Positions 1 to 64,000 of a stretch of 64,000 nt of DNA are shown here, piece by piece. Origin of the DNA: Saururus chinensis (taxonomy: Eukaryota > Streptophyta > Magnoliopsida > Piperales > Saururaceae). Below the pieces are notes generated by a model. It ran no database searches, had not been told where the DNA came from, and was given only the letters and a program-made list of their open reading frames with translations. Position numbers and translations under genes: made by a program. The stretch covers positions 788,501-852,500 of the forward strand of contig CP141143.1 of NCBI GenBank assembly GCA_035235625.1. The letters are read 5' to 3'. Position 1 is the stretch's first letter; each line of letters begins with the position of its first letter.

Positions 1-414
1 GGTACTAACGAGCTGAGTCGAATTGAGTTTTTAGGTTTTTTGACTCGAGCTCAATTTTTGAAAGCTTGACTTGAGCTCGGCTCAAGCTCGATCAAGCTCA
101 AAAATATATTATAACAACTCGAACCTGTGTTCGAATTGAGCTCGAATCCCATTTACAACAAAAATTATTTTTTTCTATAAAAATCTATATTACTTTAGAT
201 AATCACACCAACATTACAAAAATAAAAAAAATTATAATAAACATAATTTTATTCTATTAAAGTTATAATTATTATTTCAAAATCCATAGTTAAAATAAGA
301 GTCAATAAATACCCAACAAAAAAAATTCATTTGTCACCAAAAAATTAACTAATGTTATTCAAATATCTCATATAATAAATATAATTATATGAGTAATATT
401 AAAAATAATAATTA

Positions 415-1453
415 CCAAAATAACATAAAGAGAAAAATATTTACTAATATAGTGTTTCTTTTCGTGAGTGCCTCCGTGACTTTTTTAAATTTATTTTTTA
501 ATTTCATTCTTAAAGAGGGAAATTTTAATATAATATACTGATTTGTGATTTAAAGGACGAAATCAATATAATTTTGTGCTTTTAAAAGATGAAATTGATG
601 CAATGTATTGATTTCGTCATTTAGAAGGATAAAATCAATAATGAAATATTTTGTCCCCTCTTCTCTCTACTATCTCTTCATTCTCTCTCTCTCCTCTTTC
701 TCTTCACTCTCTCCTCTTTCTCTTCACTCTCTTCTCTCTGTATTCACACACACTCTCTCTCTATTCACGCTCTCTCCTCTGTCTATTCATTCTCTCTTTC
801 TTTCAGCTATCTCTCTCTCCTCTTTCTCTCTCTTCACACACTCTCTCTATTCACTCTCTCCTCTCTATATTTCTATTCAATCTCTCTCCTCTCTCTTTTG
901 GTTATATCTCTTATTCTCTCTCTATACTTTCTCTTTTCTCTGCCATCTCTTCTTTCTCTTTCTCTCTCCCTATCTCTCTCTCATGTGCGTAACATGAGCC
1001 CTAGCTCTGAGAAGTGGGGATAAAGTAGAAAATTTTAATTTATATTTTTTTTATTTATATATTATATATTAAAAAATTAAATTTAAAATAAAATATAATG
1101 TATTTGTGAATGACAAAAATAATATCTTTTTAAAATTTTTATGATTTTGTCCTTTAGAAGAGAGGAGAGAGAAAAGAGAATGATAAGATAGAGAAGATAG
1201 ATAACCAAAAGAGAGAGTGAATAGAGAGTGAAGCGAGAGAGGAGAGAGAAAAGAGAAAAAAAATCAATTCATTATTGATTTCGTCATTTGGAAGGACAAA
1301 GTTAGTACATTGTATTAATTTAAGTGTACTCATTTCATCATTCTAAATGATGAAATTATAAAAAAATATTAAAAAAACCACGCAGGTGTCAACACCTAGT
1401 CAGTGAAAAAGAACATCATATTGGTAAATATTTTTCTCTCTATGTTATTTTGA
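415..1453. mobile_element. MITE-like element with about 45 bp terminal inverted repeats
   Basis: The sequence beginning CAAAATAACATAAAGAG near 417 reappears inverted, ending CTCTATGTTATTTTG near 1452, and the match continues inward for about 45 bp with few mismatches. Inside, the left half is CT-rich (about 640-985) and the right half GA-rich (about 1155-1260), so the whole element can fold back on itself. Motifs such as TTTCGTCATTT and GGACGAAATC occur near both ends and recur at 44180-44460. There is no coding capacity beyond low-complexity frames. A clean target duplication was not found. Confidence 0.5.
640..985. repeat. CT-rich low-complexity tract
   Basis: Imperfect CTCTCT, TTCTCTCT and CACTCTCTC repeats over about 345 bp. 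The long frames here encode only Ser/Leu/Phe-rich low-complexity peptide and are not taken as genes. A GA-rich counterpart at about 1155-1260 is roughly its reverse complement. Confidence 0.8.
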
Positions 1454-2659
1454 TAGTTATATAAAATTTCTCATATAATAATCCACAAAAAACTAAACTT
1501 GTAATCAAAGTTATAATAACTCTTATTCACATATTTCATATCTAATTATTCTAATGACTACAAAAAAATCATAATAAGATAATTATTTGGACTTCAGCAA
1601 TAACATATTTCATGGTGTGTGGATTACATGTAAAAAGAAAAATCAGTATAATTAGAATTCAATAGTAAAATTTAGACTTGGTTCACTCGATATATTTATA
1701 GGAAAAATCTAAATATAGTTCACTAAATCTCTAATTCTAAACTAATATAATTGGTTGAATTAAGAATGTTTATTTGCAAGTAGAATAACATATTTATATT
1801 TGTTAGGATTAGAATGATAAAAGGTAGTATTTAAAATTTAAATAATATTATATAGATGAATAGGGGTAGAATAAAAATAAAATAATTTATCATACCTACA
1901 TTCTCAATTTTATTAGTAGTAGGATTTATATTTGTTTAAAATATAATCATATAATATAGGTATCATATATCATATTATATACTATATCATATACCATATA
2001 TTAATGTATATATAGGATATATATTTTATAAATTGATATAAAACATTATGGGTACATGAAAGGTAAAAGTTAAAAAATTTATATAATATGAGTATAATAA
2101 TTAAAAAGTGATATATAACAAATCGAGTCGAGTTCGAGCCGAGCTTCAAGTCGATTTCGAGTCGAACCGATCAGGTTTCGAGTCAAGTCGATTCGAGCTA
2201 GCCCATGTGTAACGACCCGACCCGAGCCGGGTCCACAAAATCACTAATAGAAAATTTTTCTTTTCCTTAAGCTAGGAATCATCATCTGTGTGCGAGAGGT
2301 ACAACGTTCGTCTACGCATTACGGAGCTTTAAGGCTTCCCCGTACATAGACTTAGGTTGTAACGAGCATTAACACACAACAAAGCTTCATAGTTCGTCAC
2401 GTGTAAAACAGAATAACACATATATTTATAATGATTTGGATCGGGCCAACGTTGCCTTGCCGTTGGTTGCCTACGTACGTATTGGATATTATTCCAATAC
2501 GATCGGATCCGAACGTAGTTCTGCCTACTGGCTACTACATACAACAAACATCACAAAATTATATACGTATAACATACGTATCTCTGAATATTTAATCGAA
2601 AGTATACAAAAACTCGTCATATATCGGAGTTAAGCGGAAGTTAACAAACTAACGTAATC

Positions 2660-2790
2660 GTACATCTCGCTCCACCACAGAGCGGGATCGAAATCACATA
2701 TACATGTCTCGCTCTATCACTGAGCCGAGACCGAAAACACAAATTACACGTCTCGCTCTACCCTAGAGCGAGACCACACACATCACAGCA
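2660..2790. repeat. Tandem short palindromes (GTCTCGCTCTA..TAGAGCGAGAC)
   Basis: Three consecutive units of about 40-45 bp each contain TCTCGCTCTA or a close variant, then a few bases, then AGAGCGAGA or a variant, so each unit is a small inverted repeat. A longer array of the same unit occurs in the related LTR at about 36560-37165. Confidence 0.7.
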
Positions 2791-2999
2791 TATCAGCGTA
2801 CATCATGGCATATAAAGCACACATCATGGCATATGGGCACATAGCATAGTAACACATATAAATCGTAGCTTAGCACATGTTGTTCTATAATTACAACGGA
2901 AGATCAGAAATGCTTACTTCTGTTATAACTCGTACGGTATCGGTATCTATGAACAGAACCCCGTCTTGCTCCGGGTCTCTTTTTCTCGTTCCAGTGTTC

Positions 3000-3480
3000 G
3001 AGAATAACGGGCAGGGCCTTTCCTTGTCTCAGAGTATTTTCTCTTGATATGGTTGCCAACTCAAAAAACGGAGCCCTCCATCGCATAGAACCTACTCGAT
3101 TTAGTCAAGAACGCCTCTTGAATTGACTAAATCGGAGTTAGGATGGCCAGAAACAGAGAAAACAAAGTTGGTCGGTACAGGTAGAACCTTTCCTTGTCTT
3201 GGGGTGTTTCCTCTTCATACGATTGCCAACTTAGAAAATGGAACCCTCCATCGCGTAGAGCATACTCGATTTAGTCAAGAATGCCTCTTAAATAGAGTAA
3301 ATCGGAGTTAGGATGGCCAGAAACAGAGAAAAGGAAGTTGGTCGATGTTTGAAGGTAACGTGCAGAGCCTCTCTTTGTCATTGGGCATTTCATCATCATA
3401 CGGTCTCCAACTCGAAGAACGGACAGCTCCATTTCGTAGAGCATACTTGATTTAGTAGGAAATGGGCCTTGAATGGCCTT
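3000..3480. repeat. About 170-180 bp tandem repeat, roughly three units, inside family 1 LTR
   Basis: The phrase CCTTTCCTTGTCT recurs at about 3017 and 3187, and a diverged form at about 3368. Each is followed by a conserved block around CTCGATTTAGTCAAGAA and AAATCGGAGTTAGGATGGCC. A repeat of about the same length, though of different sequence, lies at the corresponding place in the LTR at 36170-38835. Confidence 0.7.
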
Positions 3481-3739
3481 AATCAGCCTCAGAACGGTCA
3501 GAAACGAGGGTGGAGAAGTTCTGGTTCGAAAACAGAATGGAAATGGGGTATAAATAGGTGAGCCGGGCTGAAAAACCGCGGCGCGGCGCCGCCGAAACCG
3601 CGGCGCCACTGGTTTCAGGCGGCGGTGCCCACCGAAGCCGCACATGGCGCGGGTCGTGCCCGCAAAATCGCAGCGCCCGTGGTTCCACAGCACGCGCGTT
3701 CCGCGACGGCCCAAGCTGCAGCGCGCGCTAGTCGCGCAC

Positions 3740-3912
3740 CGCGCGCCGTTTTTATTTTTATTTATTTTCTTCTTTTAAAATTCAAACGCACGTATCTCCA
3801 CGCCGTTTTTATTTTTATTTATTTTCTTCTTTTAAAATTCAAACGCACGTATCTCCGCGCCGTTTTTATTTTTATTTATTTTATTCTTTTAAACTTCAAA
3901 CACACGTATCTC
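3740..3912. repeat. 57 bp tandem repeat, three units
   Basis: Three AT-rich units each contain GCCGTTTTTATTTTTATTT, then a CTTTTAAA core, then CAAACGCACGTATCTCC. Because 57 is divisible by three, an open frame with a 19-residue repeat runs through it; that frame is a by-product of the repeat and is not a gene. Confidence 0.8.
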
Positions 3913-4363
3913 CTTACCCCGGATTTGGATTCGCGCGTTCTAGGTACCGTTGGACTCGTATCGACGAGCCCTTCGATACAAACCCACTTAAAGCAATAAA
4001 TCGTGCTCTTTTAAAGTGGGTTCCACCTATATTGCACGTTTCTCAAAAGTCGTAACTTCCGATCCCGACCTCCATTTTGCCCGTTCTTTGATTCGTTACG
4101 CTCATTTCTTCGAGCTCTACTCATATACGAAGGTTTTAACCTACGAAACCTTCAAAAACTTATTAAAGGTTATCTAATTACCTTTAACCCCGTAAGCTAA
4201 ACGTAATTAAAAAAGCGGGGTGTTACACCATGTTCGAGATCGGCTCATTTGATTTCGAGTTCGAACCGGGCTCGAGTTGAGCTCACTTCGAGCTGAGCCA
4301 AATTCGAGTCGAATCGGGCCGAGCCAATTTAGCTCGACGAGTTGGCTTGGCTCGTTAGCAGCC

Positions 4364-4706
4364 TTATGCACAATTCCTATGCGTATTTTCTTTAGGCTGA
4401 GCTCATTGTAAAAAAAACGAGCATAAAAATAACTCCCGTCGATAATTTGAGACATCAATGTTTTTTGCCGTGAGCATAATGGCTTTCTTCAATGGCGCCT
4501 ACCTCAAGCAACGCATCTATCAAGCCAAACAACCGTTTTTGCACCTTCAAGACCACGACGATTGAAAAGTTGCACACAATCACAATGGTGGGGGTTGTGG
4601 GTTAAGTAGAAGTTCAATCAAACCCACTCCACTCTATTGAAGGGAAAAGTTTTTTATATTTTGCTCTCACAATGAGCCTACTGTAAAGAACAAATGAAAA
4701 CTATTC
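4364..4706. other. Unassigned intergenic DNA
   Basis: No gene or repeat boundary was recognised. About 4471-4560 reads as a short peptide resembling part of a Ty1/copia reverse transcriptase, but it is too short and decayed to call. Confidence 0.4.
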
Positions 4707-5322
4707 TCTAATGACCCGGTCTAAGTTAAGGTCTAGAAATTTTAAATTAGAATTTTTTATTCATTAAATAAGAAACCATCTTCTATATGCAAGAGGTGTA
4801 ACATTCATTTATGAATTATGGAGCTTCAAAGCTCATTGCAAGTGGGTTAGAATAAAATTTATTATTATAACAATTTTAGATTGGGTCACCGTTGTCATGT
4901 TGTTAGTTGCCTACGTACGTATTAGATAGTATCTCTAACATTATTCTAATACGATCGGATCCGAATATAATTTTACTTAACTACTAATACATACATCCAG
5001 TAACACAAAATTATATAAGTAAAATACTTATATTCCAATAAAACGTTAAGGATCAAACAAAAATCTCATAAATTATCAGAGTTAAACGGAAGCCAATAAA
5101 TCATCAAAATTAGATATCTCGCTCTATCATATAGCAAAACAAAATACATCAGAGCATATTAGATCATATCATATCTTATCAACACATATCAAATCAAACT
5201 AAATCAGATCAAAACATATTAGAGCAAAGCATATAACTTATTTAGCATCTTAAGTTAACTATTTAAGATACACATGTATTTATTTAAATATATATTAAAA
5301 TCAAACTATTAGAAATGCTTAT
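4707..5322 (+). mobile_element. Family 1 LTR, diverged, 5' part (interrupted)
   Basis: A degraded start TCTAATGACCCGG is followed by blocks parallel to the 2208-4227 LTR: a GCAAGAGGTGTAACATTC block, a TTGCCTACGTACGTATTAGA block, and ACGATCGGATCCGAA. It is cut at 5322 by the large element at 5323-10228 and resumes at 10229. It is more diverged than the 2208-4227 copy, so it is the older insertion. Confidence 0.7.
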
Positions 5323-7499
5323 TGTAAGGTCCCTGAGTTTTCTATGATTTTCTGGGATTTTTCTGCTATTTTTCTGGTCATTTTCGGCAGGAAAATGTGA
5401 CGCTATGGCGTATTTGTATTTTTGTATTTTCCTCCGTATTTTTACCAGTAGGGCTTAGTTGTGGTCTGCGGGCCTTGCTATGCACTTTCGGCGCGAGTTT
5501 TGGATTGATAACGCGTAAACATGAGGTACGCGTGCATTGGGGATGTAAGTGGAAAAAAAAAGAGAACAGAAGAAAAGATCGGGTTCGGTCCAATCTAGGA
5601 AATTGGAATAGTTCCCCCCCTTTTCTCTCAGGCTTCTCTCTGTCCCCACCGGCCGCCGGCAAGCCGTAGGACGCCGGCACAGGCTCCGCCCCGGCGGTGC
5701 AACGCCGAGGGGCCACTGCCCCGGCCGCACTGCCTCCTTCCCCGGTTTGCTCTCTCTCCCCTCTGTTTGATTTGCACCACCGTCTCGCTCCATTTTTCCC
5801 CACTGCCCCTGTTTTCCGCCCCCTCCAGTCAACCTCACTAGTCGGCTTCCGCCGCCGTTGGACGGCCCGGCTGTGCTCCGTTCGGCCCCGCCTTGCTTCG
5901 GTGACGGCGAGGAGCCACTCCTCCCGGCCGTGGGGGGGCCTTTGCACCGCCCAGTGGATGTTTCCCCTGCTTTATTTTCCGCCGGCGATCTATTTTGTTG
6001 AAATGGAAGCCGTCGGTGGTGATCTGTGGCCGACACGACCCCCATCTAGCCTTGCCTTGCTCCGGCGAAGGCAGTGGACCACACCTCCATGCCCGGTTCC
6101 GCCTCCGCCCTCCCTCTTTTCTTCAACCAGTATGTTTTACCGTACAATTTTTCGGTAGGTTGCCGCTGCCGCCATTGGCTTGTGAGGGCAGCCCGGCTGC
6201 TGTGGGCTCCACCCCGGTATGGCGATGGCCCGGGACAGCCCCAACCGGACCGATTTAGCCTCCGTCTCTCCCTTGCTCAGTCCGGGCGTCCCCCATTTTT
6301 GGTCTATGCCTGTTTTAGACCGTGTGACTGACGTTATCAATCGGATGCCGGATTTGATTTGGCAGATCTTTGTTCGGCTCCACCCCGGCCCGGTGACACC
6401 AGTGGGTCACCCTAGCTTGGCCCCACCTAACCCGGTGTTATTGCCTCTGACCTGTGCCCTTCCTTGTGGCCCGTAGCCGCAATTAGTTCTGCTCACCGGC
6501 ATATTTGCCTATTGACCCCTCTTGCCCATTTTACGTCATCGGTACCAGACAGCCTCTGGCAAGAATCTGACAAAAGGTGGACGAGTTTACCTGCACAGGC
6601 CTTGGCCAGTGACGGCCTCGTGGCCTTTGCTCGACCCTAAACCCTCCCCCTGCCTTCTACCGTGCGAGATGCACAACCGCCCGCACCATGGGTATTAGTT
6701 GTGGGTGGCGATCGGCAATGTCGCCGCTTAGATTGGCCACAGCTAGGGCCTTAGCCCTGTTGGCCTTTTGTGGGCCTTGGGTCGCGTGTGCATGTGGCCA
6801 CGCGTGTGCTTTTGGGCTTAGGCGCCGCTTTTGCGCCGCCCGACCATCGGTTGGCTTTGCCACCGAATGGAGTTGACACAGAGCCGTCCTCCACCTCTCC
6901 TCTGTCCTCGAGCGTTGCCCCATGCTCTCTACCCTTATGTGGGCCTTTGTTGACCAAAATCGTCGCCGTTGGGTGCTGTCCACGGCCGATTTCGACGTCG
7001 TGTGGCCAGCTGAGCACGTTTTAGCTACCGGCCCATCTTCAGTGAGTACACTATCGACTTCTAGTAGCACTGCCACATATGTTGGCACGACATTTCTCCC
7101 AGCCGCCCTAGTGTGCCGCCGTGGATCGCGGGTTTTGCCGCATTGACTTCTGACACCCTCTTTGGCCGTGACTAGTTCCGGCGCTTCCTTAAATCCTCGG
7201 GACAACAGTTCTCTCAGCCAGGCAATGGTTTTGACCACCAACTCCGCCTCCGACGCCGACACCATCGTGTGCTCGCCATCAAACGTCATGATTACGAAGT
7301 AGGGGAGCTTTGAACTCGTAATTTCATGAAGCATGCTTTGAATGAGTAGTAGCATGCTAGGATTGCACGATGTGCATATAAGCATGATTATATGATATGT
7401 TTATATACATATGGCATGCACATGAACTGTAAGTGTGGTTGATGTATGTGTAATACTGGTGCTAAGTATGATTGATATGCATGAGATGTATGCATATTT

Positions 7500-7945
7500 T
7501 ATGGATGTGGATTATGTATGCGCTAGCGATGGCTAGCAAATATGTCAGTATGGTACGTATGTGTTTTGCATGTGCTAGTGATGGCTAGCGTGCATGTTTG
7601 AAGTATGTATGAATGTGTGTGTATGTGCTAGTGATGACTAGCGTGTATGTTTGATGTATGTACGCACTAGTGATGACTAGTGAGCATGTTTGTAAGTTAC
7701 GTATGTATGACCGTATGTGTATGTCATACGTATGTGTGCGACATACGTATGTATGATGGCTTTTTGCCTATGATATGGATATGTGTGAGTGTATGTGGGC
7801 AGAGGTATGGGCGATGGACAGTAAGAGGTGACAGAGGTTTTGTCTGGATTTGGATATGGACGTGTAAGCGTATGATGGATGACAGAGGTTCTGTCTGGAT
7901 TTGGATATGGATGTGTAAGCGTATGAAGGATGACAGAGGATATGG
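7500..7945. repeat. Minisatellites in element A (GCTAGTGATGRCTAGCG; GACAGAGGTTYTGTCTGG)
   Basis: From about 7515 to 7690, CTAGTGATGACTAGC-type words recur every 40-50 bp, each a short palindrome around CTAG. From about 7826 to 7945, a roughly 51 bp unit beginning GACAGAGGTTTTGTCTGG is repeated two to three times. The inverted counterparts lie at about 17250-17770. Confidence 0.7.
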
Positions 7946-8459
7946 GTATGACAGGTAAGGTTTGTCAGACAGTATGAGTGTTCATAATTGTACAGGCATA
8001 ATGTATATATTATGAAGTGAAAAGTAAGCATAACAAGTGAGATAAAAGTAAGAGGGCGACAACTGGGTTGACTATGAGGAGCTTCATTTGAGGATGTCGG
8101 TGTAAGATGATTTGGCCATAATGTAGATGGCGAAGTATGTAAGACCGTAAAGATTTTGGTGTATGATGAGATTTTGTCCATGATGTGGATGTGTAAGTGA
8201 AGTCTACTGCCTTGACGAACTAGGGTTTCGATCGGGCTCAACTTCGGTTTGATCAGTCGAGGACTGTGAGTTTGTGTGGCATAATTGTATTGCATAATTT
8301 ACTTAATTCAAACTTGAATTATAAGCACAACTAATGATAGCGTTGTGAGTTTGAGACCTGAGGGTTCGACGGATTAAGTTCCGTGTTTGAGCTGGCCGCT
8401 AATGAGTCGGCCGAGCATTTCTCATGTCTTGTCATGGTGTTTATCCTGCGGGATGTTGT

Positions 8460-8960
8460 CTGTGTGCTATATAGAGCACGAACGTCTGATGCTCTGTTGA
8501 GAGCGACGTATATTTCTAATTTGGTCCACGTGTTGTATAAGCCCAAACGTTTGATGCTCTGTTGAGAGCGATATACATTTCTGACTTTGTCTGTGTGCTA
8601 TATGAAGCCCAGATGTCTGATGCTCTGTTGAGAGCGAAGTATGTTTTTGATTTGGTCTGTGTGTTGTGTAAGCCCAGACGTTTGATGCTCTGTTGAGACC
8701 GTTGTATGTTTCCGCCCAAGAGTGGCACTGTACGTTTCTGCCCAAGAGTGGCACTGTATGTTTCTGCCCAAGTGGCACTGTATGTTTTCTGCCCAAGAGT
8801 GGCAATGGCACTATAAGACCCATTATGGTGGGCAATTCTCTGGCACTATAAGACCCATTATGGTGGGCAATTCTATGGCACTATAAGACCCATTATGGTG
8901 GGTGATTATATGGCACTGTAAGACCCATTATGGTGGGCAATTGTATGACCCCTTATGTGT
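8460..8960. repeat. Three adjacent minisatellites in element A
   Basis: About 8470-8700 holds four units of 66-69 bp around GATGCTCTGTTGAGAGCGA. About 8700-8805 holds short units around TTTCTGCCCAAGAGTGGCAC. About 8806-8960 holds four units of roughly 44 bp around ACTATAAGACCCATTATGG. The inverted copies are at about 16300-16680. Confidence 0.8.
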
Positions 8961-9159
8961 GGGTGTTTATGTTTGTGCGCTCAGGTAAGTAGTATCATGG
9001 ATCTACTCTTGCCTGTTTGATCCCGTGCCCCATGAGCATTAGTGTGCCTTACCTTTGGAAAAGTCCATGGCGTCTAGTCACTCCCCGGAGGTTAAGGTGT
9101 TGCCCCAGTGGCATTCATTTCCATTTTGACGCTGGAGCCTATTAATTGTAATGAGCTTC

Positions 9160-9590
9160 AGTGGTCGTTGATATGTGTATGATTATGAGTACGACTGTAT
9201 GAGTATGAGCACGACTGTAAGCGTATGAGTATGAGCACGACTGTAAGAGTATGAGTATGAGCACGACTGTAAGAGTATGAGTATGAGCACGACTGTAAGA
9301 GTATGTGTATGAGTACGATTGTGAGAGTATGTTTTTGAGTAAGACAGTAAGTGTGATTTTGTGTAAGCTGTACGAGTAAGGTCGTACGAGTATGATTGTA
9401 CGAGTAAGGTCGTACAAGTTTGTGTATGTCATATGAGTATGGGTACGATGGTACCTTTGGCATGATTTTGGCACGATGGTGCATTTGGTATGATTTTGGC
9501 ACGATGGTGTATTTGGTATGACTTTGGCACGATGATGCATTTGGTATGTTTTTGGCACGATGGTGCATTTGGTATGTTTGTATGCGTATG
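9160..9590. repeat. 30 bp minisatellites in element A (GAGTATGAGCACGACTGTAA; TTGGCACGATGGTGCATTTG)
   Basis: About 9180-9310 contains GAGTATGAGCACGACTGTAA at 30 bp spacing. About 9446-9580 contains TTTGGCACGATGGTGCATTT about every 30 bp, five times. Both arrays recur reverse-complemented at about 15590-15770 and 15940-16060. The periods are multiples of three, which explains the repetitive open frames seen here. Confidence 0.85.
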
Positions 9591-10228
9591 AGCATGATAT
9601 TGATATGCTTCTGCTTCATGTTTGAGTTGCATGAACGCATGTATTTATGAACTTAGTGAGTTCACTGTTTTGGTTTCCCCTGCTGGGTATTTTCCTACTG
9701 AGTATGAAAATACTCATTACCCTACTTTTTAGCCCCGTTGTACGGGAGGTTTTGCAGGTTGTGAGGAGAGCTCCTGGAGATGGATGCTCATTTCAGCGGT
9801 GGATTGATTCCCGTTGACTCAAGTATATGCTTGACTCACTACGAGTTTATTTATGTTACGATCCGATGTATTGGTGAGACGAGACGTTAAGATGTTTATT
9901 CTGGACTTTCATTTGGATTAGTCTGTGGACTGTTATGGGACTTGCACTCAGGGATGCCTGGGAGATATTTGTATTTAAAGTCTATGATCATAGCAATTTA
10001 TTCGTACGTGTGTTTTTTAGTAGCGCCTAATGATATTTGCTTTGGTCGTACGATGTTTGACCGTATGATGAAAATATTTAGATGAAAAATGGATGTTTAC
10101 AGTTTTAAATTATAAACTGTTTTATCAGGTTTTGATTTCGTCATTTTCCCTCAGATTTACAGACGTTATATTGCAAAAAAATTTCCTTGAATTTTAAGGA
10201 AAATGTATAAAAAATCTCAGGCGTTACA

Positions 10229-10801
10229 CTTACTCCCCTAAAATTTTCAAAAATAGCAGTGTATGACGTTGCTCCTTTCTTCAAGGCATCCTCTCCTTCA
10301 AGTTCAAAGACCTTAGGCAGAGCCTCCTTTTACACTACATTTCTTCAATTATTTCCTAAAAAAGGTAGACAAAACCTCACTTACTTGGGACGCTTCTCAC
10401 TTTTTGCCTCAACGACGGAGAATGGAGTCTCCTCTATCCTTGTGTCATTTCCCTCTTCTAGAGTGCCCGACTCAAGAATGAACCCTTTCATTACATATAG
10501 CATGCTTAATTTAGTCAAAAATGTATTTCAATAGACTTAATCGGACTCAAAGTGATCCATAGTAGAGAAAATAGGGTATGGTTTTCAAAAAACCACCCCA
10601 CCCTTTTTACATGCCCAAATGGCGACGCTGCAAAGTGTGTCCTTCGAGCACTGTGCAATTTTTCTTTAAAAAAAGTTTATAAATTCAAACGCCTATAGCT
10701 TCCTACTCCAAACTCAAAGTTGCATTTTTTTGGTACCATTGAGCTCGTATTGATTCTCTCTACGAAACTAGACCGCTCAAAGTAGGTTATCCCACTCTTT
10801 T
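10229..10801 (+). mobile_element. Family 1 LTR, diverged, continuation and truncated 3' end
   Basis: This continues the LTR broken at 5322. It keeps the CTTAGGCAGAGCCTCC block, the CATGCTTAATTTAGTCAA block and the TTGGTACCATTGAGCTCGTA block, in the same order as the 2208-4227 LTR. It stops at about 10801, where another LTR begins, and lacks the GTTACA terminus. Confidence 0.65.
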
Positions 10802-11414
10802 TGTAATATCCCATATTTTTCTACGTTTCGGAAATTAAATCGTGGAAAATATGGTATTTGACCAATTGACATTCTTAGGAGAATAAATTTCTCCCTAAAT
10901 ATAATTTATGGTTGAAACTATGTAGTTAGAAAGTAGACATAAAGAGCTTCGAAACGCCACCAAGAACACGTGAATTGAAATTCGGATGAGGGAGATATGA
11001 CTGTTCGAAGTTGAACATATCGTATAGGGCCCGTTTACCCGATTTAAATATGTATTTGGCATGTTTAAATCATCTTGTGGGTCCGGTTAATTAAAATTAT
11101 AAAATTATTTTTTAGAAGCCTAATTAGGGTATCTAAGGGAGGGGGATTAGGAACCCTAATCTCATGCTTATAAAAGAGATGATTTGGGCACAATTAGGGG
11201 GTCTTTGCCCAATCGAAGGAGAGAATGGGGTGAACGGTAAAACTCCAGCAAGGCTCCGACGATAGTGGATCAACAACAAATCAACAATTAAGGTAAGATC
11301 ATTGCCGTTGTCTTTGCTTGAAGATTAATAAAAAAATTATTAATTAAATTTGAATAAAAATCAGATATGTATGGTGTAATTTACATAAACAGAGGAGATT
11401 GCACTAAAAGGACG
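10802..11414 (+). mobile_element. LTR fragment D (TGTAATATCCCATATTTTT...)
   Basis: It starts TGTAATATCCCATA, typical of a plant Ty3/gypsy LTR start, and contains a TATAAAA box at 11169-11175. It ends abruptly where a TGTCACGCCCCGG terminus begins at 11415. Its own 3' end was not found. The layout (TGTAA..CCC start, GGGCCC block, then TATA) parallels the minus-strand LTR C next to it, so the two may be distant relatives. Confidence 0.5.
11169..11175 (+). promoter_or_regulatory. TATA box of LTR fragment D
   Basis: TATAAAA is followed by a transcript-like leader (GAGATGATTTGGGCAC onward) about 370 bp after the LTR start, the usual place for the U3/R boundary promoter of an LTR. Confidence 0.45.
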
Positions 11415-12239
11415 TGTCACGCCCCGGCACCTCCCAACCCGAGCCGAACCCGGTCCAAGGGCCGGACCAATGCACGGGGGCGACAGATTGAAATGATTGA
11501 GGAAAATAGTGGAAGACTTGTGCCCCAACACATGCAATCTAATTCACGGAGTTTACGCACTACTTTGAGCAAGAGTAAATAGGTAGAACCAAAAGAGTTA
11601 AACTCTAAATTAAACCACAATCTCAAACCCACATACTAATAATCCATAGCCACACATTTGACTCCAAACAAGGTCTAAAATGAAACTAAAGACATAGTAT
11701 ATCACAAATCTAAAACAAGGATCATTCCACAAGATCCTAACATCAAAACAAGATAAACGAATAGACAAGCAAGACTAGAAGCCTCCACAACTACTCCCAA
11801 GCTCTCTCCGACCTTTCCTCATACAAAGGGTCCTATATGTCTGCATGTCACGCCACGCAGCCCCAAAACAAAACAAGAAAAATTGGGTGAGTATAAAAAC
11901 TCAGTAATGGTTTGATTACAACGATAATAATTAGAAAATACGATGGCATGGTAATGTAACTATTCATATCCAAAATTAGCATGCTATACTACTTTCTGAT
12001 CTTTTACTAGCTAAGACCCCGATTAAATTGTAAACATAAGAATTAACTTGCATAAGATATACTTATCAAGTCAAGTCATAAATATTCAGGTTGTTACCTA
12101 ACATGCATCCCACATAGGTATATGTTCATATCTACTCAAATCAAGCATGATAATCCCATAAATCACATAAGAAATGTCTTTCACACCATTTTCTGATCAT
12201 TCAACCATATCACCTAAACCCGCATAATAGTGTCACATT

Positions 12240-12670
12240 TACACACTTTCTCATCATGTATTCATACCACATAAACCTACATAATAGTGTCTCATTCACA
12301 TCATTTCTAATCATGCATTCATGTCACATAAACCTGCATAATAGTGTCTCATTTACATCATTTCTGATCATGCATTCATATCACATAAACCTGCATGATA
12401 GTGTCTCATTCACATCATTTCTGATCATGCATTCATGTCACATAAACATGCATAATAGTATCTCATTCACATCATTTCTGATCATGCATTCATATCACAT
12501 AAACCTGCATGATAGTGTCTCATTCACATCATTTTTGATCATGCATTCATATCACATAAACCTGCATGAAATGTATCTCTAACATACATTTCAGATCATG
12601 CATCAATATCATATAAACCTACATGAGATGTACCTCTAACATATATTTCAGATCATGCATTAACATTCTC
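12240..12670. repeat. 57 bp tandem array in LTR C, about seven units
   Basis: TTTCTGATCATGCATTCATA, ATCACATAAACCTGCAT and ATAGTGTCTCATTCACATCA recur in order every 57 bp, degrading toward the right end. The period is a multiple of three, so an open frame with a 19-residue repeat crosses it; this is not a gene. Confidence 0.9.
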
Positions 12671-14751
12671 ATTCATCGTGCATGTATAAGTGTCTCACAC
12701 ACACTAGTCTAACATACAAGTCCACACACAGAGAGAATGAACTGCTCCTCAAGGCTAAAGCCTTCGAGCAACTCCTGCTCCTCAAGGCCAAAGCCTTCGA
12801 GCAATTCTTGCCCATCGAGCCTAAACACCTGGGCAACCCTGCTTGTCAAGACCGAAGTCCCAAGTAACAATACCTGGTAAGCCGGTGCACTCGGACAAAC
12901 CAGCTGGATTCTCAGGGTTCAGATAATCATAATAATCTCAATCCGCAAGACAAGTACATAACTCGTCCCTACACAATTCCATTTAACTAGACTCAACCCG
13001 ACTCGGAGTGTGCACGTAAAAATACTCTATGTCAACTCTAGTCCTCATGTCCCATACCATGAGTATTCGTGATGCCATAGAAGCAAATTTAACTAAGCAC
13101 TAGCGCAACGAACCTTAAAGCTATCCATCGACATAATGCGTCCCATACCGCAAGTGTCTAATGGTTTCTCCTCGGCTGTTCCACACAGGACTTAAATAGA
13201 AAACATATCCTTTCGGACTAACCAAGTTTTGATTAATTCAATGAGCGATTAATCTAGCACGCAATCTCAACCATTACATACAATCGATTAACTCTGATTA
13301 AACATCGGTAAAACCTCACTCATGAAGTCCAATACATGGTGCATGATATCATGATACATCCGTGAGCAAAAGTCTACGTGGGTTCCAACATATGGAACAT
13401 CCTCCCAATTAGTCCCCTCATGCATCATAATCAAAGCATAATTAACTACAATTTCATAGTAGATTCCCCATATGCGTGTGTATTCATGCATATTCTAAGT
13501 ATATGACCAATGCTTGACTTAAACTCATAAGACAATATACACATGCTTGAACACATTTAAAACAATGATTCCTAACTAAAATCAAAACAAAGTCCACCAT
13601 AAAGCTTAAATCCATCCATGTGAAATCAAACATTTACTCCCACAAACATGATTCTTCCACACATTAAGTCACAACATGATCACATCCAATATCCATAAAC
13701 CATTCTCATTATAAGAGAACACATCTCACCATTTTTCACATAATATCCTTGCTGGAAATATATTCTAATCATAAGAATTCCAACATTCAAAAGTTTAAGG
13801 TACTTCAATATCAATATGCATAATTATCAACATAATATGATGCCACATGACCACACTTAAACACATTCCATAACCTTCCATAATCAATTCTACACCTTTA
13901 GTAGCTTAATTTTATCATATAATACCTCTCATAGCCATTAGAATCATCAAATGAAGTAAAACATTGAAATGTGCATAAGTTTCAAAAATAGCAAAAACTG
14001 CATTCGATCGGATATACTGCAAATCAGTCAAAAATATAGTGTTGCTGTTCTAACGCCCTAGTAGGCCGTTCTAACACCAACACAGCAGTTTTGACCTTCT
14101 TCTTCATTTTCGAAAATCAAACCGAAACACTATGAAAATACCTTCAAATCTTCATCCATGGTACCAAACATTAACAAAAACTCATAAAACCTTCTAGAAC
14201 ACTAATCTATATCATTCTAAGACAAAACCCTAAGAAATCAAGATGAAAGATTAGCATTTACTAAACCCACCATTAGAGCACTAAATCAAGCAAACCCATT
14301 CCAAATAAACCATGAAAAATTAAGATTTTACCATAAGAAAACTGAGATTTTGAAGACCCATTACTTTGTCACTTGTTTAGATTCGGATTTGACCTTCACC
14401 CTTCTTAGAAACCTTCCAAAAATATAGTGTATAAGTTAAACTCCATTAAAAATCAATTTAACATTGAAAACCTTGAAGAAATCTTAGATCTAGGGTTTGT
14501 TAAGCATAAAAAATGAATTTTAATAAGTAGGGTTTGAAGTGAGGGAGTAAATCAGTGACTTTGATGCTTGAAATCGAATCAAATTAAAGGGGAATGGTTG
14601 GATTAAAAATGTATTAGGATAAGATCTAGGGTTTAAGTTTAATTAAGGAAGAACATACCTTAATCCCTTCTAATCCGGGCCTAATTGGGGAACTAGGCCT
14701 TAATCACCTCATCCCAGCCTATTCTCAAAATAGAAATGACAACCCTTTTTC

Positions 14752-14758
14752 TTTTATA
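14752..14758 (-). promoter_or_regulatory. TATA box of LTR C (minus strand)
   Basis: The reverse complement reads CTATAAAAG, followed by a leader-like sequence, in a position analogous to the TATA box of fragment D. Confidence 0.4.
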
Positions 14759-15584
14759 GTAGGGCTTGGGGTACACTTAATAAACTAATGGGGTGTAAAT
14801 AAAATTTTGGGCTAAAAAATGGGTATTTTACAAATTTGGGCACTAATTAAATCTGATAAAATTCTAAAATTTTTTGTATGAGCTTAAGTTGATATATGGG
14901 GAATTTTGGTCTAAAAATCTTAATTTCATTGAGTAATGCCCGAGATTTTTCATACATTTTCCTTAAAATTCACGAAATTTTTTTGCAATATAACGTCTAT
15001 AAATCGGAGGAGAAATGACAAAATCAAAACCTGATAAAACAGTTTATAATTTAAAATAGTAAACATCCATTTTCCATCTAAATATTTTCATCATACGGTT
15101 AAACATTGTACGGCCAAAGCAAATATCCTCGTGCGCTACTCGAAAACACATGTACGACTAAATTACTATGATCATAGACTTTAAATATAAATCCCTCCCA
15201 GACATCCGTGAGTGCAAGTCCCATAACAGTCCACCATCTGATCCAAATTCAAAGTTCAGAATACATACACATTTTAACGTCTCGTCTCACCCAATACATC
15301 GGATCATGGCACAAATAAACTAACAGTGAGTGAAGCAGATGCCTGAGACAACGGGAATCAAGCCACTGCTGAAATGAGCGTCCATCTCCAAGAGCTCTCC
15401 ACACAACCTGCAAAACCTCCCGTACAACTGGGCTAAAAAGTAGGGTAATGAGTATTTTCATACTTAGTAGGAAAATACCCAGTAGGGGAAACCCAACCAG
15501 TGAACTCACCATGTTCATAAATACATGCGTTCATGCAACTCAAACATGAAGCAGAAGCATATCAATATCATGCTCATACGCATA

Positions 15585-16065
15585 CAAACATACCAAATGC
15601 ACCATCGTGCCAAAGACATACCAAATGCACCATTGTGCCAAAGACATACCAAATGCACCATCGTACCAAAATCATACCAAAGGCACCATCGTGCCAAAAT
15701 CATACCAAATGCACTATCGTGCCAAAATCATACCAAAGACACCATCGTGCCAAAATCATACCATCAGATTAAACTTACACAAACACCCTTATTCAGGGTC
15801 TTACAAACTTATTCGTCCCACCATACGCTTACTCATACAACTTACACATACTTGTATGACCTTACTCGTACAATCATACTCGTACGACCTTACTCATACA
15901 GCTTACACAAAATCACACTTACTGTCTTACTCATACTCATACTCTTACAATCATACTCATACGCATACTCTTACAGTCGTGCTCATACTCATACGCTTAC
16001 AGTCGTGCTCATACTCATACTCTTACAGTCGTGCTCATACACATACAGTCGTACTCATAATCGTA
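15585..16065. repeat. 30 bp minisatellites in element B
   Basis: Units around CAAATGCACCATCGTGCCAA (about 15590-15770) and CTTACAGTCGTGCTCATACT (about 15940-16060) repeat at about 30 bp. They are reverse complements of the arrays at 9160-9590. Confidence 0.85.
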
Positions 16066-16299
16066 CACATATCAACAACCACTGAAGCTCATTACAACTA
16101 ATAAGCTCCAGCGTCGAAATGGAAAAGAATGCCACTGGGGCAACACCTTAACCTTCAGGGAGTGACTAGACGTCATGGACTTTTCCGAAGGTAAGGCGCA
16201 CCAATGCTCATGGGCCACTGGATCGAACAGGTAAGAGTAGATCCATGATACTACTTACCTAAGCGCGTAAACATAAACACCCACACATAAGGGGTCATA

Positions 16300-16690
16300 C
16301 AGTTGCCCACCATAATGGGTCTTATAGTGCCAGAGAATTGCCCACCATAATGGGTCTTATAGTGTCAGTGCCACTCTTGGGCAGAAATCATACAGTGCCA
16401 CTTGGGCAGAAACATACAGTGCCACTCTTAGGCAGAAACATACAACGCTCTCAACAGAGCATCAAACGTCTGGGCTTACACAACACACAGACCAAATCAA
16501 AAACATACTTCGCTCTCAACAAAGCATCAGACATCTGGGCTTCATATAGCACACAGACAAAGTCGGAAACGTACATCGCTCTCAACAGAGCATCAAACGT
16601 CTGGGCTTATACAACACGCAGACTAAATCGGAAATATATGTCGCTCTCAACAGAGCATCAGACGTCTAGTGCTCTATACAGCACACAGAC
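16300..16690. repeat. Minisatellites in element B matching 8460-8960
   Basis: CCACCATAATGGGTCTTATA units come first, then CAGTGCCACTTGGGCAGAAA units, then units of about 68 bp around TCGCTCTCAACAGAGCATCA. The order is the reverse of that in element A. Confidence 0.8.
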
Positions 16691-17439
16691 AACATCCCAC
16701 AGGATAAACACCATGGCAAGACATGAGAAATGCTCAGCCGACTCATTATCGGCTAGCTCAAACACAGAACTTAATCCGTCGAACCCTCAGGTCTCAAACT
16801 CACAACGCTATCATTAGCTGTGCTTATAATTCAAGTTTGAATTAAGTAAATTATGTGGTACAATTATGCCACACAAACTCACAGTCCTCAACTGACCAAA
16901 CCGAAGCTGAGCCCGATCGAAACCCTAGTTCATCAAGGCAGCAGACTTCACTTACCCGTCCACATCATGGACAAAACTCATCGTACATCAAACCCTTACA
17001 GTCTTGCATACTTTGCCATCCATCTTATGGCCAAATCATATTACACTGACATCCTCAAATGAAGCTCCTCATAGCCAACCCGGTTGTTGCCCTCTTACTT
17101 CTATCTCACTTATTATGCTTACTTTTCACTTCATAATCTGTACGTTATGCTTGTACAATTATGCACACTCTTACTGTTTGGCAATCGCCCAACATACAAT
17201 CCAACCCAAACTGATCCATTCTAATCCTTGCCCAACATACTCATATCCTCTGTCTTCTGTCATACGCTTACTCACCCATATCCAAATCCAGACAAAACCT
17301 CTGTCACCTCTTATTGTCCATTGCCCATACCTCTGCCCACATACACTTACACATATCCATAGCATAGTCAAATAGTCATCATACATACATATGTCTATCA
17401 CACATATGTATAACGTACACATACGGTCATACATACGTA

Positions 17440-17780
17440 ACTTACAAACATGCTCACTAGCCATTACTAGTGCATACATACACATTTATACATACGTCAA
17501 ACATACACGCTAGCCAGCACTAGCACATGCATAAACCATACATACTCCAAACATGCACGCTAGCCATCACTAGCACATGCATAAACCAACATACTTCAAA
17601 CATGCACGCTAGCCATCACTAGCACATGCATAAACCAACATACTTCAAACATGCACGCTAGCCATCACTAGCACATGCATACATACGTCAACATACACGC
17701 TAGCCATCACTAGCACATATTCAATCAACATACGAAACTTACCAACAAACACGCTAGTCATCACTAGCACATACTTACAT
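17440..17780. repeat. About 49 bp tandem array, six to seven units (ACGCTAGCCATCACTAGCAC)
   Basis: ACGCTAGCCATCACTAGCAC followed by ATGCATAAACC-type sequence and CATACTTCAAACATGC is repeated, with the three central units nearly identical. The corresponding array in element A has fewer, more diverged units, so this array expanded after the two copies separated. Confidence 0.85.
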
Positions 17781-19641
17781 CCAACATACTTACAGCCAAC
17801 ATGCATGTCATATGCATTTCAACATACCATATCATCATGCTTACATGCATATCATGCAATCGGATTGTTACTTAACATCCAAAGCATGAAACCATACAAT
17901 CCTAGTATGCTGCTACTCAGTCAAAGCATGTTATCATGAAATTACGAGTTCAAAGCTCCCCTACCTTGTAATCATGATGTTTGATGGCGAGCACATGATG
18001 GTGGCGGCATCGACAGTGGAGTTGGAGGCCAAAACTGTTGCCTGGCTGAGAGAGCTGCTGTCCTGAGGATTTAGGAAATGCCAAAAACAATCACGGCCAA
18101 ACAGGGTGTCAGAAATCAATGCGGCAAGACCTGCAATCCACGGCGGCACACTAGGGCGGCCGGGAGAAATGTCGTGCCAACATATGTGGTAGTGTGACCA
18201 GAAGTCGATGGTGTACTCACTGAAGATGGGCCGGTGGCTAAGACGTGCTCAGCCGGCCACAAGACATCGAAATCGGTCGTGGACAGCACCCAACGATGAC
18301 GATTTCGCATCAACATGGGCCCACATAAGGGCGGAGAGCATGGGGCAACGCTCGAGGACAGAGGGGAGGTGGTGGAGGCTCTAGTGGTCCACTCCACTCG
18401 GTGGCAAAGCCAACCGATGGTCAGGCGGCGCGAATGCGGCGCCTAAACCCAAAAGCACACGCGTGGCCACATGCACACGCGACCCAAAGGGGCGGGGGAG
18501 AGGGCTGAAAGGAGGCGACCCAAGGCCCACAAAAGGCCAACAAGGCTAAGGCCCTAGCTGTGGCCAATCAAAGCGGCGACATCGCCGATCGCCACCCACA
18601 ACCAATACCCATCGTGTGGGCGGCTGTGCATCTCGCATGGTATAGGGCAATGACAAGCGGCCCATTCCGAGCGGTAATATAATTAGGCCAAGTGGGGTTG
18701 ACCCTCATTGTCGCCGAGCCGGGGCAGAGCCCACAATGGCCAAATAGCCCAAAGCTTGCCGATGGCAACGAACCGAGACGCACCCAAAGCGTCCAATCGG
18801 GCGGAGCAATACAATAGGGCGAAGCGGGGTCGAAACAGTAACCCCCTACCGACACTGGGTCGAGGTAGGCTAGACGGAGTCCATCCCGTGGCCAGACGAC
18901 GGCTGGAAACACACCGGCGTCCAAAAAATCCCACGGACAATGAGATGGAAAATGTGAAAAAAACCCGACCAAAGTGCCGGTAGCTCACCATAGAGTGAAG
19001 AAAGCATGGCGGCGGCTCTAGCCAGCGCCTATGGGTTCCTAGTGGTCAACTAAACATAAGTCTAGTTGGGGTGGCCACAAACGACATCAAAATCGTATAC
19101 CCACAGTTCAAAAACGGGATTGAAGGAGAGAAAAACCTGAAGAAAAGTTTGGTACCTCGTGGAGGAGCGAAGAGGACATGACGGCGGTCATAGCTGGTAC
19201 CTACGGACTCGTGGCAGTGAGGCAAAGCAGATCCTAACAAGAATCGACGGAATCCGATGATGGAGGAGGGAGAACGGAGCGACCGGAATCAAGCTCGGGT
19301 TCTCACAAAAACTACTGGACGTGAAAATATTTCTGGAATGTCGGTTCTGTGGAATCCTATGGGTGGAAAAATATATATAGTTAATCTTTTTAATTTTTAT
19401 ATCCACATCCCTAACACACGTTCACCTACTGGTTACATTTTATAGCTCCAAAATTCACGCCTTAAGCACGCAGCAAGGCCCGCGGCCTGTGACTAAGCCC
19501 CACACCCGACTCTATGGGTATAAATACGGGGTATGTATATATAAATATGAATACGCTGTAGCGTCACATTTTCCTGCCGAAAATGACCAAAAAAATAGCA
19601 AAAAAATCCTATAAAATCGTAGAAAAATCAGGGACCTTACA

Positions 19642-19898
19642 CATCGGTAGGGCCCATAGGGGGGTCCCGCTAAACCCTAATTTTTAAAAAATTAATAAAA
19701 ATTTAAAAAAATCCCAAAAATTCAAAATTGACTAAAAACTACTTAAAACTCATAAATGTGAAATTAATTTTTGATTAAAACCTTCAAAAAATACCCAAAT
19801 TTATAAAATTATCTCGAACCGATCATAATTAATATTAAACCACATAAAAATATTTCAACAAAATAAATTCAAACCGGTTTACGATAAGGGATCTTACA
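19642..19898 (-). mobile_element. LTR C, minus orientation, part 2 (terminal piece)
   Basis: AT-rich sequence following element B and ending GATAAGGGATCTTACA. In reverse complement this gives TGTAAGATCCCTTATC, an LTR-like start. It is taken as the missing end of LTR C on the basis of terminus type and position only. Confidence 0.45.
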
Positions 19899-19999
19899 AG
19901 ATGACTTTAAAACAAGGAAACAAGTTGCTTAGAGAACTAAGTGGTACATGATTAAGTAAGAAGGATACAAAATGAATAAAAGCATAATAAACCATTAGG
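19899..19999. other. Unassigned 100 bp between LTR C and the duplicated segment
   Basis: No feature recognised. Base 20000 is where similarity to 41071 begins. Confidence 0.4.
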
Positions 20000-22900
20000 A
20001 GTACAACCCCAGTGGGGGTAACTGATGTTCTTGTATAGTTAGCGTTCTAGTAGGTATATGTAGATAGATATACTAAAACATCCTCATGATATAGGTACAA
20101 GGAGGAATGACTTGATCGGACTGTTGAAGGATTGTGATTTGTAAAAAGTGAGGACGACTCCTTAATCAAGGTTTTGTTCTATCTATTGTTGGCATTTGTG
20201 GTGCCGGTTAATTTATACTTTATCCAGTTGTATCATATAATTATGCAAACTTACACTTTGGTGGGTCCTTGATCCATTCAAAATGCTTTGGCCGAACCTA
20301 CTATGAGTATGTACGATTTGATAATGCCATATGTTGGAAAAATAATGAACATGACTTAGGATTATTTTAAATCGAGTTTTAATTTTGGTTTCTGAGAAAA
20401 TTATATATTTTTTTGTATTCACTTTGATATCTCATATAATAAAACAAATTGAGTGACAATAGATTTATGTTAAACTTCTTATATTAACTTTACATTTTTT
20501 AATAATGTCTTTTAATATAAGTTTGATTTGGTATGTAATATAAAGGTATGTTAGTAAAATTATTTACTTAGATTCTTTTAGATGATTGTCACATATAACC
20601 TAATACCAGTTGTTTGGTATGCGATATGAGGGTTTGTTAGAACCCTATGCTGAGTTTAACTTTGTAAGGTTATAGCTTGCATCCCCGAGCTTGGATTTGC
20701 ACATTTTTTAAATAGTTGAAAAATTATTGTTGAGCTTTATCATATGAGATCTGCATGAGTATATTTTCTTAAATTTTTTTATGGGTCCTACAAATACAAC
20801 ATAGTTGTCAATTAGATAATTTTTGGCGAGCTCTACCAAGTGAGACTTGCTGCCAAACTGGTGATTAATATAAATGGTGTGTTCTACAATATGAAGTCCT
20901 TGAACACCATTATTTTTGCTTAATACAAATGTATATAGGTTAATATGATACTTATAATTATCTATGTGCACAATTTATAATCTTTATAATCCTAAAAGTG
21001 AATCTTATAACTATAACATAGAAAAAAGACCTTTATTTGATATATTTTTTATCTAATCTATAATTATATACATAATAATATGTATGTTATTGCTAGTACT
21101 ATGAAAAAATAGTTAAAAAACGTAAATTGTAATAGTAACCCTGTGAAGCAGAGTGACTTCCACACTACCCTCTACTTTACTCTTCTCCTCTTCTAGTAAA
21201 AGTTTCACTAATGATAGTTGCAAAGCAAAAAAAAATAATAATAAATAAAAGGGAGCAACAGGGAAGGAGTCATCGTCTCATTCAGGAGGGGGTCAATGCA
21301 TTGGGAGTGTGAAATCACTATGAAGCATTAAAGCTGAGGGTGAGAGGCATTAGGCAAACAGTGTGAATCCCCAGCCATTATAATTTATTTGTGGTAGCAA
21401 ACAGCTTTGTGTGGATAGGGAGCTTTGTGTGGATAGGGTTGACGTCGAACGTGGTCGCAAGTCTCGTCCCGGTCCCACGCGGACCTTACCTACCCTCCTT
21501 CTTTTTTCTTCTTCTAACAGCTATATATCATGAATAAAGAAAGATAGCAGTGGGTGAGCTGGTAACAAGTACAACTTTGGTAGAATTTGCCAAAAATAAA
21601 AAAATAGCAAGCTATATTTCTTCTACCAGTAAAATGAAACCATAAAATATAAAAATTTAGAAATAGTTGAGAAGCTCCTTAGAGATGGATTTATTAGCCT
21701 CCTCAATTAAAAAAAAGCCTGTTTGTAATTGGTGATCCGACAACACTAACGTTAATTTTAGGACGTTGTTATTTGGACGCAATTTTTGCTCATGTCCCCC
21801 CAAACCATAGTAATTGTATTGAATTCCTCACTTCCCCAAGTATCCCCTTAGAACCACTTGTTTACCCCACTTTCTCTCAATCTCACTTCTTTTTTCTCAA
21901 ACACCGGTGATGACCGTTGCCACCCTGCCCTGCCCTGCCCTTGGGGCATCTTTGTTGATCATTATTTAAATTTACCCCAATGTGGTGCTAGAGCGCCTTC
22001 ATGCTACCCACGTCCAAATTTATCTATGGGCAACTAAAAAAGCTAAAAGTGAGTGAGAAAGGCCGAGTGAAGTAGCCATTTTTGCCATCGTGGCTAAGAT
22101 TTGCCATGACGGCCCGGCAAATCTAGTATCCACCCAATCAAGGGTCATCACAGACGTCCATTTTTTAACTATTCTCAATAAATAGTAGGGTTTTTTCTTA
22201 TTTTAAAAAAAAATAGTGATATACTTATAATAAAGTTTTTTATTTTTTAATTAGATAGAACATGCAGGCCTCACATCAACTTTACTTGACCTTATATTTC
22301 TTTATCAATGTCCCTATACCACTTTCTGTTTATTTAATATTTTTTTTAATTAGGTTAAAAAAAGGAGTCTCACATAGACAACAAGAAGAGAATATTATTT
22401 ATTATGTGTAATTAAAATTTTATTAGATAATAAATAAAAAATCTTGTTTAGATGAGCTCGAGCTCATGTGTACGTTGAAGGTAACATCATGGGCAATAAG
22501 ATCAAAACCATATTACTTGGAAGAAAATTAATTTTGTTGCCTCTTCTAGATCTCGGTTTGATAGTTTATGATGTTCAAACTTAGTTAACGCGTGTGAGTT
22601 TAGACTTATATAATATATATATTTTTTAAATTAAAAAAAATTACTTTAAAAATTCAAACGCGGTTGGGAGGTTGTGTATGACGGATTCGTGGAAAGAGTG
22701 AACTTCAGGTGGGCCCCGCCCCGTTGGGCCTAGGAAATAGGAAGATGTCCAACTTTCTTTCCGCGTATACGTTTGCGTTAATGGGCAAATGGCGGAGACG
22801 AAACGCTGAAAAACAAAGGAAGAGGTAGTGGGAGATTAAAAGAGAGCAAGTCTTGGCTGTCGCCAGATTACCCTCTATAGTAAAGGAAGACAAAGAATAA

Positions 22901-23040
22901 TGCCCACCCTTTTGCCTCTTTTGAACCTCCTAACTAAAAGACAATAAGCTTTTATTTATTAATTTAGCTCCCAATGACTAAACACTTTCAGATGACCATA
23001 TCAACCATAAATATTAGTAATTTATAAAAATAAAAAAATT
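20000..23040. other. Far upstream region of GDPDL left copy, no gene
   Basis: AT-rich DNA without a credible reading frame. Bases 20000-22110 match 41071-44090 apart from a hAT insertion in the right copy. Bases 22115-22920 do not align well with the right copy, which instead carries transposon-like sequence at about 44180-44460. Close similarity resumes by 23041. Confidence 0.6.
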
Positions 23041-23808
23041 GTCAGGAAGCGTTAAGTGCCTGGATGTTCTAATCCAGATGGTCGGCATTAATGTGAGAAT
23101 TTGTTTTATTAATGTAAGCAAGTTCATGGTTTTATTATTATTAAAAACAAAAAATAAGTGTTATTAAAAAATATTTTTTATATTCTTAGTTGATAATAAT
23201 TCTAGCGTAAGTTATAAAGTCATTTACCGATACCATCAATAACAACACATAATGTTAATTATGCGCTAATAAAAAAATTTGACGCTCAACTAAGGCTAGG
23301 CTCGTATTATGAGGGAAAAGCATGAAAAACGCTCCATGTGATGTGATTAGAGACCACCGGGTAGGACTAAGTACGCTGCCAATGAAATTGCAGTAGCGTA
23401 TAGATAGATGATCCATCGATTGGCGATTGGAATCAATCCCTCCCTCCCGACAGACAAAACGCACTCTCTTTCTCTGCAGTCTCCTCTCCTCTCTACAGAA
23501 GGTCCCCCCTTTCAAACTTACTCAATCCTTAATTGTGATCTCAGGTATAATAAATACTCCTAATTAACTGATCTATTGATGGTAATGCTACAACTCTACA
23601 ACCTTAATGATATGATATGATATTAATTATAATTAAAAAATAGATTACGGTTTCCAAGCTGCCGCTGCTTCTTCTTCCGGAGAGTCAACCAACCTCTCTC
23701 TCTCTATCTCTCTTTCTTACGGGAGGCGTCCAGCTAGCTTTACTACATAATCATTAAGAAACACCTGCTTTGCAGTCTTCGCGCAGACGGACCCCAGCTC
23801 AGCTGCCT

Positions 23809-23811
<3 letters not shown>

Positions 23812-23845
<34 letters not shown>
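23812..23845. repeat. (TC)17 microsatellite in the GDPDL left-copy leader
   Basis: An uninterrupted TC dinucleotide run of 34 bp, 92 bp before the start codon. CT/GA tracts in plant 5' leaders can be bound by BPC/GAGA-type factors; that role is an inference. The right copy has exactly the same length. Confidence 0.85.
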
Positions 23846-23848
<3 letters not shown>

Positions 23849-23937
23849 TTTCTGTCTCCCTGCGAAACAAGAGAAATAAACATCCAACTAGAACAGCAAA
23901 CAAGGAACGACGAGGAGGATCCCGTCATAGTAAGCCG

Positions 23938-26900
23938 ATGAAGAAGATGAGCTCGCCGGAGGAGCGGCATTCCCATCTCCGGCTTAAATCCGGATGGAGG
24001 TGCATTCGATTCCTTCTCCTACTCTTCGTCTTCCACCCCCCTCTGGTTGCTTCTCAAGGATCCCGAAACACCACCTCCCCATGGCTCACTCTCACAGGTA
24101 TGCCCTTACCTTTTTTCCTCCTTCATTTTTTGTCCTTCTCTGCTCTCTTTCCTCTCTCTCTTCTTCCCCATCTTACTTACCATTTTTCACTTAGCTTCGG
24201 ATTTTTTTCCTCCCTTGGATTTGCGAACTTGCCGATTCGCCGCAATCTACAGATCTGCCTTGGTATCGCAAATCTGCTTTTTTTTTAAGAATTAGTTACC
24301 ACTTCCATTTAGCAAATAGGCACGAGGGTTAGTTTACTGTTAACGATGAGGCAGTCTACATGACAACCGGAAATTCTCTTCACCCCTTTACCAAGATAAA
24401 ATTTGTACTTGCATGCAAAAAATTGCTCAACTAGCCACTCAGCATGCTTTGAAAACCATTTACGTTTGGACCAAGTACTGGCAAAGAACTAGCATCTTAA
24501 TTGGACGGAGAAGAGCTAGATTCTGATGATGCCTTCTCCATCTTCGACCAATAAGCAAACGAATTGGATCGAGTACCTTTCAAATGACCATTCTCAGCTT
24601 TTCACTTGAAAATGTTCAACCTCGCATTTGACATGATAGTTTATTTCCTTGTGTCTAAAATGACCAGATGAAATACGTTAATTTTTATACGTCAAGAACC
24701 TACTTCATCATCTAAACACCGTTGATGAATAGGACCCACTTGTAGTTGATCTTTCCCATCTTTTCTGTTCATTATTCCTTCCGGTCATTATATCTAGCCT
24801 TTCCAGGATGACTAAATGCTTAGCTATCTTGCATTTGCCTTTCAGGTGATTCACCCGTTGTTATTGCTAGAGGTGGATTTTCAGGACTGTTTCCATCTTC
24901 AAGTTCAAGTGCATACCAATTGGCGCTGCTTACCAGTTTACCTGACGTAATTCTGTGGTGTGACGTACATTTGACAAAGGATGCGGCTGGAATATGTGCT
25001 CCAAGTTTAGAGCTACAGAATACTACAACTATTGATCAAATTTTTCCCCAGGGACAAACATTTTACCTCGTCAATGGGGTTCCAGTTCAGGGATGGTTTC
25101 CTGTTGACTACACTTTAAATGAGTTAGCAAATGTCACTTGTAAGCATACTTCTATAATCAGTACCTCTTTCTGGTTTTTCTTTCCTTTTTTCCATCATTG
25201 CCTTCGCATTTGCTGGAGGCATTAGGTGTGCTTATCAGTTCCTTTTCATACAATGCTTCTTTTGGATGGTGCATAAGACCATCAAGTTCATTTTTCTTCT
25301 GTAATGCTAATATTAAAATGTTGCTTTTGCAGCTTCTTATTCCAGTTTTTTTTTATGTTAAACAAATTTAATTAGTGCATTCGGCTTTTGAGCCTTCTTC
25401 CTTCTTTTCGGCGTTTCTCCATTGTTATAAGACAGTATACGGATCGAGAAGAGATTAACAAATTGACACAGTTAACTTTTCCAGTGGGCCTCTCCTTGAA
25501 ATGAAAGTGTTCTCATACTCTAATCTTCGAATTCAGGCTTTAGCTACTATTGTGCTTGCATAAATAAAATTTTGTTCTTCCGCCTGCATCTCTCTTTCTG
25601 CTTTCATTTTTTTAGAAGAAAATTTTTGTTATTCCGCCTTCATCTCTCTTTCTGCCTCCCTTTCTTTTTAAGACCCAGATTGTTTTCTAAACTTTGAGGT
25701 TGAAATATCTTGTCCCACAAATAAAAAATTGAAGTAGAAAACTCTGCCTTTCAAAAGCCTAAAATGTTTCATTTCACTTCAACTTAGTTTTAGTATGGAG
25801 GAAGCTTACTTTTCATCTATAACTTACGACCTACTTGTCTTTGATGGGTTACTTACAACCTACTAAATCAGAACTTCTCTGGTTCGTTCAGACCCTCCAG
25901 ATTAGTCAGGATTTACTTAGCTATTTCTGGAAAGTTGGTCGAGCCATTTCAGTTCTTCTGTTTAGGACGCTTAATAAGTCTCGTTTTCTTCTGCTACAAA
26001 TTTTCTGATTTTCTAGCAGCGTCCTGACAGCATTTTTTGGGTATTGTTGTTTCAGTAATTCAAAATTTATATTCTCGAACTGGCGTATTTGATGGAAACT
26101 TGTTTCCTCTCGAGACTGTTGAACAAGTGGCTCAGCAATTGAAGCCTGCAGGCTACTGGTTGAATATTCAGGTTAAGTAAAACATCCCCACATTGAAATC
26201 TGTGGAATTATTAAAAGTAGTGAGTCACACTATTGGATGATCCTGATATTTTTTATTATATGAGAAAGGAGATGGAAGGACGGCAGTAATTGTTGTAAAC
26301 AAAACCATCTACTGATTGTTATTCTTTTCTTTTAAACTTATTCTTCTTTATTTGCAGAATGATATCTTCTACACTGAACATAATCTGAGCATGCGAAGCT
26401 TTGTTCTGTCTGTATCGAGACGTGTTGTAATTAACTATATATCCTCCCCAGAAGTGGGTTTCTTGAGAAGTATTGCCGCTAGATTCAAACCTAGTACAAC
26501 AAAGCTGGTTTTTTGCTTTCTGGGATCTGAGGAGACCGAACCTTCAACAAATCAAACATATGGTTCCCTTCTAAATAATCTTACGTTTGTGAAGACTTTT
26601 GCTTCTGGGATCCTTGTCCCAAAAAATTACATCTGGCCCGTTAGGGATTTGTATCTGTTGCCTCATACTTCTCTTGTCTCTGATGCTCATAAAGAAGGGC
26701 TTAAAGTATACGCATCAGACTTTGCTAATGATGCCCTTTTTGCTTACAACTATAGTTATGACCCTGTGGCGGAGGTTTTGTCTTTTATTGACAATTCAGA
26801 GTTCTCTGTAGATGGTCTGTTGTCAGATTTCCCTCTAACAGCGTCAGAGGCCATAGGTACGATACTTTCTTTTTCTTCCATGGACAAATCTGAATTCTCT

Positions 26901-29900
26901 GTTGGTGGACAATGTCATTTTCTTGCCTTGAGATGGTTTTTTGGCATGCATTTCTCCTGTGGTGTGTTTTTAATTGGTTTAGTAAATCGCTTGATACCTG
27001 GTCTGAGGGAAATATGAAAGGTGGAGATGAGGTCCTTGTGGAAGGTTTTTAATAGGAATGCTGACTTCTCATTGTTTCTACAGGTTGTTTTGCTAATGGG
27101 AACAAGAACAGTTCTGAACAAGGTACAGTCCCACCATCCTATAATTAACATTGTCCTTATAATTCAAAACAATGGGCTTAAATTTGAGTAATTTTGTGTA
27201 TATTAATGATACATAAGTTTTGCCTTTTGTGTTGAGATACAGAAAAGCCGGTAATTATATCTTACAATGGAGCAAGTGGTTTCTACCCGGGTTCCACTGA
27301 TCTGGCATACCAGAAGGCAGTTAATGATGGAGCAGATATTATAGATTGCTCCGTTCAGATGACAGCAGATGGGATCCCTGTTTGCCTAAATTCCACTAAT
27401 CTTTTAGATGTCACAACAGTTGCATCATCATCATTCAGGTCGCGTTTGGTTAAGATTCCAGAGATCCAAAGTGCTGCTGGAATTTATTCTTTCGATCTTG
27501 CATGGGGGGATATCATAAATAATTTGAAACGTATGCAAAAAAATTTCCTTATCTTTTTGTCCCCATCCTTGAAGTAGCTTACTTTCCTTGAACGAAGTTT
27601 ATGTTAAAGTTGTTTTTTCTTTAATTGTTTTAGTTGGGGAAAAGTTCCTTTCTAGTGTTCTTAAGCTTGCTTGTTTGAAACCCTTGCGAAGATCATAAAA
27701 TATTGTGGGTATGCAAGACTAGTTCATTTCTACTTCAATAGAAGATAACTACAGCGATAGGACACTAAAGATCAAATGCATATGCATTAAGTACATTTGC
27801 TGAAAGTCTTCTTCCAGTTATGGAACAATATGTATATGATGTTCTTTGCAAGTGCAGTTGAACTGCGAATGCTCATCTCTTACTATTCTGGCTCAAATTA
27901 TAAAACATTCGTGGTGCTGGGGCCTGGGTATAAGGCTGATTATTTTTACTGTTTTACATGGTCTAAATTTTTTGGATTGACAGCATTATGCCTTTTATCT
28001 GTTCATTCTGCAGCTTTGATATCAACCCCATTTCCAGATTACAATTTGAAGCGCAACCCAGCATTTGCAAATGCTGGAAAATTCATGACATTATCTGATT
28101 TTCTAAAATTTGCAAAAGACCAGTCTGTTTCTGGGATATTGCTCAATATAGAGGTAAGCTCCAAGTCTTTCCTGTTCAAATATGCTCATAAGGAGATTGC
28201 TCTTTTAGGAAATACTATATGCAAGATCTGAACTTGTGATGGAGAAATGGCTGTTTGACCGCATCCCTTTGATTTGTGGAGATGATGCAGTTATTAACGA
28301 GCTTTGATGTTACATATCTGGTCATAAATTATGTGGGCGATTTCATTTGTATTAAGCTTTTTGTAGGGAGGTCATAAAGATTTTGATCATGTCTACGGGA
28401 AGGGCTAGAATGCATATCTGGCTATAAATTTAGAGTGGCTTGCTTGAAATGTAGTGGTAGTTTGGTGCTTTATAGTCAGTATGTCGTTGGATATGGAATG
28501 GGCATTTGCCACAAAGGCCAAGATGGTACAAGTGTGGATATGCAATCTCTTTGACACTCTGTTGAATGTACTATATTCATCAAACCAACGACACTCACAG
28601 AAGAATGGTAGATCAGAATCCTAGTTAAAAGCCTGCATTGCGATAACAAATTTTAATTGTCACATTAAGTATGATTGAATTAATGTAAAAGTATGGCAGA
28701 GAACAATTAGAACTCCTTAAAAGAATCAAATGGCTAGATATTGTTCTTCATGAACGAATTATTTCCACCATGAACTTGATGTAAATCAGGTACTGTAAAT
28801 TTTTCTCTCATAAAAATTGACAAGAATGAAGTGGCAAGATATTTAATACTGTCATTGGTAAGCATTTACCTACGTTGATATTGGCAAGTGGTATGTTCTT
28901 TTTCTTCTCTTTGTGGCGCAAAACATCTGCTGCCATTGATTTATCATAGAAGTGTTGCTGCTTTTACTTGATTTCCCCCCTTTCCCTGCAGCATGCAGCA
29001 TATCTTGCTGAGAAAAAAGGACTTGGCATTACCGATGCAGTTTTAAAAGCCTTAAATGATTCTGGTTTGGACAATCAAACAAGCTTAGCGATTACAATCC
29101 AGTCTACTGATAGTTCAGTTCTCACCAAGTTCAAGCAGCAAACTAAGTACAAGCTCATGTACAAGGTTCTTGAGACCATCCGGGATGCCAATAATTCAAC
29201 TGTTGAGGACATAAAGAAATTTGCAGATTCAGTTGCCATTAATAAGGACTCTATCTTTCCTGAAAATAGAGCCTTCCTGCTGGGAACCTCTGACACTGTG
29301 GACAAGTTGCATGCATTTGGCCTCTCGGTTTATGTTTACGTTCTCAGTAATGAGTTTGTTTCTCAACCATGGGACTTCTTTTCTGATCCAATTGTGGAGA
29401 TCAATGCATATTTCCAGGCGGCTGGGGTGGATGGTATTATCACAGATTTTCCTGGGACATCCAAAGCCTACAAGAGTAAGTATATTTTCTAAATTATTAA
29501 TGGCAATGAGATTTAGCAATTCTGGATGTTAGTGGTGTGCAATGTTCAAACTCTGAAAATTAAACAGATGGCAATGGTCTAGACGCCTTGACCCTTCAGC
29601 TGTCAGCTAGCACACAATCAGTCTTTTTACTGATTTGCGTTTGCTGGATGTTGTTACTAACAGGTGACATCTATGTAAGAGTGCATTTCAATCCTAGAGG
29701 GTGTGAAACAGTGTCTTATTCCTATTGCCAACATTCAACAAATACTTATTCCATAATGGTGCCCCATTTTCAAAACGTTAGAAATTATTTCATCATGTTG
29801 ATGTGTCTCCTAGTTTTATAGTGCTGAATCGTTTTGCAACTGGTGCAGGAAATTCATGTCTGAAGCTTGGCGACAAAGCACCAGCATTTATGAATCCTGT

Positions 29901-30144
29901 GCAAGCGGGAGCCCTGTTGCAGTTGGTCACTGCCGAGTCTTTGCCACCAGCAGCAGCTCCTTTGCCAGTTCTAACGGAATCTGATGTATTGGAGCCACCA
30001 TTACCCCCTGTTTCGCAGAGGCCAACAAATACAGGGGTATCTCCCCCTTCAAGCGGACAGCGACAAGCTACTGTCACAATGTGTTTATCTATTGTGATGC
30101 TCCTTTGGTCATCTATGCTTCTCTTAAGGCCCCTCATTCCATAG
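23938..30144 (+). CDS. GDPDL: GPI-anchored glycerophosphodiester phosphodiesterase-like protein, left copy
   Basis: Nine exons joined by GT-AG introns give an uninterrupted 771-residue frame: 23938-24097, 24846-25139, 26056-26171, 26358-26856, 27084-27122, 27243-27530, 28014-28153, 28992-29475, 29849-30144. Residues 23-38 are a hydrophobic signal segment. GDPD-like domain 1 begins with ARGGFSG (61-67) and domain 2 with ISYNGASG (375-382). Domain 2 also holds the [11 protein letters not shown] block after a TDLAYQKAV block. A Pro/Ser-rich stretch leads to a hydrophobic tail (about 748-771), typical of a GPI signal. Many N-glycosylation sites are visible. This is the layout and length of the Arabidopsis SHV3/GDPDL family (about 750 aa), extracellular GPI proteins needed for cell-wall cellulose organisation and root-hair growth; their enzymatic activity is debated. 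The histidine of the classical GDPD HRG motif is Ala in domain 1 and Tyr in domain 2. The start was chosen as the in-frame Met just upstream of the signal segment. Confidence 0.93.
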
Positions 30145-31931
30145 GGGAGCGAGCTGTTGTTGTCATTAGACCTGATCTTCATGAATGCACATTTATGATT
30201 TCACGATTTTTTATTCAATTGGATATCATCAATTTTTTTATTTTGTTGTAGTTGTTAATATGTTCGGCCATTTTGAGAACATGAAATTCCTGTAAACTTT
30301 ATTCTACTTGTATGGATTACTTGTAGATGTGAGGGACGTGGTATTGTGCTTGGTTGAAGCCTGTAAACAAAGCAAAATACTACCAGTCTGACATTAATGG
30401 TTTCATTTATTTTTTAAAATAAATTAAAATTCGTTAATTTTGAAAAACAAAATTTTAATTTATTTTTAAAAATTAAATGGGGTTATTAATGTGGGCGGAG
30501 GGATTATCTCGTATGAAACCTTTGAGGATAATCCTTGATATCTGGGGGGAAGGGCGAACATCACAAAGAACTGGGGGTGCGCCAGAACTACCGTGGTAGG
30601 ACAATATAGTGATTGTACTGTACGACTTGAGGCCAACAGGCGACCCCTAAAAGTTTTATGCCTAAATATATTCACTAAATTATCTCCGCAAACTAAATTG
30701 ATAAGTAAAAAATAAAATAAGCTTAAAGGGCACAATTATCGATTACCCATTGTTGCTACTATTTATCACATGTTTGTAAAAAAGTCACTGATGCTAGAGA
30801 AGGAGGCTCCATATTCTCGTCTGTGAACTCTTTCTCCAGCGCCGACAACCTACTTCGACACTGAAATCCCTTTTATAAACACGTGACAACTAACAAATAG
30901 AAATTCTCCTTGAGAAGCCCTGCTGTCAAGTACTTCACTGTCATCACCCTGAGCTCTTCACTTTGGATCTTCCTCACCCAAATGCCACCTTTTTTTGTCA
31001 TTGTTACATGGTTGTGTACACTTCTTCTATTCCATAGTAAATGTCCTATTTACTTTTTTTTAAAATATATTAATTTTAATTCAATTTAAAAAATAAACCA
31101 AATACTTGACATAGGATGGAGGGAGTGTATACCTTCATTGCAATCATCAAAATTTGCCAATTTTCCCATTAAATTCTCTATTTTATGGCGACAAAAAATA
31201 ATTCGCATGGGGTACACGCTAGGCTTCTCTCTCAACTTGGTCTTGATCAGGCCATCTCTGTGTGTGGGACACAAGATGTAATGACGGAGGTGGGGCAGCT
31301 ATCTGGACCGTTCGGTGGTGGCGGGCAAACACGAAGCAGCTCAACATTGAACTATGAAGCAGAGGACGAGTTTGGGAAGATAGGGAAGAAAGCCTGAATT
31401 TTTTTAATGCTTTGTCTTCTGTCTTGGAAAAGAAGGCTCTCTCCGTTCATATAAAAAATTTACAGAAAACTGCCTGTGTACGCACACGTGAAAAGCAACA
31501 CTGGAGAGAGTCCACAGCGAGCGGCCTTCAATGAGTGACCGTAGCATTTCTCACTCAGGAAATATGGTTCTCCGAGTGGCATCCCGAATAAAAGGAAAGT
31601 GGAGCACCCTACCTCAACCTGGTAGATGATTTCATGCCTGTCATTATCTTATCAAGTGGTCATCTGCCCCCTTCAAATGCTAACCGTCTCAGCACAATCC
31701 TCTTAAAGCAAAGTCATAAAAATTGAAACTTCCCATCTACTAGATAGTTAGGTACTGATGGTTGATTCATTTCTATAAATAAAACGATTTTTTTTGGGCA
31801 AAACTATAGTAAAGGGATTTTAAGATAGATAAACTGCGGCATCCCACTTTGTGGTGTTTAATTGGAACATCTGTACAAGAGAGTAAATACTCTCGTCAAG
31901 ATCATGAACCACTTTTTTGGTTTTCATTTTG
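30145..31931. other. Convergent intergenic region, left copy
   Basis: This lies between the GDPDL stop and the UPL5 stop, so it must hold both 3' ends. The first 200 bp reads as 3' UTR. A small frame at 31185-31397 has a right-copy counterpart whose start region differs, and it is not taken as coding. No other feature recognised. Confidence 0.6.
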
Positions 31932-34106
31932 CTACCAGGTACCAAAGCTGCGGCTTACAGTTTCTTGAGTAATAAGACTAAGGCGGTCCTGCATGACAGA
32001 CATTGAAGTGTAGGGAGGAAGACACAGGCGATAGAAACAAGTGCGAGATGAAGGCAGGCGGTCCACTGAGCCTACATCCTCGAAGATGCACAATTTTGAA
32101 CCTAAGCCTCGAAAGCCCTCGAAGGGCAAATAGTTAACGGCTGTCCAAAAATACAGCAGTATTCTTTTCTGATCTGAGGACATATTCTCCACAGTCTGCA
32201 AACGTACAGAATAATTAGACGGGAAGTATTTGCCCATGATCAAACATAAAAAATGCCAAATTCAAAATCATAAAACTCCTGTCCTTGTAGAAAGCGTTTT
32301 ATTCAACAGTCACTCTAGAGGACGGAAAAATATAAACTCCTCCCACATAGGGCAGCCGATGAAAGAAAAAATGTTTTAAAATGCACAATAAGCATGAAAA
32401 ATACTGCCTCCACACTAAAAAATTTTATGCAAAAAAATTTGCAAAATTTGCCAGATGTCCTGGAAGTCAGTTAGGTCAGTCCACACTAATAGTACGACTG
32501 TTTTGATTGCTTCCATAGACTTCAAAGGACTGACATCATTATAAACGAGACAAGAATAAAAAGAGAGTTGCTGATGCCAGGTATAAGAGTTATTTGCTAA
32601 AAGAGATTTAAGGATGAGGGTTATAATTGCAAGAAACACAAGACAAAATAAAAGAAAAGGATTACTAGTAGACATTAGATCGAAATAACAAAAGTTTGTC
32701 CAAAAATTTTGTAACTTCATTCCTGCATAGAATAAAGAAAGGAACAATCATCATATAAACCTGCAATCGACTCAAAATCTCCTATTTGGATTCCACCACA
32801 ACTAATGCCGATGCCTTGAATAAAGACGAAAACATAAAAAGATCTTGTGCTTTTAATTTTTAGTTCTATCCAAGATATCAGTTTGGTTTCTACTTTATAT
32901 AACCTACTTTAAAATCATAATAGAACTTAGAAGAAAAAAGTACATAACATATCATCTTGAACGCAAATTAGATCAAACCCAGAAACTCCAAAGTTTTCCT
33001 AAAAAAAGTGACAAAAAGTCCCAAGGGTTTCTCTCACAACTCTATAAATTTAACAACGTTCACATTTTATAGCTTCCTTTAGATATGCTGGTATTGCAGT
33101 AAGTCTTTCACCAGACCTACTAGCCGACAGTTAAGCTGAACATAATCTACTCATAAGAAACTACTCCTAAATCAATTACAAAGAAAATACTAGAAAACCA
33201 AATAAATAATACAAAATAGCTACACTATTCATGGTACCGATCACACATCATATAGACAAGCTTCTAACACTAGTTTGTACTTAAAGTTGCATAATTCAAT
33301 GGCACAAAAGGGAAAATTCGGATAAAGAACTAATTTGCATCACTAGATCAAACAAAAAATACAATTTTCATCAAATATAAGAGCAAAATTAAGTAAAAGT
33401 TTACTACAGAACCCCAGGAACAAAGTGATATGACATTTGTTTTAAGAAAAATGATCGGCAAAGCTCGGTTTTACTTCTCACCACTTTTCAGAAATTAAAT
33501 TCAAATGGTTACTTACCTTCCAGAACCACTGAATCTGGCAATCAGTCCACTCATAGCCATTGTATTCAGTATGTGCTATCCATTCCTTCACGCAAATAAC
33601 TTTGTCACTTCCATACAACATAGTATCAAAATCTTCAAGATCCAAACTTTGAAAGAATAGCTTCTGAAGTTTTGTACCACTGAGGATATCACTAAACCCT
33701 TGAATAAAACGGCTAATCTGGTCGGAAACAGATGTGACAAAACGATGCTCAATAAGAAGATTCACATAGTGTTCTCTGTTCCTGCTATCAACAGAAATGC
33801 CCTCGCCTCCGGGACATAGCTCCACAACCCTGTGAGATCCAAGTTCTTCAATCTCTCTAACAAATGTAAGGCCCAAAGCATCTGAATCCACAAACGCTGC
33901 ATCATAGTCTAATATCTCTTTGCAACTTCCATATAAAACAGGGTCAGCATCCTGAATATCATTTAAAGCAATGCTGTTCCCTGATAATTGTAGAAAAAAT
34001 ACGCGGTCGAACATGATGCCCACTTGCACTCTGTGCATCAGAGCTAATGCAATAATTCTACCAGAGAAGCCAAAATAATCAAGATGCAAGGGATTTACTC
34101 CTGAAG
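31932..34106 (-). pseudogene. UPL5: Headless UPL5-type HECT ubiquitin ligase fragment, left copy
   Basis: Two exons on the minus strand, 34106-33517 and 32195-31932, encode the last 284 residues or so of a HECT domain in open frame with intact splice signals. They match the right copy almost exactly. The preceding exon, carrying the start of the HECT domain (63669 onward in the right copy), is absent: upstream of 34106 come intron sequence, the LINE and then the next duplication unit. Without the N-terminal half and the HECT N-lobe start it cannot make a normal ligase. The conserved C-lobe loop, S-H-T-C-F in the right copy, reads S-R-T-C-F here (Arg codon 32043-32045, Cys codon 32037-32039). 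The reading frame is otherwise open, consistent with recent origin, so a truncated or antisense transcript is possible. Called a pseudogene by inference. Confidence 0.85.
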
Positions 34107-35370
34107 CTGCAACAACATAGAAGAAGTGTCACTTGTATGCAAACGACTCATACTAATCTGATGTTTTGCATATGCACTACTTATTTTTGTCTGTAGCTGT
34201 GAACAAGGTGCAGAAAAACAAATTTCTGAACAATGTAATTTTGAAAAACGTGATAGAATGTGTGCATGTGTTTACATGACTAAAAGGTGCCAAAGTACCA
34301 TAAAGCAAATTATTTGCCGCCACACCAAAGAGTTGTTCTTTTTTTGTCATCAAGCATTTGGTCATAAAATAAAAGTTTAAAACCTCATAGCTTTTAAACA
34401 AATTCTAGGAAGCAACGTAAAAATGGTGCTATAAGACTTCAATCTTACCTTTTGAGGCACATGCTACATGAGAAAATTAAATAAAAAATAGACAAAGAAA
34501 GGGCAGAGTTTTCTAACCAGGTCAACCTACTTTATTGCACAACTCATTCAAGCAGAGTTCCTTATCACTCCAAAGCCAGGAGGGAACATCTTATTTGGGC
34601 TCATGATCAGCCCTTTGTGTGTCAATTAAAAACAAAGAGTTACATTTTTTCCTTGAAAAAATTGGTTGTTACTGAACTACTTGCCAAAAGAAGAACAGAA
34701 GGTTAAACAAAATAAGTTGTCATTAACTACATATGAAGACAGAAATCTAACACTAACTTTAAAAGTTTGAATTGGATAAATATACCCTTTCTTCATAATC
34801 TAATTTTCAAAACCCACTACCCACCTTCCCTGTCTTCTACCTCCTCCTCCACTGCTGGAGACCAGGCCTTGGCCGGCGGTGGCGACAGTCAAGAGAAAAA
34901 AAATTTAACCCCTAAACTAAACCTAGTAGGGATATTCGAACCCTAGGGCCAGGTCTCCGGCAACCTGACATCGTCCAAGGGGGCAACGGCTCTGTCCAAA
35001 AGAACAAAAACTTAGGACTTAAAGGGCATTCCAAAAACATGTTAAGAGTCATAACAAAAAAAAGTCAGCCGAACAGAGCAGATGCCAGATTTGTCACAAA
35101 ACAAAGGCAACAGTTGCTATAAAACGTAAAGTTATGCTAACACAATCCCATTACATAAAGATAAAAAAGGATTCTGCTACTCAAAAAATCGTTTCTGATT
35201 ATAAGAAACTGATGATCTCACTCTTATGTTTTTTCTCACATATGTTGAATTTCTCCCTTTCCTCACTTTCAACATGCAGGCCAACAACCGTAATCAAAAA
35301 CTTGCTTAAAGAACAACATGCATAAAAACATTATAATCATAATCAAGAAGGGCTTTGCCTAAACTCACGA
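34107..35370. other. UPL5 intron remnant, left copy
   Basis: It matches 56066-57060 of the right copy until about 34960, with about 150 bp missing near 34490. From about 34960 to 35370 it is unlike the right copy, which has 57075-57719 there instead. No gene recognised. Confidence 0.6.
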
Positions 35371-35539
35371 AGATGCATTAGGGTGTTCTAATTCCTTTTT
35401 CTTCATGATATATTGTTTTCCATTGACTTTGTAGCAATTACTCTACCATTGTGTCTTGCAATGCTGGTCCTAATGCCCAGATAAAGGAAGGTTGCATCAG
35501 GTTGACAACCCGCTGCAAAAACTTTTGTCAATCTCCATG

Positions 35540-36169
35540 CATCTGCATCTTACCCAAACGCAACGTTAAGTGGGCCAGGGTTGGTTACAATGTTCCCCCG
35601 AAGTAACGCATTGCAACAGTGCCTTACTGCTGAGAGGTGAGAAGGGTTCTTGGTTGGACAGGAAAAACGTAGGTAAAGAAGCAGTCCAGTGTAGGATTAG
35701 GGTAGCAACATGGAACATTGGAAACTTAAAAGGTAAGGTTATGGAGTTAGTGTAAACTTTTAGGTAAATAAGGATTAATGTAGCTTGCTTGTAAGAGATA
35801 AAGGTTGCAGTAGAGAAGGCGAGGGAGCTAGGTGAGGGTTTTAAACTATTTTATGTGGGTAATAAGTCAAATAGGAATGGGATAGCTATAGTGGTCAACA
35901 AGGAGTGGAGGGAAAACTTTGTAGGTGTCGAATAGGATTATGAACCTTAAGAAGCAATTTAAGGAGGAAATTGACATAGTAATACAAGGGATACCTAGTT
36001 AGGAAATGTTATATAAGGGAAGATTTATAGGGGCATGTAGTCAAGAAGAACATAGGATTTGAGAGGGTACTGGTTTTGGGGAGAGAAAAAAGATGGGCGA
36101 AGTTATCCTTTTAAGTTTTCAATAGCAAATGACCAAGGCATTGCACATACTTTAAGAAGAGGGAGGAGT
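35540..36169 (+). mobile_element. RTE-clade LINE, 5' (endonuclease) part, left copy
   Basis: Translation around 35690-35755 gives RVATWNIGNLKGKVMEL, the start of the AP-endonuclease domain of plant RTE elements (often annotated as craniofacial development protein 2-like). A stop codon follows at once and more stops and frameshifts come after, so it is dead. The LTR at 36170 interrupts it and it resumes at 38836. The 5' boundary is uncertain; similarity with the right copy already begins at 35371. Confidence 0.75.
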
Positions 36170-36559
36170 TGTGATGCCCCGACCCGGAAACTGACCCGGG
36201 CCGGGGGTCCTAAAATGACAAAAACCAAACCTGGAATCGGGAGCGGTGCACTTTAAGTGCGAGAGTCTTCTCGTTCCTCTATGCGCTATGGAACTTTAGC
36301 GCTCCATTGCGCTTAGGTAAGAATTGACATAATTATATAACTAATTCGGACCGGGCCAACGTTGCCTTGCTGTTGGTTGCCTACGTACATATCGGATAAC
36401 ATCCGCGATGTTACTCTGATACGATCGGATCTGGACGTAGTTCTGCCTATTGGCTACTACATACAACCGGCATACCAAAAATACATATGTATAAAATACA
36501 TATCTCCGAATATTTAATCAGAGTTATACAAAAGCCCGATAAAACACCGGCAACACACA

Positions 36560-37165
36560 TCTCGTTCTATCATAGAGACGAGCACCACACAACCACCACA
36601 ACATGCCTCACTCTATCCCGGAGCAAGACCATCACATTCACATGTCTCACTCCATCACTGAACCAAGACCACATGCATCACACGTCTCGCTATATCACTT
36701 AGCCGAGACCACATACATCACACGTCTTGCTCCATCATAGAGTGAGACGGAACACAATCATAGGTCTCGCTCTATCACTGAGCCGAGACCAAACACACAC
36801 ACAACACGTCTCTCTCTAACGCAGAGCGAGACGGCACACATCATGACATATAAGTATAGCATATCATAATATAAACACACACACAACATGTCTCTCTCTA
36901 ATCTAGAGCAAGACGGATCACTTATCATGGCATATAAGCATAACACATCATAATATAAACACACACACAACCCGTCTCTCTCTAACCCAGAGCGAAACGA
37001 CACACATCATGGCATATAAGCATAGCATACCATAATATAAACACACACACAACCCGTCTCTCTCTAACCCAAAGCGAGACGGCACACATCATGGCATATA
37101 AGCATAGCATATCATAATATAAACACACTCATAGCCCATCTCTCTCTAACCCAGAGAGAGACTGC
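36560..37165. repeat. Array of about eleven palindromic units (CGTCTCTCTCTAACCCAGAG)
   Basis: Units at about 36563, 36604, 36642, 36682, 36723, 36762, 36807, 36889, 36972, 37055 and 37135 each have a left arm like GTCTCGCTCTA and a right arm like AGAGCGAGAC, separated by a few bases. Spacing is about 40 bp for the first six and about 82 bp for the rest, where each is followed by ATCATGGCATATAAGCATAG and ACACACACA. Confidence 0.8.
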
Positions 37166-37615
37166 ACACGTCATGGCTTATAAGCACATATCATGACATA
37201 TAAGCATAGCAAACATATGGATCATAGCATAACACACATCATAACTAGCACATGTCATTCTATAATTAAAATAGGAGGTAAGAAACTTTTACTCCCCTGA
37301 TGTCTCACGAGGTAGCGGTATTCGGGAAGTTCGTTTCTGGGCGTCCTCCCCTTTGGATCCAGAGATAGCGGACAGAGCCTCCTTTAGCCTCCATACGTTC
37401 ATCGCCTTGCACCGAAAGACGACCCGACTAACTCTCCCCTTTCCCAGAGACTTCTCGTTTTTTGTGCCCGTGGGCGGTGAACAAAACCTCCACTACTCGG
37501 GGTGTTCTTCACACATTGTGGCCCTTCGGTGGAGAACGAAGCCTCCCCTACTTCGGGCCACTTCTCTTGATTTGGCCCGGTAACGGAGGACGAAGCCTCC
37601 TCTCTCACCGGGCCA

Positions 37616-37630
37616 TCTCTCTCTCTCTCA

Positions 37631-37667
<37 letters not shown>
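37616..37667. repeat. CT and (CACTCT)n microsatellite
   Basis: CTCTCTCTCTCTC is followed by CACTCT repeated about six times, inside the solo LTR. Confidence 0.8.
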
Positions 37668-38150
37668 GGGGCAAGAGGGTGGCAGACAATGCCTCCTCTT
37701 GCCAACTCGAGGAATGGACTATGCCATTGCATAGATCACCCTCGAATTAGCTAGGAACGCCTCAAGAACGGAAGAAAATGGATACCGAACGAATCGGAAA
37801 ACTCCTCTTAGGGTAGGAGGGTGGCGGACAGAGCCTTCTCTTGCCCCGGGTTATTCCTCCTTTATAGGAGGGCCAACTCAAAGAATGGACCATTCCATTG
37901 CGTAGATCACCCTCGAATTAGCTAGGAACGCCTCAAGAACGGAAGAAAACGAACTCCAAACAAGTCAGAAAACTCCTCTTGGGGTAGGAGGGTGGCGGAC
38001 AGAGCCTCCTCTTGCCCCGGGTTGTTTCTCCTTTATAGGAGCACAAACTTAAGGAATAGACCATGCAATTGCGTAGATTACCCTCGAATTAGCTAGGAAC
38101 GCCTCAAGAACGGAAGAAAATGAACTCCGAATGAGTCCGAAAACTCCTCC
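37665..38150. repeat. About 171 bp tandem repeat, nearly three units
   Basis: TAGGAGGGTGGCGGACAGAG recurs 171 bp apart (37814 and 37985), and a third diverged, shorter unit starts at about 37673. Each contains ATTGCGTAGATCACCCTCG-like and CTCAAGAACGGAAGAAAA blocks. Confidence 0.8.
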
Positions 38151-38782
38151 TGAAAATAAAACGGAATTCCAATTTATAGTGGAGAAGCCGAGGGCATACG
38201 AAACGCCCCCAGAGTTGCGCGCACCACGCATCGCATGCCTGCGCGGTGTGCGACGCGCTGGCCACGTGCGTGAAGCGTGCGGCCGCGCCCCATGTTGCGC
38301 TGGGCCCGGCCCCGCGATGCAAGCCCCGTCCCGCGTATGTGCGGACAGCCGCACGTTGCGTGGGTCACTGCGAGGGCCCGCGGGCCCCCCGCCAAGTGGC
38401 GCCGCACCGCGCGGCTGACGCCAGCTATTTCGTCCTTTTCTGATTAAAATAATATTTTTTCATATTATTTTAATCCAAAAATATCTAAACTTTAACATGC
38501 GATATCTTCTTACCCCGAAGTCGGAATCGCGCGTTCTTAGTACCGCTGGACTCGTATCAACGAGCCCTTCAAAACAAGACCACACATGTGTAGGTTATCT
38601 CGCACTTTTGTGTAGGTCCGGCCCATATCGCACGTTTCTCGGGGCCGTAGCTTTCGCTCCCGACCTCTGTTTCGCGCGTTCTTTGATTTGGTACACTCGT
38701 TACTACGAGTTCTACCCGGATACAGGTATTTCACCTAATGAAAACCCCCAACACTAATCTCAAATTACTAAATTACCCTTAA

Positions 38783-38802
38783 CCCCCCCCCCCCCCCCCC
38801 CC
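38783..38802. repeat. Poly-C run of 20
   Basis: Twenty consecutive C residues followed by GGG, close to the 3' end of the solo LTR. The exact length is likely to be error-prone. Confidence 0.9.
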
Positions 38803-38835
38803 GGGTTAAGCATAACCGAAAAACGGGTCGTTACA

Positions 38836-40854
38836 TGAGTATTTAGGAACCTTCAAGAGTGGGCCTAATAAGAGCCAAATAGATTTTCTCTTAGAAGCAA
38901 GGATAGAAGTACTTGCAGAGATTGTAAAGTTATTACTAGGAAAACCTTTAGCACTACAACATAGATTCATTTTTTTATATGTACACATGAAGGGATGGAG
39001 GAAGGAAAAAAACGATCCGGATAAGCCTAGGATCAAGTGGCAAAACTTGAAGGGTGAAATACTCAAAACCTTTGTGGAGAGATTGGGGGTGGAAGGAAAT
39101 TGAAAGTTGGTTGACAAACCAACAACAATGTGGGATAACATGACTAATTGCATCAAAAAGTTAGAAAATGAAGAGGTTGAGGAAGTGAGGAGGAGAAAGG
39201 GCTTAAAGATGGAACCATGATGGTCGTCCGAGGCAGTCCAAATAGTCATTATGGAAAAGAAATGTTTTGTCTAAGGAGTGGCAAAAATTTAAAAGAAGGA
39301 AGAGTTGGGAGAGGTATATTAAAGTTAGTAGAGATGCTAAAAAAGTAGTGAGTGATAAGGAAAGCTAGATTTAAGGCGTTTGATAACTTGTAGAATAGAT
39401 TAGGAACGAAGGAGGGGGAGAGGGACATATATAAGATAGATAGGTTAAAAAAAAAGAAAGTAGGGACTTAGATCAAGTTAGGTGCATTAAGAGTGAAAAT
39501 CAAAGGGTTTTAGCAAACAATGAGGTTATTAAGTAGAGATGGAGAGGGTATTTCAAGCATTTATTGAATGGTCATGAAATTGAGTATAGTCCTATTAGGG
39601 ATATGACCTATTTTAGAAGATTTATAGTAGAAGAGGTTGGAGTTGTAGCCTTAAAAAAGATGAGAAAGGATAAAACATTAAGACATAATGAAATTCTTAT
39701 TGAATTATGGAAGTGTCTTAGGGTGTTGGCTTAACTTGGTTGACCATGTTGTTTAACAATATTTGGAAGTTAAAGAGGATGTCAAAGAAGTGGAGGAGAA
39801 GCATCATTCTACCTTTATATAAGAATAAAAAGGATATCTAATGTTGTACAAACTATAGGTATAAATCTTATGAGTCATACTATGAAGTTACGAAGAGAGT
39901 GGTCAAATGACATTCACGGATAAAAACTAAAAACTAATTTGGTTTTATGCCAAAGAGCTCAACAATTGAGGCTATCTTCCTCTTATGACAATTGAGGCTA
40001 TTTTCCTCTTATGGATAAATTAACTCCACATATACAAGATAGGGTACCTTAGTGTATGCTTTTTGCATATGATGTTGTTTTAGTTGACAAAATAAAACTA
40101 GGGTTAAATGTCAAACTAGAATTATCGAGGGAAGCTCTAGATCAAAAAGTTTTAAAATAAGTAGGACTAAAACTATATAGATTTCAAATTTAAGATAGGT
40201 AGAACCCTAGTTAAAATAGATGGGCAAAAAGTGCCAAGATGTGAGAAATTTCTATATTTAAGCTCCATTATCCATAAAGAGGGAGATATTGATATTGATA
40301 GTGATGTAGTACATAGGATAAATGCATATTGAGTAAAGTGGAGGGCAATGTCGGGAGTATTATATGATAAATGTATTATAAACAAGCTTAAAAACAAGTT
40401 CTATAGGACGACTATTAGGCCTACAATATCTATTGATTAGAATGTTGGCCCCAAGGAAAAGAGTTACATAGATGAATTGAATGCAGCTGAAATGGGGATA
40501 CTAAAGTAGATGTGTGGGACAACTAAGAGAGATAGAATTAGAAATGAGTATATATACAAGAACTTTGGGATTGTACTTTTAGGGGAGAAGCTTAGGAAGT
40601 GTAAGTTGTGTTGGTATAGACATGAACAAAGAAGACTAATGGATACACCGGTAAGAAGGTCGTAAGGGATTCATGTAAATGATATAAAAAAAGGGAGACA
40701 AAAACCTAAGACAACTTTGATGGAGTTAATAAGAAGAGATAATTGTACTATCTCTTACGAAAGAATTAACACAAAATAGGCAATAATAAAAGCATAAAAG
40801 CCATGTTGTCGACTTCAAATTGATGCAAAAGGCACCATTTGATTATAGTTATGA
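38836..40854 (+). mobile_element. RTE-clade LINE, RT part and 3' end, left copy
   Basis: This continues from 36169. Conceptual translation, with several stops, shows RTE-type reverse transcriptase blocks (WKCL and LTIFG region near 39700; MCGTTKRDRIRNEY near 40510; a WYRHEQRR tail near 40610). It is a decayed, non-functional element of about 2.6 kb in all, oriented opposite to UPL5. The segmental-duplication homology ends at about 40854, very near the LINE 3' end. Confidence 0.8.
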
Positions 40855-41070
40855 TGTATTTATAACTAAACCAGGACATTATTGTTAAGAACCCTAGAAT
40901 CCTGACCGTCCATCCATAGGTCATCCAATGGCTCATATTTTCCACTTAAAACCACAGCTTAATAGGTATTCTGACTTAGGCCCATTACCTAGACAGTTTT
41001 AAAAGCCCAAAACAGTGTCATTTGAGACAGTTAGGCCACTTTATGTTTTATTATAAAAACAAAGCCCAAT
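40855..41070. other. Spacer at the junction between duplication copies
   Basis: 216 bp found neither at 19784-19999 nor after 60722. It may be the original left edge of the duplicated unit, replaced in the left copy by the transposon nest, or DNA inserted at the junction. No gene recognised. Confidence 0.6.
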
Positions 41071-42609
41071 AGTACAACCCTAGTGGGGGTAACTGATGTT
41101 CTTGTATAGTTAGCATTCTAGTAGGTATATGTAGATAGATATACTTAAACATCCTCATGGTATAGGTACAAGGAGGAATAACTGATCGGACTGTTGAAGG
41201 ATTGTGATTTGTAAAAAGTGAGGACGACTCCTTAATCAAGGTTTTGTTCTATCTATTGTTGGCATTTGTGGTGCCAGTTAATTTATACTTTATCCAGTTG
41301 TATCATATAATTATGCAAACTTACACTTTGGTGGGTCCTTGATCCGTTCAAAATGCTTTGGCCGAACCTACTATGAGTATGTACGATTTGATAATGCCAT
41401 ATGTTGGAAAAATAATGAACATGACCTAGGATTATTTTAAATCGAATTTTAATTTTGGTTTTTGAGAAAATTATATATTTTTTTGTATTCACTTTGATAT
41501 CTCATACAATAAAGCAAACTATGTGACAATAGATTTATGTTAAACTTCTTATATTAACTTTATATTTTCTAATAATGTCTTTTAATATAAGTTTGATTTG
41601 GTATGTGATATAAAGGTATGCTAGTAAAATTATTTACTTAGATTCTTTTAAATGGTTGTCACATATAACCTAATACCAGTTGTTTGGTATGTGATATGAG
41701 GGTTTGTTAGAACCCTATGCTGAGTTTAACTTTGTCAGGTTATATGTTGCATCCCCAAGCTTGGATTTGCACATTTTTTAAATAGTTAAAAAATTATTGT
41801 TGAGCTTCATCATATGAGATCTTGCATGAGTATATTTTCTTAAACTTTTTATGGGTCCTACAAATACAACATAGTTGTCAACTAGACAATTTTTGGCGAT
41901 CTCTACCAAGTGAGACTTGCTGCCAAACTGGTGATTAATATAAATGGTGTGTTCTATGATATGAAGTCCTTGAACGTCATTATCTTTGCCTAATACAAAT
42001 GTATATAGGTCAATATAGTACTTATAATTATCTATGTGTATAATTTATAATCTTTATGATCCTAAAAGTGAATCTTATAACTATAACATAGAAAAAAGAC
42101 CTTTATTTGATATATATTTTATTTTATTTTTTATCTAATCTATATATTATATACATAATAATATGTATATTATTGCTAGTACTATGGAAAAATAGTTAAA
42201 AAATGTAAATCGTAACAGTAACCCCTGGTGAAGCATAGTAACTTCCACAATACCCTCTACTTTACTCTTCTCCTCTTTTAGTAAAAGTTTCAAACCGCAA
42301 AAAAAAAAGGGAGCAACAGGGAAGGAGTCGTCGTCTCATTCAGGAGGCGGTCAATGCATTGGGTGGGAGTGCAAAATCGCTATAAAGCAGTAAAGCTGAG
42401 GTACACAAGCATTAGGCAAACAATGTGTGAATCCCCCCCATTATAATTTATTGGTGGTAGTAAACAGCTTTGGTGTGGATAGGGTTGACGTCGAACGTGG
42501 TCGCAAGTGTTGTCCTGGTCCCATGCGGACCTTACCTACCCTCCTTCTTTCCTCTTCTTCTAACAGCTATATATCATGAATAAAGAAAGAAAGCAGTAGG
42601 TGAGTAGGT

Positions 42610-43527
42610 TAGGGCCGGCTCAATAAAATTCAAGGCCTAAGGCGAAATCTTAGATGAGTTTTTTTAGGTTTAATTTGATAGATTAATGCGATGAAATAAT
42701 TATTAAAATTAGTTATTCAATTACTAACCTTAACTTAAGTTTCTCAAATATCTTCTTTATTACTTCAATAAATTTATAAAGAGTTTATTTTTTTTTATAA
42801 AAATATATATTTATTCAATTATGCACATATCAAATTACACATATAGCTGTTTTAACAAAATGACGAATCCCTCCCCCCCACAAATCCAAACCTCCATGTG
42901 CTTCACTTGGCATGCCAATTAATGAGCGATTTTTTTTTACATATATTAAAAATTGTTTATTTGCACTATTATACTCTCTCTTTCCTATATCAATAGTTAT
43001 ATTTAAAAAAAAAATATTAAATCATAAAACCCGCATATTGGAGAAGAAAAAATAAGCTTATAATTTTGTTTTTTTAGTACCAATCTGCTTAAATTGAACA
43101 AAATGGAGCTATCAATATAAAGATGAGAAAACTCTATTATATTTGAAAAGTGAGAAAGATATCGATATTATTGTAAGAAATTTGGGGCCTCGGTGAAATA
43201 GTAAAATTTATAAAAATATATAAAAGAGTTGGGGCTTGGGTTTTGTAAATTTCAGGCTAAAATGACAACTTATATGTTCAATTGGTATTTTAATTTCAAA
43301 TAAAGTAATTTATATGGTAAGTGATAATATATATCTATTGTATAAAAAATGATCAAATAACATGTAATAATATTGGTATATATTTCTTTAATTTTTTAAA
43401 AAGATATATTTAATGAATCATGCATTATAGAAGGGGCGTAGGATTTGTGTTGTATTTAGGGGGGCCCTTGTATTTGGTGGGGCCCTAGGCAACTGCCTAA
43501 GTTGCCGTAGGGGTCAAGCCGGCCCTG
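42610..43527. mobile_element. hAT-type non-autonomous transposon
   Basis: The termini are TAGGGCCGGCTC on the left and AGCCGGCCCTG on the right, inverted repeats of the CAGGGCCGGC type common in plant hAT elements. An 8 bp duplication GAGTAGGT flanks it (42602-42609 and 43528-43535). The left duplication copy lacks it at about 21550. Because the neighbouring sequence is itself TAGGTGAG-repetitive, TAGGTGAG is a possible alternative duplication. The 918 bp interior shows no transposase. Confidence 0.85.
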
Positions 43528-44179
43528 GAGTAGGTGAGCCAGTAACAAGCACAACTTTGGCAGAATTTGCCAAAAATACAAAAAAATAGGAAGCCATGTT
43601 TCTTCTACCAGTAAAATGAAACTATAAAATATAAAAATTTAGAAATAGTTGAGAAGCTCCATGGAGATGGGACTTATTGGCCTCCTCAATTAAAAAGAAG
43701 CCTGTTTGTAATTGGTGCCCCGACACTCACATTAATTTTAGGACGTTGTTATTTGGACCCAATTTTTGCTCATGTCCCCCCAAATCGTAGTAATTGTATT
43801 GAATTCCTTACTTCCCCAAGTATCCCCCTTAGAACCACTTGTTTACCCACTTTCTCTCAATCTCACTTCTTTTTCTCAAACACCGGTGATGACCGTCGCC
43901 ACCCTGCCCAGTCCTTGGGGCACCTTTGTTTAAATCTACCCCAATGTGGTGCCCACCCCGAGCTAAAGCAGAGCGCCTTCATGCTACCCACGTCCAAATT
44001 TGTCTATAGGCAACTAAAAAAGCTAAAAGTGAGTGAGAAAGGCCGAGCGTAGTCGCCATTTTTGCCATCGTGGCTAAGATTTGCCATGACGGCCCGACAA
44101 AATTGCGTCAAAGTGGAAGGAATTGTGGCGGAGTGGACTGTCTGGAAAAAAAAAATGCACCTGAAGACGGGAAGCGGAG

Positions 44180-44460
44180 TCGCTAAAAAAGACGATAATT
44201 TTATCATTTAAAAGGACAAAATCAACGTAAGTTGATTTCATCTATTTAACGGACGAAATCAGTTTCCGCTCTCACTGTGATTTCATTCATTAGAAGGACG
44301 AAATCAGTACAACAATATTATAACTTGACATGATTTCATTATTTAGAAGGACGAAATCAACTTAAACTTAAAGCTAATTTCATCATTCTAACGGACGAAA
44401 TTAATTAAAAAAATAAAAAAAAAACTACATAGGCGCCAACTGGTTAGCTGGCATCAGTGT
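44180..44460. mobile_element. Fragment of a GGACGAAATC-repeat DNA element
   Basis: GGACGAAATC and TTTCATTCATTAGAAGGACG words repeat about every 60 bp, then GGCGCCAACTGGTTAGCTGG. The same words occur in the element at 415-1453. It is present only in the right copy, about 1.4-1.7 kb upstream of the GDPDL start. Confidence 0.45.
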
Positions 44461-45709
44461 GGCAAAAAAAAACACCGCCTTAAAAAATATTTTTTAAAAT
44501 AATTTAAATTAGTAATTATTTTTTTTAATATTATTTAAATAATTTTTCTTAAAAAAATAAATCTCACATGAAAAAAAAAAAGAGAAAATATTATTTATTA
44601 TATATAATTAAAGTTTTATTAAATAATAAATGAAAATTTTTGTTTCGATGAGTGGAGCTCATGTACGTTGGGCCTAGAAATGGCGGAGACGAAAAGATAA
44701 GATTACAACGCTGAAAAGGATGGAGACGAAAAGATAAGATAACAACGCTGAAAAGGATGGAAGAGGTAGTGGTAGTGGGACATTAAAAGAGAGTGAGTCT
44801 TAGCAATAATGACTAAAAGACAATAAGCTTTTATTTATTAATTTAGCTCCGAATGACTAAACACTTTCCGATGACCATATCAACCGTAAATATTAGTAAT
44901 TTATAAAAATAAACGTTAAGCAAGTAGTTAAAATAAAAAATTGTCAGGAAGCGTTAAGTGCCTGGATGTTCTAATCCAGATGGTCGGCATTAATGTGAGA
45001 ATTTGTTTTATTAATGTAAGCAAGTTCATGGTTTTATTATTATTAAAAACAAAAAATAAGTGTTATTAAAAAATATTTTTTATATTCTTAGTTGATAATA
45101 ATTCTAGCGTAAGTTATAAAGTCATTTACCGATACCATCAATAACAACACATAATGTTAATTATGCGCTAATAAAAAAATTTGACGCTCAACTAAGGCTA
45201 GGCTCGTATTATGAGGGAAAAGCATGAAAAACGCTCCATGTGATGTGATTAGAGACCACCGGGTAGGACTAAGTACGCTGCCAATGAAATTGCAGTAGCG
45301 TATAGATAGATGATCCATCGATTGGCGATTGGAATCAATCCCTCCCTCCCGACAGACAAAACGCACTCTCTTTCTCTGCAGTCTCCTCTCCTCTCTACAG
45401 AAGTCCCCCCTTTCAAACTTACTCAATCCTTAATTGTGATCTCAGGTATAATAAATACTCCTAATTAACTGATCTATTGATGGTAATGCTACAACTCTAC
45501 AACCTTAATGATATGATATGATATTAATTATAATTAAAAAATAGATTACGGTTTCCAAGCTGCCGCTGCTTCTTCTTCCGGAGAGTCAACCAACCTCTCT
45601 CTCTCTATCTCTCTTTCTTACGGGAGGCGTCCAGCTAGCTTTACTACATAATCATTAAGAAACACCTGCTTTGCAGTCTTCGCGCAGACGGACCCCAGCT
45701 CAGCTGCCT

Positions 45710-45712
<3 letters not shown>

Positions 45713-45746
<34 letters not shown>
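45713..45746. repeat. (TC)17 microsatellite in the GDPDL right-copy leader
   Basis: Thirty-four bp of uninterrupted TC, the same length as at 23812-23845. Such runs normally change length quickly, so equality points to recent duplication or gene conversion. Confidence 0.85.
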
Positions 45747-45749
<3 letters not shown>

Positions 45750-45838
45750 TTTCTGTCTCCCTGCGAAACAAGAGAAATAAACATCCAACTAGAACAGCAA
45801 ACAAGGAACGACGAGGAGGATCCCGTCATAGTAAGCCG

Positions 45839-48800
45839 ATGAAGAAGATGAGCTCGCCGGAGGAGCGGCATTCCCATCTCCGGCTTAAATCCGGATGGAG
45901 GTGCATTCGATTCCTTCTCCTACTCTTCGTCTTCCACCCCCCTCTGGTTGCTTCTCAAGGATCCCGAAACACCACCTCCCCATGGCTCACTCTCACAGGT
46001 ATGCCCTTACCTTTTTTCCTCCTTCATTTTTTGTCCTTCTCTGCTCTCTTTCCTCTCTCTCTTCTTCCCCATCTTACTTACCATTTTTCACTTAGCTTCG
46101 GATTTTTTTCCTCCCTTGGATTTGCGAACTTGCCGATTCGCCGCAATCTACAGATCTGCCTTGGTATCGCAAAGCTGCTTTTTTTTTAAGAATTAGTTAC
46201 CACTTCCATTTAGCAAATAGGCACGAGGGTTAGTTTACTGTAGACGATGAGGCAGTCTACATGACAACCGGAAATTCTCTTCACCCCTTTACCAAGATAA
46301 AATTTGTACTTGCATGCAAAAAATTGCTCAAGTAGCCAATCAGCATGCTTTGAAAACCATTTACGTTTGGACCAAGTACTGGCAAAGAACTAGCATCTTA
46401 ATTGGACGGAGAAGAGCTAGATTCTGATGATGCCTTCTCCATCTTCGACCAATAAGCAAACGAATTGGATCGAGTACCTTTCAAATGACCATTCTCAGCT
46501 TTTTACTTGAAAATGTTCAACCTCGCATTTGGTATGATAGTTTATTTCCTTGTGTCTAAAATGACCAGATGAAATACGTTAATTTTTATTCGTCAAGAAC
46601 CTACTTCATCATCTAAACACCGTTGATGAGTAGGGCCCACTTGTAGTTGATCTTTCCCATCTTTTCTGTTCATTATTCCTTCCGGTCATTATATCTAGCC
46701 TTTCCAGGATGACTAAATGCTTAGCTATCTTCCCTTTGCCTTTCAGGTGATTCACCCGTTGTTATTGCTAGAGGTGGATTTTCAGGACTGTTTCCATCTT
46801 CAAGTTCAAGTGCATACCAATTGGCGCTGCTTACCAGTTTACCTGACGTAATTCTGTGGTGTGACGTACATTTGACAAAGGATACGACTGGAATATGTGC
46901 TCCAAGTTTAGAGCTACAGAATACTACAACTATTGATCAAAATTTTCCCCAGGGACAAAAATCTTACCTCGTCAATGGGGTTCCAGTTCAGGGATGGTTT
47001 CCTGTTGACTACACTTTTAATGAGCTAGCAAATGTCACTTGTAAGCATACTTCTATAATCAGTACCTCTTTCTGGTTTTTCTTTCCTTTTTTCCATCATT
47101 GCCTTCGCATTTGCTGGAGGCATTAGGTGTGCTTATCAGTTCCTTTTCATACAATGCTTCTTTTGGATGGTGCATAAGACCATCAAGTTCATTTTTCTTC
47201 TGTAATGCTAATATTAAAATGTTGCTTTTGCAGCTTCTTATTCCAGTTTTTTTTTATGTTAAGCAAATTTAATTAGTGCATTCGGCTTTTGAGCCTTCTT
47301 CCTTCTTTTCGGCGTTTCTCCATTGTTATAAGACAGTATACGGATCGAGAAGAGATTAACAAATTGACACAGTTAACTTTTCCAGTGGGCCTCTCCTTGA
47401 AATGAAAGTGTTCTCATACTCTAATCTTCGAATTTAGGCTTTAGCTACTATTGTGCTTGCATAAATAAAATTTTGTTCTTCCGCCTGCATCTCTCTTTCT
47501 GCTTTCATTTTTTTAGAAGAAAATTTTTGTTATTCCGCCTTCATCTCTCTTTCTGCCTCCCTTTCTTTTTAAGACCCAGATTGTTTTCTAAACTTTGAGG
47601 TTGAAATATCTTGTCCCACAAATAAAAAATTGAAGTAGAAAACTCTGCCTTTCAAAAGCCTAAAATGTTTCATTTCACTTCAACTTAGTTTTAGTATGGA
47701 GGAAGCTTACTTTTCATATATAACTTACGACCTACTTGTCTTTGATGGGTTACTTACAACCTACTAAATCAGAACTTCTCTGGTTCGTTCAGACCCTCCA
47801 GATTAGTCAGGATTTACTTAGCTATTTCTGGAAAGTTGGTCGAGCCATTTCAGTTCTTCTGTGTTTAGGACGCTTAATAAGTCTCGTTTTCTTCTGCTAC
47901 AAATTTTCTGATTTTCTAGCAGCGTCCTGACAGCATTTTTTGGGTATTGTTGTTTCAGTAATTCAAAATTTATATTCTCGAACTGACAAATTTGATAGAA
48001 ACTTGTTTCCTCTCGAGACTGTTGAACAAGTGGCTCAGCAATTGAAGCCTGCAGGCTACTGGTTGAATATTCAGGTTAAGTAAAACATCCCCACATTGAA
48101 ATCTGTGGAATTATTAAAAGTAGTGAGTCACACTATTGGATGATCCTGATATTTTTGATTATATGAGGAAGAAGGAGATGGAAGGACGGCAGTAATTGTT
48201 GTAAACAAAACCATCTACTGATTGTTATTCTTTTCTTTTAAACTTATTATTCTTTATTTGCAGAATGATATCTTCTACACTGAACATAATCTGAGCATGC
48301 GAAGCTTTGTTCTGTCTGTATCGAGACGTGTTGTAATTAACTATATATCCTCCCCAGAAGTGGGTTTCTTGAGAAGTATTGCCGCTAGATTCAAACCTAG
48401 TACAACAAAGCTGGTTTTTCGTTTTCTGGGATCTGAGGAGACCGAACCTTCAACAAATCAAACATATGGTTCCCTTCTAAATAATCTTACGTTTGTGAAG
48501 ACTTTTGCTTCTGGGATCCTTGTTCCAAAAAATTACATCTGGCCTGTTAGGGATTTGTATCTGTTGCCTCATAAATCTCTTGTCTCTGATGCTCATAAAG
48601 AAGGGCTTAAAGTATACGCATCAGACTTTGCTAATGATGTCCTTTTTGCTTACAACTATAGTTATGACCCCGTGGCGGAGGTTTTGTCTTTCATTGACAA
48701 TTCAGAGTTCTCCGTAGATGGTCTGTTGTCAGATTTCCCTATAACAGCGTCAGAGGCCATAGGTACGATACTTTCTTTTTCTTCCATGGACAAATCTGAA

Positions 48801-51800
48801 TTCTCTGTTGGTGCACAACGCCATTTTCTTGCCTTGAGATGGTTTTTTGGCATGCATTTCTCCTGTGATGTGTTTTTAATTGGTTTAGTAAATCACTTGA
48901 TACCTGGTCTGAGGGAAATATGAAAGGTGGAGATGAGGTCCTTGTGGAAGGTTTTTTAATAGGAATGCTGACTTCTCATTGTTTCTACAGGTTGTTTTGC
49001 TAATGGGAACAAGAACAGTTCTGAACAAGGTACAGTCCCACCATCCTATAATTAACATTGTCCTTATAATTCAAAACAATGGGCTTAAATTTGAGTAATT
49101 TTGTGTATATTAATGATACATAAGTTTTGCCTTTTGTGTTGAGATACAGAAAAGCCGGTAATTATATCTTACAATGGAGCAAGTGGTTTCTACCCGGGTT
49201 CCACTGATCTGGCATACCAGAAGGCAGTTAATGATGGAGCAGATATTATAGATTGCTCCGTTCAGATGACAGCAGATGGGATCCCTGTTTGCCTAAATTC
49301 CACTAATCTTTTAGATGTCACAACAGTTGCATCATCATCATTCAGGTCGCGTTTGGTTAAGATTCCAGAGATCCAAAGTGCTGCTGGAATTTATTCTTTC
49401 GATCTTACATGGGGGGATATCATAAATAATTTGAAACGTATGCAAAAAAATTTCCTTATCTTTTTGTCCCCATCCTTGAAGTAGCTTACTTTCCTTGAAC
49501 GAAGTTTATGTTAAAGTTGTTTTTTCTTTAATTGTTTTAGTTGGGGAAAAGTTCCTTTCTAGTGTTCTTAAGCTTGCTTGTTTGAAACCCTTGCGAAGAT
49601 CATAAAATATTGTGGGTATGCAAGACTAGTTCATTTCTACTTCAATAGAAGATAACTACAGCGATAGGACACTAAAGATCAAATGCATATGCAATAAGTA
49701 CATTTGCTGAAAGTCTTCTTCCAGTTATGGAACAATATGTATATGATGTTCTTTGCAAGTGCAGTTGAACTGCGAATGCTCATCTCTTACTATTCTGGCT
49801 CAAATTATAAAACATTCGTGGTGCTGGGGCCTGGGTATAAGGCTGATTATTTTTACTGTTTTACATGGTCTAAATTTTTTGGATTGACAGCATTATGCCT
49901 TTTATCTGTTCATTCTGCAGCTTTGATATCAACCCCATTTCCAGATTACAATTTGAAGCGCAACCCAGCATTTGCAAATGCTGGAAAATTCATGACATTA
50001 TCTGATTTTCTAAAATTTGCAAAAGACCAGTCTGTTTCTGGGATATTGCTCAATATAGAGGTAAGCTCCAAGTCTTTCCTGTTCAAATATGCTCATAAGG
50101 AGATTGCTCTTTTAGGAAATACTATATGCAAGATCTGAACTTGTGATGGAGAAATGGCTGTTTGACCGCATCCCTTTGATTTGTGGAGATGATGCAGTTA
50201 TTAACGAGCTTTGATGTTACATATCTGGTCATAAATTATGTGGGCGATTTCATTTGTATTAAGCTTTTTGTTGGGAGGTCATAAAGATTTTGATCATGTC
50301 TACGGGAAGGGCTAGAATGCATATCTGGCTATAAATTTAGAGTGGCTTGCTTGAAATGTAGTGGTAGTTTGGTGCTTTATAGTCAGTATGTCGTTGGATA
50401 TGGAATGGGCATTTGCCACAAAGGCCAAGATGGTACAAGTGTGGATATGCAATCTCTTTGACACTCTGTTGAATGTACTATATTCATCAAACCAACGACA
50501 CTCACAGAAGAATGGTAGATCAGAATCCTAGTTAAAAGCCTGCATTGCGATAACAAATTTTAATTGTCACATTAAGTATGATTGAATTAATGTAAAAGTA
50601 TGGCAGAGAACAATTAGAACTCCTTAAAAGAATCAAATGGCTAGATATTGTTCTTCATGAACGAATTATTTCCACCATGAACTTGATGTAAATCGGGTAC
50701 TGTAAATTTTTCTCTCATAAAAATTGACAAGAATGAAGTGGCAAGATATTTAATACTGTCATTTGTAAGCATTTACCTACGTTGATATTGGCAAGTGGTA
50801 TGTTCTTTTTCTTCTCTTTGTGGCGCAAAACATCTGCTGCCATTGATTTATCATAGAAGTGTTGCTGCTTTTACTTGATTTCCCCCCTTTCCCTGCAGCA
50901 TGCAGCATATCTTGCTGAGAAACGAGGACTTGGCATTACCGACGCAGTTTTAAAAGCCTTAAATGATTCTGGTTTGGACAATCAAACAAGCTTAGCGATT
51001 ACAATCCAGTCTACTGATAGTTCAGTTCTCACCAAGTTCAAGCAGCAAACTAAGTACAAGCTCATGTACAAGGTTCTTGAGACCATCCGGGATGCCAATA
51101 ATTCAACTGTTGAGGACATAAAGAAATTTGCAGATTCAGTTGCCATTAATAAGGACTCTATCTTTCCTGAAAATAGAGCCTTCCTGCTGGGAACCTCTGA
51201 CACTGTGAACAAGTTGCATGCATTTGGCCTCTCGGTTTATGTTTACGTTCTCAATAATGAGTTTGTTTCTCAACCATGGGACTTCTTTTCTGATCCAATT
51301 GTGGAGATCAATGCATATTTCCAGGCGGCTGGGGTGGATGGTATTATCACAGATTTTCCTGGGACATCCAAAGCCTACAAGAGTAAGTATATTTTCTAAA
51401 TTATTAATGGCAATGAGATTTAGCAATTCTGTTACTTGGACACGTGGCTGGATGTTAGTGGTGTGCAATGTTCAAACTCTGAAAAGTAAACAGATGGCAA
51501 TGGTCTAGACGCCTTGACCCTTCAGCTGTCAGCTAGCACACAATCAGTCTTTTTACTGATTTGCATTTGCTGGATGTTACTAACAGGTGACATCTATGTA
51601 AAAGTGCATTTCAATCCAAGAGGGTGTGAAACAGTGTCTTATTCCAATTGCCAACATTCAACAAATACTTATTCCATAATGGTGGCCCATTTTCAAAACG
51701 TTAGAAATTATTTCATCATGTTGATGTGTCACCTAGTTTTTTAGTGCTGAATCGTTTTGCATCTGGTGCAGGAAATTCATGTCTGAAGCTTGGCAACAAA

Positions 51801-52085
51801 GCACCAGCATTTATGAATCCTGTGCAAGCGGGAGCCCTGTTGCAGTTGGTCGCTGCTGAGTCTTTGCCACCAGCAGCAGCTCCTTTGCCAGTTCTAACGG
51901 AATCTGATGTATTGGAGCCACCATTACCTCCTGTTTCGCAGAGGCCAACAAACACAGGGGTATCTACTGCACCAACGACATCTCCCCCTTCAAGCGGACA
52001 GCAACAAGCTACTGTCACAATGTGTTTATCTATTGTGATGCTCTTTTGGTCATCTATGCTTCTCTTAAGGCCCCTCATTCCATAG
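45839..52085 (+). CDS. GDPDL: GPI-anchored glycerophosphodiester phosphodiesterase-like protein, right copy
   Basis: Nine exons with the same junctions as the left copy: 45839-45998, 46747-47040, 47959-48074, 48264-48762, 48991-49029, 49150-49437, 49921-50060, 50899-51382, 51772-52085. They give 777 residues. Signal segment, two GDPD-like domains ([15 protein letters not shown]), Pro/Ser-rich linker and hydrophobic GPI tail are all intact. It differs from the left copy at about 20 residues and by six extra residues (TAPTTS) in the linker. Exon 2 and the short exon 3 carry a cluster of replacements: Ala-Ala to Thr-Thr, Ile to Asn, Thr-Phe to Lys-Ser, Leu to Phe, then Gly-Val to Asp-Lys and Gly to Arg. 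Both copies look functional. Predicted role: extracellular cell-wall protein of the SHV3/GDPDL family. Confidence 0.93.
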
Positions 52086-53891
52086 GGGAGCGAGCTGTTG
52101 TTGTCATTAGACCTGATCTTCATGAATGCACATTTATGATTTGGCGGTTTTTTATTCAATTGGATGTTATCATTTTTTTTATTTTGTTGTAGTTGTTAAT
52201 ATGTCCGGCCATTTTGAGAACATGAAATTCCTGTAAACTTTATTCAACTTGTATGGATTACTTGTAGATGTGAGGGACGTGGTATTGTGTTTGGTTGAAG
52301 CCTGTAAACAAAGCAAAATACTACCAGTCTGGCATTAATGGTTTCATTTATTTTTTAAAATAAATTAAAATTCGTTAATTTTGAAAAGCAAAATTTTAAT
52401 TTATTTTTAAAAATTAAATGGGGTTATTAATGTGGGCAGAGGGATTATCTCGTATGGAACCTTTTGAGGATAACCCCTGATATCTGGGGGGGAGGGCGAA
52501 CATCACAAGGAAGAACTGGGGGTGCGCCAGAACTACCGTGGTAGGACAATATAGTGATTGTACTGTATGACTTGAGGCCAGCAGGCGACCCCTAAAACTT
52601 TTATCCCTAAATATATTCACTAAATTATCTCTACAAACTAAATAGATAAGTAAAAAATAGAATAAGCTTAAAGGGCACAATTATCGATTACCCATTGTTG
52701 CGACTATTTATCACATGTTAGTAAAAAGGTCACTGATGCTAGAGAAGGAGGCTCCATATTCTCGTCTGTGAACTCTTCCGACACTGAAACCCCTTTTATA
52801 AACACGTGACAACTAACAAATAGAAATTCTCCTTTAGAAGCCCTGCTGTCAAGTACTTCACTGCCATCACCCTGAGCTCTTCACATTGGATCTTCCTCAC
52901 CCAAATGCCACCTATTTTGTCATTGTTACATGATTGTGTACACTTCTTCTATTCCATATTAAATGCCCTATTTAATTTTTTTAAAATATAATAATTTTAA
53001 TTCAATTTAAAAAATAAACCAAATACTTAACCTAGGATGGAGGGAGTGTACACCTTCATTGCAATCATGAAAATTTGCCAATTTTCCCATTAAATTCTCT
53101 ATCTTATGGCGACAAAAAATAATTCACATGGGGTACACGCTAAGCATCTCTCTCAACTTGGCCTTGATCAGGCCATCTGTGTGTGGGACACAAGATGTAA
53201 TGACGGAGGTAGGGCAGCTGTCTGGACCATTCGGTGGTGGCGGGCAAACACGAAGCCGCTCAACATTGAACTATGAAGCAGAGGACGAGTTTGGGAAGAT
53301 AAGGAAGAAAGCCTGAATTTTTTTAATGCCTTTTCTTCTGTCTCGGAGTTCACCGATAAAGGTAAGTGTGGAAAAGAAGGCTCTCTCCGTTCATATAAAA
53401 AATTTACAGAAACTGCCTGTGTACGCACACGTGAAATGCAACACTGGAGTGAGTCCACAGCGAGCGGCCTTCAATGAGTGACCGTAGCATTTCTCACTCA
53501 GGAAATGGTTCTCCGAGTGGCATTTCTCACTCAGGAAATGGTTCTCCGTGTGGCATCCCGAATGAGTGACCGTAGCCTGGTAGATGATTTCATGCCTGTC
53601 ATTATATTATCAAGTGGTCATCTGCCCCCTTCAAATGCTAACCCTCTCAGCACAATCCTCTTAATGCAAAGTCATAAAATTGAAACTTTCCGTCTACTAG
53701 ATAGTTAGGTACTGATGGTTGATTCATTTCTATAAATAAAACGAAATTTTTTTTTGGGTAAAACTATAATAAAGGGATTTTAAGATAGATAAACTGCGGC
53801 ATCCCACTTTGTGGTGTTTAATTGGAACATCTGTACACGAGAGTAAGTACTCTCGTCAAGATCATGGACCACTTTTTTGGTTTTCATTTTG
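52086..53891. other. Convergent intergenic region, right copy
   Basis: Holds the GDPDL and UPL5 3' ends. It differs from the left copy by small indels, including a short direct repeat at about 53494-53560 (ATTTCTCACTCAGGAAATGG twice) and about 20 extra bases near 53345. No gene recognised. Confidence 0.6.
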
Positions 53892-56800
53892 CTACCAGGT
53901 ACCAAAGCTGCGGCTTACAGTTTCTTGAGTAATAAGACTAAGGCGGTCCTGCATGACAGACATTGAAGTGTACGGAGGAAGACACAGGCGATAGAAACAA
54001 GTGTGAGATGAAGGCAGGCGGTCCACTGAGCCCACATCCTTGAAGATGCACAATTTTGAACCTAAGCCTCGAAAGCCCTCGAAGGGCAAATAGTTAACGG
54101 CTGTCCAAAAATACAGCAGTATTCTTTTCTGATCTGAGGACATATTCTCCACAGTCTGCAAACGTACAGAATAATTAGACGGGAAGTATTTGCCCATGAT
54201 CAAACATAAAAAATGCCAAATTCAAAATCATAAAACTCCTGTCCTTGTAGAAAGCGTTTTATTCAACAGTCACTCTAGAGGACGGAAAAATATAAACTCC
54301 TCCCACATAGGGCAGCCGATGAAAGAAAAAATGTTTTAAAATGCACAATAAGCATGAAAAATACTGCCTCCACACTAAAAAATTTTATGCAAAAAAATTT
54401 GCAAAATTTGCCAGATGTCCTGGAAGTCAGTTAGGTCAGTCCACACTAATAGTACGACTGTTTTGATTGCTTCCATAGACTTCAAAGGACTGACATCATT
54501 ATAAACGAGACAAGAATAAAAAGAGAGTTGCTGATGCCAGGTATAAGAGTTATTTGCTAAAAGAGATTTAAGGATGAGGGTTATAATTGCAAGAAACACA
54601 AGAAAAAATAAAAGAAAAGGATTACTAGTAGACATTAGATCGAAATAACAAAAGTTTGTCCAAAAATTTTGTAACTTCATTCCTGCATAGAATAAAGAAA
54701 GGAACAATCGTCATATAAATCTGCAATCGACTCAAAATCTCCTATTTGGATTCCACCACAACTAATGTCGATGCCTTGAATAAAGACGAAAACATAAAAA
54801 GATCTTGTGCTTTTAATTTTTAGTTCCATCCAAGATATCAGTTTGGTTTCTACTTTATATAACCTACTTTAAAATCATAATAGAACTTAGAAGAAAAAAG
54901 TACATAACATATCATCTTGAAGGCAAATTAGATCAAACCCAGAAACTCCAAAGTTTTCCCAAAAAAAGTGACAAAAAGTCCCAAGGGTTTCTCTCACAAC
55001 ACTATAAATTTAACAACGTCACATTTTATAGCTTCCTTTAGATATGCTGGTATTGCAGTAAGTCTTTCACCAGACCTACTAGCCGACAGTTAAGCTGAAC
55101 ATAATCTACTCATAAGAAACTACTCCTAAATCAATTACAAAGAAAATACTAGAAAACCAAATAAATAATACAAAATAGCTACACTATTCATGGTACCCAT
55201 CACATATCATATAGACAAGCTTCTAACACTAGTTTGTACTTAAAGTTGCATAATTCAATGGCACAAAAGGGAAAATTCTGATAAAGAACTAATTTGCATC
55301 ACTAGATCAAACAAAAAATACAATTTTCATCAAATATAAGAGCAAAATTAAGTAAAAGTTTACTACAGAACCCCAGGAACAAAGTGATATGACATTTGTT
55401 TTAAGAAAAATGATCGGCAAAGCTCAGTTTTACTTCTCACCACTTTTCAGAAATTAAATTCAAATGGTTACTTACCTTCCAGAACCACTGAATCTGGCAA
55501 TCAGTCCACTCATAGCCATTGTATTCAGTATGTGCTATCCATTCCTTCACGCAAATAACTTTGTCACTTCCATACAACATAGTATCAAAATCTTCAAGAT
55601 CCAAACTTTGAAAGAATAGCTTCTGAAGTTTTGTACCACTGAGGATATCACTAAACCCTTGAATAAAACGGCTAATCTGGTCGGAAACAGATGTGACAAA
55701 ACGATGCTCAATAAGAAGATTCACATAGTGTTCTCTGTTCCTGCTATCAACAGAAATGCCCTCGCCTCCCGGGCATAGCTCCACAACCCTGTGAGATCCA
55801 AGTTCTTCAATCTCTCTAACAAATGTAAGGCCCAAAGCATCTGAATCCACAAACGCTGCATCATAGTCTAATATCTCTTTACAACTTCTATATAAAACAG
55901 GGTCAGCATCCTGAATATCATTTAAAGCAATGCTGTTCCCTGATAATTGTAGAAAAAATACGCGGTCGAACATGATGCCCACTTGCACTCTGTGCATCAG
56001 AGCTAATGCAATAATTCTACCAGAGAAGCCAAAATAATCAAGATGCAAGGGATTTACTCCTGAAGCTGCAACAACATAGAAGAAGTGTCACTTGTATGCA
56101 AACGACTCATACTAATCTGATGTTTTGCATATGCACTACTTATTTTTGTCTGTAGCTGTGAACAAGGTGCAGAAAAACAAATTTCTGAACAATGTAATTT
56201 TGAAAAACATGATAGAATATGTACATGTGTTTACATGAATAAAAGGTGCCAAAGTACCATAAAGCAAATTATTTTCCGCCACACCAAAGAGTTGTTCTTT
56301 TTATGTCATCAAGCATTTGGTCATAAAATAAAAGTTTAAAACCTCATAGGTTTTAAACAAAGTCTAGGAAGCAACGTAAAAATGGTGCTATAAGACTTCA
56401 ATCTTACCTTTTGAGGCACGTGCTACATGAGAAAATTAAATAAAAGATAGACAGAAAAAAAATATTCAAATAGATAAGCTGCCGGTTTAAAAGAGTCTTC
56501 GGACATTTTTCACATATATTTTGTCAGCATCTCATATAGATTTTGACCATAAACTATGGGATGAGTCAAACAAAGGCAACCTAGTCTTTAAAGTCGGCCA
56601 CCCTCTGCCCAGAGTTTTCTAACCAGGTCAGCCTACTTTATCGCACAACTCATTCAAGCAAAGTTCCTCATCACTCCAAAGCCAGGAGGGAACATCTTAT
56701 TTGGGCTCATGGTCAGCCCTTTGTGTGTCAAGTAAAAACAAAAAGTTACATTTTTTCCTTAAAAAAATTGGTTGTTACTGAACTACTTGCCAAAAGAAGA

Positions 56801-59800
56801 ACAGAAGGTTAAACAAAATAAGTTGTCATTAACTACACATGAAGACAGAAATCTAACACTAACTTTAAAAGTTTGAATTGGATAAATATACCCTTTCTTC
56901 ATAATCTAATTTTCAAAACCCACTACCCGCCTTCCCTGTTTTCTCCCTCCTCCTGCCCTCAACTCCTCCACTGCTGGCTACCAGGCCTTGGCTGGCAGTG
57001 GCGACAGTCAAGAGAAAAATAATTTAACCCATAAACTAAACCTAGTAGGGATATTAGAACCCTAGGGCCAGGCCTCCACTCCAACCCTCTAACCTTATCT
57101 GCATGGTTTGCCATCTCAGTCTTGATGCCAATCTAAGTCCAACCGAAAATAGGAGATCTCATCTCATAGGATCAAGAAAGTGATGTCAATGATGAGGAAT
57201 TCTTCTTAATCGTGTCTAAAATTAACATGTACGTAATAAAATCTAATCCAAAGTAAAAACTTCTTGGAAATGACAATTTAACCTCCACAAAACAAAATAA
57301 TATCATCCAATTTAATTTCAAACTTTTATGGTTTGGTTTTTATTTATTATGAATGGGCCTTTGGGCCAGGTAAGAGGTACCCTAGGCCAGACCCGGTTCC
57401 AAGTAAAGACCGGGTGACAGGGGAGCCACCCCTTCCTAGTGCAGGAAAGTATCCCAAATAGGGACTCCTTCGCCAAGAAGGAAGGAGCCCCTCCCCTTGG
57501 TGTCGCCACCCTCCCTCCCCTTCCTCTATTTATCCCTCAGCAGCTCCAACCCTCTTCACTGACTACAACATCTATCTTCTTCTTCTCTCTTCCCTCAATA
57601 GAAATGACTCTGTCCTTCTAGCCTTTCAAGCAGTCCCTCTCTCACCTCTTCTTTTCTACCCTATCTTATTCTCCAGAACCTACCCTTTGCAGTGTTACTG
57701 TAGCAGATCAGTAACCGCGAGATGCATTAGGGTGTTCTAATTCCTATTTCTTCATGATATATTGTTTTCCATTGATTTTATAGAAATTACTCTGCCATTG
57801 TGTCTTGCAATGCTGGTCCTAAAGCCCAGATAAAAGAAGGTTGCATCAGTTTGACAACCGGCTGCAAAAACTTTTGTCAATCTCCATGGATCTTACACCA
57901 CATATTCAAGTTAGAGCTGGGGCGTTTCCCATTAACGTGTTGTGCCAAAACCCGAATGCAACGTTAAATGGGCCAAGGTTGGTTACAACATCCTCCCGAA
58001 GTGACATGTTGCAACAGTGCCCTACTACAATGAGAGGTGTGCAAGGGTTCTTGGTTGGAATGGTAAAATGTGGGTAAAGATGCTAGTCCAGGAGTGTAGG
58101 ATTAGAGTAGCAACTTGGAACATTGGGAACTTAAAAGGTAAGGTTATGGAGTTAGTGTAAACTCTTAGGCGAATAAGGATTAATATAGCTTGCTTGTAGG
58201 AGATAAAGGTTGCAGTAGAGAAGGCTAGGGAGCTAGGTGCGGGTTTTAAACCATTTTATGTAGGTAAAGAGTCAAATAAAAATGGGATAGCTATAGTGGT
58301 CAACAAGGAGTCGAGGGAAAACTTTGTAGGTGTCGAATAGGATTACGAACCTTAAGAAGCAATTTAAGGAGGAAATAGACATAGTAATACAAGGGATACC
58401 TAGTTGGGAAATGTTATATAAGGGAAGATTTATAAGGGCATGTAGTCAAGAAGAACATAGGATTTGAGAGGGTACTGGTTTTGGGGAGAGAAATAAGATG
58501 GGCGAAGTTATCCTTAAGTTTTCAATAGCAAATGAAAGGCATTGCACATACTTTAAGAAGAGGGAGGAGTATTTAGGAACCTTCAAGAGTGGGCCTAATA
58601 AGAGCCAAGTAGATTTTATCTTAGAAGTAAGGATAGAAGCACTTGCAGAGATTGTGAAGTTATTTCTAGGAAAACCTTTAACACTACAACATAGATTCAT
58701 TGTTTTACATGTACGCATGAAGGGATGGAGGAAGCAAAACGATACGGATGAACCTAGGATCAAGTGGTAGAACTTGAAGGATGAAATACTCAACCTATGT
58801 GGAGAGATTGAGGGTGGAAGGAAAATGAAAGTTGATTGACAAACCAACAACAATGTGGGATAACATGACTAATTGCATCAAAAAGTTAGAAAATGAAGAG
58901 GTTAAGGAAGTGAGGAGGAGAAAGGGCTTAAAGATGGAAACATGGTGGTGGTCCGAGGCAATCCAAAGAGTCATTAGGGAAAAGAAAAGTTTAATCTAAG
59001 GAGTGGCAAAAATTTAAAAGAAGGAAGAGTTGGGGAGAGGTATATTAAAGTTAGTAGAGAGGCTAAAAAAGTAGTGAGTGATAAGTAAAGCTGGATTTAA
59101 GGCAATTGATAACTTGTAGAATAGATTAGGAACGCAGGAGGGGGAGAGGAACATATATAAGATAGCTAGGTTAAAAAAAAGAAAGTAGGGACTTAGATCA
59201 AGTTAGGTACATTAAGAGTGAAAATCAAAGGGTTTTAGCAAACAATGAGGTTATTAAGTAGAGATGGAGAGGGTATTTCAAGCATTTATTGAATGGTCAT
59301 GAAATTGAGTATAGTCCTATTAGGGATATGACCTATTTTAGAAGATTTACCGTAGAAGAGGTTGGAGTTGTAGCCTTACAAAAGATGAGGAAAGATAAAA
59401 TACTAAGACATAATGGAATTCTTATTCAATCATGGAAGTGTCTTGGGGGTGTTGGCTTAACTTGGTTGACCATGTTGTTTAACAATATTTGGAAGTTAAA
59501 GAGGATGTCAAAGAAGTGGAAGAGAAGCATCATTCTACCTTTATATAAGAGTAAAAAGGATAGAAAAGATAAAACACTAAGACATAATGGAATTCTTATT
59601 GAATTATAGAAGTGTCTTGGGGGTGTTGGCTTAACTTGGTTGACCATGTTGTTTAACAATATTTGGAAGTTAAAGAGGATGTCAAAGAAGTGGAGGATAT
59701 CCTTTTATCCAATGTTGTACAAACTATAGGTATAAAACTTATGAGTCATACTATGAAGTTATGAAAGAGAGTGGTCAAATGACATTCACAGATAAAAACT

Positions 59801-62800
59801 AAAAATTAATTTGGTTTTATGCCAAAGAGCTCAACAATTGAGGCTATCTTCCTCTTACGACAATTGAGGCTATTTTCCTCTTATGGATGAATTAACTCTA
59901 CACGTACAAGATAGGGTACCTTAGTGTATGTTTTTTGCATATGATGTTGTTTTAGTTGACAAGACAAAATTAGGGTTAAATGTCAAACTAGAATTATGGA
60001 GGGAAGCTCTAGATCAAAATGTTTTAAAATAAGGACTAAAACTATATAGATTTTAAATTTAAGATAGGCAGAACCCTAGTTAAAATAGATGGGCAAGAAG
60101 TGTCAAGATGTGAATAATTTCTATATTTAATCTCCATTATCCATAAAGAGGGAGATATTGATATTGATAGTGATGTGGTACATAGGATAAATGCATATTG
60201 AGTACAATGGAGGGCAGTGTTGGGAGTATTATATGATAAATGTATTCTAAATAGGTTTAAAAACAAGTTCTACAGGACGACTATTAGGCCTGCAATATTT
60301 ATTGATTAGAATGTTGGCCCCAAGGAAAAGAGTTACATAGATGAATTGAATGTAGTTGAAATGGGGATGCTAAGGTAGATGTGTGGGACAACTAAAAGAG
60401 ATAGAATTAGAAATGAGTATATACATAAGAACTTTGGGATTGTACTTTTAGAGGAGAAGCTTAAGAAGTGTAAGTTGTGTTGGTACAGACATGTACAAAG
60501 AAGACCAATAGATGTACCGGTAAGAAGGTCGCAAGGGATTCATACAAATGATGTAAAAAAAGGGAGACATAAACCTAAGACAACTTCGTTAGAGTTAATA
60601 AGAAGAGATAATTGTACTATCTCTTACGAAAGAATTAACACAATACACAATAATAAAAGCATAAAAGCCATGTTGCCGACCTCAAATTGATGCAAAAGGC
60701 ACCATTTTATTATGGTTATGACTGATTTTCTAGCAGTCCCTTCAACTCCCATTCATTTGAAACCACATTTTGTCCCTGCATCAAATTCACAGCAATCTGA
60801 TTGGAGCCTTGATTTCATTAGCAGTCTCTAAGGAGGGGAGTGGGTTAGCAAGTAGTAAGGTCAGGATTTTTTTTTCTGATGTCGACCTTGCTGTGGAAGC
60901 AAGGTTTGGAGTGTATTCAATACCCAGAAAGGGTGGGGATTCTTTAATAGTTATTTATTGATTTAAGGACTGGTTTTGAGGGATAACGGTGGTGTTTTTC
61001 CTGTAGGATTCAAAGAGGATTTCTTGAACCTATGACCTTGAATGCATAGGCAAAGGTGAGGACGCTCTTGTAACCATGCTGGATTAATTAATTTGATGAT
61101 TGTGTGAACCGATTGATAAACCAAAATTCGTAATGTATGTTTGATGCAGTTACTATCTTATTGGATGTCACTGAATTGTAGAAAAGCTGAGTTTTTATTT
61201 ATTTGAAATGCTCACAAAGGTTCCAATGCAGGTTGAAACAGTGTACTGTTTGAATGAAGTGCAAGGAAGTAGTTTATTAGTTCAGTGTTTTATAAGTATC
61301 TGGTGGTTATGGTGAATGTTGGGTTAGCTGTCTTAATATATGGGAATCTGTGGATTATATTTCTTATACCTTAAGGCTATTGTGAGGATTGAATTGATAA
61401 GATATATTTGGTTTCTTTCATTTATTTTAGATGCTCACAGATGGACTGTTGTTAGCAGAACAGAGTTCTATTTGGTATTTAATGCAGGGCTGAGTTCACC
61501 ACAAGTTTGTACTGCACATGTTATGTACATCATGATTAATTTATTTAATTGCATCCTTATGATGGTGTATGATAGGTATGACTGAGATAATTTGTAGCGG
61601 ATGTGCAGTTGTCAAGGTGGATCTGCAACTATTATGATAATATTTTGATTCCTTCCTATGAATTTACTATGAATAAGAGGCAAGTTAATTTTACATCTTG
61701 TGGGATTTACATATCTGCTGCCGGATTCAAATCAAGTGGCACTGTAGCAAATAGGGGGCAGACTAAGATGCACCCGGGTGCATCTCAAACTAAATCTTAT
61801 ATATGTGTGTGTGTAGGTTGAGAGACATCAATGCCATATGAATATACCCTTTTCTATTTGTCCATCTGTTAAAATTACCTACTCTTAGATAATGAGATGT
61901 TTTATGATGGATAATATAAATTATTGAAAAGTATTGAACAGGGCATCATAGGTAAACTGAGTCGTATAGGTTGAATTTTTATTGATCTAATGAAAGGATG
62001 CTGATATAGTGTTTTGAGCAGGTTGCAAATAATAGATGCTATGGCTCTGTCATTACTATGGGATTTGTGTCCTAACAATCTGTTTAAACAGCACGTGCAT
62101 GAGCAGCATGACCTCTTGGGTTTTGGGGTAAGCGTATTATTTTTATCTATCTCGTGGGCAGATGAGAGAGGTATTTTTGCATAAACGGTAGATCAGGTAA
62201 CAAGTGGTAACCAAAGTCTAGGGAGGTAATGAGTAAGGTTAACTAAGGAAAGGCGTTGTGATGAGTGTTTGCAACACAAGGTTTAAAATGAAAATTCCTC
62301 TGATGCTACCTCTATTGGGATGAGGATGGGACCCACGCATTGTCCCAACTCCCAATGCCCTCCGGGATCCTCCATCATGGTCACACCAAGTGCAAGTGCT
62401 TGACCAACCTAGAGTGCTCTTGCATTAGTGCTTTCCATGTCAAACTAGATTAGCTACCTCTCTGTGAGGAGTGACTTAGGCATATTGGCAGTTAATGAAT
62501 ATTGTTGTATTACGATTAGTCAATTAAACGCTAGTCTGTACTAAGGCATTTATTTAGGTTTTTAATAAAAATGAATTGCTTGTGCATTGGATTAAAACGT
62601 GACTCATTTCTTCTATGTATGCTCTATGATTCCTTTTTTGTATTTTATTTAGGCATAATCAAAGAGCTGTAAAGCTCGCTCCGTTCCACCGGGTGTATTT
62701 TTGCATGCAAGTATGTTTAAAATCCTGGATGAATAGGAATGCTGAGTTGGAGAGAGACACCACTCATGGGGAAAATTGGAGAGCTAGGATACTTAGATTT

Positions 62801-64000
62801 ATTTTTGGACTTGAAGTAGCTAATGTGAGTAGAGACATGAAAACTAAATTACTGTTTCATATTGATATGGCAGGGCTCGATCATTGGCGCACTACTATGG
62901 CAAAAACTGTTATTGGACTTTTCCTAGAGTATGGGTCGTGACATAAACAAATTAAGTTCAGACTTGTTAAATGTTCGGTTCAATGCTCAACATGCATTTT
63001 ATAAAGCAACAACCCAATTTTTGACATGCTAAGTCAAATTTGACATATAAAAATGGATTATGCAACCACGGAAATATTCGACAAATAAATATGTAATAAT
63101 CACTTAAAATGAAAATTACGATATGCATATTGAGATTCCATACAGAAAAACAAATGATAATTTGTCCCAATCATAAAGATCAATTTCACGCATGCTTGGG
63201 AAATCAAAGTAAGAAATTAACTACCTACACACATATATAACCATGTAAGTTGAAACCAGATTAACGAGTAAGACCTGCTGAAATAAAACACCATATAATA
63301 TTGCTATTCACAGGCCTGAAGCAACAAGCTAAGGAGAAGAAAGGCCAAAGCAAAGACAAAGAATAGATTTATTGTTGGGTGAGATCTTGCCAACGGCAAG
63401 TCAATTCAATCAAGATCTTGCGAGATCTCATCCAAAGGGCAAACCATGCTTACTAGGGCATCCCTTGGTGGTCTTAGAGTATCCCTATACCTTCACAACC
63501 TACATTCTTTAAGCTTCTTCCGTGAAGAATGTAAATAAATGAATTAATAATCGTCCTATGAATTCTCCCATGCAGGTAACACAGCATGAAGTCACAAAAA
63601 CAAACAATATTGGTATTGCATATTGTAATGACTAATGCAGAAGAAGGATCAAAGAAGAAAATTCTTACCAGGATTAGGGAAAAATTTTCTGCAATCCTTT
63701 TGGCTCGGCAGGAAGAGACCGTTCTGGGGATTGAACATCGCCTGACATACCAAATAAAACCATTCCCGCAAAACGCCGGGACCCGTTGCTTCCTCATTCT
63801 TGAATTCTACAAAAAGCCCACCTTGCAGAAACTCGGTTTCAGCCCTGCGAATGTACTCAAAGGACTCTAGTAGCAATTGGTTCCTGTCAATGAGCATCTC
63901 GTACAGATCCTCAAACTCGTCTCGGATGTCCGGGAACAACATTAAGACTAAATGTCTTCTCGCGGCAAAATCCGTCACATCCTTGCGATGAAGAAGCCAA
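53892..64000 (-). CDS. UPL5: HECT-type E3 ubiquitin ligase, UPL5-like, 3' part (5' end beyond window)
   Basis: Three minus-strand coding exons are visible: 64000-63669 (continues beyond the window), 56065-55476 and 54155-53892 with the stop. Phases agree and all splice sites are GT-AG. The first exon holds FKNEEATGPGVLREWFYLV, the start of the HECT N-lobe. The second carries ALMHRVQVGIMFDRVFFLQL and an AHTEYNGYEW block. The third has the C-lobe with LPSSHTCFYRLC, where Cys (codon 53997-53999) is the ubiquitin thioester residue, and ends SFGTW. The order and sequence match the C-terminus of Arabidopsis UPL5 (about 870 aa, N-terminal ubiquitin-like domain), known to target WRKY53 in leaf senescence. 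The 7.6 kb intron 56066-63668 contains a LINE and a copy-specific insert, so correct splicing across it is needed. UPL5 converges with GDPDL. Confidence 0.92.
57075..57719. other. Right-copy-specific sequence in the UPL5 intron
   Basis: About 645 bp without a counterpart in the left copy, which has about 410 different bases there. The part from 57340 has a GGGCCTTTGGGCC palindrome, a TCTATTTATCCCTCAGCAGC TATA-like stretch and pyrimidine-rich leader-like sequence, reminiscent of an LTR fragment, but no LTR ends were found. Confidence 0.4.
57900..60722 (+). mobile_element. RTE-clade LINE in the UPL5 intron, right copy
   Basis: Endonuclease start at 58095-58157 (RVATWNIGNLKGKVMEL), reverse transcriptase blocks at 59289-59700 and the RTE tail at 60379-60560 (MCGTTKRDRIRNEY, then WYRHVQRRPIDVPVRR). 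Stops and frameshifts occur throughout, so it is inactive. It lies antisense to UPL5. The uninterrupted sequence at about 58568 is the empty site for the solo LTR of the left copy. A 174 bp segment is tandemly repeated at about 59390-59690. The 5' end is approximate. Confidence 0.82.
59390..59690. repeat. 174 bp tandem duplication inside the right-copy LINE
   Basis: CTAAGACATAATGGAATTCT at 59403 recurs at 59577, followed by the same RT-coding block up to TCAAAGAAGTGGA. The left-copy LINE has only one unit (about 39680), so this arose after the segmental duplication. Confidence 0.85.
60723..63668. other. UPL5 intron, part upstream of the LINE
   Basis: Unique AT-rich intron sequence without a recognised gene on either strand. 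A plus-strand open stretch at about 62650-62941 encodes a non-repetitive peptide (it includes KSWMNRNAELERD and LLFHIDMAGLDHWR) that I do not recognise. It could be a fragment of an inserted gene or chance. Confidence 0.55.

Follow-up and report, generated by a model that had tools for sequence, protein, structure and literature searches.

How did a stretch of about 20 kb come to stand twice, one copy after the other, in the genome of Saururus chinensis, and did the LINE at its right edge cause this? The window considered here is the whole stretch of 64,000 nucleotides that was analyzed (contig CP141143.1 of assembly GCA_035235625.1, positions 788,501 to 852,500 of the forward strand), and position 1 is its first letter. 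A first-pass annotation of the window had described a tandem duplication and had suggested a LINE-associated break or template switch as its origin. No published work on this locus was found among the results listed by searches of one open-access literature library.

Layout of the duplication

The window was compared with itself by BLAST and alignment, the check that the annotation had asked for. Two copies of ~20 kb each were found in direct orientation, copy A at 20000-40854 (+) and copy B at 41071-60721 (+), the latter continuous with the remainder of UPL5. The ends given previously (20000/41071 and 40854/60722) were correct to the base or nearly so. The core of the duplication is an 11.7-kb block (22933-34500 in A, 44812-56459 in B) with 97.1% identity by self-BLAST. 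To its left, direct blocks were detected at 20000-21558/41071-42604 (90.6%), 21549-22121/43529-44101 (87.5%), and 22329-22477/44520-44670 (79.9%). To its right, they were detected at 34504-34958/56610-57077 (92.9%), 35371-36169/57720-58570 (86.6%), 38837-39836/58567-59562 (93.9%), and 39652-40854/59552-60721 (91.0%). The core and the flanking blocks are thus direct and co-linear in neighboring copies and match well above chance, and the tandem duplication at this locus is real.

The co-linearity that had been claimed for the two copies held for the order and direction of the blocks but not for their continuity. It is broken by an insertion in B alone (42605-43528) and by an insertion in A alone, within the LINE (36170-38836), and two stretches aligned poorly or not at all (~22122-22932/44102-44811 and 34959-35370/57078-57719). 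The B side of the second stretch contains a dispersed ~222-bp repeat and an additional 5' part of the LINE; the A side is mostly sequence without other copies. Copies A and B are separated by 216 bp (40855-41070, spacer J) and hence are not adjacent.

Genes in the two copies

The GDPDL gene was doubled whole, as the annotation had it. A splice-site model gave nine exons, an open reading frame, and eight GT-AG introns in each copy, at 23938-30144 (+) in A with 771 amino acids and at 45839-52085 (+) in B with 777 amino acids. The copy A protein contains two GDPD stretches (Pfam E value, 1.6e-37). The two genes differ by 23 nonsynonymous and 12 synonymous changes (dN, 0.013; dS, 0.022), and the difference between these rates was not significant (Fisher P = 0.16).

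UPL5 lies on the minus strand and has three exons. Exons 2 and 3 of the complete gene are in copy B (53892-56065), at 56065-55476 and 54155-53892 in the gene model. Copy A holds a truncated tail of the same two exons without exon 1 (31932-34106, minus strand), with HECT matches at 34206-33502 and 32198-32004. The end of exon 1 is at 63667-64000 (minus strand), and the exon runs past the window edge. Near 63667 lies the end of the HECT N-lobe exon, which is continuous with exon 1; the ubiquitin domain of exon 1 lies just beyond the window (E value, 5.9e-16). The right edge of the duplication is accordingly inside the long UPL5 intron, in agreement with the annotation. For the last 111 amino acids of exon 1, no second genomic copy was found among the three candidates scored, the other match being 32% identical, which indicates that B carries the real UPL5 end and A a truncated tail.

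The two UPL5 tails differ by five synonymous and three nonsynonymous changes. In the SHTCF motif, copy A has R where copy B has H; among five relatives shown aligned, this position is H in four (three of them RSP5) and S in one. The statement that the duplication doubled no more than the UPL5 tail is true of the present state, in which A has exons 2 and 3. It need not be true of the original duplication, which may have been longer because junction sequence may have been lost.

The LINE at the right edge

A decayed LINE is present in both copies. In A it extends over 35371-40854 (+), is split by the insertion at 36170-38836, and has its 3' end at the right edge (self-BLAST, alignment, and genome search). 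In B it extends over 57639-60726 (+), as judged from a likely target-site duplication and from the 3' end of the family. We label it RTE-like from its motifs; a Pfam search detected no LINE domain in the decayed copies. BLAST of the LINE against twenty 10-kb genome samples (200 kb) gave no match at an E value of 1e-5.

The genome searched for repeats comprised 516 Mb in 11 contigs. With 59900-60900 as the LINE query, 40 of 940 candidates were scored and 42 rows were obtained; besides the window and copy A (93%), there were 40 others at 69 to 77%. Twenty-one of these 40 stop at query positions 820 to 823 (window 60719-60722), and the remaining ones end earlier, save one at 825 (60724). Past position 825, the query was matched by the window alone among the candidates scored. 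The right edge thus coincides with the LINE 3' end to within a few base pairs, as had been noticed from the letters.

The LINE copy in B is flanked by a likely target-site duplication with 14 of 15 bp identical (57624-57638 and 60727-60741). A match as good was obtained in 12 of 3,000 random pairs (P = 0.004), in a test made after the repeat had been spotted; the same test for the copy A LINE gave 11 of 15. The target-site duplication suggests that the right flank of B is original.

The two copies of the LINE are far more alike (93%) than the copy B query is to the 40 other listed rows (69 to 77%), indicating that the LINE was inserted before the duplication. Already old by then, the element was not in the act of inserting at the time of the duplication. 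Stops occur at the same three places in both copies, as judged by eye in the reading frame of the C-terminal LINE motifs. Counting all three forward frames, the copies have 192 stop codons in common, with 31 more in A only and 22 in B only. The copy A LINE resembles that of copy B through to the end, both in the genome search (query 6-822) and by alignment, and thus shows no sign of being a hybrid of two LINEs. A shift of divergence along the LINE was considered as a mark of crossover and rejected; the sole change point (10.7% and then 5.5% divergence; 1 of 200 permutations as good) is in the 5' part and not toward the 3' end.

The left edge and repeat E

The left edge lies in a dispersed repeat, E (19901-20400, +; genome search and alignment). 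A query of 19880-20100 found five places: itself, copy B from 20000 onward, and three others. All three others span position 20000 (80%, 76%, and 69%), indicating that copy A holds an unbroken E and copy B only the part from 41071 onward. When aligned, these places match the left flank of copy A and not spacer J, and in all three the flank 19901-19999 continues unbroken into the unit.

The sequence at 19899-19999 resembles the LINE 3' end. None of 300 shuffles was as good against the LINE of B and 3 of 300 were as good against that of A; none of 1,500 genome windows was as good in either scoring. For a longer stretch, to 20060, 2 of 1,500 genome windows were as good in one scoring. This likeness is better explained by membership in repeat E.

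Spacer J, a probable LTR fragment

The annotation left spacer J unexplained. In the genome search, J was matched at at least 39 other places at 91 to 93% (40 of 859 candidates scored), and 36 of the 39 listed matches cover its positions 1-215 or 1-216. Four of these copies were fetched with ~300 bp on each side, and all four align with J. To the right of its end, three of the four share an internal region after ...GCCCAACA, and one loses homology where J does. To the left of its start, where the window has the LINE, pairwise homology among the fetched copies reaches ~85 to 195 bases farther, and in one pair (C7 and C10) it extends leftward to a TGTGAGAC start. From the TG...CA ends and the internal region common to three copies, we read J (40855-41070, +) as the 3' part of an LTR of ~410 bp, cut on its left side.

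J is thus a member of an LTR-like repeat family that ends at the family's terminus. This outer end adjoins the left edge of copy B, inside repeat E (41070/41071). At the other joint (40854/40855), the LTR interior meets the LINE tail with ~4 bp of microhomology, ATGA being common to both. Of the 5-bp target-site duplication expected of an LTR insertion, the left side is lost in B; A shows the unbroken site. J has seven private changes in 215 columns (3.3%), and the four compared copies have 0, 2, 2, and 8. The value for J is about half of the A-B divergence of the LINE (6.4%) and of the left flank (6.5%), which is consistent with the LTR and the A-B split being of similar age, a rough estimate from four copies.

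Other identities considered for J were dropped. Its GCCCA and ACCCTA motifs, which had pointed to a housekeeping promoter, fall within the LTR. Comparisons of J with the UPL5 intron and with an ancestral left flank gave no match beyond chance, and the unbroken left flank is that of A.

Divergence between the copies

The divergence between A and B is patchy. In the core, 180 of 11,519 sites differ (1.56%). Divergence is higher in the left blocks, at 5.9% and 8.3%, and in the intron block adjoining the right end of the core, at 4.4%. Within the core, the difference is 0.3% upstream of GDPDL, 0.95% in the GDPDL introns, 1.5% in the GDPDL coding sequence, and 0.9% over UPL5 exons 2 and 3 with their intron; it is 4.2% between the genes and 3.0% in the adjoining long UPL5 intron. 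The longest identical run in the core is 1,264 bp, and 2,000 permutations of the core reached at most 876 bp. The introns are as alike as the exons, which argues against selection as the cause of the core identity. Gene conversion or mixed haplotypes would fit this pattern, as far as two sequences can tell. Patchy identity of two sequences is not proof of conversion, and the genes are more alike than the intergenic DNA (4.2%) or the edge intron (3.0% and 4.4%), which speaks against it.

Origin of the junction

The reading that we favor, and consider likely, starts from a tandem duplication that took in GDPDL and no less than the 3' part of UPL5. An LTR element would have inserted into repeat E in the present copy B, and the LINE tail would have been fused to the LTR by an illegitimate break, aided by the ~4 bp (ATGA) common to both. 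This fusion could stem from a later deletion in which the original junction was lost, or it could be the very joint made by the duplication, between one chromosome that carried the LTR insertion and one that lacked it. Afterward, gene conversion (or haplotype mixing) may have kept the gene-bearing core alike while the flanks and the LINE diverged. The present edges of the copies are then probably later scars, left by the LTR insertion and by a break at the LINE tail, rather than the points where the duplication first broke, so that the duplicated stretch may originally have been larger. This reading has to treat the position of the break, within a few base pairs of the LINE terminus, partly as chance, and the missing left target-site copy of the LTR counts against it. 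It leaves the nonalignment of 34959-35370 and 57078-57719 unaccounted for. It is conceivable, although rather unlikely, that the full UPL5 was originally duplicated and that a single deletion ending at the LINE tail then took exon 1 of the A copy together with the first junction. GDPDL-A would thereby have been freed from a convergent UPL5 transcript, and gene conversion would keep alike a UPL5 tail that has no exon 1.

A one-step duplication by template switching in replication, with the 216 bp of LTR copied as filler from one of its many copies, would account for the short microhomology and the foreign insert at the junction. The filler, however, ends at a terminus of the LTR, for which integration gives a reason and template switching none but chance, and we ranked this origin lower, as improbable. 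The proposal that the LINE caused the duplication, either because two LINEs recombined or because LINE activity led to a break, draws on the position of the right edge at the LINE 3' end and on the LINE-like sequence left of copy A, which stood out in both the shuffle and the genome-window tests. That sequence, however, is part of repeat E, whose matches of 69 to 80% run across the boundary, and what the LINE tail is joined to is an LTR rather than another LINE. NAHR between LINEs is opposed by the lack of a hybrid LINE and by the left end lying in repeat E, and a rearrangement linked to LINE insertion is opposed by the age of the LINE (69 to 77% to the other listed rows versus 93% between A and B). 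A variant suggested by the LINE-like sequence, in which two LINEs recombined and J once flanked a left LINE since lost, was dropped after the LINE family and repeat E searches. With an insertion older than the duplication, no hybrid, and an LTR at the junction, the LINE-associated origin put forward in the annotation was not supported; we consider it the least probable of the origins weighed here. The LINE end may have contributed only the ~4 bp of microhomology.

An assembly artefact, in which two haplotypes of a heterozygous plant were set one after the other, looks unlikely, slightly more so than template switching. The patchy identity and the differing insertions do resemble two haplotypes, repeats lie on both sides of the joint, and in PMC9516828, 4 to 16% of the sequence in older assemblies of three vertebrates is given as falsely duplicated. 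On the other hand, there is no N in 123,600 bp around the locus, and the joint of LINE tail and LTR interior shares ~4 bp, in our judgment no overlap that an assembler could use. Among the candidates scored, the end of UPL5 exon 1 has no second copy and only the window matches past position 825 of the LINE query, so that a second haplotype would be only partly present. The R for H in the SHTCF motif of UPL5-A is as expected of a truncated copy, although one change is weak evidence.

Comparison with known systems

The locus illustrates that what marks the edges of an old tandem duplication can be the scars of transposons that were inserted and lost later, and that inferring the mechanism from the element at the edge can mislead. 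It also offers a natural small-scale test of gene conversion, with two linked genes ~99% alike and the DNA between and around them at 3 to 8%.

The event at this locus is of a known kind. Tandem segmental duplications in plants, by unequal exchange or end joining, likewise give direct copies with one gene whole and one truncated at the edge, but here an LTR end and a LINE tail form the visible edges, which may not be the original breakpoints. LTR elements in plants are truncated by illegitimate recombination, and the LTR remnant cut at a short microhomology resembles its products; here, however, the LTR is cut where it meets a LINE tail, between the two copies of a tandem duplication. In maize, reversed-ends transposition of Ac produces tandem direct duplications with class II ends and 8-bp target-site duplications at the junction, as described in PMC3744419. 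The locus shares with these the tandem direct duplication linked to a transposon but differs in that its spacer is LTR sequence. False heterotype duplications, as described in PMC9516828, show gaps between the copies and haploid-level depth. They are similar to the present locus in their near-identical neighboring copies and patchy divergence, a likeness judged here from sequence, whereas no N gap separates copies A and B.

Self-BLAST of the window located a 924-bp insertion at 42605-43528 that is present only in copy B, the downstream copy of the tandem duplication; it ends in GGGCCGGC-like sequence and a 10-bp direct repeat, AGTAGGTGAG. The decayed LINE common to both copies is interrupted, in copy A only, by a TG...CA insertion of approximately 2.7 kb (36170-38836) that is flanked by GAGT on both sides. 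In copy B only, self-BLAST detected a 175-bp tandem duplication within the LINE (59377-59697).

The GDPDL gene, which is whole in both copies, differs between them at 10 codons within codons 100-165 (24983-26094), and 9 of these differences are nonsynonymous. The last GDPDL exon is longer by six codons in copy B (51772-52085) than in copy A.

No alignment was obtained between 34959-35370 of copy A, which is mostly sequence without other copies, and 57078-57719 of copy B, which contains a dispersed repeat of about 222 bp (57102-57323) and also more of the 5' part of the LINE.

To the left of copy A, a transposon block with its right end at about 19898 encloses a long inverted repeat, detected by self-BLAST, whose arms (6651-10227 and 14933-18649) share 79-81% identity.
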